DNA of 63,491 nt. It comes from Methylovulum psychrotolerans. GTDB lineage: Bacteria > Pseudomonadota > Gammaproteobacteria > Methylococcales > Methylomonadaceae. The number at the start of each line of letters is the position of its first letter. Positions within the stretch are counted from its first letter, which is position 1. Positions 1 to 63,491 of this stretch are shown piece after piece. The notes beneath the pieces were generated by a model. That model saw only the letters and a list, made by a program, of their open reading frames with translations. It made no database searches and was not told the DNA's origin. A program made the position numbers and the translations under genes. The stretch spans positions 36,165 to 99,655 of the forward strand of contig NZ_PGFZ01000011.1 in NCBI RefSeq assembly GCF_002923755.1, given 5' to 3'.

Positions 1-4
1 GGCT

Positions 5-571
5 CTATATGGGTTTCGGGGTCTTTTTAACTAAAACAGCCAGTAACGAAGACAGCAAGCTTTTCCCGCGTTTTCTGACATTATGGACAAACTCAAAAAA
101 GCTCAGGTACAGGGGCAACTTGGCCTGTGATATGCCGCGATGCGGGCGTAGCCAGGAACGCAGCAGCGACCAGAAGCCTTCCATGGTGTTTGAATGGACT
201 TCGCAAAAACTGTCGCCGTCCTCGTCACGGGCATATTCCCCCGCCGAATGGTTGACCGTCTTATGCGGGTAACCCCAAGCCTCCAAGCGGCTATAGATGT
301 TGTATTCGTCGGTATAGATTTGTGTGCCGGGCATAATGGTTTGTAAGATCAAGGGTTTGATGGTGGGCTGTTGCACGTTTTCGAGCATCCTGATGACGAC
401 TTCACCTGTGCGCTGGATCATGCCGAAGACGGGCGGCTTCTCGGTCTCCGCCGTGCCACGCCCCGGTGCACCTTTTAGGCGGCGGCAACGGGGCTTCCTT
501 CCGGCTTTGGCAACTTTGTCCGGCTGGCCTTTATGGCCCGCCACGATGTAGACTTCGTCGCATTCGACCAC
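5..571 (-). CDS. IS1595-type transposase, catalytic DDE part (ORF B)
   Basis: This reading frame holds the ISXO2-like DDE domain. The first acidic site is in VECDEVYIVAG, the second in IYTDEYNIYSRL, and the third region is HSNTMEGFWSLLR. The annotated ATG lies inside the first catalytic motif. The open frame continues upstream (KERVTLSGV) back to the slippery run, so translation probably enters by frameshifting from ORF A rather than starting here. The end coincides with the left inverted repeat. The protein would join and cut DNA only if fused to ORF A. Alternatively the gene is simply inactivated by a one-base indel. Confidence 0.8.
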   Translation of the reverse strand: MVECDEVYIVAGHKGQPDKVAKAGRKPRCRRLKGAPGRGTAETEKPPVFGMIQRTGEVVIRMLENVQQPTIKPLILQTIMPGTQIYTDEYNIYSRLEAWGYPHKTVNHSAGEYARDEDGDSFCEVHSNTMEGFWSLLRSWLRPHRGISQAKLPLYLSFFEFVHNVRKRGKSLLSSLLAVLVKKTPKPI

Positions 572-582
572 GCCGGACAGGG

Positions 583-963
583 TTACCCGCTCTTTTTTTT
601 ATCCAGACCTAAGCGCAAGTGTTCTGTCATATACTGCAAGTCGTCCTTGTTCAAATCCAATTCTTGGGCGATCTGCTGGTTGGACAGGTTCAGCCCCATG
701 AAATACAGGCATAGCACCCAGGCCGACAGCGGCTGATGATGCCCTGACAGCACGGTTTCGGTCAAGTCGTCGAAACGTTTGTTGCAAGCCTTGCATTGGT
801 AACGCTGGCAAAGGCGTTGCGGACTGTCGAAGCCGCGCCGGATCGTGTCGCCGCTGTCGCAATGGGGGCAGGTGACACCGTCTGCCCAACGTAACTGGCG
901 GATGGTCGCGTAACACTGGGCTTCGCTGACTGGTTGTTTGATGGTTATGATTGAAGTTTCCAT
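583..963 (-). CDS. IS1595-type transposase, N-terminal zinc-ribbon part (ORF A)
   Basis: The 126-residue protein carries a zinc ribbon of the transposase type, with a CPHC pair near residue 33 and a CKAC pair near residue 57. It is followed by the helical segment typical of IS1595 proteins just before the catalytic domain (NQQIAQELDLNKDD near residue 95). It ends at LDKKKSG-stop, directly after an A8G run, and the catalytic half continues in the -1 frame. The ORF is therefore only the first third of a transposase. It is either the product of a broken gene or the upstream ORF of a programmed frameshift pair. DNA binding to the element's ends is the family role. Confidence 0.85.
   Translation of the reverse strand: METSIITIKQPVSEAQCYATIRQLRWADGVTCPHCDSGDTIRRGFDSPQRLCQRYQCKACNKRFDDLTETVLSGHHQPLSAWVLCLYFMGLNLSNQQIAQELDLNKDDLQYMTEHLRLGLDKKKSG
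592..600 (-). promoter_or_regulatory. A8G slippery run, candidate -1 ribosomal frameshift site
   Basis: On the minus strand ORF A reads GAT AAA AAA AAG AGC. The in-frame heptamer A AAA AAG is the classical strong bacterial -1 slippery sequence, the type used by dnaX and IS3-type elements. A -1 slip here re-reads the G and opens exactly the ORF B frame, whose first residues (ERVTLSGVVECDEV) match what a fused transposase would need. Whether it is programmed or a slipped-strand mutation cannot be decided from the sequence. Confidence 0.55.
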
Positions 964-1109
964 CCGACCATTTTATCAAAAGACCTCAAAACCCATATTG
1001 AGCCATACATTATTCTCTGAACGCGATTTATAGGGGTCATAGTTTACCTTTGGGTTTTATTCTTAGCCCATTGATAGGCATAATCCAAACTTTAAACGGG
1101 CTATGGCCC

Positions 1110-1490
1110 TTAAAGGGGATAATCGGTATTCCAAGGTTCAGAAAAACCATTATCATCAATGCCGCGAGATTTCAGAAAATCCAATACCGCTTCAAATGAA
1201 TAACAAACGTCAAAAAAATCCATAATCAACTCACCAAGATCCCAGTCATTTTCTATACATTCAGCGTCAACATAAACCTTTCTTACCGTATAAAATTGCT
1301 TAGCATCTTCCGGAATAAGCCGGAGATTAAGGTTTTTTATATAGGGTACATTGTCTGGGTTCTTATACAAATAAGAAACAGGCACTGCGGATATTGCAAC
1401 CCAACAACGATAGCCATCCCGACATGAAGGTTGTTCGCTTACGATGGTGCCAGAATTCATAAGCAACTGATTTTGTATTTTTATTTGCAT
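1110..1490 (-). CDS. hypothetical protein, 126 aa
   Basis: I do not recognise a family. The protein is soluble, mildly acidic, and lacks a signal peptide or membrane segment. Its middle is rich in aromatic and acidic residues (YVDAECIENDWDLGELIMDFFDVCYSF). It lies beside other small unrelated genes on the same strand, one of them SMI1-like. That arrangement is common for immunity proteins left behind from contact-dependent or polymorphic toxin loci, so an immunity role is a contextual guess only. Base composition is more AT-rich than the housekeeping genes further right, consistent with horizontal acquisition. Confidence 0.55.
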   Translation of the reverse strand: MQIKIQNQLLMNSGTIVSEQPSCRDGYRCWVAISAVPVSYLYKNPDNVPYIKNLNLRLIPEDAKQFYTVRKVYVDAECIENDWDLGELIMDFFDVCYSFEAVLDFLKSRGIDDNGFSEPWNTDYPL

Positions 1491-1548
1491 ACTTAGCTTC
1501 CAGCATAATCAATGGCATACAATGCGGATGAATTTGATGATGCAGTGG

Positions 1549-1761
1549 TTACCCTTTTTCTGATAAAACCATTTCATCAAGCAGTAAATGAAATTCTTTC
1601 AATAACGTAGCAACATAATTACGATCTGCACCAATCCTGGTTTCGAACTCAAACACTGCAATCCCATTGCAAATCTCGTTTAAGGCTGCATTCACTATCA
1701 AAAGCTCAGCACGGCTAAGGCTAACCAAAGACTTTTCACGACCTATTTCTATAATTTCCAT
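1549..1761 (-). CDS. small hypothetical protein, 70 aa
   Basis: The compact protein is predicted to be all-helical, with the central signature SLSRAELLIVNAALNEICNG followed by FETRIGADR and a leucine-rich C-terminal helix. It resembles small proteins I have seen annotated as unknown next to toxin or immunity genes, but I cannot name the family. No signal peptide is present. It lies 58 bp from the start of the neighbouring 126-aa gene and reads in the same direction, so the two may be co-transcribed. Confidence 0.55.
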   Translation of the reverse strand: MEIIEIGREKSLVSLSRAELLIVNAALNEICNGIAVFEFETRIGADRNYVATLLKEFHLLLDEMVLSEKG

Positions 1762-1948
1762 TCATGTCACTTCAAGCTATTAAAGTAATTTATGCCAGTG
1801 GGCGGCTGAAATTGTATTGATTCAGATGAACATGGACTTCACCCCCTCTATCAATAATGGAATTACACGGCATCGGCCAAGAGCCGAGAAACCGCCAATC
1901 CCACGTTATTTGACCGCATTTCTTTCCTGGCTGTATTGAGCTGTGTAC

Positions 1949-2074
1949 TTACATGGTGTTTTTTATTTCAATAAAAACATGTTCGGCGTGATTTACGCCA
2001 AAATGTTCTGATAAAATATGGCAGACATTGTCTAATAATATATCTATATATTTTTGAGCCGCTGTATCATGCAT
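1949..2074 (-). CDS. possible micro-ORF or C-terminal gene remnant, 41 aa
   Basis: An ATG preceded directly by an in-frame TAG opens a 41-codon frame beginning MHDTAAQKYIDILLDN and ending FIEIKNTM. The alternation of hydrophobic and charged residues is protein-like and predicts a helix and a strand. No convincing ribosome-binding site is visible. It may be a real small gene in the immunity-like array or the tail of a decayed one. Confidence 0.25.
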   Translation of the reverse strand: MHDTAAQKYIDILLDNVCHILSEHFGVNHAEHVFIEIKNTM

Positions 2075-2167
2075 GAATATTTTCTAGGGGGTAAGGGCGG
2101 CGATGAGTGATAGCGCATCCGGCATTGGACGGCAACGTGTCAGACATAAACAGCAGCCCCACCCAGC

Positions 2168-2620
2168 TTACGCTGCAAGCCGTCTAGCTTTATGCCTTAG
2201 GCTTTGCGGCATAGATTTTTTCTGAGCAAACATTTTAAGAATTGGCTTTAGTAATGATTGAAGAGCCTTATCATGTGATACCCATACCAATGCCAGCTCT
2301 GGCCAGTACTCTGATACCGCGAATTCAAAGACATGCCGTATTAAATACGCCTTTGGAAAACTATCTATCGCTTCGGAATAAAAGGGGTTTGATAACTTTA
2401 TTTCCGCCAGAAAATCGAAAAATAGTTGATCATCCATCTCAAGAATTGGCATCAATGGCATACAGGTTTCTAACGAATCACAAATGATAATCCTATCCCC
2501 ATTTTGTACGCACCAGCCATTTTTCTGGTGAACACCGCATCTGAGCGCTCCGAATTCAACCAACCAACAATAGGGTAAGGCCTCTATGGGAGGTTTAAGC
2601 AGATGTTCCATTACAGGCAC
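2168..2620 (-). CDS. hypothetical protein, 150 aa
   Basis: The family is not recognised. The first half is globular with paired cysteines (LRCGVHQKNGWCVQNGD) and a predicted beta pattern. The second half is helical and ends in a basic tail (SMPQSLRHKARRLAA). There is no signal peptide or membrane segment, so the protein is probably cytoplasmic. It belongs to the run of minus-strand small genes between the insertion sequence and the RTX-like gene. The C-terminal basic stretch is unusual for a simple immunity protein. Function remains open. Confidence 0.5.
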   Translation of the reverse strand: MPVMEHLLKPPIEALPYCWLVEFGALRCGVHQKNGWCVQNGDRIIICDSLETCMPLMPILEMDDQLFFDFLAEIKLSNPFYSEAIDSFPKAYLIRHVFEFAVSEYWPELALVWVSHDKALQSLLKPILKMFAQKKSMPQSLRHKARRLAA

Positions 2621-2839
2621 CCTATTGCTGATGATTATCTGTTACACAACTTTGACAAAAATGTCAACTACATAATAAAAGTAGTTTTATCCATGATTAC
2701 TTTCCCACCATAACATCCTTTAAAAATCTAAATGTACCCGGTAAAGCTGCGGCTACCGCAAGCTGTTGAAACCAGAATAGCACCATCAACTGCTATTCTG
2801 GCCGCGCCGGTGTCGTTTATAGCTACTTCGGATTGAAAA

Positions 2840-3463
2840 TTATCTTGGCCTATCTGCATCTTCTTTATTGTGCAAAGCCATATAGCCATCTTTTCCATAC
2901 TCCAAAATTAATATCTCTCTTGCTTCATCAAGATCGAAAGCTTCCACAACCACACGCTTTCCAAAAAGTCCGGTTTCTTTATTAATTATTGCAATAGCCT
3001 TAAATATTCTTTTCTCTCTTGCCATGGGTTGCGCAGGCGGCGTTTCGTCCTTAAGCGATAGCCAAAACTGTTCAAATCCAATCTCTAAAGAAAGCAAGTG
3101 ATCATCATTAACGGAGTCGCTGCTATAGAAATAAACTGACCCTTCTGGAGTTGAACAATCAACGAAGAAGTAATCACCGCCTCCATCGACAGCGAAGGGG
3201 AAAAGGTGAAGAGGCACCAGCTTTTTCTCCTCAACCAATCGCCTATAACACTGGATAGCCGTGCCTTCATGCTCGCCAAGGGGAAGGAATTCAGAAACAA
3301 CAGTATCCAAATCTTTATTTTCAAAAACATAAGGTTCTGGAATACCGCCGTTGCTTGAAAGATAGAGGTCACGCACAGCCAACGGCAGCACTATTCCAAG
3401 TGTTGTTTCTGCATTCAAAATATCTTGATCTGTCAAAGGCTGTGCTGGTTTTACAAATTTCAT
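2840..3463 (-). CDS. SMI1/KNR4 (SUKH) family protein
   Basis: The N-terminal half shows the SUKH fold signature: the opening TDQDILNAETTLGIVLP, then LYLSSNGGIPEPYVF, the position where SMI1/KNR4 proteins have a conserved LSNGG-type loop. The middle carries FAVDGGGDYFFVDCS, the typical G-G-D-Y-F-x-D strand. The C-terminal 60 residues (KRIFKAIAIINKETGLFGKRVV onward) lie outside the SUKH core and may be an extra domain. Bacterial SUKH proteins are best known as immunity proteins against polymorphic nuclease toxins. No toxin gene is visible next to it, so it could be an orphan immunity gene. Confidence 0.75.
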   Translation of the reverse strand: MKFVKPAQPLTDQDILNAETTLGIVLPLAVRDLYLSSNGGIPEPYVFENKDLDTVVSEFLPLGEHEGTAIQCYRRLVEEKKLVPLHLFPFAVDGGGDYFFVDCSTPEGSVYFYSSDSVNDDHLLSLEIGFEQFWLSLKDETPPAQPMAREKRIFKAIAIINKETGLFGKRVVVEAFDLDEAREILILEYGKDGYMALHNKEDADRPR

Positions 3464-3497
3464 AATCGCTTACCTCTATTTTTGCTTGGTTGCTTGC

Positions 3498-3665
3498 TCA
3501 TCCCGCTATCGCCGCGAGAAACGCTTCGGTATCGCCCTGCTGTTTTGTGTCGGCAGGTTTCGGCGCATAACGTTGTTCCAGAAATCCGATGAAATCCAAG
3601 GCTTCACGCGCCGCAGTTTCAGGGAGTTTGAGGCTGTGTTGATAAATGGTTTCGGCCAGATTCAT
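3498..3665 (-). CDS. DUF2281-like small protein, 55 aa
   Basis: This short frame starts MNLAETIYQHSLKLPETAAR and contains EALDFIGFLEQRY, the pattern of DUF2281-type proteins (short antitoxin-like proteins that begin with a helix and contain a conserved VLDFxEFLxxR motif). A GAGGA ribosome-binding site lies about 8 bases before the ATG. It ends 34 bp upstream of the SUKH gene on the same strand. DUF2281 proteins are often paired with a PIN or RelE-type toxin, and no such partner is visible here. It may be a solitary antitoxin or part of the immunity-like array. Confidence 0.6.
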   Translation of the reverse strand: MNLAETIYQHSLKLPETAAREALDFIGFLEQRYAPKPADTKQQGDTEAFLAAIAG

Positions 3666-3720
3666 GGGTTATTCCTCAGCGAATCAAAATGGGTAAGCTT
3701 AGGCCACTTCTTTTTCCTTA

Positions 3721-3751
3721 TTGGAGCGCGGGCAAGATGCCCGCGCTCCAA
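3721..3751. repeat. palindromic REP-like element, single unit
   Basis: Perfect 14-bp arms (TTGGAGCGCGGGCA and its complement) flank a 3-base AGA loop. The same core recurs as longer paired hairpins at 9829-9878 and 41029-41082, so this is a dispersed repeat family and not a gene-specific terminator. Confidence 0.8.
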
Positions 3752-3928
3752 TACCCGTAGCCTTTAGCGTTTGTTTGAATTATTCCTAATGGATTCATGC
3801 CATCAGTGAATTTTTAACCACCTTATTAATACGGTACAATCAGGTTTTTTCTTTGCCAGGCTTGACTCCGATTTCTCCTAAGTTTATAAGAGAGATACGT
3901 TCAAGTCACTAAACCATTACACCAGCCT

Positions 3929-4480
3929 ATGCCTACAGTGATATTACCCCCCTCTGTCCTGCCCGCACTGCTTAGCCTTCAAGAAATGCTGCAAGTGTTT
4001 TGGTTTCAGGATTTGCCGGATGAAGAGATTCCGCCGGCATTTTGGGCCATTAAACACGATGACATATTTTATGACGCGCTCCAATATTTGCCTTCTTGCC
4101 TGTTCACTGAAGGCGGGCCGTCTGGGCGGGGGCATTCTTATGAGGATATCGCCAGCTTACCCGAAGGTTTTTGGCTGGCTACCATCATGTTTCAACTGGA
4201 AGAGGGTTTTGATACTGAGGGTTGGATAGCGATTGGTAATATGGAGGAAGAGCCATTAAGATGGGTTGTCCAAGCGTATCTGAGGATTGGCCTGACCCAA
4301 CGTGCCGCCGCGTTGGAACGCGTCATCGCCGCCTATATTGCCGACCCTTATGACCCTGATGGCTATGCAAAAGCTGCCGACGGCCAACTGCCGGATCTGC
4401 GTGATGATGAAGCTGCCGTTAGCAAGGTCATAGCCTTTTTTCGCGCCGATCCTGATACGCTGTTTGGCAAAATTGCTTAG
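3929..4480 (+). CDS. hypothetical protein, possible DUF4375/DMP19-like
   Basis: The acidic 183-residue protein is without signal peptide. The segment ATIMFQLEEGFDTEGWIAIGN, followed by QAYLRIGLTQRAAALERVIA, resembles the helix-turn organisation of DMP19 (DUF4375) proteins, which combine a glycine/aromatic loop with an A-L-x-x-I-G helix. The match is by eye only. Its start has no strong ribosome-binding site, and it stands alone on the plus strand, convergent with the large RTX-like gene downstream. About 200 bp separate the two stop codons. DMP19-type proteins occur among phage DNA mimics and immunity proteins, but function here is unknown. Confidence 0.55.
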   Translation: MPTVILPPSVLPALLSLQEMLQVFWFQDLPDEEIPPAFWAIKHDDIFYDALQYLPSCLFTEGGPSGRGHSYEDIASLPEGFWLATIMFQLEEGFDTEGWIAIGNMEEEPLRWVVQAYLRIGLTQRAAALERVIAAYIADPYDPDGYAKAADGQLPDLRDDEAAVSKVIAFFRADPDTLFGKIA

Positions 4481-4676
4481 TGCCGATGATCTCCCAAAAA
4501 TCCTCTTTGTCTTCCTCGGCCACGGCATTGCTGGGGCCGTAGAAAATTTCAAACCCCGCCCCGGCTTGCCCGCGCAAAACACAGGGCGAAAAACCCCTGT
4601 CCGCAAACGGGGTAAACGGTTTGCTGGGCAGTATGACAAGGCACACCATTTCTGATGGCGTACCAAGGCCTTGAGC

Positions 4677-7523
4677 TTACGCCACCAGAAAATCTGCCGC
4701 CGTCATCGCCAGACCTTTGCCCAGTACGGCGACCAGCACCGCCGCGTCTGCGCCGTTGCCGTCGGCATCATAAAATAGGCCACCGGATACCGTGTTGTAT
4801 AAGATACGGTCGCTGCTGTCTGCCGCCCCGCCGTTGCCGAGGATTTTGAATTGATCGGTGGCCAACACGCCGATGTGGGGCAGGGCGGTAAAGATGGCGT
4901 TTTCTAGGCGGATAGTGTCGTCGCTGACCTTAAAGTCGCTGAGGATGTCTTTGTTGTTGGGGCCTAAGGCGGTGTCGAAGACAAAAATGTCCTGACCCAA
5001 GCCGCCCTTAAGAAAATCATTGCCTAAGCCGCCGTCCAGCACATCATTGCCTGCCCCACCCCATAAGCTGTTGGCGGCGGCATTGCCAATCAAGGTGTCG
5101 TTAAAGGCGCTGCCGTTGACGGCCTCAATCGCGAGCAGGGTGTCCGTACCTGCGCCCACCGTGTTCTGAGCAGTGGTCAGCGCCAGATTGACGGTTACGC
5201 CCGCACTGGCGGCGTAGTATTGGGCGACATCCAAGCCGTTACCGCCATTCAGGACATCGTTACCTAAGCCGCCGACCAGGCTGTCATTGCCGTCGCTGCC
5301 GCTGAGCCGATCATCGCCCGCGCCGCCATAAAGGCTGTTATTGGCGGCGTTACCTAATAATATGTCGTTATAAGCGCTGCCGTTAAGGTTTTCGATACCG
5401 CTTAGGCTATCTGTGCCCGCACCGATGGTGTTTTGGGCGATGAGCAGCCCCAGATTGACGGTGACGGCGGCGGTGGCCGTGTAATACTGGGCGATATCTG
5501 TGCCGTTGCCGCCGCTTAAGGCATCGTCGCCCGCGCCGCCGAGCAAGCTGTCATTGCCGTCGCCACCGCTCAGGCGTTGGTTGCCGCTACCGCCCCAGAT
5601 AACATCATTGCCGTTCGTGCCTTGGATGCTGTAAACGCTGGTTTGGAAACCCTGGTCATCGGTATAGGAGGCGGTCAGTTTGAGCAGGTGGTTCAGTATG
5701 GTTGGGTTTAACACCAGATCGGTGCTGGTGGTCAAGTTGCCCCAGGTCTGGCTGTCGGTGCGGCTTTGCCATTGGTAGCTGATGGTGCCCAAGCCATCGG
5801 GGTCGGTGATGTTGTTGCTGGCGCTTAAGGGTTGGCCTAGGGCAAACGTGCCGTTAATGAACACAAAGCCGTTCGGGGCATCATTGGCGGGGGTGATGGT
5901 AAGGGTGGTGGAGCCAGTGGCCGTTAACGGCTGGCTGCTGTTGCCGTCGTTAAATGTCCAATCCAGTTGGACGGCGGTGGGCGGCTGTTCGGAGCCATTG
6001 CGGTAAGCCAGTTGGTGTAAGGTGTTGTTGACCTGTTGGGTAGTGGCGGCGGCGAAATGCAGGCTCAGTTGCCCGGCATCGTTCTGGTAGCTGCCGATAG
6101 TTTGGCCGTTAAGGGTAACGCTGCCGTTGCTTAGGCGGAGTGTGCCTGCGCCGGAAAACAGGTCGTCTGGGTTGGCGCCGCCGTGGCGCAGCAACGTTAA
6201 GCTGGCGCCGCTGTAATTGCCTTGGCGGAAATTTAAGGCATCCAGTTCGGCATCGCTAATCTGGACATGGGCGGCAATAATAACGGGCAAGGCGTTTTCT
6301 TGGGTGGCGACGGTGTTGCCTAAGGAGTTTCTGGGTGTGCCAAAGGTTTTGTCTAGGGAACCGTCGCTGTTATAACGCGCTGTAGCAAAATCATGGCTAA
6401 AATCTTCCATGTTCATAGGGCCGTTACCGGCAGCGATGATCTTGCCGTCGGCCTGGAGGGTGATGCGGGTAATGTTGAAGCTGCTGCTGGCTTTGCCGTC
6501 GCCGCTAAAGCTTAAGTCCAGGCTGCCGTCGCTGTTGTAACGCGCCAAGCTGTAGCCGCCTGCGACTACCAATTTGCCGTTGGCCTGTAAGGCGGCGCTG
6601 GTAATGGCGACGGCGCTGATGACTTTGCCGTCGCCGCTAAAGCCAGTATCTAAGCTGCCGTCGCTATTATAGCGGGCGATGGTGGTGTCGCCTGCGGCCA
6701 ACAGCTTGCCGTTAGGCAGGAGCGTGGCGCTATTGACCGAAAAGCCGGTGAGGAGCTTGCCGTCGCCGCTAAAGCTGGTATCCAAGCTGCCGTCGCTGTT
6801 GTAGCGCACGATGCCGGTTGTGCCGCCAACAACAATCTTGCCGTTGGCTTGCACCAAAATCGTGGTGGCCGCATCGGCATCAAAACCCAAGTCGGTAGTG
6901 ACTAGGCCGTCGCCGCTAAAGCTGGTATCTAAACTACCGTCGCTGTTGTAACGGGCCAAGCCGAAATCATAGCTGCCCACACCTGGGTCATTGGGATCAT
7001 AGCCAATTTTACCGGTGGCCAAAATTTTACCGTCACTTTGTAAGGCAACACAGTAGGCCATATTGAGTGAGCCGATAAACGTGGTGGCCACTAGGCCGTC
7101 ACCGCTAAAGCCGGTATCTAAGCTGCCGTCAGTGTTATAACGCGCCAAGGCAAAATCGTACTGGTTACCGTTAAAATCATTAAAGTAACCGGTAGTGCCA
7201 GCCACTATGATTTTGCCGTCAGGCTGTATGACGGCGCTGTCGCCAAATGAATTCTCGGACATTGTCGTCAGCAGTTGGCCGTCGCCGCTAAAGCTGGTAT
7301 CTAAGCTGCCGTCACTGTTATAACGCACCAGCGCGACGTTCGCGGTATACCAGCCCGGCCATATCCACTGGTCAAAAAGGTATGTGCCCGCCACCACTAT
7401 TTTGCCGTCCTTCTGTATCACGACACTGGATGCGGTGTCATCCGCGCCGAAGTCGGTGATTATTGGGCTGGTGTGGATAATAAAGCTGGGGGCGGTGTTA
7501 ACGGGTGCGGTTTGCTCATTCAT
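4677..7523 (-). CDS. delta-60 repeat / RTX calcium-binding surface protein
   Basis: The 948-residue protein has three parts. Residues about 15-390 hold roughly eight delta-60 repeats (D-G-K-I-V-V-A-G ... ARYNSDGSLDTSFSGDG), a predicted beta-propeller-like array. A middle part of about 390-640 resembles cadherin- or Ig-like modules. Residues about 640-880 contain three blocks of RTX nonapeptides (GGDGNDSLLGGAGDD type) that bind calcium, and a C-terminal segment ends in ADFLVA. There is no N-terminal signal peptide, which fits type I secretion through a C-terminal signal. No type I exporter lies nearby. The three RTX blocks are near copies of one another, suggesting internal duplication. A secreted adhesin or matrix protein is the likely role. 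Confidence 0.85.
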   Translation of the reverse strand: MNEQTAPVNTAPSFIIHTSPIITDFGADDTASSVVIQKDGKIVVAGTYLFDQWIWPGWYTANVALVRYNSDGSLDTSFSGDGQLLTTMSENSFGDSAVIQPDGKIIVAGTTGYFNDFNGNQYDFALARYNTDGSLDTGFSGDGLVATTFIGSLNMAYCVALQSDGKILATGKIGYDPNDPGVGSYDFGLARYNSDGSLDTSFSGDGLVTTDLGFDADAATTILVQANGKIVVGGTTGIVRYNSDGSLDTSFSGDGKLLTGFSVNSATLLPNGKLLAAGDTTIARYNSDGSLDTGFSGDGKVISAVAITSAALQANGKLVVAGGYSLARYNSDGSLDLSFSGDGKASSSFNITRITLQADGKIIAAGNGPMNMEDFSHDFATARYNSDGSLDKTFGTPRNSLGNTVATQENALPVIIAAHVQISDAELDALNFRQGNYSGASLTLLRHGGANPDDLFSGAGTLRLSNGSVTLNGQTIGSYQNDAGQLSLHFAAATTQQVNNTLHQLAYRNGSEQPPTAVQLDWTFNDGNSSQPLTATGSTTLTITPANDAPNGFVFINGTFALGQPLSASNNITDPDGLGTISYQWQSRTDSQTWGNLTTSTDLVLNPTILNHLLKLTASYTDDQGFQTSVYSIQGTNGNDVIWGGSGNQRLSGGDGNDSLLGGAGDDALSGGNGTDIAQYYTATAAVTVNLGLLIAQNTIGAGTDSLSGIENLNGSAYNDILLGNAANNSLYGGAGDDRLSGSDGNDSLVGGLGNDVLNGGNGLDVAQYYAASAGVTVNLALTTAQNTVGAGTDTLLAIEAVNGSAFNDTLIGNAAANSLWGGAGNDVLDGGLGNDFLKGGLGQDIFVFDTALGPNNKDILSDFKVSDDTIRLENAIFTALPHIGVLATDQFKILGNGGAADSSDRILYNTVSGGLFYDADGNGADAAVLVAVLGKGLAMTAADFLVA

Positions 7524-8162
7524 AATAACCTCGATACAGTGGCTGGTTTCCGGTCTGGTTTCTGGCTTTCAGTTTAATCGGGCTAACGGCAGTGTGGTTG
7601 GTGCGGCTCTGATAGTATGGTTTTGCTGGCTGGAGTTGTCCGACACTCAAAATCCTAATAAGTCGGTATGAAAGTATTTTTTGCCGCCATTATTGAGTGG
7701 TGTGCGGCTATTTTTGCCATCGGGTGCTTAGAATGGCACTGCGAAAACCGTTAGGGATTCGAGTCGTTTTACCCTAAAATCCATGCTGGTACAAGGGTTT
7801 TTTAGACAATGCCGCTTTTTTTCTGGCAAATCGCCTGCTTTCCCTAATCATCGGCGCTTTAACAAGGAATGCCGTTGCCCTATGCTTTAAGCGGTCAAGT
7901 TTTCGGTTTTTACAATTCACCGTAGGGTACGCTGTACCCTACCAAAAAAACCGAAAACTTGGCTGTTTGAAGTATATACTTGAGGTTAAGGGCAGGTTTA
8001 AGATAATTTTAGGCAAGCACGGGTCAGGCCTTACGCGCTTAAAATGCCTGAAAAATTTGAAGCGGCGGCTCCTTCCTGAGCGATATTAACGCGTCATACG
8101 GATATTTTTCCTTAAACCGGGGTCTACCCCCTGCATTTTTCCAACCCACCCAAGGTAACATC
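7524..8162. other. intergenic region upstream of the DUF3240 gene
   Basis: I see no convincing gene. The stretch carries the divergent promoter space of the RTX-like gene and one copy of an approximately 90-bp palindromic repeat described separately. A GATTCGAGTC string near 7758 superficially resembles a tRNA T-loop, but no cloverleaf can be folded around it. Confidence 0.6.
7888..7972. repeat. palindromic repeat, copy 1
   Basis: An outer stem (CAAGTTTTCGGTTTTT and its complement) encloses an inner perfect hairpin GTAGGGTAC-GCT-GTACCCTAC. A second copy lies 0.6 kb to the right, so the pair brackets the DUF3240 gene. Half-copies of the outer arm recur near 14550 and 21235. This is a dispersed element, probably a REP or MITE type. 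Confidence 0.75.
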
Positions 8163-8468
8163 ATGACCCACCAAGAGTATCTGCTCACCCTGAACGTTCC
8201 CCCCAGTTTGGAGGAGAGTATGGTTGACTGTTTGTTGCTGTTAGAGTCCGCGCACGGTTTCAGCAGTTTTCCGGTTAACGCCCACCACCATGAAAACAAA
8301 GGCTTGTCCTTGGCCGAGCAGGTCAGCGGGCGGCAGAAAAAAGTCCGCTTCCAAATGCCCGTGAATGCTGAAGGGCTGGCGGTGTTGTTGACGCGCTTAA
8401 AACAGGATTTTGCCGGGACGGGCATCCAGTATTGGGTGTTGCCGGTGATTGAGCGTGGGGAGATTTGA
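8163..8468 (+). CDS. DUF3240 family protein
   Basis: The 101-residue cytoplasmic protein is recognisable by VPPSLEESMVDCLLLLE, then FSSFPVNAHHHENKGLSLAEQVSGRQKKVRFQ, and a C-terminal QYWVLPVIERGEI, which together make up the DUF3240 pattern. The fold is expected to be ferredoxin-like, similar to PII-type proteins. In other bacteria the family sits beside heavy-metal RND or copper efflux genes; no such pump is present here. The His-rich loop (HHH near residue 41) could touch metal. It is framed by two copies of a palindromic repeat, so it may be a small acquired cassette. A metal-response role is inference. Confidence 0.8.
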   Translation: MTHQEYLLTLNVPPSLEESMVDCLLLLESAHGFSSFPVNAHHHENKGLSLAEQVSGRQKKVRFQMPVNAEGLAVLLTRLKQDFAGTGIQYWVLPVIERGEI

Positions 8469-8485
8469 GGGGTAATATAGACTTT

Positions 8486-8568
8486 GAACGGTCAAGTTTT
8501 CGGCTTTTACAATTCACCGTAGGGTAGGCTGTACCCTACCAAAAACCCGCAAGCTTGACCATTTGAGC
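8486..8568. repeat. palindromic repeat, copy 2
   Basis: This is the same structure as the copy at 7888-7972. The first half is nearly identical (TCAAGTTTTCGG, then a short spacer, then CAATTCACCGTAGGGTA), while the right outer arm has diverged (GCAAGCTTGACC). It starts 17 bp past the DUF3240 stop codon and could also act as a transcription terminator. Confidence 0.75.
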
Positions 8569-8695
8569 ATAGGGTCCGGTATTGGGCAAACGCTGGGCTA
8601 GGTGTTGATGCATTCGGTCAGGCTATCGTGCAATGGCTAAAGACCATTGCACTCCACTTACTGTTGCGGCCAAGCTGGCCGCGCTCTTAGGGGGT

Positions 8696-9742
8696 TTAGC
8701 TGCGCAAACTCGCCAAATCAATCACGAAGCGGTATTTCACGTCGCTTTTCAGTACCCGCTCAAACGCGCTGTTGATGTCTTGGATGGCGATCAGCTCAAT
8801 ATCGGAGGTGATGTTGTGTTCGGCGCAAAAATCGAGCATTTCTTGGGTTTCTTTAATGCCGCCGATGAGTGACCCGGCGATGCTGCGCCGTCTGAAAATC
8901 AAGGCGCTGACCGATGGCGAGGGGTGCGGTTGGTCGGGTACACCGACCAGGCATAAAGTACCGTCGCGTTTGAGCAGCAGGGTATAGGCATCGAGGTCGT
9001 GCGGGGCGGCGACGGTATTGAGGATAAAGTCGAAGCTGCCGTTATGCGCGGCCATTTCATCAGGGTTTTTGGACACTACGACTTCATCCGCGCCTAGGCG
9101 TTTGGCATCGGCGATTTTGCTGGGCGTGGTGGTGAACAGGACAACATGCGCCCCTAAGGCTTTGGCGAATTTAACGGCCATGTGGCCTAGGCCGCCCAAA
9201 CCGACCACGCCGACCTTATCGCCTGCGCCGACTTGCCAATGGCGCAGCGGCGAGTAGGTGGTGATGCCGGCGCACAGTAGGGGCGCGGCGGCGGCGGGGT
9301 CGAGGCTGTCGGCGATGTGCAGGACAAAATGCTCGTCGACGACGATGTTGTCGGAGTAGCCGCCGTAAGTCGTGCCGCCGTTTGGGTCGGGGCTGTTGTA
9401 GGTAAACACGGGGTTGTCGCAGTATTGTTCCAAGTTGTCTTGGCATTCGCTGCAAATGCGGCAGGAATCGACCAAGCAGCCGACCCCGACCGTATCGCCG
9501 ATTTTAAACCGGGTGACAGCACTGCCGACGGCACTGACTTTGCCGACAATCTCATGCCCCGGCACCATCGGAAACGCCGCGTTGCCCCATTCGTCCCGCG
9601 CTTGGTGGATGTCGGAATGGCAGACCCCGCAAAACAGGATGTTGATATGGACATCGCCGGGCTTAAGGGCGCGGCGTTGGAATTGGAACGGGACTAGCGG
9701 CGAGGTGGGGCTATGGGCGGCGTAGGCTAAAGTAGGGTGCAT
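8696..9742 (-). CDS. zinc-dependent NAD(P) alcohol/aldehyde dehydrogenase (YahK/cinnamyl type)
   Basis: The 348-residue MDR-family dehydrogenase would reduce aldehydes or oxidise alcohols in the cytoplasm. The catalytic zinc site is CGVCHSDIH with GHEIVG, and the structural zinc cluster is CLVDSCRICSECQDNLEQYC. The Rossmann motif is GLGGLGHMAVKFAKALGA, and the C-terminal IxDINxAFERxLxxDVxYRFVID is typical of the YahK/CAD subgroup. The start used here is the ATG preceded by AGGAG at a good distance. An upstream in-frame ATG would add 37 residues unlike the family. It stands alone, and in methylotrophs such enzymes handle C1 or short aldehydes, which is speculative here. Confidence 0.88.
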   Translation of the reverse strand: MHPTLAYAAHSPTSPLVPFQFQRRALKPGDVHINILFCGVCHSDIHQARDEWGNAAFPMVPGHEIVGKVSAVGSAVTRFKIGDTVGVGCLVDSCRICSECQDNLEQYCDNPVFTYNSPDPNGGTTYGGYSDNIVVDEHFVLHIADSLDPAAAAPLLCAGITTYSPLRHWQVGAGDKVGVVGLGGLGHMAVKFAKALGAHVVLFTTTPSKIADAKRLGADEVVVSKNPDEMAAHNGSFDFILNTVAAPHDLDAYTLLLKRDGTLCLVGVPDQPHPSPSVSALIFRRRSIAGSLIGGIKETQEMLDFCAEHNITSDIELIAIQDINSAFERVLKSDVKYRFVIDLASLRS

Positions 9743-9828
9743 GGGTGGCTCCTGGGTTAATGGATGGCGGTCAGGCCAACAAAGCGTGCTGCTTGGATAG
9801 GGCTGGCGGTGTTTAAGTTCAATGGTCA

Positions 9829-9878
9829 GGGAGCGCGGGCATCTTGCCCGCAAAGGCGGGCAAGATGCCCGCGCTCCC
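9829..9878. repeat. paired REP-like palindrome
   Basis: Two 23-bp complementary arms (starting GGGAGCGCGGGCATCTTG) surround a 4-base AAAG loop. The core is shared with 3721-3751 and 41029-41082. It lies between the alcohol dehydrogenase start and the cmoB stop codon and may terminate cmoB transcription. Confidence 0.85.
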
Positions 9879-9887
9879 AGGAGAATT

Positions 9888-10865
9888 TTACGCCGGGTTA
9901 TTGGCGATCACTATCGCCCGTTTCGGGGCGGGCAGGCCTTCGGCGGTCAGGTTGGGGTTGTTCGGGTCCAGGTAATCTTGCAGGGAGTTGAAGCGCATCC
10001 AGGCGGTGCTGCGCTGTTCGGCGACGCTGGTGACGGTGACATCGACGACGCGGACGTTGGTGTAGCCGCAGCGTTGCAGCCAATTGACCAAAGTCGGGCA
10101 ACTGGGCAAAAACCAGACGTTGCGCATTTTTGCGTAGCGGTCGGGGGGCAGCAGGGCTTCGCCTAAGCCGCCGTCAATTACGAGGGTTTCTAGTATCAAT
10201 TCGCCGCCCGGTTGCAGGCAGCCTTTCAACTCCAGCAAATGGTCGATGGGTGAGCGGCGGTGGTAGAGCACGCCCATGGAAAACACGCTGTCGAACAGTT
10301 GCAGGTTGGCGGGCAGGTCTTCCATGCCCAGCGGCAGCACATACACAGGGGCGGTGCCGTGGAGTTTTTTTATGGCGTGGAACTGCATGACGTTTAACAG
10401 CATGGGGTCGATGCCGACCACGGTTTTTGCCCCGGCTCCGAACATGCGCCAGCAGTGGTAGCCGTTGCCGCAGCCGACATCAAGGACGCGGCGGTGGGTG
10501 AGCGGGGCGATGTGGTCTTGCAAACGCTGCCATTTCCAATCCGAGCGCCATTCGGTGTCGATAAAAATGTCGAACAGTTGGTAAGGGCCTTTGCGCCACG
10601 GGTGCAGGGCTTGCAGGTGCTGTTCCAGGTTTTTGCGCTGGAGGGCGGTCAGGTCTTCGGCACAGCCGATTTCTATGGCATCGGTGTCAGTGCGGGTATG
10701 GCTGTGCGAAAATTGCGGGATGGCGGCAATGGCCGCCTGCCACTTGGGCAAATCGCCGTGGCGGCTGGGGTCGAAGGCGGCCGCCAGTTGGGTTTGCAAA
10801 ACCGCCACCCAAGCGTCGGCGTTGGCGGCTAATAAGTCGTGGAATAAGGATTGGTAGTCGGGCAT
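9888..10865 (-). CDS. cmoB: tRNA U34 carboxymethyltransferase
   Basis: CmoB transfers the carboxymethyl group of carboxy-S-adenosylmethionine to 5-hydroxyuridine at position 34 of tRNAs, making cmo5U. The 325-residue length matches the E. coli enzyme (323). Diagnostic segments are the N-terminal WQAAIAAIPQF, RKGPYQLFDIFIDTEWRSDWKW before the SAM domain, DVGCGNGYHCWRM at about residue 129 and FSMGVLYHRRSPIDHL. Its usual partner cmoA is not in the window. The C-terminal end AIVIANNPA is short, as normal. Confidence 0.93.
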   Translation of the reverse strand: MPDYQSLFHDLLAANADAWVAVLQTQLAAAFDPSRHGDLPKWQAAIAAIPQFSHSHTRTDTDAIEIGCAEDLTALQRKNLEQHLQALHPWRKGPYQLFDIFIDTEWRSDWKWQRLQDHIAPLTHRRVLDVGCGNGYHCWRMFGAGAKTVVGIDPMLLNVMQFHAIKKLHGTAPVYVLPLGMEDLPANLQLFDSVFSMGVLYHRRSPIDHLLELKGCLQPGGELILETLVIDGGLGEALLPPDRYAKMRNVWFLPSCPTLVNWLQRCGYTNVRVVDVTVTSVAEQRSTAWMRFNSLQDYLDPNNPNLTAEGLPAPKRAIVIANNPA

Positions 10866-11186
10866 TAGGGGGTAAAGGGTTGGTGGGCTGGGTTCGCCGT
10901 CGGCTTAGGCCTTCGGGGTGGTGCGCTTAGCCGGGAGGGTTGTGGCTCCGGGCAATAGTAGGCATAAACAGCTGTTATACACGCCGGATATGTAATGAAT
11001 ATTAAAATCGGCGGCTCAAAGCGTATTTTTTCGTGATTTTTTTCTACTTAGGATGCTTATGCGGCGCGTTTGACAACTGATAGTTTTTAAAGCCGTACCC
11101 TTCACCCCGTACCCTTCGGCTTCGCTCAGGGAACGGAGTGAAGGGCACGGGCGAACCGTCCGACTGACCGTTACGCGCTTTCCGGC
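10866..11186. other. intergenic region between cmoB and mlaC
   Basis: No gene is seen. It contains an AT-rich stretch near 11020-11060 that could hold the cmoB promoter. It also holds a CTTCGGCTTCGCTCAGGGA segment, whose complement recurs near 33345, a short dispersed repeat common in this genome type. Confidence 0.5.
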
Positions 11187-11831
11187 TTAAGATTTTTTCC
11201 CAGGTGCCGCCGCCAAGGCTTCGGTGTTGCGTTTTGCCAAGCTGTCGATGACCGCGCTTAACGAGCCTTTGGTCTGCATTTCATTATTAAAGGTGGTGCG
11301 GTAGTTGGTCACTAAGCTCACGCCTTCAATCATAATGTCGTAGGCTTTCCATTCGCCTTCGTGCAGGGCCATGCGGTAATCGATGGCGATAGGTTGGACA
11401 CCCGGTTGCAGGACTTCGGTTTTGACGATGACTTTGGTGTCGCCAGGGGCCATTTCCAAGGGTAAAAAGCGCACCGACCATTCTTTAAACTCGACAAACG
11501 CGCGTGAGTAGGTGCGTACCAATAAGACTTGGAACTCCTGTTTAAAACGGTTGCGTTCGTCCACCGTTGCGGTTTTCCATAATTTACCCAGCACTAAGGC
11601 GGCGATGCGGTCGAAATCGACGCGCGGATAAATGACCTGATTGACAAAGTCGTTAATTTTGGCAAAGTCTTTGGTAAAGCTTTTATCCTGCATTTGCGAT
11701 TGCAATTGCGCCGAAGCCGTTTCAATGGCTTGTTGGGGCGCTTGCAAATCGGCGGCGAACAGGGGCTTTAGGGGGGCGAGGGTTAACAGTAATGCGAAAA
11801 AAGTAATCTGTATGGTATGTTTGGCCTTCAT
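11187..11831 (-). CDS. mlaC: MlaC-like periplasmic phospholipid-binding protein
   Basis: The 214-residue protein has a clear signal peptide (hydrophobic ITFFALLLTLAPL, cleavage near LFA-AD). It belongs to the MlaC/Ttg2D family, which carries phospholipids between the outer membrane MlaA complex and the inner membrane MlaFEDB transporter. Family features are VDFDRIAALVLGKLWKTAT, RFKQEFQVLLVRTYSRAF and the C-terminal VSLVTNYRTTFNNEM. Length matches the E. coli protein (211). The gene is solitary and not in an mlaFEDCB operon, so it may be a second copy or a detached mlaC. It is transcribed divergently from hemB. Confidence 0.85.
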   Translation of the reverse strand: MKAKHTIQITFFALLLTLAPLKPLFAADLQAPQQAIETASAQLQSQMQDKSFTKDFAKINDFVNQVIYPRVDFDRIAALVLGKLWKTATVDERNRFKQEFQVLLVRTYSRAFVEFKEWSVRFLPLEMAPGDTKVIVKTEVLQPGVQPIAIDYRMALHEGEWKAYDIMIEGVSLVTNYRTTFNNEMQTKGSLSAVIDSLAKRNTEALAAAPGKKS

Positions 11832-11995
11832 AAAATCCTCTAAGATACGGCGGTTGAAATTTACGACTTTTGAAAATGGGTTTAGTTTCTTAAGCAGGGT
11901 GTCGGCAGTAAAAATGTTCGGGTGCTTAGGGGTGGGGTTTGGGTTTACAATAGGGGGTTATGGCAAGGTTCTTTATCTGAATGTTAAAAATTTGA

Positions 11996-13904
<1,909 letters not shown>

Positions 13905-13908
<4 letters not shown>

Positions 13909-14399
13909 GCCGCGAACTCTGGTTACTCAGGCATGGCGAGGCCGAACAATTCACCACTAAGGCGGACGTAGACCGCAACCTGACCCACCACGGCGAACAC
14001 GAAGTCCGCCATATAGCCAAAACCCTCCATAAAACCGGCCTGCGCCCCGATGCCCTCATCACCTCGCCCGCCGCCCGCGCTTATCAAGCCGCCCGCCTCG
14101 TCGCCCCCACCCTAGGCTGGGATGAAACCGCCCTGGCAGCAGACAGCCGCCTGTATTTCCAAGGCCTGGTGGCGGTTAAAACCCTTTTGGCCGAACTGCC
14201 GCCGTCTTTAGGACGGGTGCTGCTGGTCGGCCATAACCCGGATTTTGAAAACCTGCTGCTGGAGTTGGTGGGCTTTGATAACCTTCGCTTCCGGGGCGAT
14301 TTGATGCCTACCGCCACTTGGGTGCGGATAGAACTGCCGGATGACTGGCAGCACTTGGCAGCGGAGTGCGGGACGCTGTTGGCCAGGGAAGTTCCGTAG
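13905..14399 (+). CDS. sixA: phosphohistidine phosphatase SixA
   Basis: The small histidine-phosphatase superfamily protein (164 residues) has the catalytic RHG motif at LLRHGEAE. Further marks are LITSPAARAYQAARLV and the second histidine in LVGHNPDFENLL. In E. coli SixA removes phosphate from histidines, for instance of the nitrogen phosphotransfer protein. It is the last gene of the overlapping hemB-aroE-sixA unit (ATGA overlap with aroE). Nothing in its context explains a link to haem or shikimate synthesis, so co-expression may simply reflect housekeeping. Confidence 0.88.
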
Positions 14400-14485
14400 G
14401 TCCCTGCCCGCTGTTTTGCCTGACGTAAGCCCGTGCGGTTTGCCAGTCCTTTAGCTACGCCATAGACCGTACAGCGGGTGTTGTG

Positions 14486-14515
14486 CTGGTTCCCAAGCTC
14501 CGGCTTGGGAACCAG
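14486..14515. repeat. 13-bp-arm palindrome, dispersed or terminator-like
   Basis: CTGGTTCCCAAGC and its perfect complement surround a 4-base TCCG loop. No T-run follows. Palindromes of this exact style are dispersed in many proteobacterial genomes. It could stop transcription after sixA on the plus strand or the converging YebC-type gene on the minus strand. Confidence 0.65.
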
Positions 14516-14584
14516 CGTCTGTAATAGTGTTCAGGGCGAGTTTTATGAAAAACTTGACCGTTCAGAGTATAAATGAACGCCTAC

Positions 14585-15301
14585 TTAATATTCCGCATCA
14601 TGATAAACGTTTTGGACATCGTCCAACTCATTGAGCATGTCCAAAAAACGTTCAAATAAGGCGATGTCGTCGCCGCTGAGTACGGTCGAGCTTCTGGGCA
14701 GGAATTGGATTTCGTCCACCTCAAAATCGACTTCGCCTAAACTGTCGGCTAAGGCCTGCTTGGCTTTGAAATAATCGGCGGGCGGGGTGAAGACGGTAAT
14801 CTTGCCGTCATCGCTTTCCACGTCGGAGACATCGACATCCGCCGACAACAAGGCTTCCAGCACGGTATCTTCGTCGCCATGTTTAAACGCCAAAATCACC
14901 GAATGGTCGAACATGTGGCTGACCGCGCCTTGGATGCCGATTTTCGCCTTGGTTTTGGTAAAGCATTGGCGGACATCGTTAAACGTGCGGTTGGGGTTGT
15001 CGGTCAGGCAATCGACAATCACCATACAGCCGCCGGGGCCGAAGCCTTCGTAACGGGCGGGGGCAAAATCTTCGCCGCCGCCGCCTTTGGCTTTGTCTAG
15101 GGCTTTTTCGATAACATGGGCAGGCACTTGGCTTTTCTTCGCCCGTTCAATCAGCCCGCGCAAGCTTAAATTACCATCCAAATCCACCCCGCCGGACTTG
15201 GCGCAGACATATATTTCCCGACCATATTTGCTATAAACCTTGGCCTTAGAATCCGCCGTTTTGGCCATGGACTCTTTACGGTTTTGATAGGCTCTACCCA
15301 T
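14585..15301 (-). CDS. YebC/PmpR family protein, YeeN-like
   Basis: This 238-residue member of the YebC family has the conserved opening MGRAYQNRK, the [19 protein letters not shown]-like segment, FVIERAKK-type helix ([25 protein letters not shown]) and [22 protein letters not shown]. The spacing of the N-terminus matches the YeeN subgroup, not YebC proper. Family members have been described as transcriptional regulators and, more recently, as translation factors that relieve stalling at proline stretches. The GGAG in the leader lies about ten bases before the chosen ATG. It stands alone. Confidence 0.88.
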
Positions 15302-15422
15302 TTCGCTGTGGCTCCGTTAATTTAAAGATAAATAGACGGATTTTACAGATAAGTAATTGGTGAGGGAAATTTTTTCTGGCGTTGGGTTCGGACAATAGGG
15401 TAATAATAGTGCAGGGCGTTCA

Positions 15423-15833
15423 CTAAATATCTATTTGCAGATGCCATTTCGCGCCAATCTCCGCCGCTTGCTCCAAGACACTAATAAATTCGTCCAAATC
15501 TTCGCTAATGCCCTCGGCGTTTGGGGTCGTTGCGCCGTCGTTTTCAAAATAGGCTTTCAGCGTCCCGAAGTAACTGATGCCCTCGGCGGGGTCGAACCAG
15601 ACATATTTGCTGGGGTCAAACGGCGGCCAGTTCTCTTCATCTTCGTCGTATTCATCACCACCTTCGCCGAACAATGCTTCGGCATCGCCGTCTACATAGC
15701 TATAGATATCAGCGATCCCCAGCTTTTGGGTTATCTCTTCCAAGGTTTCGCAGTGGGCAAAATCCTTGCCGTTGACAAAAGTGTCAAACCCCGGTTCTTG
15801 GTTATCCAGCACGATAAAATACGCCAAACTCAT
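15423..15833 (-). CDS. acidic hypothetical protein, 136 aa
   Basis: The protein is strongly acidic, with a run of Glu/Asp around residue 60 (FGEGGDEYDEDEENWPPFDPSKYVWFDP), and lacks any signal or membrane segment. I do not recognise the family. The layout (short strand-rich N-terminus, acidic linker, helix FISVLEQAAEIGA near the C-terminus) resembles small immunity-like or unknown cytoplasmic proteins. It lies 121 bp from the YebC-type gene and reads the same way, but shared transcription is uncertain. Confidence 0.6.
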   Translation of the reverse strand: MSLAYFIVLDNQEPGFDTFVNGKDFAHCETLEEITQKLGIADIYSYVDGDAEALFGEGGDEYDEDEENWPPFDPSKYVWFDPAEGISYFGTLKAYFENDGATTPNAEGISEDLDEFISVLEQAAEIGAKWHLQIDI

Positions 15834-16128
15834 TAAGTCTTTCCTTCTTTGTGTTAACGGTTACGGAACGGTGCTGTCAAGCAGACCTTACCACTTGGGA
15901 ATGTGCAATAAGCGGAACCAATAATACCCGTAAATACTGGAAGTAATCAAGTGGTGCTAGGTAATAAATAGCGGAGCCGCCTAGGTTGGATTTTTGCGGC
16001 GGGGCTTGCCAACAGTGCGCTAATGCGGCAAGCTGTCCCCGCCTACTCTACGCACTGGCGGGAGGGGACAATGTCGGGTAAATAAATCCCTTGCCCGACC
16101 GACGATAATTTACGGCCAAGCCGCTATT

Positions 16129-17100
16129 ATGCCCAAAAAAATCACCCTCACCCTAGACCAGCAAGCCCAGCTTTTCCAGCAATTGGCGCATTTGGAGCAG
16201 GCGGGTTTGCCTGCCGCCGAGGCGTTCGCGTTGGTCGGCAAAAATGCCCCGTTGTTGCGCAAGGCTTTAAACACCCTGCCGACGCGCCTGAGAAGCGGCC
16301 AGAAAATCAGTGAGGCGGGTTTTCGGGCAGGGTTGTTTGACGATAACCAGCGGCTGGTGTTGGCGGCGGCGGAGCAGGGCGGCTGTTTGGCGGCTGTGTA
16401 TGCAAAGCTGGCGGCGTATTATGCCGCGACAGCACGGCGGCGTAAGCAGATGTTGTCGCGGCTGTATTTACCGGCGGCGGTGCTGGTGATCAGTTTGTTT
16501 GTCCAGCCGTTGCCGGATTTGGTCGCCGCGCGGATCAGTGCGGCGGACTATTTGGCGCAAAGCGCGGGTACCTTAGCGATGCTGGCGGTGGGTATTGGCG
16601 CGTTGCTGAAACTGCCGACAGTGTTGGTGGCTTTGGGGGTGAGCGGCGCTTGGCATTCCCTGCAACTGAGGCTGCCGCCCGTTGCGGCGTGGTTGACGGC
16701 ACGCCAGCTTAACCGTTGTTATTTTCTGTTGGCGTTGCTGTTGGAGGCGGGTTTGCCTTACGCGCAAGCCTTGCCGCAAGCGGTCGCCGCGATACCGAAC
16801 ACGCGCTTAAGGGCGCAGTTCCGCCCGGCGTTGGCGTTGTTGCCGACTGGAGCGAGTGTCTCGGAAACCTTGGCGGCGGTCAGTTTGGTCAAACCCGCGA
16901 CCTGGCAGATTATCAATACGGGGGAGTACAGCGGCCAGTTGGCCGAGACCTTACAGCATTTTACCGAGCTGGACGCGCAAACCTTGGCCTTGCAGGATGA
17001 GGCGTTGGCGGAGTGGTTGCCGCGTTTGGTGTATACGGCGATAGGGCTGTGGATGGCTTATGGGATTTTGTCGCGCGGCTTGCCGTTGCCGCCGGTTTAG
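16129..17100 (+). CDS. type II secretion/type IV pilus F-domain membrane protein (GspF/PilC-like)
   Basis: The 323-residue inner-membrane protein contains two F-type halves. The first starts LFQQLAHLEQAGLPAAEAFAL and carries AAAEQGGCLAAVYAKLAAYY. The second carries FLLALLLEAGLPYAQALPQAV and INTGEYSGQLAETLQHF. Three transmembrane segments are expected (about residues 112-130, 145-170 and 300-318). Classical GspF and PilC have about 400 residues, so this is a shorter relative. No other pilus or secretion gene is adjacent, and its platform function is uncertain outside such an operon. The start codon has no clear ribosome-binding site. Confidence 0.8.
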   Translation: MPKKITLTLDQQAQLFQQLAHLEQAGLPAAEAFALVGKNAPLLRKALNTLPTRLRSGQKISEAGFRAGLFDDNQRLVLAAAEQGGCLAAVYAKLAAYYAATARRRKQMLSRLYLPAAVLVISLFVQPLPDLVAARISAADYLAQSAGTLAMLAVGIGALLKLPTVLVALGVSGAWHSLQLRLPPVAAWLTARQLNRCYFLLALLLEAGLPYAQALPQAVAAIPNTRLRAQFRPALALLPTGASVSETLAAVSLVKPATWQIINTGEYSGQLAETLQHFTELDAQTLALQDEALAEWLPRLVYTAIGLWMAYGILSRGLPLPPV

Positions 17101-17107
17101 CTTAAGG

Positions 17108-17130
17108 GCGGCACGGGGCTACCGTGCCGC
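17108..17130. terminator. hairpin between convergent genes
   Basis: GCGGCACGG and CCGTGCCGC form a 9-bp stem with a 5-base loop, seven bases past the F-domain gene stop and 29 bp from the FG-GAP gene stop. It lacks a T-tract, so a bidirectional terminator is only probable. Confidence 0.5.
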
Positions 17131-17158
17131 TGGCTGTTAAGGCCGTAGGTAAGGCGGC

Positions 17159-18400
17159 TTACGGTGCGCCGTTGTACAGGATGCTGATGTTATTGAAGAA
17201 GCTGTCGGGGCTGACCAGATCGGGTTTGCCGTCCCGGTTTAGGTCGCTGACCATCAAGGTGCTTGGGTAGGCAAAGATGGCATAACTGGCTTTATTGACA
17301 AAAGTGCCGTCGCCGTTACCTGCCAATAGGGTAACATTGCCGTCATAGCGATTACCTACCAATAAATCGGCTTTGCCGTCGGCATCCATATCTGCCACCT
17401 GTAAACCTGACGAATCGTTACCTGTGGGGTAACTGGCTTTACTGACAAAGTTGCCGTCGCCTTGGCCTAAAAAGATGTTGACGGTTTTATGTAACGAATC
17501 TGTCAGCACCACATCGGTGTAGGCATCGGCATTTAATTGCGCTAACTCAATGGCCGCGCTATTGAAGCGCAGGGTGAGCGCGGTTTGGATTAGCTCAAAT
17601 TGTCCGTCGCCTTTGCCTAACATCACCTGTAATGCCGTGCCGCTCGGAATCACCAGGTCTGTCTTGCCATCGTGGTTGATGTCGCCTAGCCCAAACAGGC
17701 TGGTGCCGATCAATAGGTCGGCTTTAGGCATGAAGTAGCCGTTGCCATAGCCTAAATAGATGCTTAGCGTTTTTGTGTTTGGCGCAAAAGCCAACAAATC
17801 GGTTTTGCTGTCATTATTGAGATCGGCCATTTTTAGTACATTGGTATAGGGACTGATGGGGTAGCTGGTCTTGTCGGTAAATGTACCGTCACCGTTGCCT
17901 AAGGAAATGGCCAAATGCGCGCCCAATACCGCCACATCGGGCTTGCCGTCGTTATTGAGTTCGCCGACCAGCGCCGAGTCCGGGAACGACGTGGTGGGGT
18001 AGTCCTGTTTATCGGCAAAGCTACCGTCGCCGTTGCCCATTAAGACGCTCAGCGTGTTGTCTACCAAATTTGCCGTCAGCAAATCTGTTTTACCGTCATT
18101 GTTAAGGTCGCTGGCCGTTATGGATAAGGGGGCATCGCCTACTGTAGGTTGTACAGGCGTTTTAAGCTTCCCTCGCTGCGAGACAGGAGTCGAGTAGTCC
18201 CCAGAAGCGATAGTGCCTGAGTTTTCACGAAGCGAAGCGGAAGTGAAAATGCAGGCTATACGAAATCGCGTCGAGTCATTGGAGAGCATGTGAGCCACCC
18301 CTTGTTGGGTGGCGAGCGAGTGACCAGGACGGCTGGGGCAGCCGAAGGCATAAGCGGTCGCGTGATTTTTGCTGATTGACCGGCAAGGATGCCGAAGCAA
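17159..18400 (-). CDS. FG-GAP/VCBS repeat protein, 5' end probably rearranged
   Basis: From about residue 85 the protein is a run of FG-GAP/VCBS-type repeats: DLNNDGKTDLL, LGNGDGTF, DINHDGKTDLV, DMDADGKADLL and so on. These build a calcium-binding beta-propeller common in secreted and surface proteins. The first 80 residues (for example STRFRIACIFTSASLREN) are Arg/Ser/Thr-rich, lack a signal peptide and are unlike this family. They overlap sequence next to a decayed IS1634-type transposase. I infer that the original N-terminus was replaced, so the true start is uncertain (ATG at 18289 or 18400). The product may be non-functional. Confidence 0.65.
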   Translation of the reverse strand: MLRHPCRSISKNHATAYAFGCPSRPGHSLATQQGVAHMLSNDSTRFRIACIFTSASLRENSGTIASGDYSTPVSQRGKLKTPVQPTVGDAPLSITASDLNNDGKTDLLTANLVDNTLSVLMGNGDGSFADKQDYPTTSFPDSALVGELNNDGKPDVAVLGAHLAISLGNGDGTFTDKTSYPISPYTNVLKMADLNNDSKTDLLAFAPNTKTLSIYLGYGNGYFMPKADLLIGTSLFGLGDINHDGKTDLVIPSGTALQVMLGKGDGQFELIQTALTLRFNSAAIELAQLNADAYTDVVLTDSLHKTVNIFLGQGDGNFVSKASYPTGNDSSGLQVADMDADGKADLLVGNRYDGNVTLLAGNGDGTFVNKASYAIFAYPSTLMVSDLNRDGKPDLVSPDSFFNNISILYNGAP

Positions 18401-18459
18401 TCTTTCGCAAAAATAGCGACTCCCCTTCTCCTGCCCGTCAAACCGGGGCGGCCTGAGGC

Positions 18460-19731
18460 ATGGCCCGGTTTGACGGAAATCAACGGCGTGACTTTGGCTG
18501 TTTACGCAGAAGGGGGTGGAGGGTAAGAAAACCTACACTTGTAAGGGGGGAGGAGGGCGTCATCCGCATCACGAAAGGCTATAGCCGCGACCACCGCCCC
18601 GACCTGAACCAGGCCGTGTTGCAGCTGGTCTGCGAACGGCAGGCAGGGATCCCGATCCTGATGCAGGCCTTGGACGGCAACAACAGCGACAAGGCCAGCT
18701 TCCGCGAGATGGCCCAAGCCCATACCGGACAGATGCGGTCGGGCTTTGGCGTGGAAATCCTGGTGGCGGACAGCGCCCTCTACACCGCCGGGACGCTGAA
18801 AGGCCTGGAGGGGATCGGGTGGGTCACGCGGGTGCCGGAAACCTTGGAGCTGGCTTGCGCCGTCATCCGTGACGTGGCGCCCGACCTGATGGCCGACCCC
18901 TCACAAACGGCATACCGCGGCGTTTGTACGGACTATGCGGGGGTCAGGCAACGCTGGGTGGTCGTGTATTCGCCCGAAGCCCGCCGGCGCGCACTGAAAA
19001 CGGTCGGCAAGCGCTGCCTCAAACAAAGCACGGACGAACTCGGGCGTTTCGGCAAGCTGTACGGGCAGGATTTCGCCTGTGAGGCCGATGCGTGCAAGGC
19101 ATTGGCGGCGTTCGAAAAAAACCTGAAGATGACCTGCGTCACCGACGCGCACATCCAAGCGGAACCCCGCTTCAGCAGCAAAGGCCGCCCCGCCCAAGGG
19201 CGCGGCTCCGACTTTTTTGTTTACCGCATCGGCGGCGGCATGACCACCCTTTTATAGGAAAGGGTGCGCCGCCTGGAGCGTAAAAGCTGCTTCATCCTCG
19301 CCACCAACCAACTGGACGGCGGCCTCTTCCCGGGCGCGGAGCTCATTGCCGCCTACAAAGACCAGCAAAAGGTCGAGCGGGGCTTCCGTTTCCTCAAAGA
19401 CCCCTTGTTCATGGCCTCCACCCTGTTCCTAAAATCCCCCAAACGGATCATGGCGCTCATGATGGTCATGACCCTTTGCCTGCTGGTCTATGCCGCCCTG
19501 GAACACCGCATCAGGGCCGCGCTCAAGGCACACAACCGGACATTCCCGAACCAGGCGGGCAAGCCCGCCAGCAACCCGAGCGTACGCTGGGTGTTCCAAG
19601 CCTTTGCGGGCATCCATGTGCTGGCGCTGGATGAAACACAGGCACTGGTGCTGAATTTGGGCGGGCACCATCGTACCTTGTTAAGCTTGCTTGGCAACCG
19701 GTATGAGGCTATTTATTCCGAAAGCGGGTAA
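18460..19731 (+). pseudogene. IS1634-type transposase, 5'-truncated with in-frame amber stop
   Basis: The DDE transposase begins abruptly just before EEGVIRITKGYSRDHRPDL, so the N-terminal third is missing. It has the family landmarks RPDLNQAVLQLV, IPILMQALDGNNSD and, at the end, KVERGFRFLKDPLFMA. At 19255 a TAG interrupts the same frame, and reading resumes after it with RRLERKSCFILATNQL. A single C-to-T change of CAG explains the stop. Two defects make this a dead element remnant. No inverted repeats were found at its edges. Confidence 0.85.
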
Positions 19732-19800
19732 AGGGTATGCGGAATGTCGGCTTTAGTATACGCCGTCCTTTCGCGTAATACTGGGTTTGGCTGAAGCATC

Positions 19801-20040
19801 TTGCTAATCAGGAAAAAAAATGCCGAAGGGACGTATGATGTCGTTTGGCGTGTCGCCAAAATGCGCATCCCCGAAAAATTGGAAAGGCACCGTCAGGACA
19901 TACTCGAAATGGTCAGGGAGGCGTTGGCCGCACATAAAAGCCGCGGATTTATTGAGTGGGATCATGAAATAAAAACCGTCCACGTTGAGTTCGGCAACAG
20001 CATCATCAATTATAAACCCGGAGACATTATATGGATGTGA
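19801..20040 (+). CDS. small hypothetical protein, 79 aa (possible remnant)
   Basis: A TTG opens this frame without a ribosome-binding site; the first ATG is codon 21 (MRIPEKLERHRQDIL). The sequence has a helical middle (RHRQDILEMVREALAAHKS) and a strand-rich end (KTVHVEFGNSIINYKPGDI). It sits between a transposase remnant and an IS982-type element. It could be the surviving end of a larger gene truncated by the insertion, or a small independent gene. Family not recognised. Confidence 0.35.
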   Translation: MLIRKKNAEGTYDVVWRVAKMRIPEKLERHRQDILEMVREALAAHKSRGFIEWDHEIKTVHVEFGNSIINYKPGDIIWM

Positions 20041-20072
20041 ACAGCGCCCAATTCAAGCAACCATTTACCCAT

Positions 20073-21078
20073 TTACGCGATGTTCGACTTTTTAGATTTG
20101 TACCAACCCCTCAAATTGGAGGGGTTGGTGGCGGCCCAGGCAACAATTCAGAAACACCCCTACGGTATGGGCAAGCAGCTTGCGGATGACACGGTTTGCC
20201 AAGTGCCAAAGGTTACGCGCCCTGATCCGTTCGATGTGGAACCTTTCGGTCAGTTGCCCGATAACGGTTTCAACCAACCTTCGGGTGGCCGTCAGTTGCC
20301 TGACGAAGGCCTTCGGGCGCGGGCCGTCCATGTTTTTCCGTAAGGGTGTCTGCAAGCTGATGCCCCGTTTTGCCAATTCTGAGTTGAGCCAAGGCCTGAT
20401 ATAGCCTTTGTCGCCAATCAGCCACCCGCCAAGCCCTTCGGCAAGTTCGGGGACGACATCGCGTTCGTCAATGGGGGCGTTGGCGAAGGCAAAACCGCAG
20501 ATGATGCCGTTGCTGTCGGTCAAAAGGTGGCCTTCAAAACCGTAATACTTTTCATCCTTGGCGGCGCAGTAACCGTAACCCGCCTCCGTGCGGAAACAGC
20601 GGCTCCGGGCGGCGCGGGTGATCTTGCAAACGGGCATCGGGAAACCGTCAACCAAATGGACGGTGTTCGTGTCCGCCCCAAGTTGTCTGGCCAGTTGCCC
20701 AAGTATACGCCCCTTCACCACCCAAAGGTTCGCGGCTTGCTTGACAAAACTGCTGCGTGACCCTAAGTTAGGAAACAGGCCATGCCAATGGTTGCGGAAG
20801 TATTCCCAAATCCCTTTGTCTTGGTCTTTGCCCATAAATTCGCCGACAATCTCCATCGTAATGGCTTCGCAGTCACTCAGTTTGGTCGGGAAGCCCCGCT
20901 TCCTCAGCGGGTGGGGGGCCACTTTTTCATAGCAATCGCATACGCAACAATACACATAAATGATGAAATCTTCGACGGGCATGACGGCTTCTCCGGTAAG
21001 GTAGTTCGATTAACCTGAACCTAAGACAAGAATGTCACCCTTAAAATTTCACGCCCTAAAAAGTCGAACATCGCGTAA
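20073..21078 (-). mobile_element. IS982-family insertion sequence, intact
   Basis: Terminal inverted repeats are perfect over about 23 bp: both ends begin TTACGCGATGTTCGACTTTT. One transposase gene on the minus strand fills the element. No unambiguous target duplication is visible. Confidence 0.88.
20092..20982 (-). CDS. IS982-family transposase
   Basis: The full-length 296-residue DDE transposase would cut and join the ends of the element. Landmarks are FPTKLSDCEAITMEIVGEF near the N-terminus, the first catalytic aspartate in TVHLVDGFPMPVC, the second in WLIGDKGYIRPWL and the terminal VETVIGQLTERFHIERIRAR with the third acidic residue. The frame is open and unbroken, so the element may still move. 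The stop lies 19 bp from the left end of the element. Confidence 0.92.
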   Translation of the reverse strand: MPVEDFIIYVYCCVCDCYEKVAPHPLRKRGFPTKLSDCEAITMEIVGEFMGKDQDKGIWEYFRNHWHGLFPNLGSRSSFVKQAANLWVVKGRILGQLARQLGADTNTVHLVDGFPMPVCKITRAARSRCFRTEAGYGYCAAKDEKYYGFEGHLLTDSNGIICGFAFANAPIDERDVVPELAEGLGGWLIGDKGYIRPWLNSELAKRGISLQTPLRKNMDGPRPKAFVRQLTATRRLVETVIGQLTERFHIERIRARNLWHLANRVIRKLLAHTVGVFLNCCLGRHQPLQFEGLVQI

Positions 21079-21679
21079 GGTAATTGTAGTTTTGAGAGCT
21101 TTAGGTTTTATGCTTTGGCATCACCGACTCCGCCAGACTTTGCTGGTTTTAAAAACCTGCAAGGTCTTAAGCCATGCGCTACGATAAAGGCTGTGGGTAG
21201 GGCGAGTGGTTCTGCCCAGACCTATACTGTGAACGGCCAAGTTTGCGGTTGTCCAAAGGCGGTGCTTTAATGATAACCAACTGCCTGGAATTATCAAGGT
21301 AATTGTGCTTGGGCGGGTTTTGCTTAAAGACTTCGGCCAAGGCTAAAGGCCTTTGCCCGCCGCCGGATGGGCTTGCGTCATTAGTCAACTCTTCTTGTCA
21401 GTTAAGTCTTATCTTCTGTGCCGCTCAATGCGTGACGGTATCTGTAAACAGCCAAGCAACAGACTGTTGAGAAAAACAGCGCAAACCTAAACAGAATCTT
21501 TATCCGCTAAACTCTACTATGCCCGCCAGGGTAGCGTCTGGGCTTTCGGCCCCATCGGCGATTAGTCCTAAGCAAACCTGTGTTTCCTGTTTTGGCATTC
21601 AGGCTGGGCAAGGGTGTCTCCATCACTGCGCCGCTGCAATGTCTTGGCTGGCCCTTATTGAAGAGTAAAGCGAGTTCAA
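21079..21679. other. intergenic region upstream of nhaD
   Basis: No gene is supported. A 69-codon minus-strand frame near 21179 is low-complexity in codon use and has no ribosome-binding site. Around 21225 there is a half-copy of the palindromic repeat seen at 7888 and 8486. The promoter of the nhaD operon should lie here. Confidence 0.5.
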
Positions 21680-23137
21680 ATGAAAAATTCCCCCCCGCCC
21701 CTCCTTACGCGCTATGGCTTAGTCTTGGCTTTGGTGTTGCTTGTGCCGTCGCTGGCTTACGCGGACGACATTGCCGCTACCGTCATGCAACTGGACTTGA
21801 AGCGGCATGTTGTCGGTTATCTGGCGGTCGCCATCACGGTCATGGCTTATGCCATCGCCATGACCGAAGACCTGCATCAAATGAGTAAGGCAAAACCCAT
21901 GGTCTTGGGTTCGGCGCTGATTTGGTTTGCGATTTTTATGTATTATTCCTCGGAATACGGCACGGCGAAGCATGTCGCAGTCGTTTTTCAAAGCAATTTG
22001 ACGGCTTATGCGGAATTGTTTTTGTTTATCACCGTGTCGATGACGTTTTTAAACACCATGACCGAGCGGGGCATTTTTGATGCCTTACGCATTGTGTTGG
22101 CCAATCGGCAGTACAGTTACCGGCAATTGTTTTGGATTACCGGGGTGCTGGCGTTTGTGTTGTCGTTGGTGATCAGCAGCTTGACGGTCGGTTTGTTGAT
22201 GGGTTACATCATCTTGGCGATAGGTAAGGACGATGCCAAATTTGTCGGCTTGGCGGGATTGAATGCGGTGGTCGCGGCCAATGCGGGCGGGACGATGAGC
22301 CCGTTAGGCGGCATTTCGACATTTTTTGTCTGGCAACAAAATATGTTGCACTTTACGCAATTTTTCGCCTTGACCGTGCCGTGCATCGTCAATTTTTTGG
22401 TGCCTGCCATTATTATGCACTTTTCGGTGACCAAAGGGACACCGCGCTTTTCTAAAGAACAGCCGCTGTTAAAGCGTGGCAGCAAGCGGGTAATTTTTAT
22501 CTTCGTGCTCACGTTTAGCATCACTATTTTGTCGAATGTGTTTTTTGATATGCCTGCGATAGCCGGCATGATGCTGGGCTTGGCGTTGTTGCAGTTTTTT
22601 GCCTATTTTTTGACCAAAACCGAAAAGTTAAGCCATGTTTCGCTGCCCGATAGCCAAGAAACCCCGGATTCGCAAAAAGGCTTTGATGTGTTTAAGTGTA
22701 TTGCCGGGGTGGATTGGGATACTTTGCTGTTTTTCTACGGGGCGATGATGATTGTCGGCGCCCTCAATTTTTTAGGCTATTTAGATGCCATGGCGCAGTA
22801 TTTGTTTACCGAGATCAACGCCACGCTGGCGAATATTATGATCGGCTTGGCTTCTTCATCTATTGATAACGGCACACTGATGTTTGCGGTGTTAAACATG
22901 CACCCTAAGCTGCCTATCGGGCAATGGTTGTTGTTAACGTTAACGCTGGGGGTGGGCGGGAGTCTGTTGGCGATCGGTTCGGCCCCGGCGCTGCATGTCT
23001 TGGGTTTGATGAAAGGGGTGATGAAAGAGGGCGAAGGCTATACCTTCACCTTGCATTTGCGCTGGATGCCAGCGATATTATTAGGCTTTTTTGCCAGTAT
23101 CGGGGTGTTGTTTTTGATGAACGGGGGGCAATTTTAA
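21680..23137 (+). CDS. nhaD: Na+/H+ antiporter, NhaD family
   Basis: The 485-residue integral membrane protein exports Na+ (or Li+) in exchange for protons. It has a cleavable-looking N-terminal segment (LVLALVLLVPSLAYA) and about twelve further membrane helices. NhaD features are GYLAVAITVMAYAIAMTEDLH, LTAYAELFLFITVSMTFLNTM, GLNAVVAANAGGTMSPLGG, VDWDTLLFFYGAMMIVG and IGLASSSIDNGTLMFAVL. It is the first gene of an overlapping run; its TAA stop shares bases with the ATG of the barrel gene (TAATG). NhaD proteins are typical of salt- or alkali-exposed bacteria, including alkaliphilic methanotrophs. Confidence 0.92.
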   Translation: MKNSPPPLLTRYGLVLALVLLVPSLAYADDIAATVMQLDLKRHVVGYLAVAITVMAYAIAMTEDLHQMSKAKPMVLGSALIWFAIFMYYSSEYGTAKHVAVVFQSNLTAYAELFLFITVSMTFLNTMTERGIFDALRIVLANRQYSYRQLFWITGVLAFVLSLVISSLTVGLLMGYIILAIGKDDAKFVGLAGLNAVVAANAGGTMSPLGGISTFFVWQQNMLHFTQFFALTVPCIVNFLVPAIIMHFSVTKGTPRFSKEQPLLKRGSKRVIFIFVLTFSITILSNVFFDMPAIAGMMLGLALLQFFAYFLTKTEKLSHVSLPDSQETPDSQKGFDVFKCIAGVDWDTLLFFYGAMMIVGALNFLGYLDAMAQYLFTEINATLANIMIGLASSSIDNGTLMFAVLNMHPKLPIGQWLLLTLTLGVGGSLLAIGSAPALHVLGLMKGVMKEGEGYTFTLHLRWMPAILLGFFASIGVLFLMNGGQF

Positions 23138-24306
23138 TGTCGGGGCGTAAGGGGTTATGGGGTGTTTGCAGTATTTTGCTGCTTAACCCGATGGCAGGGG
23201 CGCAGGAGTCGCCTTCTGGGTTGGTTGCCGCGCTGTCCGGTCAAGAACCGGCCAGTTGGGCGGGGTTGCAAGCGGCTGGTTTCACGTTGGGGGGCTGGGC
23301 GGCGGCGGGGCTTAACCATAATATGGACACCCCCGCTGACCGCAGTAATGGCCCGGTGTCCATGACCGACCGGAGCGATGAGTTTAATCTGTATCAGTTG
23401 GCGCTGTTTATGGAGAAGGCCGTTACCAAGACGGCGGCTTGGGATATAGGCGGGCGTTTTGAGGTGATGTTCGGCACAGATACCCGCTATACCCAAGCGA
23501 CCGGGCATTGGGATATGGGCTTGTTTAGCCCAAGAGATGAGCGTTTTTATCGTCTTGCCCTGCCTCAGGCTTATGCCGAAGTGTTTGCGCCGGTCGGTAA
23601 CGGTTTGAGCGTAAAGCTAGGGCATTTTTATACGATTATCGGTTATGAGTCGGTGCCGTCCGCGCTGAATTTCTTTTCTTCGCATACTTATAGCTTTAAG
23701 TCTTCGCCCTTTACCACGACCGGTGCGTTGTTCAGTTACGCGCTGAACGGGCAATGGCGCGTTAATTTGGGGGCGGTGACCGGGGCGGATAATGTTGACC
23801 GCGATTTTGGGGCATGGAGCCAGATGGACGGCCTGACCTGGACAAATGCCGCCACCGACACCAGCGTGTCTTTTTCGGTGCTACAGGGCGATGTCTATCT
23901 GCACCAAGCCTCGGATTTGTTGTATTACTCGGCGATTCTCCAGCAAGGCTTCGGTAAGTGGCGTTATGTGTTGCAGCATGATTTTGGGGCGCAACAACAG
24001 GCATTGGCTAACAACCACGATGCGCAGTGGTATTCCGTTGTCCAATATCTGACCTATCAGGCAACCGATAGCTTGGGGGTGGGGGTGCGCGGCGAATGGT
24101 TCCGCGACCAGAATGGTTTCCGTTATTCGGCAGGAACCGCCAATTATTATGCCCTGACGGCGGGTCTGAATTGGCAGCCTAAGCGGTGGTTGATGGTACG
24201 CCCAGAAGTGCGTTATGACTGGAGCCACGCCCAATTGGCCGCGTTCGATGGCGGTCAGCGGACGGATCAGGTTTTGTTGGGGATTGATGCGGTGGTGCAG
24301 TTTTGA
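23137..24306 (+). CDS. outer-membrane beta-barrel porin-like protein
   Basis: The 389-residue protein has a signal peptide ending near LNPMAGA-QE. It is followed by alternating aromatic strands and closes with LLGIDAVVQF, whose terminal Phe is the classic barrel-insertion signal. Segments such as GLSVKLGHFYTIIGYESVP and FFSSHTYSFKSSPFTTTG match the putative beta-barrel porin-2/OmpL-like family. The chosen ATG overlaps the nhaD stop; the longer upstream frame reads through nhaD and is not a real extension. Coupling to an antiporter suggests a pore for ions or small solutes, which is inference. Confidence 0.82.
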   Translation: MSGRKGLWGVCSILLLNPMAGAQESPSGLVAALSGQEPASWAGLQAAGFTLGGWAAAGLNHNMDTPADRSNGPVSMTDRSDEFNLYQLALFMEKAVTKTAAWDIGGRFEVMFGTDTRYTQATGHWDMGLFSPRDERFYRLALPQAYAEVFAPVGNGLSVKLGHFYTIIGYESVPSALNFFSSHTYSFKSSPFTTTGALFSYALNGQWRVNLGAVTGADNVDRDFGAWSQMDGLTWTNAATDTSVSFSVLQGDVYLHQASDLLYYSAILQQGFGKWRYVLQHDFGAQQQALANNHDAQWYSVVQYLTYQATDSLGVGVRGEWFRDQNGFRYSAGTANYYALTAGLNWQPKRWLMVRPEVRYDWSHAQLAAFDGGQRTDQVLLGIDAVVQF

Positions 24307-24408
24307 GAGGGTGTCTTGCTGCTATAGCTTATCAATGGAATGGCTTATCAGCGGTAGGCTCTGCAAGCGGTTTTTCCCGAAACGGTCGGCTTTTATTTAG
24401 AGGATGCG

Positions 24409-25422
24409 ATGAAAATAAAATCTGTTTATGGCTGGTTAAGCATAGCCCTGCTGTTGGGTTGCCAACCGCCGCCGCCGTCTGAGACCGCGTTGTCGGGTGA
24501 AGCTCAGGGGACGACTTACCATATTAAATTGGTCATGGCGGGGGTGGCTACGCCGCTGGCGGAAATCAGGCGGCAAGTCAGCGGCACATTGGCTGATATT
24601 GATGCGCAATTGTCCAATTATCGGGACGATTCGGCAATTTCCCGGCTGAATAACCAAGAAACACGGGAGTGGTTGCCGGTCTCGCCGGAGATTAGCGGTT
24701 TGTTGCGTATTGCCCAACACGTTTATGAGCGCTCCAACGGCTGCTATGACCTTACCGTGAAACCGTTGTTTGATTTATGGGGCTTCTCGCGCCATCAGAA
24801 CCGGGTGCCGGATGGGCAGGAAATTGCCCGGCTGTTGCCGCATATCGGCATGGCGTTGCTGGAAATCGACCCGGTTCAGCCTCGGATCCGCAAGAAAGAC
24901 CCGCTGCTGAAAATTGATTTGTCGTCCATTGCCCAAGGTTATAGTGTCGGGGTGTTGGCGCAGCGCCTTGATGCGTTGGGGGTGTCTAATTATTTGGTGG
25001 AAATCGGCGGCGAAATGGTGGTGAAAGGCCGGAAAAGTAACGGCAAAGACTGGCGGGTCGGCGTGGAAACCCCGACCCCGCTCAGCCGCGAATTAGGCAA
25101 AATTCTGGATATAACCGAGCAACGCGGCACGGCGGTGATGACGGCAGGCACTTATCGACACTATTTTACCGACCATGGCAAAACCTATTCTCATATTATT
25201 AACCCTAAAACGGGTCGCCCGGTCACCCATCATTTGTTGTCGGTGACGGTGCTGCATGACGATCCGGCTTGGGCGGACGCTTGGGATACGGCCCTGCTGT
25301 GTGTGGGCGAGGCGGAGGCGATGCGTATCGCCGAAGCGGAACACCTTAAGGTATTGCTGATTTATCAACAGGGGCAAACACTGGCCGAATATGCCAGCAA
25401 AGCCTTTGCGGCGGGCCAGTAA
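24409..25422 (+). CDS. apbE: ApbE-type FAD:protein FMN transferase, lipoprotein
   Basis: ApbE proteins transfer FMN from FAD onto a Ser/Thr of target proteins such as NqrB/C and RnfG. The 337-residue protein starts with a lipobox (ALLLGC), then SGEAQGTTYHIKL, the substrate-binding SSIAQGYSVGVLAQRL, IGGEMVVKGRK and GTYRHYFTDHGKTYSHIINPKTGRP. The metal-binding AWADAWDTALLCVG is intact. It follows the porin gene by 102 bp and overlaps the next gene by one base (TAATG). No FMN-binding-domain substrate is encoded nearby, so the target is unknown. Confidence 0.93.
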   Translation: MKIKSVYGWLSIALLLGCQPPPPSETALSGEAQGTTYHIKLVMAGVATPLAEIRRQVSGTLADIDAQLSNYRDDSAISRLNNQETREWLPVSPEISGLLRIAQHVYERSNGCYDLTVKPLFDLWGFSRHQNRVPDGQEIARLLPHIGMALLEIDPVQPRIRKKDPLLKIDLSSIAQGYSVGVLAQRLDALGVSNYLVEIGGEMVVKGRKSNGKDWRVGVETPTPLSRELGKILDITEQRGTAVMTAGTYRHYFTDHGKTYSHIINPKTGRPVTHHLLSVTVLHDDPAWADAWDTALLCVGEAEAMRIAEAEHLKVLLIYQQGQTLAEYASKAFAAGQ

Positions 25423-26984
25423 TGGCCGGGACTGCTCTGCCAGTGCTGCCCAAGCCTGCGCCGCGCTGGCCGCTGCTGAACGGCTTATGGGGTGTTGCTG
25501 TGCCGTTAGGCTTGACGGCGCTCGATTGGCCGGTTCGGGCGTTGCTTACGCCCGGCAATATTTTGCTGTTTTATTTGCTGGGGGTGTTCTTTGTCGCCAT
25601 TCGCTTTGGCTTGTGGCCTTCTATTATCGGGTCGTTAACCAGCGTCGCCGCGTTTGCGTTTTTTTTCGCGCCGCCGATTTTTTCATTTGCCATTGCCGAT
25701 CCGGAAAATTTGGTGGGCGTGTCGGTGATGCTGGTGGTCGGGATTGTCACCAGCAAATTGGCGGAAACTTTGCGTAGCCAAACCCAGGTGGCCGAACACC
25801 GCGAACGCCGCGCCTCGGCGTTGTACCGGCTCAGTAAGGCCTTGGCGGAAGCGCGTTTGGGTACTGAGGTTATTGCCATTGGCGTACAGCATATCCAGGC
25901 CGAGTTTGGTGGGCGCAACACGCTGTTATTGCCCGGCCCTGATGGCAAGCTCTGTTACCCCGATGCCCCGGCTTTGGCTATGTCGTGGCGGGGTGCCGAT
26001 TTGGGGCTGGCGCAGTGGGTATTCGGCCATGTCCGCTTGGCCGGGCGCGGTACGGATAATAATGCCGACAGCCCGGCAGTGTATGTGCCGTTGCAAGGCG
26101 GCGGCGGGATGCTTGGGGTATTGGTGTTAGAACTGGCCGATGTCCGGTTGCTGCATGTCCCGGAACAGCGCCAGTTTTTGGACACTTTTGTCGGGCAGAT
26201 TGCCCATAGCCTAGAACGTGCCCAGTTGGCGGAACACGCCAAATTGGCGACTTTAAAAATGCAGGAGGAAACCCTGCGCAATTCCCTGCTCAGCAGCATT
26301 TCCCATGATTTGCGGACACCGCTGGCGACGATTATCGGTGCGGCCAGCACCTTGGAAACGGACGGGCAGTTGGCCGAGGCCAGCCGCCGGAATTTGGCGG
26401 CGGCAATCAGCGAAGAGGCGTTGCGCATGTCGGAGCTGATGGTGAAAATTCTCGATATGGCACGTTTGGAGGCGGGTGAGGTGGTGCTGAATCGGCAGTG
26501 GTACGCGCCTGAGGAAATTGTCGGCAGCGCCTTGCGCCGCCTCGACAAAAAGCTGCACGCCCGGCAGGTGAATGTCAATATGGTGGATGGCTTGGCGCTG
26601 GTTCAGGTTGATGCGGTGTTGCTGCAACAGGTGTTGGTGAACCTGTTGGACAATGCCGCCAAATACTCCCCGGCAGGCCGGCCCATTGATATTGCGGTTG
26701 AAACCCAAGCGCAGGGGCTGACGATTAGCGTCGCCGATAATGGCCCAGGGATTGCGCCGGCCTTGCAGGATAAGGTTTTTGAGAAGTTTTTCCGCCTCCA
26801 TCCTGAGCGTGCGCAAGGTGGGGTCGGGTTGGGTTTGTCGATTTGCCGCGCCATTGTCGGGGCGCATGGCGGCGACATCCACGTCAGTAACCGGCGCGGC
26901 GGCGGGGCGATGTTTCAGATACATTTGCCTTTGCTGTCCGCACCCCCAACGATTACCCCGGAAGAAAAAGGCCTGCCGCTATGA
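25422..26984 (+). CDS. KdpD-like sensor histidine kinase without the KdpD N-terminal domain
   Basis: The 520-residue inner-membrane kinase starts with a four-helix DUF4118 segment (about residues 20-110; LLFYLLGVFFVAIRFGLWPS, SVAAFAFFFAPPIFSF). A GAF-like region of about 130-270 follows, then HisKA with the phosphorylated histidine at residue 295 (SISHDLRTPLATI), and an HATPase domain (NLLDNAAKYSP, DNGPGIAP, GVGLGLSICRAIVGAHGG). This corresponds to the C-terminal half of KdpD; the cytoplasmic KdpD/USP sensor half is absent and no kdpFABC genes are near. It overlaps its response regulator by 4 bp. Confidence 0.9.
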   Translation: MAGTALPVLPKPAPRWPLLNGLWGVAVPLGLTALDWPVRALLTPGNILLFYLLGVFFVAIRFGLWPSIIGSLTSVAAFAFFFAPPIFSFAIADPENLVGVSVMLVVGIVTSKLAETLRSQTQVAEHRERRASALYRLSKALAEARLGTEVIAIGVQHIQAEFGGRNTLLLPGPDGKLCYPDAPALAMSWRGADLGLAQWVFGHVRLAGRGTDNNADSPAVYVPLQGGGGMLGVLVLELADVRLLHVPEQRQFLDTFVGQIAHSLERAQLAEHAKLATLKMQEETLRNSLLSSISHDLRTPLATIIGAASTLETDGQLAEASRRNLAAAISEEALRMSELMVKILDMARLEAGEVVLNRQWYAPEEIVGSALRRLDKKLHARQVNVNMVDGLALVQVDAVLLQQVLVNLLDNAAKYSPAGRPIDIAVETQAQGLTISVADNGPGIAPALQDKVFEKFFRLHPERAQGGVGLGLSICRAIVGAHGGDIHVSNRRGGGAMFQIHLPLLSAPPTITPEEKGLPL

Positions 26985-27685
26985 CTGAGCAAACTCCCTT
27001 ATTGTTACTGATTGAAGATGATCCACCCTTCCGGTCTTTGTTGGCCACGACGCTGGAAGGCCAGGGTTATCGGGTGCTGGCCACCGACACGGGGCGGGAG
27101 GGCTTGTTGGCCGTGCGCAACCGCTCGCCTGCGTTGTTGCTGCTGGATTTGGGGTTGCCGGATATGGATGGGCAGGATGTGATCTGCCGCCTGCGCAAAT
27201 CGTCTGAGTTACCGGTCATTGTGTTGTCGGCGCGTCACCAAGAAAGCGATGTGACCCAGGCCTTGGATAACGGCGCTGACGATTATCTGACCAAGCCGTT
27301 CAGCAATGCCGAGCTGATGGCGCGGATAAATGCCTTGCTCAGGCGGGTCGCCAAGTTGCCGGGCGGGGTTCAGGAGGTGTTTCAGGTGGGGGGGCTGAAA
27401 GTGGAACTGACTAAACGCCGGGTGTTTACGGACGGGTGTGAAGTCCATCTGACCCCTTTAGAGTTTAGCCTGCTGAGTGTTTTGGTGCGCCATGCCGGTT
27501 TTGTCGTGACCCATCGGCACTTGCTGGAAAAGGTCTGGGGTGCGTCTTATGTCGAGCATAGTCATTATTTGCGGATTTATATGGGGCAATTACGCCACAA
27601 GCTTGAGGCCGATCCGGCCCGCCCGCGCTATTTGCTGACCGAAGCGGGTATCGGCTACCGGCTGTTTACGGACGATACGCCATGA
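26981..27685 (+). CDS. KdpE-like OmpR-family response regulator
   Basis: The 234-residue regulator has a receiver domain with the acidic pair IEDD, phospho-acceptor Asp56 (LLLLDLGLPDMDG) and the conserved lysine in DDYLTKPFSNAEL. A C-terminal winged helix follows (HLTPLEFSLLSVLVRHAGFVVTHRHLLEKVWG, then YLRIYMGQLRHKLE). It overlaps the kinase gene by ATGA, and the next gene overlaps it the same way. It probably controls this operon or related ion-homeostasis genes, but no operator was identified. Confidence 0.92.
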   Translation: MTEQTPLLLLIEDDPPFRSLLATTLEGQGYRVLATDTGREGLLAVRNRSPALLLLDLGLPDMDGQDVICRLRKSSELPVIVLSARHQESDVTQALDNGADDYLTKPFSNAELMARINALLRRVAKLPGGVQEVFQVGGLKVELTKRRVFTDGCEVHLTPLEFSLLSVLVRHAGFVVTHRHLLEKVWGASYVEHSHYLRIYMGQLRHKLEADPARPRYLLTEAGIGYRLFTDDTP

Positions 27686-28095
27686 TGCGTTCAGGCTATT
27701 GCGTGTGCCCGCATTGCGGTAGGGCCACTACCGTCACCGGACGCTTCGGCACGGCTTTGCAGTGCCGGTGCGGCGCATGGTTGCCGCCCGCGCTGCTGGA
27801 CAGGGTGAGGCATTATTGGCTGGTGCAGATTGCTTTGGCTTTTGGCGGCGCAGCCTTGCTTTTCGCGGTGGCGGTGTTTTTCCCGGACTTGCCGCGCGGG
27901 CCTTGGCAGCGGTTGTTTAGCCCTTTAGTGCAAGGGCCGGCCATTAGCGCGTTCCTGCTCAGTTACCTGGTGCTGGTATGCCATAAGCGGCGTTGCGGCC
28001 ATGACCGGGGCATCTACCGGGCTTTTCTGGGGGCGGTTCTGCTAATGGCCAGCGGTTTTCTTGCCGCTTTGGTGCGGGCATTCATCCGGGTTTAA
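27682..28095 (+). CDS. small membrane protein with N-terminal zinc ribbon
   Basis: The 137-residue protein opens with CPHC and CRC pairs within 30 residues (YCVCPHCGRATT, LQCRCGAWL), a probable rubredoxin-like knuckle. Two hydrophobic helices follow (about 50-70 and 85-105) and a third near the C-terminus (AVLLMASGFLAALVRAF). I do not know the family. The start overlaps the response-regulator stop by 4 bp, so it is the last member of the nhaD set and likely a membrane accessory of the two-component system. Redox or metal sensing is only a guess. Confidence 0.7.
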   Translation: MMRSGYCVCPHCGRATTVTGRFGTALQCRCGAWLPPALLDRVRHYWLVQIALAFGGAALLFAVAVFFPDLPRGPWQRLFSPLVQGPAISAFLLSYLVLVCHKRRCGHDRGIYRAFLGAVLLMASGFLAALVRAFIRV

Positions 28096-29093
28096 GGGGA
28101 TAGGTATCTTGCCTGCCTTTTACTCGATCATCAAGTTTTTCATAAAGTCACCTCTAAATAGTGGGGAAGATTAGCGGAGAGCTAAGGCTTGTTAAGGTGG
28201 GCAGCCCCCTCCCCTGATGGGGAGGGTTGGGGTGGGGAGAATAAAATCAATGACTTATGCTCATGGCTAAGAGATTTTAATCAGACTGTTTTTATTTCGT
28301 TTAATGAAAAAAGCCTTATTTAGATTCTCCCCACCCCATCCCTCCCCATTGTATGGACCGGAGACATAGGTAACACATGTTCGGGGACATGGGTGACGGT
28401 TTTTTTGGGCTTATTGAGACCAAAAAAAGTAATCCGGTATTGACAAAAATAACGCCTTGTTGGCAGTTTAAATTTATATGGCTAGAGCCATACATGGTTA
28501 TGAAAAAAAATCCAGCTAAAATTTTATATGCTAGGTTAACGGCCAATTTTTGCGTGCCTGTACGCTTTGTATTAGATGTTATTATGAGCTTCATCTAATG
28601 GACGGCAGGAACCCAGAAAATCAGTACCAAAATGTGTTACCCATGTCCCCGAACATGTGTTACCTATGTCCCACGTCCATACACCCATCAGGGGAGGGGG
28701 ATAGATTCCATTGCAACTTGTTGTTTTTACTTAATTAAAATACTAATCCAATATCTAATGGCTAAGTTGCTTATTCTAATATTAAAAACTTGATGATCGA
28801 GTTTTAGGTTTAGCCCCGGCCAGAAACCTTTATTTCAAGTATCTTAACCCTGCAAGACTTCCCGTTTTGTGTGGCGTTTCTCCGTGCCTTGCGGTTTTCT
28901 TTGGATAAATGGGCATTAACCAAAAACTACGGCTTTCAACAGGGTTAGGTTTTGCCTTATAATTATAGGCCTTAGGCTATCGGCAACGGCGAGTGGTTCT
29001 GAAAAATAAACTTGCCCATGACTTCAAACCCTCATAACTTTACGTTATGCTGGCAGACCCTTTGCCCCTTCCCTTTATTAATCCTTTAGTATA
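28096..29093. other. 1-kb intergenic region with nested repeats
   Basis: No gene is supported; three short frames inside are products of the inverted repeats. The region holds a C-rich/G-rich inverted segment (CCCCTCCCCTGATGGGGAGG near 28206, with its complement around 28325 and 28690). Inserted into it is a 334-bp terminal-inverted-repeat element described separately. The promoter of the HerA-like gene should lie in the AT-rich part after 28740. Confidence 0.6.
28350..28683. mobile_element. 334-bp MITE-like element with about 45-bp inverted repeats
   Basis: The left end TGTATGGACCGGAGACATAG and the reverse complement of the right end TGTATGGACGTGGGACATAG continue in parallel for about 45 bp with only three or four mismatches. 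They include a shared CACATGTTCGGGGACATGGG. The interior encodes nothing recognisable. The subterminal GGGACATAGGT motif reminds me of IS481-type transposon ends, so it could be a non-autonomous derivative of one; this affiliation is a guess. Confidence 0.7.
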
Positions 29094-30764
29094 ATGTCCG
29101 AACCCGATAACGAATCTATCCTTTTAGCGTATTTAACCGAAGTGCGCGGCAATGGCATGGCGGCCAGAGTCACCGAAGCATACACCAACAGCAAGCCGTT
29201 AATTAGCATTGGCGATGAAACGATGCTGGCCGCCCATGTCGGCTCTTATGTGGTGATCCGTCAGGAAGAGATTGCGGTGATGGCGTTGGTGTTTAAGATT
29301 TGGGAGCAAGACCGTTATAGCGACCGTAATGTGCGTTTGGTCGACCGCTATATTTCGCTGATTCCGGTCGGCGAAATTGGCGCGGACGGCACGTTTATCC
29401 GGGGGATGCGCCATTACCCTACCCCTGGGGCGGGGGTGTATGCGGTGGGGATGAAAGAAATCAACGCGATTTTTTCGCGCTTTAGGGCTTACGAGTTTTA
29501 CATCGGCCAGCTCTCCACCCATAAGGAATACCAAATCAGCTTAGACCCTAGGGCATTCTTTGGCCGCCATTTCGCCATTTTGGGGCAATCCGGTTCGGGT
29601 AAGTCGTGGACGGTCGCCAGTTTGATCCAAAGCACCATTAAGGCGATGCCCAACAGCCACATGATTATGCTCGACCTGCACGGCGAGTATGCGTGGAAAA
29701 CCCCCGGCGGCTTGGTCAAGTCGGCGTTTCCTAGCCATCAGGTCAATTATGTCGAGGCCACGGAAATGGAGATGCCGTATTGGATTATGAGCTACGCCGA
29801 GCTGGTGGATTTGTTTGTCGACCGCGACGACAAAAATGCCTCGATGCAAATGTCGTATATGCGTGAGGTGATCCAAGTGCTTAAGCGCAAGGAAGGCCAG
29901 CGCATCGGTTTGCCGACGGTGTCGGTGGATACGCCGATTTATTTCTCGTTGGCGGAAATGTATATGCACTTTAAGTCCGCGAATGAGGAGCGGCGTGATT
30001 TCGGTAAGGTGCAGGGGGCGTTGTTCGGGGTGTTCGACGAATTTCTGATCCGAATGCAAAGCCGCTTTAACGATGTCCGTTATGACTTTTTGCTCAAGCC
30101 GAAAATCCGCAACACCTCGGAAAGCATGGCGGGCTTGTTGCGCAAGTTTGTCGGCTTGGGCGAGCATAAGGCCAATATTAACATTGTCGATTTAAGTTCG
30201 GTGCCGACCGACATCCGTCCGGCCATTTCCGCGCAAGTCGGGCGGCTGGTCTATGAATTTAACTATTGGAACCCGCAACGCCGGGATTTCCCCATTACGC
30301 TGATTTGCGAAGAGGCCCATGCGTATATCCCTAGGGAAAAAGGCGGCCAATTTGACGGCACGAAACGGATGATGGAGCGCATCGCCAAAGAAGGCCGGAA
30401 ATACGGGGTGTCCATCGGCGTGGTCAGCCAACGGCCTACCGAGTTGTCGGAAACCATGCTGGCGCAATGCAGTTCGTTTATTTGTCTGCGCACCTCCAAC
30501 CCTGACGACCAGGCTTATATTAAGCGGCTGATGCCGGAGGCGGAGGGCGATATGGCCGATGTGCTCAGTTCTTTAGGCCGGGGCGAAGCCTTGGTGCTGG
30601 GCGAGGCCGCGCCGTTGCCGACCCGTGTACAAATCTACCGACCCAATCCTGAGCCGAAGAGTAACGACGTGGATTATTATGAAAGCTGGCGCGGCGGGGC
30701 GCATGATTTGGATATGGATGAGATTATCCACTTATGGCGGACGCAGACGCGTAAAAGCAAGTAA
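29094..30764 (+). CDS. HerA-like ATPase
   Basis: The 556-residue protein of the HerA/FtsK-type translocase superfamily has an N-terminal HerA beta-barrel-like domain of about residues 1-130 (ISIGDETMLAAHVGSYVVI). The P-loop is GQSGSGKSWT with Lys170, Walker B is ITLICEEAHAYIP, and a late arginine/sensor region is IGVVSQRPTELSETMLAQCSSF. Such ATPases form hexamers that pump DNA, in archaea with NurA, and in bacteria sometimes in defence modules with SIR2 or DUF4297 partners. Here no nuclease or SIR2 gene adjoins, so it appears solitary. Confidence 0.88.
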   Translation: MSEPDNESILLAYLTEVRGNGMAARVTEAYTNSKPLISIGDETMLAAHVGSYVVIRQEEIAVMALVFKIWEQDRYSDRNVRLVDRYISLIPVGEIGADGTFIRGMRHYPTPGAGVYAVGMKEINAIFSRFRAYEFYIGQLSTHKEYQISLDPRAFFGRHFAILGQSGSGKSWTVASLIQSTIKAMPNSHMIMLDLHGEYAWKTPGGLVKSAFPSHQVNYVEATEMEMPYWIMSYAELVDLFVDRDDKNASMQMSYMREVIQVLKRKEGQRIGLPTVSVDTPIYFSLAEMYMHFKSANEERRDFGKVQGALFGVFDEFLIRMQSRFNDVRYDFLLKPKIRNTSESMAGLLRKFVGLGEHKANINIVDLSSVPTDIRPAISAQVGRLVYEFNYWNPQRRDFPITLICEEAHAYIPREKGGQFDGTKRMMERIAKEGRKYGVSIGVVSQRPTELSETMLAQCSSFICLRTSNPDDQAYIKRLMPEAEGDMADVLSSLGRGEALVLGEAAPLPTRVQIYRPNPEPKSNDVDYYESWRGGAHDLDMDEIIHLWRTQTRKSK

Positions 30765-31023
30765 ATGGCTTGCCGTTTGTGACCTGCTGGCAGGTGATCG
30801 GTATAGGCTTTTACGCTAAGCTAAAAACCGTGTGCGTTCTTGTGGCAAGCCTTGTATGTGGTTATAAAAGGCTGTATCGACAAGACCTTAGGGTTAATTG
30901 GCGGGAAAATAATAACGGGGCGGTTAAGCGGGCAAAACCATAATAAAATTAGCAAATTCCCCCTAGCATTTGGCCGATAATCTGCTACAGTGAGCCTCTT
31001 TTGTACCATTTTGCGACACAGCC

Positions 31024-31644
31024 ATGACTGCCACTTCTACTTTTTACCAAGCTGCGCAACAATTGATTGCGGCGGGTTGTTTTATTGACGGCAAAGGCTG
31101 GGTACCTGCCACCAGCGGTAACTTTTCCGCCCGCTTGGCCGACGGTTCCATTGCCATTACCGTATCCGGTAAGCATAAGGGCTATTTGCAGGTCGATGAC
31201 ATTATGTTGATTGATAGTGAGGCGAATTCCTTGGACGGCAAAAAGCCGTCGGCGGAAACCGGCCTGCATACGGCTTTGTACCGCCGCTTCCCTGACATCC
31301 ATGCCGTGCTGCACCCGCACCCGTTGAATGCGGTGTTGGTGTCTAGGCTGTTTGGTGATGAGATTGTCTTGGAAAACTATGAGTTGCTGAAAGCGTTCCG
31401 GGGCATTACTACCCATGCCTGCCGTGTGGTCATCCCTATTTTTGCCAACGACCAAGACATTTCCCGCCTCGCCGCCCAAGCCGATGCCTATTTGGATGCC
31501 CATCCCGATTGCCAAGCTTACATCATTGCCGGACACGGTTTGTATGTGTGGGGGGTCGATGTCAACGAAGCCCTGCGCTATTTGGAGGCGGTGGATTTTT
31601 TGTTGGCTTGTGAGTTGGCGTTGCGTTTGCATCGGGCGGTTTGA
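31024..31644 (+). CDS. mtnB: methylthioribulose-1-phosphate dehydratase
   Basis: MtnB dehydrates 5-methylthioribulose-1-phosphate in the methionine salvage pathway, which recovers methylthioadenosine from polyamine synthesis. The 206-residue class II aldolase-fold protein has ATSGNFSARLADGS, the catalytic KKPSAETGLHTALYRRFPDI, the zinc-binding VLHPHPLNAVLVSRLF and AGHGLYVWGVDVNEALRYLE. It is the first gene of mtnB-mtnD-mtnC on the plus strand. The upstream 260 bp are AT-rich and presumably contain its promoter. Confidence 0.93.
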   Translation: MTATSTFYQAAQQLIAAGCFIDGKGWVPATSGNFSARLADGSIAITVSGKHKGYLQVDDIMLIDSEANSLDGKKPSAETGLHTALYRRFPDIHAVLHPHPLNAVLVSRLFGDEIVLENYELLKAFRGITTHACRVVIPIFANDQDISRLAAQADAYLDAHPDCQAYIIAGHGLYVWGVDVNEALRYLEAVDFLLACELALRLHRAV

Positions 31645-31739
31645 GGGAGGGTGTCGGTAAGCCCTGTCTACAAACACTTGAAAAGAACCTGAAAAACTTT
31701 AACCGCTAGCTAACGCTTTACCCCATAGGACGACATGCT

Positions 31740-32300
31740 ATGAGTTTATTGACCATTTCCCCTGAACATCAGCCCGACCAAGGCTTGCGTTACGCTGAGT
31801 TTGCCGACATCAGCGCCCAGTTGCAAACCATAGGCGTGGTGTTTGAACGCTGGGAAGCCAGTTGCCAATTTGCCGCCGATGCCGATCAGGCGACGGTGTT
31901 GGCGGCTTACGCCGAGCCTATCGCGCGTTTGCAAAACCAGTATGGTTTCCGTTCGGTCGATGTCATCAGCCTGACCGCCGCGCACCCCGATAAGGTGGCC
32001 TTACGGCAAAAATTCTTGGCCGAGCATACCCATGACGATTTCGAGGTGCGGTTTTTTGTCGAGGGCTGCGGCTTGTTCTATCTGCATGTGGGCGATAAGG
32101 TTTATAGCGTGTTGTGCTGCCAGGGCGATTTAATTAGCGTCCCCGCCCATACCCGCCATTGGTTTGATTTGGGCGCGGAGCCGCAGTTAAAGGCGATCCG
32201 CCTGTTCACCACCCCTGACGGTTGGGTCGCCACTTTTACCGGTAGCGACATCGGCGCGGGGTATCCTACTTTAGACCAAACGCTGGCCGGCTTGTCATGA
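31740..32300 (+). CDS. mtnD: acireductone dioxygenase (ARD)
   Basis: The cupin enzyme of 186 residues oxidises 1,2-dihydroxy-3-keto-5-methylthiopentene. With iron it yields the methionine precursor keto acid; with nickel it gives off CO. The metal ligands are visible in EHTHDDFEVRFFVEG (H-x-H and Glu) and the late histidine in VPAHTRHWFD. It follows mtnB by about 95 bp and overlaps mtnC by 4 bp (ATGA), so the three steps after methylthioribulose phosphate are encoded together. Confidence 0.92.
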   Translation: MSLLTISPEHQPDQGLRYAEFADISAQLQTIGVVFERWEASCQFAADADQATVLAAYAEPIARLQNQYGFRSVDVISLTAAHPDKVALRQKFLAEHTHDDFEVRFFVEGCGLFYLHVGDKVYSVLCCQGDLISVPAHTRHWFDLGAEPQLKAIRLFTTPDGWVATFTGSDIGAGYPTLDQTLAGLS

Positions 32301-32986
32301 TTAAGGCGATTATCACCGATATAGAAGGCACCACCTCGTCGCTGGCATTTGTGCAGGCGGTGCTGTTTCCTTACGCCCGGCGGCACTTGGCCGAGTTTGT
32401 CCGTAGCCACGCCGATGACCCGGTGGTACAAGGGTTGTTGGCGGACACCGCTGCGGCGGCGGGGCAGGCCTTGGACACGGAAGCGGCGATCGGGCAATTG
32501 CTGGCTTGGGCGGATGCCGACCAAAAAATCACCCCGTTAAAGGCGTTGCAAGGGCTGATTTGGGAGGCGGGTTATCGGCAGGGCGATTTTTACGGGCATG
32601 TTTATGCCGATGCCGCCGCGCAGCTGCAACACTGGCGGCAACAGGGGCTGGCTTTATATGTCTATTCGTCCGGTTCTGTCCATGCGCAAAAATTGCTGTT
32701 CGCCCATACCGAATACGGCGATTTGACACCGCTGTTCAGCGGTTATTTCGATACCCTGGTCGGTGCGAAACGCGAGGTGGCGGCTTATCAAAACATTGTT
32801 GCCCAGTTGCCTTTTCTGCCGAGTGAGCTGTTGTTTTTATCGGACATTAAGGAAGAGTTGGACGCGGCGCAGGCGGCGGGTTTGCAGACGGTGTGGCTAA
32901 AGCGTGACGGCGGTTTGGACGGTATGGGCCCGCATCGGCAAGTTGGCAGCTTTGCCGAAATTAGCGGGGCAATGCTGGCGGCTTGA
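32297..32986 (+). CDS. mtnC: enolase-phosphatase E1
   Basis: The 229-residue HAD-superfamily protein converts 2,3-diketo-5-methylthiopentyl-1-phosphate to acireductone plus phosphate. It starts with the HAD motif ITDIEGTTSSLAFV, continues with ALQGLIWEAGYRQGDFYGHVY and LYVYSSGSVHAQKLLF (motif II), and ends with LLFLSDIKEELDAAQAAG (motif III). Length matches the family. It is translationally coupled to mtnD. The isomerase mtnA and phosphorylase mtnP are not in the window. Confidence 0.93.
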   Translation: MIKAIITDIEGTTSSLAFVQAVLFPYARRHLAEFVRSHADDPVVQGLLADTAAAAGQALDTEAAIGQLLAWADADQKITPLKALQGLIWEAGYRQGDFYGHVYADAAAQLQHWRQQGLALYVYSSGSVHAQKLLFAHTEYGDLTPLFSGYFDTLVGAKREVAAYQNIVAQLPFLPSELLFLSDIKEELDAAQAAGLQTVWLKRDGGLDGMGPHRQVGSFAEISGAMLAA

Positions 32987-32992
32987 GGGCGT

Positions 32993-33217
32993 TCACCGCC
33001 AATGGCCATGCCAGCCGCCCCAGCGGCGATAACCATAGCCACCCCACGGACGGACGTAGCCGGGACGGACGACAACGGCGGGCGGGGCATAATAAGGCCG
33101 CACCACTGCCACCGGACGCGGGGCGACATAGGCCGGATACACCGCACAGGCGTTTAAGCTAGCCGCTAAAGGGATTAATAAGATTAACAAGGCTTTTTTG
33201 GGGCTTAATAAGGTCAT
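32993..33217 (-). CDS. small Tyr/Pro/Gly-rich lipoprotein
   Basis: The 74-residue protein has a lipobox (LAASLNAC-A) and a short mature part made of repeating VRPYYAP/VVVRPGYVRPWGGYGYRRWGG. Low-complexity proteins of this type occur in many proteobacteria as surface or cell-envelope lipoproteins of unknown role. It converges on mtnC with 6 bp between stop codons. Confidence 0.7.
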   Translation of the reverse strand: MTLLSPKKALLILLIPLAASLNACAVYPAYVAPRPVAVVRPYYAPPAVVVRPGYVRPWGGYGYRRWGGWHGHWR

Positions 33218-33843
33218 GGCAGACTCCTGGTTAAAGCAGGTGGTAGATGCTGGGTATCATAAGCCGCTATTGCTGAATAAGGGATGAATTTTAGGGGCGT
33301 GCAGGAAATAAAATCTGTTGTAACTGCACCCAGCCTCCGCGCTCCCTGAGCGAAGCCGAAGGGGACACGCTGAGGCGCTTAACTTTATGCATGTTCCTTA
33401 AATGGGCGGTTGGCCGATTTTTCAGGTTTGGGCGGGCAAAAAAACGCGGGGGCCTAACGGACGGCAAGCGTTTAAAGTCACTCTAATCCTTAAGTAAGCG
33501 AGGGTGGACGCGCTACACTATCGCTGTTACAATGCAAAAGATGCGTGGCAATACAATATGTTCTTGTTGATGGGCGGCAGCTTAGGTACAGCGGGCAAGT
33601 CGCTTGGGCTGGCATGGGCATAACGGGCAATAGCCCGCGTCGTGGGTGGTTTTGCTAAAGTTACCACCGCAGGCGGGATGGTTAACCTTAAACCTATCGC
33701 GGCCTTACCTGGTTTGGGCATAAACCTTTAAAGGCAGCTTAAAGGTTTATGCCAGTAAAAACGCGGCCTTAATAAAGCGGCCCGTGCTTGTCAAATGCTG
33801 TTAACATCCCTTTTTAGCAATGAGTTTTCCCTGGTACACTAAC
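33218..33843. other. intergenic leader of the HPr-rel-A cassette
   Basis: No gene is convincing. A 64-codon minus-strand frame near 33527 has no ribosome-binding site and no recognised motif. The region contains a dispersed CCTGAGCGAAGCCGAAG repeat near 33345, a CGGGC-AATA-GCCCG hairpin near 33617 and a strong 15-bp-arm hairpin listed separately. Confidence 0.55.
33717..33753. promoter_or_regulatory. strong hairpin in the leader of the Tat-like protein gene
   Basis: GGCATAAACCTTTAA and its perfect complement form a 15-bp stem with a 7-base loop. It lies about 90 bp before the first gene of the HPr-rel-A cassette and is not followed by a T-tract, so an operator or mRNA leader structure is as likely as a terminator. 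Confidence 0.5.
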
Positions 33844-34353
33844 ATGAACAATCAAAATGTTGAGACACAACCTACCGAGCAGGCCAAAGTCACTGGCAGA
33901 CGGCGCTTTTTGCAAAAAGCCGGGGCTATCAGCCCTGTGCTGTTGACGTTTACCAGCCCGACCGCTTTTGCCAATGCCCCGGCTTTGTGTATGTCGCAAA
34001 CCATATCGGGTAATATATCCCATACGGTGACCGGTAACTGTAAGATGGGCACTTACAACCCGACCATGCTGACCGCCGTCTTTTCCGGCGGTGGGGTTTT
34101 TGGCTCTATCACTGCCTCTACGCAGGTTAAGGTGCTGTTTGGCGGTTCCGATACCACTACTTTGCTGACGGCGATGGGGACTACCAGAAAGGCCATTTAT
34201 ATTACCGCCTATATCAACAGCATAACCCCGGCCATCAGCAACAAATATCCCCGGACAACGGCAGAAGTGGTCACCATGTACAACGGCAACCCCGCGCCGT
34301 TTGCCGACGATGCCAGCGCCCAGTATTACTTTACCCATTCGACCTTCCCTTAA
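33844..34353 (+). CDS. Tat-type secreted small protein of the HPr-rel-A cassette
   Basis: The protein of 169 residues has a Tat-like N-terminus (TGRRRFLQKAGAISPVLLTF, possible cleavage after AFA). The mature part has few charges and two cysteines early (LCMSQ and GNCKMG), then Thr/Ser/Ala-rich stretches. I do not recognise the family. Proteins with a similar RRxxLK-A...VLTF signal are typical small partners of the HPr-rel-A gene set and are candidates for modification by it. The ATG chosen begins MNNQNVETQ; an upstream ATG would add 8 residues. The PqqD-like gene follows after 15 bp. Confidence 0.65.
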   Translation: MNNQNVETQPTEQAKVTGRRRFLQKAGAISPVLLTFTSPTAFANAPALCMSQTISGNISHTVTGNCKMGTYNPTMLTAVFSGGGVFGSITASTQVKVLFGGSDTTTLLTAMGTTRKAIYITAYINSITPAISNKYPRTTAEVVTMYNGNPAPFADDASAQYYFTHSTFP

Positions 34354-34368
34354 CCGGGCCACCGCCGC

Positions 34369-34662
34369 GTGGTTCAGGACTATACGGTCGGCCTACCCGA
34401 AGACGGCAGCGTTTTGTGCCGTTTTTGGGGCGACGAATGTGTCGCCTACCATGACCTTATCGGCGCAACCCATTTAATCGCCGACGCGGGCGCGGTGCTG
34501 TTTAAAGCCGTTAGTGCCCACCCCATGAACCGTGCGCAATTGCTGGCCGAACTCAGCGCCGCTTTTGAGTTCCCCGATGATTTTGTGGTGGCGGATTTTT
34601 TCGACACCTTAGTCAGCAATTACCGACAACTCGGCCTCTTGGCAGTGACGCAACACCCTTAA
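34369..34662 (+). CDS. PqqD-like protein of the HPr-rel-A system
   Basis: The 97-residue protein is shaped like PqqD/RRE domains, which bind the leader of a precursor peptide for modification enzymes. The central helices (AGAVLFKAVSAHPMNRAQLLAELSA and FVVADFFDTLVSNYRQLGLL) match the winged-helix pattern. It starts with GTG. Members of this subgroup are characteristically followed by an HprK-related kinase A, as here. I see no radical-SAM or typical RiPP enzyme alongside, so the partner modification is unknown. Confidence 0.8.
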   Translation: MVQDYTVGLPEDGSVLCRFWGDECVAYHDLIGATHLIADAGAVLFKAVSAHPMNRAQLLAELSAAFEFPDDFVVADFFDTLVSNYRQLGLLAVTQHP

Positions 34663-34665
34663 ACT

Positions 34666-35580
34666 GTGAATTTATCCGCACTATCAACAGCAGCGGTGCA
34701 TCAGGCACTGACCGGGAACGGTTTAGCCTTGCGCATCGGCGCGTTTAACGTCAGCGTGGTTTCGCCCATCGCCAGCGTCGCCGAACATATCCTTTGCCTG
34801 TATCCCGATTTTGCCGTTGTCGAAGCCGGGCAGTTTATTGATTTTCATGTCGGACTCACAGCCCCTTGGTCGCCGCGCCGTTATTGGCACCCGCAGGTAA
34901 ATTTTAGTTTTGACGGCCACCGCCCTTTTAAGCCCTTGCCCTACGCCCAAGCGGCGGCGTTTTTTGAGTGGGGGCTGAACTGGTGCATCGCCAGCCAATC
35001 CAACCAATACCTTATCATCCATGCCGCTGTCGTCGAACACAACGGCCAGGCCTTTATCCTGCCCGGCAGCCCCGGCAGCGGCAAAAGCACCCTGTGTGCC
35101 GCCTTGGTGTGCCGGGGTTGGCGGCTGTTGTCGGATGAAATGGCGTTGCTGAGCATGGCCGACGGCCTGATTTACCCCGCCCCGCGTCCGGTCAGCTTAA
35201 AAAACCAGTCGCTGGACGTGATCCGCGCCTTTTCTGCCGAGGCGGTCATCGGCCCCATCGTCAACGACACCTTAAAAGGCACGGTCGGCCATTTGCGCCC
35301 GCCCGCCGCCAGCGTCGCCGCCAGCGCCTACCCGGCGCAGGCGGCGCAGATCATTTTCCCCAAATACTATGTCGGCTCCACAACCGTGCTGGAACCGTTG
35401 TCCAAAGCCCGCACCTTGTTGGAATTGGCGGAACATTGCTTTAATTATTCGGCCTTAGGCAAACTGGGTTTTGCCGCCTTGGGGGATTTGTGCGACGTTT
35501 GCGCTTGCCACCAATTCCAATACAGTGACTTGGAAGAGGCCATCGCCCTGTTTACCCGCCTAGCCACGCCCAGCCCATGA
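34666..35580 (+). CDS. HprK-related kinase A
   Basis: The 304-residue protein shares the P-loop fold of HPr kinase/phosphorylase. The Walker A motif is GSPGSGKS at residues 134-141, preceded by LIIHAAVVEHNGQAFIL and followed by GWRLLSDEMALL, where the acidic pair resembles HprK. No HPr protein gene is near. It begins with GTG three bases after the PqqD-like stop codon and overlaps the next gene (ATGA). The substrate is not known; phosphorylation of the small partner protein or of a leader is inference. Confidence 0.85.
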   Translation: MNLSALSTAAVHQALTGNGLALRIGAFNVSVVSPIASVAEHILCLYPDFAVVEAGQFIDFHVGLTAPWSPRRYWHPQVNFSFDGHRPFKPLPYAQAAAFFEWGLNWCIASQSNQYLIIHAAVVEHNGQAFILPGSPGSGKSTLCAALVCRGWRLLSDEMALLSMADGLIYPAPRPVSLKNQSLDVIRAFSAEAVIGPIVNDTLKGTVGHLRPPAASVAASAYPAQAAQIIFPKYYVGSTTVLEPLSKARTLLELAEHCFNYSALGKLGFAALGDLCDVCACHQFQYSDLEEAIALFTRLATPSP

Positions 35581-36644
35581 CCTTGCCCTTGTTAACCCGC
35601 GTTTATAGTAACCCCCAGGCGGCACTCGGCTTGGCGTTGCCGGACTGGAGCCTGCTCATCCGCCAAGCCCGCAACGCCAATATGCTGGCGCGGCTGGGCT
35701 ATGTGTTGGCGGCGGTGGCCGTGCCTGCCCCGGCTTTGGTGCATATCCAATCCCAACTGACCTTTGCCCGCCGCTTTAGCAGTTCGCTGCAATGGGAAAT
35801 CGACTGTATCGCCACGGCCTTGCAGCCTTTGGGTATCCCCTTGGTTTTACTCAAAGGCGCGGCCTACCATGCGGCGGGTAACACGGCGGCGCAAGGGCGG
35901 ATTTTTTCCGATGTGGATATTTTAGTTCCTGAAGCCGAGTTGGCGCAGGTCGAGTTGGCGCTGATACGCGCGGGTTGGTCGTCCGGCCCTATTGACGCTT
36001 ACGACCAAAAATACTACCGCCAATGGATGCACGAAATCCCGCCCATGCAACATATCAAGCGGCAAACGTCGATTGATGTCCACCATAATATCCTGCCGAA
36101 AACCTGCCGGTTTTGCCCCGATGCCGCCAAGCTGCTCGCCCGCGCCGTCCCTACTCCGGGCGGCTATTGGGTACTGGCTCCGGAAGACCGGGTTATCCAC
36201 AGCGCCGCGCATTTGTTTTTGGGCGGCGAATTTAACCACGGTTTCCGCGACTTGACCGACTTGGATTTGCTGCTGAAAGAGTTCTCCGCCCAGCCCGGTT
36301 TTTGGGAAGTTCTGCTCAGCCGCGCCGCCGAGCTTAAGCAGACCTTGGCGGTCAGTTTGGCGTTGCGCTATACCGGAAAAATCCTCCACACGCCTATTCC
36401 TGCCGCCATTCTTGAGCAGGCAAATTTGGCCTTAAGCCCCGTGCGTTGGTGGTTGTTCGACGCGCTGTTTCTCAGTGCCTTGCAGCCCGACCACCACAGT
36501 TGCCGCACCGCGTGGAGCAACTGCGCGGAAGCCGCGCTGTTTATGCGTTCGCATTGGCTGAAAATGCCGCTGCACTTGTTGGTGCCGCATTTGTTGCGCA
36601 AGAGCTTGAAGCCGCTGGAGGTGTTGTGGGAGGCGAAGGAGTAG
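35577..36644 (+). CDS. nucleotidyltransferase family protein (NTP_transf_5 type)
   Basis: The 355-residue protein carries the nucleotidyltransferase signature LLKGAAYH and, at residues 111-114, SDVD (RIFSDVDILVPEAE), the two metal-binding aspartates. The C-terminal helical part is long and lacks other motifs. It overlaps the kinase gene by 4 bp. Genes of this family sit next to HprK-related kinase A and PqqD-like genes in the HPr-rel-A system, and sometimes beside asparagine-synthetase-like enzymes (none here). The nucleotidylated target is unknown. Confidence 0.83.
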   Translation: MTLPLLTRVYSNPQAALGLALPDWSLLIRQARNANMLARLGYVLAAVAVPAPALVHIQSQLTFARRFSSSLQWEIDCIATALQPLGIPLVLLKGAAYHAAGNTAAQGRIFSDVDILVPEAELAQVELALIRAGWSSGPIDAYDQKYYRQWMHEIPPMQHIKRQTSIDVHHNILPKTCRFCPDAAKLLARAVPTPGGYWVLAPEDRVIHSAAHLFLGGEFNHGFRDLTDLDLLLKEFSAQPGFWEVLLSRAAELKQTLAVSLALRYTGKILHTPIPAAILEQANLALSPVRWWLFDALFLSALQPDHHSCRTAWSNCAEAALFMRSHWLKMPLHLLVPHLLRKSLKPLEVLWEAKE

Positions 36645-36713
36645 GGACTTGGGTGGTATCGTTACCCTCGGCATATTAGTGCGGTAGGCAGAGCCCCGCA
36701 GGGTTTACGTCTG

Positions 36714-37442
36714 CTAATGGCTATATGGACGCATTTCCATAATCCTATTATGATACGCTTGAAGCTGGGCATACTTAGGGCTTGCTTCGTCCTCAAACCG
36801 CATGGCTTTATCGACTTGCTGGCATAAGGATTTGCGCAATTGCTCAAAGGTTATGGGGTCAAAAGACTGATGGGCAAAAGCTACCGGATCGCCTATAAAA
36901 CAGGATTGCAAACTGATTTTACGGAGTAAGTTTAGCGCGAGCGGTGGGCAGGCTAGCGAATCAAACGCTAATTTTGCAACCCCCTTCTTTGATAAGCCAA
37001 GTGCCGCTCTGTATCGGTAAACCTGTACTGACAGGACTGCTATGTTCAGGTAAACCGCCCCAAACAATATCAACAAACCTAAATTCGCCCCCAAACCGAA
37101 CAGCACGGCGGGCAACCCGACTAGCTGCAACACCAGCAGGCTATACAGCGGGTAACGTAAACGCTTAAGTGCCGACAGAAAATGCCGGAAGGCCACCGGA
37201 TCATGGGGGCGGCTATCCGCCGCCGACCAAAACACCCGGAACAATGGCCGGGCAGGCGTGAATGGGTTTGGCCAATAGAGGTGTTTCCTTAACAGTTGCC
37301 AGTTCGTTTGCGGCAAGGCAAACGCCCACTTCCCATGGGTTTGTGAAAATACCCATTCGTTCGCATACAGCAACATTATGGAGTCGGATAAATAGAACCC
37401 GACCACCCCTAAAAATAATAAAACTTCAAATGATAAGGTCAC
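36714..37442 (-). CDS. hypothetical inner-membrane protein, 242 aa
   Basis: Two to four transmembrane segments are expected: an N-terminal one (LSFEVLLFLGVVGFYLSDSIML) and a pair in the middle (LYSLLVLQLVGLPAVLFGLG, LGLLILFGAVYLNIAVLS). The C-terminal third is soluble and helical. I do not recognise the family. Its start overlaps the 3' end of the DUF2167 gene by 4 bp on the same strand, so the pair is probably co-translated and functionally linked. Confidence 0.7.
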   Translation of the reverse strand: MTLSFEVLLFLGVVGFYLSDSIMLLYANEWVFSQTHGKWAFALPQTNWQLLRKHLYWPNPFTPARPLFRVFWSAADSRPHDPVAFRHFLSALKRLRYPLYSLLVLQLVGLPAVLFGLGANLGLLILFGAVYLNIAVLSVQVYRYRAALGLSKKGVAKLAFDSLACPPLALNLLRKISLQSCFIGDPVAFAHQSFDPITFEQLRKSLCQQVDKAMRFEDEASPKYAQLQAYHNRIMEMRPYSH

Positions 37443-38278
37443 GATTTTTTCTTAAACAACGAGCGTAACCAAGAGAACAAACCTACCACGGCCACCGCTA
37501 CGAATTTCCATGTGGCGGCTAAAAAGCCGAGAATTGCCGTCAAAAAACCTTTTTTGGTGGCGACTGCGGCGGCGCCGCCCGCAATCAGCGCCGCCAAGCC
37601 CAATTCCGCTACCCGGTCGCCTTCTTTAAATTCTGCATACCGCTCTCCAGGATTGAAATCAAAACCAGGAAGGGATTCCTTAAACGTCCGTACGTCTGTA
37701 TCCAGCGTTTCCGGGCTGGAGACTAGCGTGGCGTTTATCACGCCCGTCCTGCCTAATATCCGAATGGTATAGTTGAGCATTTCTTTCCCTTCGCTGCGTA
37801 ATTTAAGCCCCCATTCCAAGCGTTTGGTCGCTTTATCATAATGGGGCAACACATACCATCCTTCAGTATACAAAGGCGCTATGCCCAACCGCGTCCGTTC
37901 CCCGTTTGCCGGCTCATCACTGTCTTTTATTTGCTTAAGCAGTGCGTCCGCGTCTATTTCTTCATCATCCTTAACGTAACCGAGGGGATTAAACGAAAAG
38001 CTAGCCCACCAATTATGGTCAATGGACAGCAGGATAAAATTGCCCATTTCAGGAATATTGCCCGTCAGTTCCAAATACTTCTTACTGTTCGCTTCGTCAA
38101 GAAAGGCAAAGCCTTGTGCCGTTTTTAAAGTCGCCTTGGCGGCGATAGTCTCTGTCCGGGGGCCAATATGCCAATCTAACTCTCTGATGGCGCTAAGGGG
38201 ATCGTCGGGGTTCGGCGTTGTGTCCGCACTCGCCATAAACGGCAAAAACAAGATAAAGAATAGCGGAATGAGTTTCAT
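37439..38278 (-). CDS. DUF2167 domain membrane-anchored protein
   Basis: The 279-residue protein has a signal peptide (LIPLFFILFLPFMASA). The DUF2167 pattern is GFAFLDEANSKKYLELTGN, then FSFNPLGYVKDDEEIDADALL and EGWYVLPHYDKATKRLEWGLKL. A C-terminal membrane helix pair (LGLAALIAGGAAAVAT and FVAVAVVGLFSWL) ends in a basic tail (RSLFKKKS). The domain thus faces the periplasm. Function of DUF2167 is not established. It is the upstream member of the pair with the 242-aa membrane protein. Confidence 0.8.
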   Translation of the reverse strand: MKLIPLFFILFLPFMASADTTPNPDDPLSAIRELDWHIGPRTETIAAKATLKTAQGFAFLDEANSKKYLELTGNIPEMGNFILLSIDHNWWASFSFNPLGYVKDDEEIDADALLKQIKDSDEPANGERTRLGIAPLYTEGWYVLPHYDKATKRLEWGLKLRSEGKEMLNYTIRILGRTGVINATLVSSPETLDTDVRTFKESLPGFDFNPGERYAEFKEGDRVAELGLAALIAGGAAAVATKKGFLTAILGFLAATWKFVAVAVVGLFSWLRSLFKKKS

Positions 38279-39227
38279 AGTGGGATTTCCTATAGATCAG
38301 TTAAGCTTGCGATGGGCAGGGCAGCCGTCCTGCCTAAGAAATAGGCGTAATACGTTCTTTAAGGGATTTGTTCAAATTGCCATAAATTGTTGCCTGGCCT
38401 TCTTGGTTGCCTAAGCTTTTGTTTATCTTGAAGGCACTTTGATAATTAAGCATCGATTGGTAAAACTACACGTTTGGTGTGGGCTTGGCGAAGGCGCGAT
38501 ATTTTGGTTAAGCGGTTGCTTATGTAGGGCAAGCCTTAACCATAAGAAGCGGCCAAAAAGCGGCAGAAGCGGTGTTTCAAAGGCGTTGAGGTCAGTGCAC
38601 ATGGACAGTGTGGGGTGGCAGGTGGATACTTAAGAACGGTTTAACAATAGCTTTAGCCAAGTAATTTGGCAAGTTTTTTCTTCTTTAGGTAATGGATATT
38701 GAATGTATTTACAGATCTCTGTCCCTATTTGAAATATAATATGCCGTATAGGTGTTAATAGCAGGGGCTGAATTTAGCGGGTAGGCCAGGCAGAGCAGCT
38801 TGCCGATGAAGTTACCGGGCTGTGGCGTTCTGTGCTTCGCCCTGTTTTAGCCATTGGCTCCGTTTAAATGCTTAAGTCGGCATTGTTTGCCGACTCAGCA
38901 CGCGGATTTGTGAAAAATCGCCTTAGTGGTTGGAAATGCTGACTAAAAAGCTAGGAAAAGCATTCCGACGGCTAAGGTAAAGTGTCTTTTTTATCAATGG
39001 CTTGTGTTGTCTGTATGGCGATGTGTGGAATAGTGATGTTTATTTTAGGTAATCGTTAATTTTATTCGCTCTCTGATTTTGCTTAAATGCTGTCCAAGGT
39101 TGCGGTCTTTTGCAACCTAAACTGCTCTGCCCTGATGAAGCCGTTCAGGGCAGAGCGCCGCACCGGCCCCATCATAATAATAGCCCGCCGTGCGTCTGAG
39201 AGATGATATAACCTGAGAGAAGCCCCT
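38279..39227. other. intergenic region before the first tyrosinase
   Basis: About 950 bp with no supported gene. Short frames near 38439 lack ribosome-binding sites. The AT-rich part from 38640 to 39070 is a likely promoter area. The last 150 bp hold two tandem hairpins listed separately. Confidence 0.5.
39097..39156. promoter_or_regulatory. two tandem hairpins in the tyrosinase leader
   Basis: The first stem is AGGTTGC with GCAACCT. The second is GCTCTGCCCTGA with TCAGGGCAGAGC, 12 perfect base pairs and a 9-base loop. They end about 70 bp before the tyrosinase start. A terminator/attenuator or a regulated mRNA leader are both possible; no T-tract follows the second stem. Confidence 0.5.
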
Positions 39228-40790
39228 ATGAAACCTTCCTTAACCTGTTTGTTTGCCGCTGTTGCCATGGTCTGTAGCTCCCTGGCTTATGGCGGTTCCG
39301 TGCGCATCAGCGCCGCCGAGTTTGTCAAAGATCCCGCCAAAGTCGCGGCCTTACAAAAGGCGGTCGCGGCGATGAAAGCCAATAACAGCGCCGACCCGAC
39401 CAGCACCGCCTACCGCGCCAGTTGGCAATACTGGGCGAACACCCACGGCTATCTGGGCCTGGGCAGTAATTCGTCGGGTGTTGTGGCGACGTATGTGCCG
39501 ACCCAAATCGCCAACCGTTGCGGCGGCAACCAAACCTGCGCCAGCTATTACAGCCATCTGACGGATACCCCTGTGCCCGCTGACGGTTTTACCGATGCTA
39601 TCTGGGGGACTTGCCAGCATGGTAACCTGAGCTTTTTGCCTTGGCATCGCCTTTACCTGCATTTTTATGAGCGGATGTTACGCAAACAGTCCGGTACGGA
39701 CGACTTTAACCTACCGTATTGGGATTACTACCAAGAAACGGGCGAACACGATGTCGGTGTCGCGTTACCTGAGTTGGTGCGTGGCAAGTCAACCGGGCCG
39801 CTGTATGACGAGTTCCGCACACCCGGCCTGAACGACTATAAAACCGCCATTCCCGCCAATACCGCCAGTGCGGAACAAGCTTTTGATTTTACCGACTTTA
39901 CCTCTTTTTCTAATCAGCTTCAAAACCAACCGCATGGGGCGATGCACTGCGGCACGGGCTTTGGCTGTAGGGCGCCCGATATGGGTTTGGTGCCGTTGGC
40001 GGGCTTAGATCCGGTATTTTATATGCACCACGCCAATATCGACCGCTTCTGGCAATGCTGGCTGAACCGTCAAGCGGGTGGCCAAACCATTGATTTGGCG
40101 TGGGCGAAAAAGAATCTGGGGATGCCTGACAGTTGGTATGATACTAAGTACCAGTTTGTCGATGAAAACGGCCAGCCTGTCACGGTGACGATTGCCGATG
40201 TCTTTACGCCGGGGAAAATCGATACCCATTATAGCCAAGAAAACAATTGTCAAACGTCTATGCCGAAAGCCACCCCACCGCTGACCGCCGCCGCCAAATC
40301 CGCCGCCAGCTTTAAGTTGACCGCCCCGCTGGCCAGCACCGAAGCCACCGTGTTAACCGGAAAAGTTGTCAAACGTGGCCTAAAAGCGTTGGGCAATATA
40401 AATTTATTGGCCGCCAATGCGAAAACCGCTGGGGTTAAGGCCGGCCATGCCTTGTTGGTGATTGAGAATGTTAATGCCAAAACCCTGCCCGGCGTGACTT
40501 ATGAGATTTATCTGAGCAATAAAAAATCTCCTGACCGCAAGGTGTATATTGCCACCTTCAACTATTTTGGCCTGTTTGATTCCGCCCACCCGCACGGCGA
40601 CGCGGCCGCGAATATCGGCACCTTGAAATATGATGTCCAAAGCGAGTTGGAGGCGTTGGGGTTAACTTCCGCCGCCGATTTGGAAGTGCAGTTTGTGCCT
40701 AGCGAAGCCGCTACCGCGCCGGAACAAGGTGCGGCGGGTGAGGTGACGGTCGGCAATATCTTGCTGCTTAACGCTGATCCGGCTAAATAA
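39228..40790 (+). CDS. secreted tyrosinase (polyphenol oxidase)
   Basis: The type 3 copper enzyme of 520 residues would oxidise phenols or catechols to o-quinones. A Sec signal peptide (LFAAVAMVCSSLAYG) exports it. The CuA site is CQHGNLSFLPWHRLYLHFYERML and the CuB site includes HGAMHC and GLDPVFYMHHANIDRFW. The last about 130 residues (after TLTAAAKSAASFKL) form a C-terminal extension resembling the domain that shields the active site in pro-tyrosinases (ending VQSELEALGLTSAADLEVQFVP). A second, very different tyrosinase lies 14 kb downstream on the other strand. Confidence 0.93.
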   Translation: MKPSLTCLFAAVAMVCSSLAYGGSVRISAAEFVKDPAKVAALQKAVAAMKANNSADPTSTAYRASWQYWANTHGYLGLGSNSSGVVATYVPTQIANRCGGNQTCASYYSHLTDTPVPADGFTDAIWGTCQHGNLSFLPWHRLYLHFYERMLRKQSGTDDFNLPYWDYYQETGEHDVGVALPELVRGKSTGPLYDEFRTPGLNDYKTAIPANTASAEQAFDFTDFTSFSNQLQNQPHGAMHCGTGFGCRAPDMGLVPLAGLDPVFYMHHANIDRFWQCWLNRQAGGQTIDLAWAKKNLGMPDSWYDTKYQFVDENGQPVTVTIADVFTPGKIDTHYSQENNCQTSMPKATPPLTAAAKSAASFKLTAPLASTEATVLTGKVVKRGLKALGNINLLAANAKTAGVKAGHALLVIENVNAKTLPGVTYEIYLSNKKSPDRKVYIATFNYFGLFDSAHPHGDAAANIGTLKYDVQSELEALGLTSAADLEVQFVPSEAATAPEQGAAGEVTVGNILLLNADPAK

Positions 40791-41028
40791 AACGGTGCCG
40801 CCGCTCAGGCTTAGTTGAGCTGGCGTTGCTGAAGGTATTTTTTTCGTGCAGGGCGCGGAGTTTACTGGGCAACAGCCCGGCAGGCTTCGCGCCCTGTATG
40901 GTTTTAGTGGTGTGGGTTGGGATAAGCCTGGAGTTTAAGGGGGTGAAAACTTGAAAAGCTTGGCGAGCCATGACCGAAACGGTTTCGTAGCCATTTTCTA
41001 GGAACTTGCATGAGATAGCCTTGGCAAA

Positions 41029-41082
41029 TTTGGAGCGCGGGCATCTTGCCCGCTCTTGCGGGCAAGATGCCCGCGCTCCAAA
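41029..41082. repeat. paired REP-like palindrome
   Basis: Arms of 25 bp (TTTGGAGCGCGGGCATCTTG onward) with a 4-base TCTT loop, near-identical in core to 9829-9878 and 3721-3751. It lies between the tyrosinase stop and the endonuclease/phosphatase-family gene. Confidence 0.85.
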
Positions 41083-41213
41083 CCCCATGCCTTAGCAGAT
41101 AGCAGGGCGTTAAGGGCAGGGAGGTGGTTTGCTTAATTTCCCGTGCAACTTTAATGGCTTTTGCCGTGCCAGTCAGGCACTATAAGCCTTTTTTGTTTGA
41201 GGGTTGTCCATTG

Positions 41214-42188
41214 GTGTGGTTAAAACGTATCGCGGTGTCTTTGGTGGTGGTGCTGGTGGCGGTGTTCGCGGTGTTGCGTTATCAGGGGGTGCAGCGGTTG
41301 GCGGCTTATACGGGCGGCGGCTTGGCGAGGCCTTTGCCGGATGCCGCCCGCTGGGCTGGGCAAAGCTGCACCGTAGCGCCAATGCAGGTGTTGAGCTATA
41401 ACGTGATGTACGGGTCGGCGTTTATTGAGGCGATGGCGGCGCGGTTTAAGCATGGCGAGACCGGGAAGGGCGAGTTGCCGTGGTCGGTGCGCTTGCCGGA
41501 AATCCGGGCGCGTATCGCCGAATATAACGCCGATCTGATTGGCTTGCAGGAGATGGGCACGGCGGCGGATGTTGCCATGATTGTGCCGCCGGAGCAGTAC
41601 AGTTTGGTCAGTTACCGTCAGGGTAGTGTCGAATACGCGGATTCGGCGCTGTTATACCGGACGGCGCGGTTTGAGCAACTCGATGCCGGGCAGTTATGGT
41701 TGGGCAATGACCCGGAGTTGCCGATGTCTTTGGGGTTCCGGCGTTTGTCGATGATCCGTTATGTCAATTGGGTGCTGTTGCGCGATAAGGCCAGCGGCTT
41801 TACTTTTTTGTATGCCAACACCCATTTTGATAATGCGGGGGTGAATAAAGACCCCAGTTCGTTGCTGTTCCGTGCGCGGGTCGCGGGTTTGGCGAAGCAG
41901 ATGCCGGTGATTGTGACGGGCGATTTTAATACGACGGCGCAAGAGGCGCGTTATCAGCATATTATCGGCGCGAATGTGCAGCCGCCGTTATTGGCGAATG
42001 CTTATAGTTTGGCGCATAACCCGCCCGTGCCGCCGCAACTGCATCCCGATAAGCGTATCGACCATATTTTTGTCGGTGGGCCGTGCCATGTTGAGGCGGA
42101 TAATTGGCTGTTGGATACCCGGCCTTTGCAAAACGGCCTGCCGATGTCCGACCATGATTTGCTGACGGCGCAGGTGCGGTTTTTTTGA
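41214..42188 (+). CDS. endonuclease/exonuclease/phosphatase family protein, membrane-anchored
   Basis: The DNase I-like fold is recognisable by VLSYNVMYGSAF, DLIGLQEMGT (catalytic Glu), FLYANTHFDNAG, VIVTGDFNTTAQE and IDHIFVGGPC with the final SDHDLLTAQV. The N-terminus has a single membrane anchor (IAVSLVVVLVAVFAVLRY). The GTG start used here has a GAGGG upstream; earlier ATGs (41124, 41154) would add up to 30 unsupported residues. Members act on DNA, phosphoinositides or sphingolipids; the substrate cannot be told. Confidence 0.8.
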   Translation: MWLKRIAVSLVVVLVAVFAVLRYQGVQRLAAYTGGGLARPLPDAARWAGQSCTVAPMQVLSYNVMYGSAFIEAMAARFKHGETGKGELPWSVRLPEIRARIAEYNADLIGLQEMGTAADVAMIVPPEQYSLVSYRQGSVEYADSALLYRTARFEQLDAGQLWLGNDPELPMSLGFRRLSMIRYVNWVLLRDKASGFTFLYANTHFDNAGVNKDPSSLLFRARVAGLAKQMPVIVTGDFNTTAQEARYQHIIGANVQPPLLANAYSLAHNPPVPPQLHPDKRIDHIFVGGPCHVEADNWLLDTRPLQNGLPMSDHDLLTAQVRFF

Positions 42189-42195
42189 GGTGAAG

Positions 42196-42413
42196 TAAGG
42201 AACGTGCATAAAATTAAGTAGGCGTTCCATTGCACCTCAGCGTGTTAAACCCCACCCCAGCCCTCCCCTTGGCAGGGGTGGGAGCTTATGCCTTCCCCAT
42301 CGTACAGGCGAAAATCAGGGGAAAAAAGCCCCTCCCCCTGGCAAGGGGGAGGCTGGGAGGGGGTTGCCGTACTTTCGCCTGTACAACAGATTTTATTTCA
42401 TGCGCGTTCCTAA
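42196..42413. repeat. MITE-like element A, copy 1 (about 217 bp)
   Basis: Bounded by AGGAACGTGCAT and its near-complement (TAGGAACGCGCAT on the reverse strand). The interior contains two C-rich/G-rich segments (CCCCAGCCCTCCCCTTGGCA and its partner) that can fold into a long hairpin. A second full copy lies at 51083-51301 and a decayed one at 59015-59176. No coding capacity. Confidence 0.8.
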
Positions 42414-42455
42414 GCGGAATTGGGTGGGCGGCCCTGTAAGAAAACGCCTATGGCG

Positions 42456-42851
42456 TTATTCGGCTTTTTGCCGTTTCGCCGCGAGAATGTCTGGGAGATT
42501 GACTTCAATCCAATCAGCCAGAGACTCCACTTTTTGGGCTATTTCTTGCCCTAAGGGGGTGAGCCGATATTCGACGTGGGGCGGGATGACGGGGTAAGCA
42601 ATGCGCTCGACAAAGCCGTCGCTTTCGAGCCATTGTAGGGTTTGGGCCAGCATCTTTTCACTGATGCCGCCCACCTTTCGCCTTAACTCGCTGAATCTAT
42701 GGGTGCCGCTTAACAGCGCCACGAGCAGCAGAACTCCCCAACGGCTGGTGACATGGGTCAATATGTCGCGGGATGGGCATTTTTCTGCAAACAGGTTGCC
42801 GCGTTGCAGGCGTTCGGCCAGGGTGGTGGGGGGGTTGGGGATTTCTGTCAT
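42456..42851 (-). CDS. HxlR-family transcriptional regulator
   Basis: The 131-residue winged-helix repressor or activator of the HxlR type has CPSRDILTHVTSRWGVLLLVALL, the HTH RFSELRRKVGGISEKMLAQTLQWLE and the wing VEYRLTPLGQEIAQ. It contains one cysteine (CPSRD), the residue that senses quinones or electrophiles in homologues such as QorR and YodB. It is divergent from the SDR gene, as in the E. coli ytfH-ytfG pair, and the operator between them has a perfect palindrome. It is likely to control the quinone reductase. Confidence 0.9.
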   Translation of the reverse strand: MTEIPNPPTTLAERLQRGNLFAEKCPSRDILTHVTSRWGVLLLVALLSGTHRFSELRRKVGGISEKMLAQTLQWLESDGFVERIAYPVIPPHVEYRLTPLGQEIAQKVESLADWIEVNLPDILAAKRQKAE

Positions 42852-42873
42852 TTTACACTTACCTTTAGGTGTG

Positions 42874-42892
42874 TACTTACTATTGGTAAGTA
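42874..42892. promoter_or_regulatory. candidate HxlR operator palindrome
   Basis: TACTTAC-TATTG-GTAAGTA has 7-bp perfect arms around a 5-base spacer, in the short gap between the divergent regulator and SDR genes. HxlR/QorR sites are typically of this form. A second, imperfect half (TTACACTTACC) lies just upstream and may be a second site. Confidence 0.7.
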
Positions 42893-42942
42893 TATGTTGT
42901 ATTCTGTTTGCTCTTTCTCAATAAAGCAAAGGATATTTTATC

Positions 42943-43794
42943 ATGATTGTTATCACCGGGGCCTCTGGCCAACTTGGCCGCTTAGTTATTGACATATTGC
43001 TTAAATCTGTACCCGCCCAGCAGATTGTCGCTGCGGTGCGCGATCCGCAGAAAGTGGCGGATTTAGCGGCTTTGGGCATTCAAGTCCGGCAAGCCGACTA
43101 TGATCAGCCCGCTACCTTAGTGAAGGCATTTGCAGGTGCCGATAAGCTGCTGTTGATTTCCGCCACCGAAATTGGCCGTCGTCTGCCCCAGCATCGGGCG
43201 GTAATCGACGCGGCACAACAAGTGGGCATCAGCCTATTGGCCTATACCAGTATCTTACATGCCGATAGTTCGCCGTTACCGCTGGCGACGGAACACCGGT
43301 TAACCGAGGCTTTGATCCAGGCTTCGGGCATTCCTGCTGTTGTGTTACGCAATGGTTGGTATTCTGAGAACTATCTGGCCAGTATCCCGGCGGCTTTGAC
43401 GTATGGGGTATTGCTTGGGAGTGCGGGTGATGGCCGCATTGCTTCGGCGGCGCGTGCCGATTATGCGGCGGCTGCGGCAGCAGTGCTGACCCTGGACGGT
43501 CAGGCCGGACGGGTTTATGAGTTGGCGGGCGATGCGTCTTACAGTTTGGCGGAATTTGCGCAAGAGCTTTCTCAGCAGTCCGGCACCTTGGTCGGTTATC
43601 AGAATCTCCCGGAGGCCGAATTCAAAGCTGCACTGGTCGGTGCGGGTTTGCCGGAAGGTATTGCCACATTGCTTTCGAAATCCGATATTGGTGCGTCCAA
43701 AGGCGGATTGTTCGATGACAGCCACCAATTGAGCCAACTGATTGGCTATCCGACCACGCCAATCGCTGTGCAAATACAGGCTGCGCTCCCCTAA
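42943..43794 (+). CDS. NmrA/SDR-type NAD(P)H:quinone reductase (QorB/YtfG-like)
   Basis: The 283-residue Rossmann protein opens MIVITGASGQLGRLVIDILL with the nucleotide loop, and continues VPAQQIVAAVRDPQKVADLA, LLLISATEIGRRLPQHRAVI and VVLRNGWYSENYL. These match E. coli QorB (YtfG), which reduces quinones with NADPH. Divergent control by the cysteine-bearing HxlR regulator supports detoxification of quinones. Quinones are expected products of the tyrosinases and of the multicopper oxidase encoded nearby, which is inference. Confidence 0.88.
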   Translation: MIVITGASGQLGRLVIDILLKSVPAQQIVAAVRDPQKVADLAALGIQVRQADYDQPATLVKAFAGADKLLLISATEIGRRLPQHRAVIDAAQQVGISLLAYTSILHADSSPLPLATEHRLTEALIQASGIPAVVLRNGWYSENYLASIPAALTYGVLLGSAGDGRIASAARADYAAAAAAVLTLDGQAGRVYELAGDASYSLAEFAQELSQQSGTLVGYQNLPEAEFKAALVGAGLPEGIATLLSKSDIGASKGGLFDDSHQLSQLIGYPTTPIAVQIQAALP

Positions 43795-43896
43795 AATTTA
43801 GCTATTGCTGTCAGCAAACAGGTGCTTGGGCATCTGTTTGTTGCGGTGGCTAAGGTACGCGCCAGAGCTAAAGCTGCCCTTAGTTAAAGGCTACGC

Positions 43897-44331
43897 TTAA
43901 CGTCCCAGTTCCTCACCAAAAATCGCCCCCGCCGCCGCACCGACCCCGGTCGCTAAGGGGTCGCCACCGCCCAGTTCATAGCCCGCCACGCCGCCGATAA
44001 CCCCGCCCGCCACCCCGGACATTAAGCCGTTATTGTTACGGTAGTAGCGTTGCGGACGCGGTTGTTGATAATACACGGGCGGCGGTGGGGGTGGCGCGTA
44101 GATAATTTCTTCGCGGTAGATGGGGCGCGGTTGCGGGTAGACGTTAATCACCTCGCGGTAGATGGGGCGTGGTCTGTGGTGGTGGTGATGTTCGTGCCAT
44201 TCGCCGCGCCCGTCGCCCCAGCCGCCGCCACCCCAACCGCCCCGGCGACCCCAGTCGTCGTCATCGGCATGGACAGGGGCTGCCATTAAAGCACTCAAGC
44301 CTAAGGCAACCATCAGCATTAATTTGTTCAT
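43897..44331 (-). CDS. secreted glycine-zipper protein
   Basis: The 144-residue protein has a signal peptide (MLMVALGLSALMAAPVHA). A Gly/Trp/His-rich middle (GGWGGGGWGDGRGEWHEHHHHHRP) is followed by a Tyr/Pro repeat (PRPIYREVINVYPQPRPIYREE) and a C-terminal glycine zipper (GVAGGVIGGVAGYELGGG ... GAAAGAIFGEELGR). The His run could bind metal. It matches the general type of glycine-zipper 2TM proteins of unknown envelope role. It is convergent with the SDR gene. Confidence 0.72.
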   Translation of the reverse strand: MNKLMLMVALGLSALMAAPVHADDDDWGRRGGWGGGGWGDGRGEWHEHHHHHRPRPIYREVINVYPQPRPIYREEIIYAPPPPPPVYYQQPRPQRYYRNNNGLMSGVAGGVIGGVAGYELGGGDPLATGVGAAAGAIFGEELGR

Positions 44332-44493
44332 AACAGCCTTCCTTTATTGGGATTGTTAATTGATTGGCGGAAAAGCCGCCGTACTTTGCCCTTATTGGAC
44401 AGTGTGGCGATAGCATAAAGCAACGTGGCTTAATGGCAGCTTAACGGCGGCGGGGGGAATTGTGGAAATAAGCGGTTGGGCTTTAGGGGGGTA

Positions 44494-44524
44494 GCCTTTC
44501 AGGCCATTGGCAAACCTGAAAGGC
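44494..44524 (-). terminator. hairpin downstream of the secreted protein gene
   Basis: GCCTTTCAGG and its complement form a 10-bp stem with an 11-base loop, 33 bp past the stop of the 244-aa secreted protein gene. There is no strong T-run, so assignment is tentative. Confidence 0.45.
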
Positions 44525-44556
44525 CGTAAGTGATAGGCTGAACTTAGCCGCGTTGC

Positions 44557-45291
44557 CTAATAATGCCAGCCAGGGATACCCAGGTGGGCATCGACATCGG
44601 CGGCGGAGGGGCGGACGGTGACGGTGAAGCCGGCGCCGCAGCCGTTGGGCAGCGGGTTGGTGGTCAAGTTGCGGGTGACTTGGAATATAGGCGGTTCGCC
44701 GATGCCGTCGATGTTTTGCGGGCCGCCTAAGTTGGCGTATTGTGAGCCGTTGTCAGGTATCCATAGGTTGACTTTGCCCGCTTGGATGGTCGGGGCGGTA
44801 AAGTCGCAGATGTCGGCGATGGCCACTTCAATTTTTAACGCGGTGGCGCAACTGGTGGCGGCAAAGCCCGGTGCGGTGAATTGGAACGGGACGCGGCCTT
44901 GTAATGTGGTGCCTAAGCGGCCATCCATGCCGTAAAAGCCGATGGCGTTGCCGAGTTTGTCGTGTTTTTCGTGCTGTTTATTGAAAATGTTACGGTCTTG
45001 AATGGTGTCGACTTGCCCTGCATAGACGCTAGGGCCGATGATTTCGCTCAAGTCGGTGATGGTGTGGCCATCGGAGGCGATCAGCTCCGGGTTTTTGGTG
45101 GGAAACACCACGCTTTGGGCGCGTATCGGCAGGTGGGTGTCTTCGCAGCCGTGGCCGATGGCGATGGCGTTGTCGCCGCCAGTGTTTTCTACGACCGCTT
45201 TGATAAGGATTTCATCATGGGCAAACGCGGGGGCGGCTAAGACTAGCCCGACAGCCAAGCCGCAAGCCGATAATTTTGGCAATAACATCAT
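44557..45291 (-). CDS. secreted DUF1775/YcnI-like domain protein
   Basis: The 244-residue protein has a signal peptide (GLAVGLVLAAPAFA-HD). The mature part resembles DUF1775 (YcnI-type) proteins through AIAIGHGCEDTHLPIRAQSVVFPT, where those proteins have a PHGC-type metal site, and a second late cysteine pair. The match is visual and partial. YcnI-type proteins bind copper; an extracellular copper-handling role would fit the copper enzymes nearby but is inference. The start is the ATG with a perfect AGGAGG at 7 bases; an upstream ATG adds seven residues. Confidence 0.65.
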   Translation of the reverse strand: MMLLPKLSACGLAVGLVLAAPAFAHDEILIKAVVENTGGDNAIAIGHGCEDTHLPIRAQSVVFPTKNPELIASDGHTITDLSEIIGPSVYAGQVDTIQDRNIFNKQHEKHDKLGNAIGFYGMDGRLGTTLQGRVPFQFTAPGFAATSCATALKIEVAIADICDFTAPTIQAGKVNLWIPDNGSQYANLGGPQNIDGIGEPPIFQVTRNLTTNPLPNGCGAGFTVTVRPSAADVDAHLGIPGWHY

Positions 45292-45927
45292 GAGGTGTCC
45301 TCCTGAGGACAAGGGTTAAGAACAAGGGGCCGTCCGCAGGGGGTGCGGATTGCCTATAGTAACGCCCTTTGGCTGTGGCGGCGAAAGGGTTTTTGCCGTG
45401 TGTGTTGAAGGATGCGGACGGGGTGGTAAACCGTGACCGTAGGAGTGGGGGATTTTATCTGTGCGGCTTGGACTTAGCGGGGTAGCTGGAGGCTCGGCCC
45501 TGTTAAGGCCAGTGGTAAAATCCTTAATTTTTGTGCCAAGGCTTGGGGGCGTTTGCCCTGGTAGTGCGGGTGCTTGTTTTGATGCTAAAGGCGGGCTGGC
45601 TGTTAGTGCCGCTTATTTTGTCCGTTTGATTATTTTCTGCCTGCCGCTAGGTCGGGCTTTGCCGCCGTTTTGCCGTAAAGCCGCTATTTTTTGGGTTAAC
45701 CTGCCCTAAAGCCTGAAAAAATCCTGTCACTATAAAAATAAGTGCCTAATAAAATCAAAGCATTATCGATGAACTACTTCAAATGTGAAGCATTGACTTT
45801 TTATTAGGTAGTAGTTAATTTCCCCTCTCTTCCGATCTTGTTATAACTATGCCCCAAGGCGGTGCTGCTGCCGACATATTAGCCTGGGGCGGCTTGCGCC
45901 CTGACACTCTGACTAAGGAGATGAAGC
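45292..45927. other. intergenic region before the P450 gene
   Basis: No supported gene. An 82-codon frame near 45461 has no ribosome-binding site and its codon use matches its flanks. The right-hand 200 bp are AT-rich and hold an inverted repeat overlapping a candidate promoter (listed separately). Confidence 0.5.
45745..45808. promoter_or_regulatory. inverted repeat overlapping a candidate promoter of the P450 gene
   Basis: CCTAATAAAATCAAAGC on the left pairs with GCATTGACTTTTTATTAGG on the right (reverse complement CCTAATAAAAAGTCAATGC), so about 16 of 19 positions agree allowing one gap. The right arm includes TTGACT, a possible -35, with weak TAATTT 17 bases later. It looks like an operator controlling the P450 transcript. 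Confidence 0.45.
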
Positions 45928-47256
45928 GTGACTGCCACTACTGATTATCTGGCGCAATACGATGCCGCCGCCGAAGCTGACAAATTCCCTCTGGTACGGC
46001 ACTGGTTGGATACCGAACCGCTGCCGTTTTTTAAACAACTGCGTGAGCAGCGGCCTATTCTGGTCACGCCGGTCTGTACCTTGCTGGCGCGGTTTGACGA
46101 CATCACCGAAGTGCTGAACATGCCGAAGGTGTTTACCGTTGAGCTGTATATTGCCAAGATGGGCGATTATCTGATGGCGCATGATGACGATGCCCTGCAC
46201 ACCCGCGAAAAGTCTCTGATGCAAGGCCTGCTTAACCGTGATGATTTGCCGCAGGTGCGGGCGTTGGTCGCGCGGATCGGTAAGGCGATTCTCGACGGCG
46301 CGGGAACGGGGATTGAAGTCGTTAACGACTATTGCCGCATGGTGCCTGCGACTTTGGTGCAGGATTATTTTGGCCTGACGGGGTGTGATAAAAAGGACTT
46401 GATCGAATGGTCGTATTGGAACCAGTACGATAATTTCCATAACCACCCTTTCGACCTGATGCCGGAAGAGAAGCGCCTGTATATCGTCGAGCGCCATAAT
46501 GCCGTAGGGCCGCCGCTGGGGGCGTATATCGCCGAGTTGATGGCGCGGCGGCTGTTGGCGGTGAAGGCGGAACAGGCGACCAGCAGCCTATTGGTGCTGT
46601 GGTATGGGCTGAAAAAGTTGTTCCGGCTGTTATCCGGCAAGAAAAGCGAGCCGCTCACCGATGATATGGTGACGCGGATGTTACGCACCAATTTTCCCGA
46701 TGCGGTCAATTTTGACTTGACGCGGGTCGGCATCAACGCGGGCGGCTTGCTGATCGGGGCGATAGAAACTACCTCGCAGGCAGTCGCCCAGATTCTGCAA
46801 TTTTTGCTGGACAACCCCGCTTGGCTGGACAAGGCCGTTATCGCCGCGCACCGTGATGACAATAAAGAATTTGACAGTATTGTTTGGGAGGCGTTGCGCT
46901 TTGTGCCGATTGCCCCGTATTTGTTCCGCAAAACCGCTGGCCCTTATACGGTCGGCAAAGACACGCCGCGCGAGACGATGATCTTGCCCGGCACTTATGT
47001 GCTGACCCTGACCCAATCGGCGATGTTCGACCCGCTGATTTTCGCCAACCCCGACGACTTCGTCCCCGAACGCAATTGGTACCATTATTTCCACTTCGGT
47101 TTCGGTAGCCATGAGTGCTTGGGCAAGTATGTCGGTATGGTGATGATCCCGGAAATGGTCCGGCAAGTGTTACTAAAACCTAATGTCCGCGCCTTGGGGC
47201 GGATTGATTATAAAGACGGGCCGTTTCCTGAGCAGTATGAGTTGGCTTGGGGTTGA
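45928..47256 (+). CDS. cytochrome P450
   Basis: The 442-residue soluble P450 has the haem-thiolate cysteine at residue 397 (FHFGFGSHECLGKYVG), the K-helix E-x-x-R in VWEALRFVPIAPYLF and an unusual I-helix INAGGLLIGAIETTSQA, with Glu-Thr where most have an acid-Thr pair in AGxDT. The gene starts with GTG after AAGGAG. It is followed after 122 bp by the multicopper oxidase gene in the same direction. I cannot assign a substrate. Relatives in some bacteria accompany animal-type haem peroxidases, which are absent here. An oxidant generated by nearby enzymes might be its partner, as speculation. Confidence 0.88.
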   Translation: MTATTDYLAQYDAAAEADKFPLVRHWLDTEPLPFFKQLREQRPILVTPVCTLLARFDDITEVLNMPKVFTVELYIAKMGDYLMAHDDDALHTREKSLMQGLLNRDDLPQVRALVARIGKAILDGAGTGIEVVNDYCRMVPATLVQDYFGLTGCDKKDLIEWSYWNQYDNFHNHPFDLMPEEKRLYIVERHNAVGPPLGAYIAELMARRLLAVKAEQATSSLLVLWYGLKKLFRLLSGKKSEPLTDDMVTRMLRTNFPDAVNFDLTRVGINAGGLLIGAIETTSQAVAQILQFLLDNPAWLDKAVIAAHRDDNKEFDSIVWEALRFVPIAPYLFRKTAGPYTVGKDTPRETMILPGTYVLTLTQSAMFDPLIFANPDDFVPERNWYHYFHFGFGSHECLGKYVGMVMIPEMVRQVLLKPNVRALGRIDYKDGPFPEQYELAWG

Positions 47257-47378
47257 ACACCGTAAAAAAGGGGCTTGCGGCCCAGTTGGCCGCGCTCCAA
47301 GGCAAACAGCCTAAACCTGTACCACCCAAAAAACTAAAAAAAGCGTTACCCACCACTATCGAGAGAAGGACGTAGACT

Positions 47379-49073
47379 ATGCAACACTCCCCTGTAAAAC
47401 TGGCTTTGGCGATTGCCTGGGCGTTGGCCACCCCATTGGCGGCTCAGGCCGACACTAACCCTTTGTGTGCTTACGATAAGATTGATGTCAATAAATACGG
47501 CCATCAGCCGTTCCAAAACCCGCCGGAGATCCGCTCTAGCAACGGTGTGTTGACTACGCCGCTGGAAGTGAAATTTACCGACCCCAAAACCACCAGTATC
47601 GCCGGGTGTCCGGTGACGTTGCGCACTTATAACGGGCAATTGGTCGGCCCTACCTTGCGGGTTAAACAAGGCGATGTGATTAATCTGACGCTGAATAATA
47701 ATTTGCCTTTAGAAACGCCGAACGAAGTCCAGCAACAGTTTGACCAAGAAAAAGACAGCGCGTATCTGGACACCAAGCCCGCGTCGTTTAACACCACCAA
47801 TATGCACTACCACGGCCTGCATGTTTCGCCGACGGGTAACAGCGACAACGTTTTGCTGGCGATCAGCCCGCAAAGCCATTTCCCTTACGAAGTCAAACTG
47901 CCCAGCACCCACCCCATCGGCTCGTATTGGTATCATGCCCATGCGCACGGCTCGACTTCCATCCAAGTCGGCAGCGGTATGGCCGGGGCGATTGTTATTG
48001 AAGACAATGCCGACGCGCCAAAAGCCTTGCTGGCGGCCAATGCCAATGAGAAAACCTTGGTCTTGCAGACTATTCTTTATAACGAAAACGGCAAGCTTAA
48101 CAATATCACCAAGCTGTTTCCGGGGCCGTCCACCCCCACCGCCAAAGATTGCAAGAAGGCCAATAAAGGCACTTGGCCGTGCGCTAACCGGGCGATTACC
48201 ATCAACGGCCAAATCGCCCCCATCATTACCATGAAGCGCGGCGAGGTACAGCGTTGGCGCTTGATTGACACCGCGTTCCGCGAATCGATTTATTTCGCCG
48301 TGCAAGACCATGACCTGCATGAGATTGCCCTGGACGGCAATTATTTGGGGCATGTCGACACTTGGAAGGCGGGGGTGGCCATTGATTTGGAGCCGGGCTA
48401 CCGCAGCGATGTCTTGGTGAAGGCCAGTATGAAACCGGGCGATTATGAAATCCGCGATATGGCGACCCCGGCCAGCCAATCGTTACGCGGCGACGATGAA
48501 GGCAGCCATGTGATCGGCATTTTGCGCGTCACTGATGAGGTGAACGAGATGGATTTGCCGACCGATGCGCAAATGCGGCCTTTAGCGCCGTTCGGTGATA
48601 CCGATTTGAGCAAAACGGCGGTGGGTTTGCAACAAGTGACGTTTAATCTGACCCAAGATTTGCCGGGTAAGAAAAACTATTTCCAAGTCAATGCCCGCGC
48701 CTTTAGCCCCACCCATGTCCGCAAGCTCAACTTGGGCGCGACCGATATGTGGGCGTTGACGACGTTGGGCGATCCTGATCCGTCGGCATTGGCCAATCCC
48801 GATAACGCCATACCGCCTGTGCCACATTTGTTCCACATCCACGTCAATCCGTTCCAATGGACGCGCCAAGGCCCCGATACGCAATTAGAGCGGGTTTGGA
48901 AAGACACGTTACTGGTGCAAGGCCCGGCCACTACGAATGTCTATACCCACTACACCGACTATATCGGCAAGTTCGTCATGCACTGCCATATCCTCGACCA
49001 TGAAGATTTGGGTATGATGGAAGTGGAGGAGGTGGTTGATCCCAATAGTGGGGCTGCGGCGCATAGCCATTAG
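47379..49073 (+). CDS. secreted multicopper oxidase (laccase-like)
   Basis: The 564-residue protein with a signal peptide (ALAIAWALATPLAAQA) has three cupredoxin domains. Copper ligands are in NMHYHGLHV, GSYWYHAHAHGSTSI, HLFHIHVNPFQW and VMHCHILDHEDLGMMEVEE (type 1 site with Cys and the axial Met). Such enzymes oxidise phenols or metal ions with reduction of oxygen to water. In Marinomonas mediterranea a multicopper oxidase (PpoA) accompanies tyrosinase and LodA in melanogenesis. The protein ends GAAAHSH. A rho-independent terminator follows at once. Confidence 0.92.
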   Translation: MQHSPVKLALAIAWALATPLAAQADTNPLCAYDKIDVNKYGHQPFQNPPEIRSSNGVLTTPLEVKFTDPKTTSIAGCPVTLRTYNGQLVGPTLRVKQGDVINLTLNNNLPLETPNEVQQQFDQEKDSAYLDTKPASFNTTNMHYHGLHVSPTGNSDNVLLAISPQSHFPYEVKLPSTHPIGSYWYHAHAHGSTSIQVGSGMAGAIVIEDNADAPKALLAANANEKTLVLQTILYNENGKLNNITKLFPGPSTPTAKDCKKANKGTWPCANRAITINGQIAPIITMKRGEVQRWRLIDTAFRESIYFAVQDHDLHEIALDGNYLGHVDTWKAGVAIDLEPGYRSDVLVKASMKPGDYEIRDMATPASQSLRGDDEGSHVIGILRVTDEVNEMDLPTDAQMRPLAPFGDTDLSKTAVGLQQVTFNLTQDLPGKKNYFQVNARAFSPTHVRKLNLGATDMWALTTLGDPDPSALANPDNAIPPVPHLFHIHVNPFQWTRQGPDTQLERVWKDTLLVQGPATTNVYTHYTDYIGKFVMHCHILDHEDLGMMEVEEVVDPNSGAAAHSH

Positions 49074-49091
49074 GCTTAAGCGGGAGTGGGT

Positions 49092-49124
49092 AAGGGCAAG
49101 CGTTTGGGCTTGCCCTTCGTTTTT
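49092..49124 (+). terminator. rho-independent terminator after the multicopper oxidase
   Basis: AAGGGCAAGC and GCTTGCCCTT form a 10-bp stem with a 6-base loop, followed by CGTTTTT. It begins about 19 bp past the stop codon and closes the P450-MCO transcript. Confidence 0.85.
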
Positions 49125-49303
49125 AGGGAGTCGTGTTAATTATCCTAAAGCTGAGCTTGTTAACCCGTCAGTGCTGAATCCTTTGGATAATGGGTAAGTC
49201 ATCAGGCATCGTATAGCTTCTTTCAAATGAAGATTAGCTGTTTATTTAGAATACGGTTAAGCGTATGATTGACCGTATTATTAAGGTCTTATGGAGGCAT
49301 GGC

Positions 49304-49561
49304 ATGGCGGGTATCAGTGCAAACGAACTGAAAATAAAAGGCGTTATGGCGATACAAACGGCGTTGGAGCAACACGATGAAGCGGTTATTTCCGTGCGTG
49401 GCAAAGAACGTTTTGTGGTGATGGATGTCGCACATTACCAGTATTTACGCGAATGCGAATTGACCGCTGCGCTGGCTGAATCCCATGCTGATATAGCAGC
49501 AGGACGCTATGTTAAAGAATCCGCCGAGCAACATCTGGCGCGGTTGGAAAGTATGGGATGA
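49304..49561 (+). CDS. Phd/YefM-type antitoxin
   Basis: The 85-residue protein opens MAGISANELKIKGVMAIQTALEQ and continues DEAVISVRGKERFVVMDVAHYQYLREC, the prevent-host-death fold. A GGAGG sits six bases before the chosen ATG; an upstream in-frame ATG (49265) has none. The next gene overlaps by 4 bp (ATGA), the normal toxin-antitoxin arrangement. In working modules this protein would neutralise the toxin and repress the operon. The toxin here is damaged, so the antitoxin may be a relic or may guard against a related toxin. Confidence 0.85.
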   Translation: MAGISANELKIKGVMAIQTALEQHDEAVISVRGKERFVVMDVAHYQYLRECELTAALAESHADIAAGRYVKESAEQHLARLESMG

Positions 49562-49832
49562 GCTATACGCTAATTTTTACTGAGCAATACAACCGCCGGG
49601 CTTTACGCTTTATTAAACGCCATCCTGAGCTAAAAAAACCGTATCTTAAAACCCTGCAACTGCTGGAAGTGAACCCGTTCCACCCCTCGTTACGCTTACA
49701 TGCCTTGCAAGGCAAGTTAGCGCATTGCCACTCTGTTTCCATCAATCTGTCTTACCGCATACCTTGGAGTTGCAAATCAGTGCAGCGGAAATTATTCTGC
49801 TTAATGTGGGCGATCATGATGCGGTTTATTGA
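49558..49832 (+). pseudogene. RelE/ParE-type toxin, frameshifted
   Basis: The frame starting MSYTLIFTEQYNRRALRFIKRHPELKK has the toxin pattern through HALQGKLAHCHSVSINLSYRI. It then runs into an unrelated reading at 49750. Restoring one base recovers TLELQISAAEIILLNVGDHDAVY-stop, the expected end of YafQ/RelE-type toxins, ending at 49832. The open frame as it stands runs to 49935 and into the lodB-like gene. A one-base deletion (real or sequencing) has probably inactivated it. Confidence 0.8.
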
Positions 49833-49866
49833 CAGGAATAACGTTTTTTTGGGGCTTTTCCTGGAT

Positions 49867-50961
49867 TTAACCCAGCCGCCGTTGCCAAAACGGCGCGTCT
49901 GGCCAGCGTTGTTCTTGGCGGTGGTAGTCGCTTAGGGTGGTTTGGTAGGCGGCGAATTCGCGCTGCATCAGTGCTTGGTAGCGGGTGAAGCCGCTACTGT
50001 CTTGGCGGCGGATGTAGTCAGTTAGTGCGTAAGCGGCGAACAGGCCGGAACGTAGGGCTTTGATGATGCCTTGTGAGGACAGGGGATCGAAGCAGGATAG
50101 CGCGTCACCTACGGCGAGCAGGTCGGGGCGGGCGGGGCCGTGTAGGTAGCGGGAGTTGGCTGGCCACAGTTGCGGTGGGGCTAGCGGGCGGGCGTTGCCG
50201 ATGAGGGGCTGGACGTGGCGGGTCTGTGCCAGTTGCTGTTGCCAAGCGGCCAGTTGTTTGGCTTTGAGGCGGCGGGTGAGGTCGGCATCGGTCATTAGGG
50301 CGACCACGCGGCGGCCTTCGGGGAGGGCGGCGGTGTACCACCAACCGTCGGGGCAGGCTTCGGTCAGTACGGCATCGGCGTTGGGCAGGTCGGGGTCGGT
50401 CTGGCCGAAAAAGACCGCACTGGCGACGAGGCGGTCGTGGTTGATGGGTTTAAGGCCTGCCAGACGCGACGGCAGGGCGGTGCGGCCACTGGCATCGATG
50501 AGGTAGGTGGCGCGGTAGTCGCCTGCGTCGCCGCAGCCGATGTGCCAGTATGGGGCGTGGTGGCTGAGGGTGTGGAGTTGGGCGGGCAGGCGTTGGGCAC
50601 CTTGTTGGCGGGCGGCGTTGAGGAGTGTTTGGTCGAAGCGGGCGCGGTCTAGCCGCCAGCCAGTGTTGTGGACGTTGAGAAAGAATTCGTTGCTGACCAG
50701 TTCGGGGCTGCCCCAGGCGCTGACGGTGCGGAATGAGGGGCAATGGTTGTCTTGTAGGAAGGCCGCGCCGACACCGAGTTGGTCAAGAAAGGGCTTGATG
50801 AGCGGCGGTACGGATTCGCCGATGCGGAAGGGGGTGCTGCGGCCAGGGTCGGCGATGGCGACGCGCAGGCCGGGCACGGTTTGGGCGAGGGATAGGGCGA
50901 CCGCACAGCCTGCGGGGCCGGCACCGACGATGAAGACATCAAAAAGGGTGGGCTGGGTCAT
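49867..50961 (-). CDS. LodB-like flavoprotein maturase
   Basis: The 364-residue FAD-dependent protein has the dinucleotide motif FIVGAGPAGCAVALSL near the N-terminus, then SVPPLIKPFLDQLGV, NTGWRLDRARFDQTLL, YLIDASGRTALPSRLA and LLAVGDALSCFDPLSSQGI. This is the tryptophan-halogenase-like/LodB family, in which LodB is required to form the cysteine-tryptophylquinone cofactor of LodA. The length matches LodB (about 368). It is the last gene of the tyrosinase-lodA-small gene-lodB order, separated from the others by a MITE-like element. Maturation of the LodA-like protein is the expected role. Confidence 0.85.
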   Translation of the reverse strand: MTQPTLFDVFIVGAGPAGCAVALSLAQTVPGLRVAIADPGRSTPFRIGESVPPLIKPFLDQLGVGAAFLQDNHCPSFRTVSAWGSPELVSNEFFLNVHNTGWRLDRARFDQTLLNAARQQGAQRLPAQLHTLSHHAPYWHIGCGDAGDYRATYLIDASGRTALPSRLAGLKPINHDRLVASAVFFGQTDPDLPNADAVLTEACPDGWWYTAALPEGRRVVALMTDADLTRRLKAKQLAAWQQQLAQTRHVQPLIGNARPLAPPQLWPANSRYLHGPARPDLLAVGDALSCFDPLSSQGIIKALRSGLFAAYALTDYIRRQDSSGFTRYQALMQREFAAYQTTLSDYHRQEQRWPDAPFWQRRLG

Positions 50962-51082
50962 GCGTTGTTTGGGGAGGTAAGTGATGGTCTGTTTTAGGCA
51001 ATGGCGTGGTTTGTCAGGTGACGGCGGCTACCTGACAAACTACGCTATTGGGCGGTAAGCTAGCGGCCAGTAATCTGCTAGC

Positions 51083-51301
51083 TTAGGAACGTGCATAAAA
51101 TTAAGTAGGCGTTCCATTGTATCTCTGCGTGTTAAACCCCACCCCAGCCCTCCCCTTGGCAGGGGAGGGAGCTTATGTCTCCTCCGGTATACAGTTGAAA
51201 ATAAAGGGGAAAAAGCCCATTCACCTGCCAAGGGGGAGGCTGGGGTGGGGTTGCCGTACTTTCGCCTGTTCAACAGATTTTATTTCATGCACGTTCCTTA
51301 C
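51083..51301. repeat. MITE-like element A, copy 2 (about 218 bp)
   Basis: Same organisation and strongly similar sequence to 42196-42413, with ends AGGAACGTGCAT and GCACGTTCCT. The first 70 bases are almost identical and the middle has diverged. It lies between the lodB-like gene and the small gene next to lodA. Confidence 0.8.
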
Positions 51302-51377
51302 CTCAGCTTGGTTTTTGCTTGGCGGTGGCGGTGTCGGGCAGAACCGCTTGCCCGACCTACTCGACTACGCGCGCTGG

Positions 51378-51785
51378 TTACAGTTTAACCGCATAAAATG
51401 AGGCGACGACACCGGCGGGGGAGATGCCGCCGTTGCTGCTGGCGTGGGGGATGGTGCGGATGACGGAGCCTACCAGGGCGGGGATTTGTTGTACGCCGTT
51501 CGGCCAGTGGGCGACCAGGTAGCCTTCGTAATCGTAGATCCATTGTTCGCCGCCGACCACGCCGACCCCTTGGAAGCGTACCCGCATCGGGCTGCCGTAT
51601 TCGCGGGAGCCTTGCAGTTTCAGCGACCAGCCGTCGCCGCCGATGGTGCCGCTGAGGATTTGCATGGCATCTTCGTGGATGTCGATGACACCTTGGCCGA
51701 ATTCCAGATCGTTGACGGCGGTGTTCAAGTTAGGGTCGTTTAAGAGGCTGCGGTAAGCCCATTGGCCGACGAAAGGGTTGTTCAT
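51378..51785 (-). CDS. small hypothetical protein encoded next to lodA, 135 aa
   Basis: The protein of 135 residues has no signal peptide and is strand-rich: NNPFVGQWAYRSLLNDPNLNTAVNDLEFGQGVIDI, LSGTIGGDGWSLKLQGS, WIYDYEGYLVAHWPNG and a C-terminal ASFYAVKL. The beta-barrel-like pattern reminds me of lipocalin-type folds, but no family is recognised. It lies 98 bp downstream of the LodA-like gene and reads the same way, so it is probably co-transcribed. A role in binding a substrate or a quinone intermediate of the LodA pathway is inference. Confidence 0.6.
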   Translation of the reverse strand: MNNPFVGQWAYRSLLNDPNLNTAVNDLEFGQGVIDIHEDAMQILSGTIGGDGWSLKLQGSREYGSPMRVRFQGVGVVGGEQWIYDYEGYLVAHWPNGVQQIPALVGSVIRTIPHASSNGGISPAGVVASFYAVKL

Positions 51786-51882
51786 GGTGTGCTCCTTGGC
51801 GTTATGGTTAGTGTTGGGTGGTGCGTTAAGGGAGGTTGTGCCGGGAGGGCGGGTCAGTGGCCCGTACTCCCGGCAAGTTAGG

Positions 51883-54171
51883 TCAATCGCTTTTTTCGGT
51901 GTCCGGCCCTGAGCGTTCGACGCTGTAATAGCGGTCGTCGGGCAGGCTGGTGGATGGGGTGGCCATCACGTTGCTGCTGGGCGGTAGATGGGGGTTGCGG
52001 ATGATGAAGCCGAGCCGCCACCAGTCGCTGACCATTTTTAGGTCGCCCGCGTTGGTTTGTTGGATGCCCCGGCTCCAGGTCGTCCATTGCAACTGCGGTT
52101 GCCCTTGTGCGTCGAAGCCGACCAGTTCATTGGATTGCAGGGGTCGGTGTGCGGGCCACCAGAGGGTATCCCAGGTTTGTTGTTGTTGCGCCATGCGGGC
52201 ATCGTCGCTGGTGTTGATGAGGTTCCACTCGGCGTAGGTTATGTCGATGGTGTTGGTGGTGCATTCGTTAAAGTCGGCTTGCCACGGCACGGCCATGGAT
52301 TTGGTCAGGTCGCCCGGTTGCAGGCCGGTGTTGTAGTCGTTGTTTTGGCTAAGCGGGCTGTCCATGGCGAAGGTGTTGTCGTCGAGCAAGCTGCCGTGTT
52401 TGGCGTTGGCTTGGGCGGCAGATTGCAGGAAGTCCGACCAACTGCGGTCGGCTTTGATCCGGTAGGGTTCCAGGTAGATGGAGGGGTTGCGCAGCACCCA
52501 GCCGATTTCGCCGCCCGGACAGAACGCCCCGCCGAGCAGGTTGCTCAATACGCCACGGTCGAGTTCGCGGGCGTTTTTGGGGGGTGTGGTGGGGTAGGGT
52601 TGGAACACCGGATAGTTGGGGGGTAGGCAACCTTGTTCGATTTCGTTGCTGAAATAGCCCAGCGCCCATTGTTTGAGGACGAACAGTTGGTAGTCGGTCA
52701 GGCGCAGAAATTTGGACGGCACGAGATTGCTGAGCGGGTTGTCGCCGCATAATAGCGGCATCAACGGCAGGTTGTGGATGCGGCTGCCGACTTTGTTGCT
52801 GATTTTGAAGTCATTTTCTTCACCGCCGCGCCGGAGCAGGTCGAACAGGAATTGCCGCATCGGTGCGTAGGGGTCGAATACCCAGAGGCCGTCTTGCAGG
52901 CGTGGGGTGGGCTTGCGGGTTTCGGCTTGGGCTTCGCCTTGGCTGGCGTTGCGGTTTTGGTGGCGGCTGAGGCTGTCGGCGACCGCTGCGTCGTAGTCGG
53001 CACGCTCGTGGAAGTAGCGGGGCGGTTGGCTGAGCAGGCGGGGGTCGAAAGTGCCGCGCTGTTCGGGATCGTGGGGGAAGTTGGATTGGGCGAGGATGTC
53101 GCTCAGGTATAAAAATTCGTTGGGGCGGAACAGGATCGGCCAGATGTCGCAGTAGAAGCCGGGTTTAAAGGTGGGGTTCCAGGTCAGGCGGCTGGCTTGC
53201 CATTGTGCCAGGGCTTGCGCGTTGTGGGGCGGGATGGTTTCGGGGTCGGCAAAGCTGTCGATGCGCCCGTACAGGCGGGTGTCGGCGGCGAATTGGCGTA
53301 GGCTCAAGTCGTAGAGTACGTCGTCGGCGGTGATCATGTCGAGGATTTGCGGCACGAAGCGCGGGTAACCGGCCACCACCCAGGCGGGGTATTCGACATC
53401 AATGTAGCGGGTCTGGCCGACTTGTTCGGAGTACATGATCAGCCGCGCCATGACCGGGCCGTCTGAGGTGTCGTCGTACCAGCCGTCGTTGTTGGCGTAG
53501 TCGCTGATATGCGGCTCGCCGGGGCCGGTTTTTTCGCAGCCGGAATGGCCGTGGCCGCCCAAGACCAGCAAGCGCCCTGCGTCGTCGGTGAGGATTTCGC
53601 CCAAGGTGTCGATGTCGTGCGGTTGCAGGCCGCGCGGCGGGAAGGTGGTGGCGTAAGCGCCGTCGCCAGTGCGGTCGAAACGGGCGCGGCGTTGGGTGGT
53701 GGTGTTGACGCTGCGCGGGCCCGGGTCAATGACTAGGCGGTCGCGGTCGGTGATGTCGGGGTTGCGGCGGGGATGGTCGCTGTCGTAGCCATGTTCGCCG
53801 CGCAATTGTTGGAAGTCGTACCACGACGCTTTTTTGTTGGCGAGGTAGACCCGCCATTGGATGTCGGTCAGTACCCCGTGGTTGCCGCCGCCTTCGACGG
53901 GGTCGCCGAGTTGCAGTGGCCGGCCTTCGGGGCTGTCGGCATCGTAGACGTAGACTTGGAAGCGGGCGGCTTGGCGTTTGATGCGCCCGTGCTTATCTTT
54001 AAAGGTGTTGACCAATAAGGGGCCGGTCAAGTCGGGGGTTAATAAAGGGTTGCCTTGTGCGTCGCATTGTTGCGGCAGGTTGGCGGGCATTTCGGGGGCG
54101 ATATAAAATTCGCTGGTGCTGTTACCCAGACGAGCGATGCCGATGCCGGGATGGATTTTGTATGTAGCCAC
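51883..54171 (-). CDS. LodA-like cysteine-tryptophylquinone amino acid oxidase
   Basis: LodA-type enzymes oxidatively deaminate the epsilon-amino group of lysine (others use glycine) with release of hydrogen peroxide. The 762-residue protein starts ATYKIHPGIGIARLGNSTSEFYI, the family opening. The two residues that form the quinone are present: Cys551 in GGAFCPGGEIGW and Trp630 in VPWQADFNEC, about 79 residues apart. LVLGGHGHSG, YPAWVVAGYPRFVPQILDM and TDIQWRVYLANKKASWY are also family features. No signal peptide. The substrate cannot be deduced from sequence. A lodB-like maturase lies downstream. Confidence 0.92.
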   Translation of the reverse strand: MATYKIHPGIGIARLGNSTSEFYIAPEMPANLPQQCDAQGNPLLTPDLTGPLLVNTFKDKHGRIKRQAARFQVYVYDADSPEGRPLQLGDPVEGGGNHGVLTDIQWRVYLANKKASWYDFQQLRGEHGYDSDHPRRNPDITDRDRLVIDPGPRSVNTTTQRRARFDRTGDGAYATTFPPRGLQPHDIDTLGEILTDDAGRLLVLGGHGHSGCEKTGPGEPHISDYANNDGWYDDTSDGPVMARLIMYSEQVGQTRYIDVEYPAWVVAGYPRFVPQILDMITADDVLYDLSLRQFAADTRLYGRIDSFADPETIPPHNAQALAQWQASRLTWNPTFKPGFYCDIWPILFRPNEFLYLSDILAQSNFPHDPEQRGTFDPRLLSQPPRYFHERADYDAAVADSLSRHQNRNASQGEAQAETRKPTPRLQDGLWVFDPYAPMRQFLFDLLRRGGEENDFKISNKVGSRIHNLPLMPLLCGDNPLSNLVPSKFLRLTDYQLFVLKQWALGYFSNEIEQGCLPPNYPVFQPYPTTPPKNARELDRGVLSNLLGGAFCPGGEIGWVLRNPSIYLEPYRIKADRSWSDFLQSAAQANAKHGSLLDDNTFAMDSPLSQNNDYNTGLQPGDLTKSMAVPWQADFNECTTNTIDITYAEWNLINTSDDARMAQQQQTWDTLWWPAHRPLQSNELVGFDAQGQPQLQWTTWSRGIQQTNAGDLKMVSDWWRLGFIIRNPHLPPSSNVMATPSTSLPDDRYYSVERSGPDTEKSD

Positions 54172-54192
54172 GGTGAGGATTCCTATGGTTAA

Positions 54193-54612
54193 CTGATGTT
54201 ACGCAGACATATTCTGCGATTTAAAAAATAAATAATGAGTCGCTATCGCGACGGCTTTTTTAATCGGGTTCTCGCACCCGAAGGCGAGATACTTTCTTTT
54301 GCTCCGCCAAAAGAAAGTATCCAAAGACAAATCCGCTGGGAGCGGATTTGGATGCACCGCACACGAAGTGCGAGTGCCAGGACGGCACGCGTCAGAAGGC
54401 GGCCCGATTGCCGCTTGATCCTGCGCTTCTCGGTTTTGTCGGGGGTCGGCAGAGAGGGCTCCTGCCTTTATGCCCTTTGGGTGCACCTGCCGACGCGCGG
54501 CATCCCTGCCTCGCCCCTTTATGCCCTATGGGTATTCGGGCTGATCCCGACAAACCCTGCGATGCTCGGCGCGGCAAACGGGAGAAAAGTGACGTTACTG
54601 CGTAACGTCAGC
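54193..54612. mobile_element. MITE-like element B (about 420 bp), ending at the tyrosinase stop codon
   Basis: Left end CTGATGTTACGCAG and right end (reverse complement) CTGACGTTACGCAG match in 13 of 14 bases. The right end also forms a small hairpin GACGTTAC-TGC-GTAACGTC. Both flanks show GGTTAA: directly before the left end and, one base off, after the right end, a candidate 6-bp target duplication. The right duplicate contains the TAA stop of the tyrosinase (read on the minus strand). The inside is a G+C-rich sequence with no real gene. Confidence 0.6.
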
Positions 54613-54614
54613 GG

Positions 54615-56702
54615 TTAATCGAGGAAGTTGAGGGAGACGCCTTCGAGTTTGAGCAGGTCTAGCTCTTCCTCGTAATCGGCACCGATAACGACCAGGGTGA
54701 TCTGTAACTCGTGGGCGCTGGCGAGCAGGTGCCGGGCGCAGTCGGTCACGTCGATGCGGTGGTTGCGCGGCATGTTATGGCTGCGTGTCCGGTGGTCGAA
54801 GTCGCGCGGTTGCGGCGGCGGGGTGGCGCAATGGCCGGGGCCGCCGTAGCAGGCGCCGTGGCCGAAGATGGCCAGATAACCGGCAAAATGCGGGTTGTCG
54901 CGCCAGTCGGTATGGGCATCGGCACCGGGTTGGTTTAAGAACACGCGCACGAAGCAGGAGCGTTCCAGTTGCGGTACCCAGTGCAGGCGGATTTCGGCTT
55001 TACGGAAGCCTAGGGTTTCTGGCGCGACGGCAATCGGTGCGGACAGGAAGCGGCCAACCGGGGCTTCTAGGCCGACGGGCATGAAGTGGCCGCCGCGCAG
55101 GTATTCGTAGCCGAAGCGGGCGATGTTGAGGGTGTCGCGCTGGGTGTAGTTCCACGGCGACAGGATAGCGTCCAGTTCGACGGGGTTGCTGTTGGGGTTT
55201 TGCCCTTGCCATTCCCACCACAGCCTGTCGACATTGACGTGGATGCCCCAGAATATCGGGTCGTAGGAGGCGGTGAGGTTGCTGAACATGTCGCCGAATT
55301 GCGGTTGGCTGTACATGTCGTTACGCGAGTGGAAGCTACGTCCGCCCGCCCTGACCATGCCGTTGCGCCGTGCCGCCAGCTGCGGTGTGGCGGTGCGGGC
55401 GGTGGCGGTTGCGGTGGCCGCGTAGCTGCCTTTGCCGTCTTGGTAGGGGTTTTCGCCGCCTGTCCAGATGTGCAGGGTGTTGTGGGGGTTTTGGTCTAAG
55501 AAGCCGAACGCGGCATCGTAGATGCTGCCGCCGCCAAAGTCGCGGAAGTTGTTCAGGCTCATGATCTGGCGGATGTCGTCGGCACTGGGGTAGTGGTAAT
55601 GGATGGCTTGGTTGATGGTTTTGCCGCCGTATTCGGCGGGGAAGCGCAGGGGATACCACAGCGGGTTGGAGGCGAGCAATGCGTCGAGCAGGCGTTGGCG
55701 GTTGCTGTCTTTCGGGTCTGGGGTCAGTTCGGTGTAGCCGATGACGTTATAGACGTACTCGAAAAACTGGCTTTGCGAGACGAACAGGCAGTGGTCTTCC
55801 GCCAAACGCATAAATGCCGCCGCCTGTTCGGGCGTGGGGCGCGGGTTTAGGCTGTCCAGCAGCTTGGCGGTGACTTTGGGCAGCAGGAAGGCTTGGTGGA
55901 CTTTCGGGGTAATCCAGCCTTGCTCCGGTTGTTCGGGGCGGTATTGCGGCATGGTCCAATCCCAATAGGGCAGGGTCACGTCGCTGTCGAAGTCTTGCAG
56001 GTTTTGCTCAAATTCGTACAGGTAGGCGCGGTGCCAGGGCAGGAAGCGTTCCCAGCCGTGTTGGCAGTGGTTTTGGTGGATCAGGGCTTGGTTGTTGTAG
56101 CTGCGGCGGTCTTCCGGCCATTTGTTCAGAGCGTAGATGTCTTTGAAGGCGGCACGCAGGCGGTTGGCTTCGGCAGTGCCCATGCAGTCGATGTTGACGC
56201 GTTGCTTAGGTTCGCCGGGGCGGCGCACGCGGCGCATTCCGTCGGGGGCGACGTTAAATTCGTGGCGTTCGCGTACCGAAATGGTCAGCGATTCTAGGGT
56301 TTCGCCTTGTACGGGCAGGGGCGGTTGGGTGTCGGGGTCTTCTTCGGGGCAACCGTCGTCTATCCAGGCGCTGATAAAGCCGATGTCGGCGGCGCTGATG
56401 GTGGTGGTCCAGCGCGGGTAGCGGCTATCGTCGAACGGAGCCTGGCCTTGTAGGCCTAAGATCAGGCCGGACGCGGCGCTGCGCCGATAGTTGGGGTTGT
56501 CGATAGGGTGGCCGCAACAGGTGGTCGGTGTGGCGGCGGCGATTAAGGGGATATCACCAATGCGGGCGGCCAGCAGGGCGGGCAGGCCTTGCCGCCAAAA
56601 ATGGCCTAAGCCGCCGTAATCGGCGCTGCTGTTCTGGGCGGCGGCTTCCAGAATGGCGATGACCTGCCGGTAGCGGCTCGGTGGGGTAAGTTGCGATGAC
56701 AT
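54615..56702 (-). CDS. tyrosinase-family copper enzyme with N-terminal domain
   Basis: The 695-residue type 3 copper protein has copper A in [25 protein letters not shown] and copper B in NTLHIWTGG plus [19 protein letters not shown]. The second histidine of the usual HH pair is retained and the first replaced by Ile. Its first 135 residues form a separate domain with [22 protein letters not shown] and [11 protein letters not shown], resembling cytochrome-c-like cores found in copper enzyme fusions, though no CxxCH haem motif is present. No signal peptide. The C-terminal about 180 residues have a beta-rich extra domain. It heads the lodA/lodB strand. Confidence 0.85.
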
Positions 56703-57133
56703 TAGGGGCTCCTCTGCGGTTAAGAATGCGCTTGCCGTGCCGTATCCGTCCGCATGGGCGGTTCCGGGGCGGCGACGTTATCCGTCGGTTATTATTAGGC
56801 TGTTTTTGACGGCGGCGGCGTACAGTAGCAAGACATTTTGCTAAATTCTATTAGGTAATACCGAAAAAAGTGTGAGTTTTTAACACAATGGTTTTTTGTG
56901 TTGGTAGTTTATTGATTTTGTTGGTGTTGTTGACGGAGGATTTTTTGGGCGGGCGGGAAAAAATGCGTGATGGCAGAGGTGTTGGCCTAGGGCGTTTTTA
57001 GCTGTTTTTGCATCGTCAAGTGCGGCATGAACGGCTGGGAATACGCTTGTGCCTAGCGCTTCGCGCCAAGATTTTACTTTGGCTACTATTGCGAAGATAA
57101 TAGCCACATGATTCTGGCCGCACCCTTACACCT
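56703..57133. other. intergenic region, probable divergent promoters
   Basis: No gene is supported. It lies between the tyrosinase start (minus strand) and the first Rpn-type gene (plus strand) and should hold both promoters. An AT-rich block with long T and A runs spans 56800-56900. No paired repeat was found. Confidence 0.5.
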
Positions 57134-58063
57134 ATGCCCATAGACCATGATCGCTTGTTTAAAGAGCTGCTGACGATATTTTTTACGGACTTTATCGCCC
57201 TGTTCCAACCGGAACTGTTGGGCTGGTTCGAGCCGGACAGCGTCACGTTTTTGGACAAGGAGATTTTTACCGACATCTTTGGCGGCGAGCGCCATGAGGC
57301 GGATTTGGTGGCGAACGTCCGCTGCAAAGGGGGATCGGCGTGTTTTTTAATCCATATCGAGACTCAAGCCAAGCGCCAGCCTGATTTTGCCCCGCGCATG
57401 TTCAAATACTTCGTCCGTTTGCACGAAAAGCACCGCGTACCCATTTACCCCATCGCCGTGCTGTCTTACGATAGCCCGCGTACGCCGGAACCGGACAGCT
57501 ATAGCGTGGCTTTCCCCGATTGGGAGGTTCTGGCGTTCCGCTTCCGCACCGTGCAGCTGAACCGCCTGAACTGGCGCGATTATCTGGGCAGCCACAATCC
57601 GGTCGCCAGCGCCTTGATGGCGAAAATGGCGATAGAGCCGAAAGACCGACCACGGGTGAAGGCTGAATGTTTGCGGCTGTTGGTGACGCTCAAGCTCGAC
57701 CCCGCCCGCAGCCGTTTTATATCGGGCTTTATCGACACTTATTTGCGTTTGCAACGCGAAGAGCTACCCATTTTTGACCACTTAATCCATACTGAATTTT
57801 TACCCACCGAACAGGAGCAAGCGATGGAACTGACGACCAGCTGGAAAGAAGAAGGTATTCAAATTGGTATCCAACAAGGCCTCAAACAAGGTTTCCACCA
57901 GGGCGAATACCACGCGCTCAAACGCCTGTTGACCCGCCGTTTCCAAACCTTGCCCGACGATGTGCTGGCCCGCATCGAAGCCGCCCCACAGGAACAGTTG
58001 GAGCAATGGCTGGACAACACCTTGGATGCCGCCACCTTAGAAGACGTGTTCCGAAACCATTGA
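57134..58063 (+). CDS. Rpn/DUF4351-type putative nuclease, copy 1
   Basis: The 309-residue protein belongs to the Rpn/PD-(D/E)XK transposase-like group. The N-terminal MPIDHDRLFKELLTIFFTDFIALF is followed by DLVANVRCKGGSACFLIHIETQAKR, which carries the D ... E-x-Q nuclease signature. A helical region with NWRDYLGSHNPVASALMAKMAIEP comes next. The C-terminal repeat helices with IQIGIQQGLKQGFHQGE and LLTRRFQTLPDDVLARIEAA match the DUF4351-like tail. Rpn proteins promote recombination in E. coli and some are phage-defence factors. The second gene starts 9 bp after this stop codon. Confidence 0.82.
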   Translation: MPIDHDRLFKELLTIFFTDFIALFQPELLGWFEPDSVTFLDKEIFTDIFGGERHEADLVANVRCKGGSACFLIHIETQAKRQPDFAPRMFKYFVRLHEKHRVPIYPIAVLSYDSPRTPEPDSYSVAFPDWEVLAFRFRTVQLNRLNWRDYLGSHNPVASALMAKMAIEPKDRPRVKAECLRLLVTLKLDPARSRFISGFIDTYLRLQREELPIFDHLIHTEFLPTEQEQAMELTTSWKEEGIQIGIQQGLKQGFHQGEYHALKRLLTRRFQTLPDDVLARIEAAPQEQLEQWLDNTLDAATLEDVFRNH

Positions 58064-58071
58064 GCCGTGCC

Positions 58072-59013
58072 ATGCCCATAGACCATGACCGTCTGTTTAA
58101 AGAGCTGCTGACGATATTCTTCACAGATTTTATCGCCCTGTTCAGGCCAGAACTGCACGGTTGGCTGGAGCCCGATAGCGTGGCGTTTTTGGATAAGGAA
58201 ATTTTTACCGACATCCTCGATGGTGACCGCCATGAGGCGGATTTGGTGGCGACCGTGCGCTGTAAAGGTGAGCCTGCGTGTTTTTTGGTGCATATCGAGA
58301 CCCAGGCGAAACGCCAGCCCGATTTTGCGCGGCGCATGTTCAAATACTTCGCCCGTTTGCACGAAAAGCACGGCTTGCCTGTCTACCCTATCGCCGTCTT
58401 GTCTTACGACACGCCCAGCACCCCGAAACCCGACCGCTATAGCGTGGCCTTCCCCGACGGGGAGGTGCTGGCGTTCCGCTTCCGTACTGTGCAACTGAAC
58501 CGCCTGAACTGGCGCGATTATCTGGGCAGCCATAACCCGGTCGCCAGTGCCTTGATGGCGAAAATGGCGATAGAGCCGAAAGATAGGCCACGGGTGAAGG
58601 CCGAATGTTTGCGGCTGTTGGTGACGCTCAAGCTCGACCCCGCCCGCAGCCGTTTTATATCGGGCTTTATCGACACTTATTTGCGTTTGCAGCGCGAAGA
58701 GCTACAGATTTTTGACCACTTAATCCATACTGAATTTTTACCCACCGAACAGGAGCAAGCGATGGAACTGACGACTAGCTGGAAAGAAGAAGGTATCCAA
58801 GAAGGGCTGCAACGCGGCTTTAGCCAAGGGATGCAGCAAGGTATCCAACAAGGTGAATACCGCGCCCTTATACGCCTGTTGACCCGTCGTTTCCAAGCCC
58901 TCCCCGCCGATGTGTTGGCCCGTATCGAAGCCGCCCAACCGGAACAATTGGAACAATGGTTGGACAACACCTTGGATGCCACCACCTTGGATGATGTGTT
59001 CCGCAACCATTAA
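58072..59013 (+). CDS. Rpn/DUF4351-type putative nuclease, copy 2
   Basis: The 313-residue tandem paralogue of the preceding protein keeps the same catalytic segment (DLVATVRCKGEPACFLVHIETQAKR). The C-terminal part has an additional repeat (EGLQRGFSQGMQQGIQQGE), so the helical Gln/Gly repeat length differs between copies. The start is the ATG at MPIDHDRLF; the longer upstream frame reads through the end of copy 1. DNA identity is highest over the middle (57560-57845 against 58500-58790), which suggests gene conversion, while the ends differ more. Confidence 0.82.
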   Translation: MPIDHDRLFKELLTIFFTDFIALFRPELHGWLEPDSVAFLDKEIFTDILDGDRHEADLVATVRCKGEPACFLVHIETQAKRQPDFARRMFKYFARLHEKHGLPVYPIAVLSYDTPSTPKPDRYSVAFPDGEVLAFRFRTVQLNRLNWRDYLGSHNPVASALMAKMAIEPKDRPRVKAECLRLLVTLKLDPARSRFISGFIDTYLRLQREELQIFDHLIHTEFLPTEQEQAMELTTSWKEEGIQEGLQRGFSQGMQQGIQQGEYRALIRLLTRRFQALPADVLARIEAAQPEQLEQWLDNTLDATTLDDVFRNH

Positions 59014-59014
59014 G

Positions 59015-59176
59015 CCCCTCTCCCAGCCCTTTCCTTCGCAGGGGAGCGAACGGGCCGCTTCCCCGTCGTACGGGCGAAGCTCAGGTGAAAAAGCGCCTCC
59101 CCTGGCAAAGGGGAGGTTGGGAAGGGGTTGCCGTGTTTTCATCCAGATAACAGATTTATTTCATGCAGTTCCCTTA
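59015..59176. repeat. MITE-like element A, decayed copy
   Basis: Shares with 42196-42413 and 51083-51301 the C-rich segment, the CCCTTTCC...GGGGAGG inner hairpin, and the right end (CAGATTTATTTCATGC then GTTCCCTTACC). The left end is missing or eroded. It begins right after the copy-2 stop codon. Confidence 0.65.
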
Positions 59177-60471
59177 CCCATTCCTTAGCTGCCTGACTCG
59201 GCGCCAGCGTATAGGCCAAGCCGTTACGGTAAAGCCCTTAATAAAGCCAACCTAACCTAACCTAACCCAGTAGTAAGTATTGAGCGGCTCTGCCTGCTTA
59301 GCGGCGTTGTTTTGCCGTTAAATTTTGGGCTGGCGTGTTGCCGCGCTGCGGCGGCTTTGTGTGGGCTGTATAAACGGCATGTCTCCTCATCGTATACGCG
59401 ATGAAAAAAAGGCCTTAGCTTTGGCATGAGCCTGTTATGCCGATAAAGTGCCGCCGGATAGTTTCGTTCCTTCGCCCCCCTCCTTTGTCCCTTCCTTTTT
59501 GCTGATATTCCCAGGCGGTTTTACCTTGTTTGGAATGGCTGGTGTTTGCCCAAATTTCTGGTTGCCTTATCCCGATGGGGCTTTTGCTAAGCTGTAGGTG
59601 TTTGCCTGGGGCGGCTTTGTAATGTTGGCTGAAGGCGGGCTTTTCTTGTCGGCCTAGAGGCCGCAGGGCATTTTAGGGGTGGGCCGTTTTGCTCTGTTAG
59701 GGGTAATAGGATTTACTTAGCACAGTAAAAAAGTGTGGGGGCATGCGCATATAAAGTAATAATGGCGTTTTTTAGGCAACAAGATGCGGATTAGTACCAT
59801 AGCGATTTTTCAAAACTATTGCTATTAATTAGTGCCAGAAAAAACGTGAATTTTTCACATAATTTATTTTTTGTCGATGAGTTTATTGAAATTATTGAGA
59901 GGTTTTTTTCATGTCAGGGCTAGGAATTGCGGGATAAGCCGGAATATTTGGCCTTATGGGGGGTTAACGGGGCTTTAGTTGCTGCTCAGGCGGCGGCAGT
60001 CGGTGCGGATACGGGATTTAGGCTTCTTATTAAGATATTAATAAATTCTAAATAATGATTGCGGTGAAGCCTGTAGTTTTTTGTTGGTGAGGATAAGGGT
60101 TATCGCTAGGGCAGAGGAGGCCGCTGAGGCCGGGGGGGTAAACGCGTTGGCGAAAAAGCCTTTAAAGACGCTATAACCTATTGTTTTTTTAACGATAAAG
60201 AAAATAGGCTGTCCGGTCTGGTCATTTCGGATGGATTTTCGCTTTAGGGAAACACGGAGTTTGGCCTGTGGCGTAAATGTTGGGTTTCTCAAGGGGGAGG
60301 CGGAAAGCCGGGGCGGATGAGTTGGCTTAAGCCGATGCCGACCGGTCGGGGGAGGAAGACCGGGGCGGCTGGCTTAAGCCAAACACTATTGGGGGGTACG
60401 CCAGTTGGGTGGCTTAGGCGGGCGGGCCGTGTGCTGGCGCCGCGCCGCCCATTGCCGCTAGGCGAAGAGGT
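59177..60471. other. 1.3-kb intergenic region between Rpn genes and the phage repressor
   Basis: No gene is supported. A short tandem CCTAA array (AACCTAACCTAACCTAACCC near 59248) stands out, and several long T- and A-rich stretches lie between 59690 and 59900. An 84-codon minus-strand frame near 60038 lacks ribosome-binding site and motifs. The region may contain the prophage junction; no attachment repeat was found. Confidence 0.5.
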
Positions 60472-61176
60472 CTAGCGTAACACTGACCACCAGAACACGC
60501 GGCCTAAGATGATGAGTTTTTCGGCATCTGTGCCGATGCAATCGACATCTTGATATTCGTGTTCGTTGTAGCTGCGGATGCGGATACCGCCTGCGCCGCC
60601 GAGGATACGGTATAAGCGTTTGACCAGCAATTGTCCTTCATAGTCGACGGCGTAGATGTCGCCGTCTTTAATGCGGGTGCTGCTGGTGTCGATGCCAGCG
60701 GTGCAGCCGTCAGGCAGGACTGGCTCCATGCTGTCGCCGGAGACTTTGACGCAGGCGGCGTGTTCGGCGGAAACGCCGACGCGCTTGAGGGTAGCTTTGG
60801 CGAAGCGCAGTTTCGCGCCGGGGTTTTCCGCGACGTGGAATTTGCCGGTGCCGGCGGAAAGTTCGACTTCACGGTAGAAAGGCAGTTCGACTTCGTCGTC
60901 CAGCAGCGGCGTGTTGCTGTCCCATTCGTCGAAACCGCCGATCAGTTCGGCGTTAGCGGCGGTGGAGGGGTTGGAGCGCATGGTGCCGGTGGCCAGCCAT
61001 TGCATGTCCACATTCAGGGCAGAAGCCAACTGGATGAGTTTTTTGGTTTCTTTGGTCTTGCCGGAGGTGAGTTTGTAGATAGCGGCTTGGGACAGGCCTG
61101 CCCTTTCTGCCAAAGATTGCTGGGTGAAGCCTTGTTCGGCCATTTTTTGGTTGATTCTATCTGCTAATGTTTTCAT
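60472..61176 (-). CDS. phage CI/LexA-type repressor (XRE plus S24 peptidase)
   Basis: The 234-residue protein has an N-terminal XRE helix-turn-helix (KTLADRINQKMAEQGFTQQSLAERAGLSQAAIYKLTSGKTKE). The LexA-type peptidase domain has catalytic Ser in KVSGDSMEPVLPDG and Lys in YEGQLLVKRLYRI. Self-cleavage after DNA damage would release lysogeny. The ATG chosen starts MKTLADRINQK; an upstream ATG adds 12 residues without support. It is divergent from the replication gene and should control the long region between them. Confidence 0.9.
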   Translation of the reverse strand: MKTLADRINQKMAEQGFTQQSLAERAGLSQAAIYKLTSGKTKETKKLIQLASALNVDMQWLATGTMRSNPSTAANAELIGGFDEWDSNTPLLDDEVELPFYREVELSAGTGKFHVAENPGAKLRFAKATLKRVGVSAEHAACVKVSGDSMEPVLPDGCTAGIDTSSTRIKDGDIYAVDYEGQLLVKRLYRILGGAGGIRIRSYNEHEYQDVDCIGTDAEKLIILGRVFWWSVLR

Positions 61177-62079
61177 AGGTCTGTAAGTGATGTGGTTAGG
61201 GCAGTATCGCATTACTAGGGTGATTTCCGCTAGAAAAGGCCTTAGTTATTGACAACGAACTACTATTGTAATATTTTATTACCCATGCGAAAAATAAAAG
61301 CGGCGAATAATGCCAATAATGGATAGTCCAGCCAAGTTTTTTGGCTATAAGTATCTATACATGGCGGGCAAGGGCTAGTAAGGCGATTGCTTGAAATAGA
61401 CGGGCCTTTATTCTCTAGGGTAATAACCATTGAGAAGCATTCCTCAACGTCGTGCAGATTGCCGGCATAATGCCGATAATCCTTGTCAATCCTAATAGAT
61501 TAGCACTGTCTGACGGTGATGTCCATACCGTAGTCAAGGTAGCATTTATTCTTAGGCGACAAGGGTTTGGTGCTTTCGGCGTGGCGGTTTCGCTTGCTCA
61601 AGTAATTGACCATCGTTCAGGAATAGAGTTCATAAAAGTAGTTCAAGTATGATAACTAATCCGTTTTAATTGGGGTTTCGAGTACATCTGTGTTAAGCAA
61701 GGGGGTGGGGTGACGAAAAATGATAGGCGGGCTAGGGCGTTATTGTTGCGCCCGCCACCGCCGCAAACCAACGCGTTCCGTTGGTTTCGGGTGGCTGAGA
61801 GGGTTAGTGATAGCGAGGCGGTGGAGAATGACCGCAAACGCCGTTGCGCCCGATTTAGGGCCTAACACTAAGCGGGCGTTATTGTACTAATTTAAAGGGT
61901 TAATGGTAAAGCGAATGAGAAATATTCATATTTGATTAGGGTAATGGTTTTTTAAGGTGGCTTGGCAAGCGGCTTGTTAGGGTTAAGGTGACCGGTTGCT
62001 TATAGGCAACAACATATCAGTGCGCGGGTAAAAAGCAAATTTGTTTGGGCGGTGGGCAAAACAGTGTAGGAGGGATGGT
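61177..62079. other. control region between phage repressor and replication gene
   Basis: No gene is supported; a 66-codon frame near 61452 shows no Cro-like helix. The motif TAGGGTAAT or variants recurs near 61216, 61417 and 61935 and could be a regulator binding site. A sigma-70-like promoter is listed separately. The absence of a recognisable cro gene over 900 bp is unusual for this type of phage region. Confidence 0.5.
61249..61277 (+). promoter_or_regulatory. rightward sigma-70-like promoter with imperfect palindrome
   Basis: TTGACA, a 17-base spacer and TATTTT point toward the replication genes. The -35 and spacer overlap an imperfect palindrome (ATTGACAA ... TTGTAAT) that could be a CI operator. 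Assignment rests on motif spacing only. Confidence 0.45.
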
Positions 62080-62973
62080 ATGCGGGATTACGGTAAAGTG
62101 TCGCCGAAGTTTTGGACGGGGCGGACGGGTAAGGCCATTAAGGCGGAAGGGATGGAGGCGGTGTTGGTGGCGATGTATCTGATGACCTCACCCCATGCCG
62201 ATATGTTGGGGGTCTATTATTTGCCGACGGTGTATATCGCCCACGATACGGGTTTGCCGTTGGCAGGGGCTTGTAAGGGCCTGGACGGCTGTATCAAGGC
62301 GGGGTTTTGCGCGTATGACCGGGCTTTGGAACTGGTATGGGTGCGCAAGATGGCCTTGTATCAGATCGGCGGGGCGTTGCAACTTAAGGATAACCGGGTG
62401 AAGGCGGTGGAAAAGGCCTTTTTGGAGTTGCCGGTTTGTGAGCATTTGCGCGGGTTTTATGCCTTGTATCGGGCGCATTTCCATTTGCCGGCCCATCCGG
62501 GGATTGTGGATGCGGAGCAGGCCCCTTTACAGCCCCTTGCTAGCCAAGAACAGGAGCAAGAACAAGAACAAGAACAGGAACAGGAGCAAGAGCAGAAACA
62601 AGAACAAGATAAGGCATCGCCGCGTTTGGCGGCGGGGCGTAAAGGCAATGCGGCGGAACTGTTGTTGGCGGAGTATGGCGTGGGTGCGGAGTTGGCGCGG
62701 GATTTTATCGCCCACCGTCTGGCGAAGAAGTCGCCGATCACCAAAACCATGTTGGCGGGGCTGGTTAGGGAAGCGGCGGCCGCTCAGCTGACGGTGGCGC
62801 AGGCGGTGCAGTTATGTATCGAACGCAATTGGCAGGGCTTTAAGGCGGAGTGGGTGGCGGGCAGTAAGGCGGTAGTGCCGGGGTCTGTCCGCACGGCACC
62901 GATGTATGTGCCTAAGGAGCAACGCCGGACGGCAGGCCTGGTGATTGAGTCGACGGCGACGAGGTTGGTATGA
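62080..62973 (+). CDS. phage replication protein with Gln-Glu tract
   Basis: The 297-residue protein has an N-terminal part MRDYGKVSPKFWTGRTGKAIKA, then MEAVLVAMYLMTSPHADMLGVYYLP and YIAHDTGLPLAGACKGLDGCIKA, the pattern of phage replication initiators with a helix-turn-helix head. A Gln-Glu tract of about 20 residues (QEQEQEQ...) links it to a C-terminal helical domain (ELLLAEYGVGAELARDFIAHRLAKK). An AGGAGGG ribosome-binding site lies just ahead of the ATG. The next gene overlaps by 4 bp (ATGA), as expected for an initiator followed by a helicase loader-like partner. Confidence 0.75.
   Translation: MRDYGKVSPKFWTGRTGKAIKAEGMEAVLVAMYLMTSPHADMLGVYYLPTVYIAHDTGLPLAGACKGLDGCIKAGFCAYDRALELVWVRKMALYQIGGALQLKDNRVKAVEKAFLELPVCEHLRGFYALYRAHFHLPAHPGIVDAEQAPLQPLASQEQEQEQEQEQEQEQEQKQEQDKASPRLAAGRKGNAAELLLAEYGVGAELARDFIAHRLAKKSPITKTMLAGLVREAAAAQLTVAQAVQLCIERNWQGFKAEWVAGSKAVVPGSVRTAPMYVPKEQRRTAGLVIESTATRLV
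62545..62607 (+). repeat. CAAGAA-type microsatellite encoding the Gln-Glu tract
   Basis: About ten CAR-GAR hexamer units inside the phage replication gene. Pure in reading-frame phase, so length changes would be in multiples of six bases and keep the frame. Possible linker-length variation; not a CRISPR. Confidence 0.8.
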
Positions 62974-63491
62974 GTCCGCAGGAGTTTGGCGCATTTCATG
63001 AGCTGTGGCTGTTGGCTCATGCCAAGAGCAGCAGTAATCAGGTGCCGGCGGATGCGGTGGTGATGGCGGTGTTTGATGATTTGGCGGGCTATCCGTTGGC
63101 GGCGGTGGAGGCGGCGTTACGCCACCATGCGCGGGTGTCGCGGTTTGCCCCGACGGTGCATGATGTGGTGGCGGTGTTGGCGCGTACTAATCCGCGTGTG
63201 TCGGCGGATGAGGCGTGGGCATTGATGCCGCGCAGTGAGGAAGAGACGGTGTGTTGGACGGAGGAGATGGCGGTGGCGTTTGCGGTGTGTGCGCCGTTGT
63301 TGGAGTTGGGTGACCGTTATAACGCCGGGCGGGCGTTTAAGGCGGCTTATGTACGCGAATGCGAACAGGCGGAATTGGCGCACAAGCCAGTGCGTTGGCA
63401 GGTGACCTTGGGTTATGACAAGGCGCAGGTGGAGCCTGTGTTGCAGGCGGCGGTGGCCTTAGGACGGATCAGTGCCGCGCGGGCGGCGGCA
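62970..63491 (+). CDS. phage protein, partial at window end (helicase loader-like position)
   Basis: The open frame starts at an ATG overlapping the replication gene stop by 4 bp and remains open to the window edge (at least 174 codons). It begins MSPQEFGAFHELWLLAHAK and contains GYPLAAVEAALRHHARVSRFAPTVHDVVAVL, followed by helical segments. The pattern (an initial W-containing helix and a fpPTvhdv-type segment) fits phage helicase-loader or P-like proteins. Because the 3' end is outside the window, function and length cannot be fixed. Confidence 0.65.
   Translation, partial: MSPQEFGAFHELWLLAHAKSSSNQVPADAVVMAVFDDLAGYPLAAVEAALRHHARVSRFAPTVHDVVAVLARTNPRVSADEAWALMPRSEEETVCWTEEMAVAFAVCAPLLELGDRYNAGRAFKAAYVRECEQAELAHKPVRWQVTLGYDKAQVEPVLQAAVALGRISAARAAA

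Follow-up and report, generated by a model that had tools for sequence, protein, structure and literature searches.

A 17-kb region of Methylovulum psychrotolerans (positions 39228 to 56702 of a 63,491-nucleotide stretch of DNA, here called the window) contains what we are inclined, on balance, to read as a "group ID" lodA operon in rearranged form; it would carry out phenol and amine oxidation with a small protein, sp135, as the partner of its copper oxidases. As part of that same reading, the P450, the first tyrosinase, the HxlR/SDR pair and the other secreted proteins of the region would be neighbors and not parts. Comparison of gene order indicates that the conserved unit is the tyrosinase Tyr2, the LodA-like oxidase, sp135, LodB and a multicopper oxidase (MCO), not the whole 17 kb. 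New here are the occurrence of sp135 outside LodA loci and its probable tie to the β-barrel of PvdP.

Results

The region holds the following features.

39228-40790, + strand: first tyrosinase (tyrosinase 1)
42456-42851, - strand: HxlR
42943-43794, + strand: NmrA-type SDR
45928-47256, + strand: P450
47379-49073, + strand: MCO (PF07732, PF00394, PF07731)
49265-49935: weakly supported toxin-antitoxin-like pair (Pfam scores below cut-off)
49867-50961, - strand: LodB-like FAD-dependent protein (NCBIfam LodB, E 1.6e-79, below cut-off)
51080-51312, no strand given: high-copy interspersed repeat in the sp135/LodB gap (58 matches in its own genome)
51378-51785, - strand: sp135, a small protein of 135 aa, predicted to be an avidin-like β-barrel
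51883-54171, - strand: LodA-like CTQ oxidase, 762 aa (PF17990, E 1.6e-61; PF18417, E 7e-40)
54189-54611, no strand given: high-copy interspersed repeat in the Tyr2/LodA gap (61 matches in its own genome)
54615-56702, - strand: Tyr2, a type-3 copper tyrosinase of 695 aa (PF00264, E 1.9e-33)

All of the genes named in an earlier note on this DNA (two tyrosinases, HxlR, SDR, P450, MCO and the LodA and LodB genes) were found, and the sp135 gene was missing from its list. The names LodA and LodB hold only in part: homologues are present, but they are LodA-like and LodB-like, with scores below the equivalog cut-offs. The former reached 318 bits against a cut-off of 600 for NCBIfam LodA (lysine epsilon-oxidase, NF038172) and 164 bits against 750 for GoxA (glycine oxidase, NF038173), and the latter reached 268 bits against the NCBIfam LodB cut-off of 400. 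Because both strands are used and the toxin-antitoxin-like pair lies in between, the genes of the 17 kb form more than one transcription unit.

The active-site residues that we examined in the LodA-like protein, Tyr2 and the MCO are intact. Cys637, Asp633 and Trp672 are kept in 79 of the 80 rows of the LodA alignment (the window plus 79 of 80 loci), and Cys637 and Asp633 fall in a block aligned with LodA from the PDB. We take Trp672 to be the CTQ partner and presume that the three residues have their usual roles in a CTQ enzyme; by this alignment, the LodA-like enzyme carries the CTQ-forming Cys and Trp plus the nearby Asp. In Tyr2, His209, His215, His224, His407, His411, His488 and Cys213 are invariant (18-row alignment), and the six histidines are, by motif, presumably the type-3 copper ligands. 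Tyr2 has no obvious signal peptide, and its model, whose overall confidence is low (pLDDT 58), shows a helical N-terminal and a β-rich C-terminal extension. The MCO contains the motifs HYHG, HAHG, HLFHIH and HCHILDHEDLG, and its N terminus, judged by eye, is Sec-like.

In relatives, the genes are collinear in the order MCO-Tyr2-LodA-sp135-LodB. The 21 nearest of 80 LodA loci include a tyrosinase in 20, sp135 in 20 and an MCO in 15, and the remaining 59 include them in 2, 0 and 0, respectively. The tyrosinases of these 20 loci are collinear homologues of Tyr2 (34 to 81% identical); in the 21st, L024, the contig begins inside LodA. The sp135 homologue sits in the same slot between LodA and LodB in 20 of the 21, with LodB last in the LodA-sp135-LodB order. 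In the window, Tyr2 is likewise the first gene of the conserved block, upstream of LodA on the same strand; the MCO is adjacent and tail-to-tail with LodB, on the opposite strand, whereas it is co-directional in 15 of the 21. In 12 related loci, Tyr2 is preceded by an MCO 66 to 72% identical to that of the window, and a non-orthologous one (31% identical) fills the same slot in L017 to L019. Among the six loci scored as lacking an MCO, L015, L016, L024 and L029 offer little or no upstream sequence, and L025 and L034 yielded no MCO within about 8 kb upstream. Tyrosinase-LodA pairs without sp135 were seen in L019, in L129 (a second copy in genome G023) and in the more distant L036 and L038.

The tyrosinase-LodA-sp135-LodB block recurs in three proteobacterial groups (Alpha-, Beta- and Gammaproteobacteria) as well as in one genome of the Acidobacteria, and this recurrence is, on these gene neighborhoods, beyond chance. 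Five genomes among 101 relatives gave a LodA match. In the LodA tree, a Bradyrhizobium homologue (L121) clusters with the window clade; methane oxidizers and ammonia oxidizers share the cassette, and the tree supports transfer between the two.

The core layout is already in print as LodA group ID, function unknown, and such operons were listed in 2015 as conserved but unexplained (Campillo-Brocal 2015, PMC4417212), so that the earlier description of the system as undescribed was wrong for the core. The group ID operon of Bradyrhizobium japonicum USDA6 has, like the window, lodA-like, small, lodB-like, tyrosinase and multicopper oxidase genes; unlike there, in the window copy the MCO is encoded by the other strand and repeats lie in two of the gaps. 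For the small protein (138 to 142 aa), those authors report no conserved domain, and the strings "Methylo" and "Nitrosomonas" are absent from the main text of their paper. The same source reports that LodB builds the CTQ cofactor of LodA in Marinomonas mediterranea, and the LodB-like protein is a probable maturase of the LodA-like enzyme. It also draws, for this operon type, the parallel with M. mediterranea that the earlier note had drawn, and the association of tyrosinase, LodA/LodB and MCO is upheld. The enzyme classes are the same and are co-regulated in that organism, although its lod operon, tyrosinase and MCO are unlinked and do not form a single operon (PMC4417212, section 6).

Within the conserved part of the window, two gaps consist mostly of interspersed repeats. 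The 61 matches of the repeat at 54189-54611 include self and fragments, and its best other copy is 83% identical over query bases 18 to 440; the corresponding Tyr2/LodA gap measures 18 to 46 bases in 18 of the 19 nearest loci with both ends present and 191 in one (L031). The 58 matches of the repeat at 51080-51312 again include self and fragments, and a further copy lies at 42198-42411; the sp135/LodB gap, from match to match, is 11 to 92 bases in 19 nearest loci. The operon is thus split by repeats in its own genome and may be poorly expressed.

It had been proposed that all of these genes work together in one integrated system of quinone and peroxide chemistry, with the P450, tyrosinase 1 and the HxlR/SDR pair among its parts. 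They do lie within 17 kb, and lone homologues occur near more distant LodA loci (P450, 28% identical, L038; HxlR, 32%, L075; SDR pieces, 29 to 44%, L076). However, none of 43 loci showed, within the stretches examined, a homologue of P450, HxlR, SDR or EEP (E up to 1e-8) or a second tyrosinase, and in relatives these genes are distributed independently: among the 101, the P450 occurs in G023, on a different contig where its neighbor is a RoxA-like cytochrome c gene, and in G070, which is not one of the five that gave a LodA match, and the first tyrosinase (E up to 1e-40, against the same 101) has a match in its own genome only. Co-occurrence in relatives, named beforehand as the test that could refute the system, thus leaves the core standing and not the added genes, and we regard the integrated system as highly improbable. 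The P450 had further been suggested to use peroxide. Peroxygenase P450s (CYP152-like) generally lack the I-helix acid-alcohol pair, which is retained here as Glu-Thr in GAIETTSQ; we rejected this role as unlikely, and the pair also counts against the integrated system.

Fifteen of 43 loci have sp135 with no LodA or LodB found beside it, and we therefore rejected the idea that it is a LodA-specific maturation factor. Fourteen of the 15, many of them near-identical, adjoin a tyrosinase and/or an MCO, and sp135 is probably, by its neighborhoods, a partner of phenol oxidases. In rhizobial loci (Sinorhizobium meliloti pHRC017, S. fredii, Rhizobium sp. CB3171 and S. medicae), the order is MCO-sp135-tyrosinase-110-aa protein, so that sp135 stands between MCO and tyrosinase; in contrast to the window, no LodA or LodB was found, the tyrosinase (536 aa) has a twin-arginine signal, and the MCO is of a different lineage (30% identical to that of the window). 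Rhizobium etli-type loci (L097, L122, L124 and L126) have MCO-sp135 and no tyrosinase within the stretch examined.

The predicted structure of sp135 is an eight-stranded barrel like that of the avidin family. Conservation alternates along the predicted strands (1 of 5,000 shuffles), with W9, Y11, S13, W82, Y84, Y86, R110 and H114 on the better conserved face; this pattern may reflect barrel packing instead of a ligand site.

PvdP, the Pseudomonas pyoverdine maturation tyrosinase (PDB 6eys and 6rrp), has an N-terminal β-barrel that works with a type-3 copper domain, and an inhibitor is described as sitting between the two and blocking the substrate pocket (PMC9569983). In L119 (Mesorhizobium onobrychidis), a single chain joins an sp135-like domain to a PvdP-type tyrosinase domain, and genes for LodA and LodB lie beside it. 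The full-length fusion aligns with PvdP over residues 49 to 505 (E 3e-90) and covers positions 55 to 512 of the NCBIfam PvdP model, scoring 380, below the equivalog cut-off of 625. Its N terminus scores 28 SD against the window sp135 and 6.7 SD against the PvdP barrel segment (0 of 1,000 shuffles each). Because this fusion bridges the two, sp135 and the PvdP barrel are probably related, with sp135 as the free-standing form. Direct similarity between sp135 and PvdP was not detectable: the local score was reached by 750 of 1,000 shuffles, hhalign gave a null result, sp135 profile A1 matched no PvdP among PDB sequences, PvdP was not among the 50 structure matches listed for sp135, and 15 sp135 members (the N-terminal part of the fusion alone included) had no NCBIfam match. 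Conversely, three PvdP-type tyrosinase domains (L139 to L141) lacked an sp135 both within the same chain and across the 10.7 kb examined. In the window, unlike PvdP, the barrel and Tyr2 are separate proteins, and since Tyr2 gives no PvdP match by sequence, the arrangement is not literally a "split PvdP."

Discussion

To our knowledge, no group ID operon has had its activity, expression or product measured. In the working that we propose, LodB would build CTQ in the LodA-like enzyme, which would deaminate a primary amine to an aldehyde, ammonia and H2O2; Tyr2 would convert a phenol to an o-quinone, and the exported MCO would continue phenol or radical oxidation. sp135 might bind the phenolic substrate, or it might dock on a copper oxidase and complete the substrate pocket, as the PvdP barrel appears to. 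The most likely outcome would be a quinone-derived product (a pigment, crosslinked polymer or antimicrobial) together with peroxide.

LodA of M. mediterranea presumably belongs to subgroup IA, other than group ID. A possible but doubtful alternative is an antibacterial peroxide device, in which the LodA-like enzyme would work extracellularly as an oxidase of lysine or some other amino acid, H2O2 would kill competitors, as for M. mediterranea LodA, and the tyrosinase and MCO would contribute quinones, either protective or toxic. Group IA LodA-like proteins are reported to be antimicrobial amino acid oxidases, and the co-regulation in M. mediterranea fits as well (PMC4417212). However, the window protein falls under both the LodA and the GoxA cut-offs, the genes are laid out as in group ID and not IA, and such a device would leave unexplained why sp135 stands beside phenol oxidases in LodA-free loci.

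It is also conceivable, if unlikely, that sp135 is an assembly factor or a caddie-like copper-delivery protein for copper oxidases and does not help to bind the substrate. Its occurrence by a tyrosinase alone (L100 and L117), an MCO alone (L097) or both would suit such a function. On the other hand, the window sp135 has no Cys, its highly conserved residues are mostly Gly and aromatics with a single His, and its predicted fold is avidin-like.

Returning to sp135 as a PvdP-barrel relative that partners copper oxidases, we tentatively suggest, at slightly less than even confidence, that it is the founding member of a class of free-standing β-barrel subunits that associate with tyrosinases and laccases of several lineages and shape the pocket or supply the substrate. 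Group ID would then be a tyrosinase-centered tailoring system to which LodA/LodB were added, in a cassette that moves among methanotrophs, ammonia oxidizers and soil or symbiotic alphaproteobacteria. A copper-rich oxidase cassette in both methane oxidizers and ammonia oxidizers is unexpected. The recognizable relative of the small protein suggests a first hypothesis on its role that can be tested, and the LodA-free rhizobial loci offer a simpler genetic system for sp135. For group ID operons, attention moves from peroxide to phenol chemistry.

Results

All of the ORFs and domains that the earlier note had listed were found in the window. Its LodA and LodB names held at the level of homology, but both proteins score below the NCBI equivalog cut-offs for LodA, GoxA and LodB, and we therefore assign them no substrate names. 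One gene had been missed:

51378-51785, minus strand: sp135, a 135-aa gene between the LodA and LodB homologues

The minus-strand gene order is Tyr2 (a tyrosinase), LodA-like, sp135, LodB; the multicopper oxidase gene (MCO) is convergent with LodB. Cys637, Trp672 and Asp633 are conserved in the LodA-like protein, Tyr2 has the invariant CxH motif and six histidines, and the four copper motifs are present in the MCO. Two ORFs between MCO and LodB (49265-49935), one Phd/YefM-like and one YafQ-like, may encode a toxin-antitoxin pair (Pfam matches under the cut-off); the second ORF overlaps the 3′ end of LodB.

Genome contigs were searched with the LodA-like protein, and the best 80 of 94 relatives were used. 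The 21 nearest loci come from Methylococcaceae, Nitrosomonas, another Nitrosomonadaceae, one Rhodobacteraceae MAG, one Gammaproteobacteria MAG and one unclassified Proteobacteria, and wherever the genes are present they keep the order MCO-Tyr2-LodA-sp135-LodB. Tyrosinase was found in 20 of the 21 (the sequence of the exception, L024, begins inside LodA), sp135 likewise in 20 (not in L019) and MCO in 15; among the misses, L015, L016, L024 and L029 have scant or zero upstream sequence, while no MCO was found in the ca. 8 kb upstream in each of L025 and L034. The remaining 59 loci yielded tyrosinase twice and neither MCO nor sp135, counts made with this cassette's proteins as queries, which distant tyrosinases or MCOs could escape. 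This near-confinement to 21 of 80 loci indicates that the linkage is specific to this LodA clade. The layout is conserved, and sp135 is tied to phenol oxidases.

Different lineages take the MCO slot. The window type (66 to 72% identity) occurs in 12 loci; the MCOs of L017 to L019 are 31% identical to it and 54 to 57% identical to rhizobial MCOs, and the Bradyrhizobium MCO is 36 to 37% identical to that L017-L019/rhizobial group. In the window, the place upstream of Tyr2 where MCO sits in relatives is occupied by two neighboring, related DUF4351 genes (57134-59013) with 80 to 84% direct repeats, the first having a weak YhgA-like match. Nitrosomonas communis Nm44 has an sp135 homologue (L021, 12332-12733) with one in-frame TGA. 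In Rhizobium etli p42d (L097, 11246-11713), an avidin/streptavidin-family gene lies ca. 2 kb from MCO-sp135, which is curious beside the avidin-like model of sp135.

The window's Tyr2-LodA (443 bases) and sp135-LodB (416 bases) gaps are mostly two interspersed repeats, one at 54189-54611 with 61 own-genome matches and one at 51085-51298 (second copy, 42198-42411) with 58, self and fragments counted in both. In 19 of the nearest loci, these gaps measure 18 to 46 bases (except 191 in L031) and, match to match, 11 to 92 bases, respectively. A terminator-like hairpin (54610-54590, minus strand) lies immediately past the Tyr2 stop, inside one high-copy repeat; terminator-like sites overall numbered 16, against 11.9 expected. 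Between Tyr1, the first tyrosinase gene, and the nearby EEP gene lies a 25-bp inverted repeat (41029-41082) whose arms match perfectly around a 4-base loop.

The earlier note had proposed one integrated quinone and peroxide system spanning 39228 to 56702. In the nearest loci, MCO-Tyr2-LodA-sp135-LodB is kept where the genes are present, but homologues (E 1e-8) of the P450, HxlR, SDR and EEP genes, or a second tyrosinase, were found in none of 43 loci with LodA and/or sp135, within the stretches compared. Two Sinorhizobium loci have weak P450 matches nearby (E 3e-4 and 1e-3, short of the threshold), and three more distant LodA genes (L038, L075, L076) have single nearby homologues of P450, HxlR or SDR. 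Among 101 relatives, the P450 has homologues in G070 and, on a contig other than that of LodA, in G023; MCO occurs in G060, and Tyr1 in the own genome only. The G023 P450 homologue (L137, 7385-10971) adjoins a RoxA-like cytochrome c protein, perhaps as a separate module. The window region is a patchwork.

In the same 101 relatives, a LodA-like gene of the window type occurs in the own genome, G023, G043 and G060, with a distant one in G028; none of 19 same-genus genomes has a match. The own genome carries a second LodA-LodB pair (L130, 8708-11771); the 20 kb analyzed at that locus contained no match to tyrosinase, MCO or sp135. G023 has a second tyrosinase-LodA pair (L129, 1202-5323; 36% and 43%), on a contig where neither sp135 nor LodB has a match.

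Discussion

The group ID operons of Campillo-Brocal et al. (2015; PMC4417212) are described there as comprising lodA, a small gene of 138 to 142 aa (10 genomes), lodB, tyrosinase and MCO; that account gives their function as unknown and the small protein as lacking a conserved domain. By its layout, the window core therefore counts as a member of this already described kind.

In a 33-row, midpoint-rooted LodA-like tree with several long branches, the window protein and Methylococcaceae make up one group (86/92, not starred). The N. communis cluster is joined by M. tundripaludum (100/99), with Bradyrhizobium as the next branch. Other Nitrosomonas sequences sit in a second deep group, along with a Gammaproteobacteria MAG and an Acidobacteria locus. 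These groupings point to transfer between methanotrophs and ammonia oxidizers, in either direction.

As for chemistry, which we infer throughout, the block is most likely a phenol-to-quinone module. Tyr2 would work with sp135 as a pocket or substrate subunit, the LodA-like amine oxidase, matured by LodB, would also give off H2O2, and the MCO may act as the module's exported enzyme.
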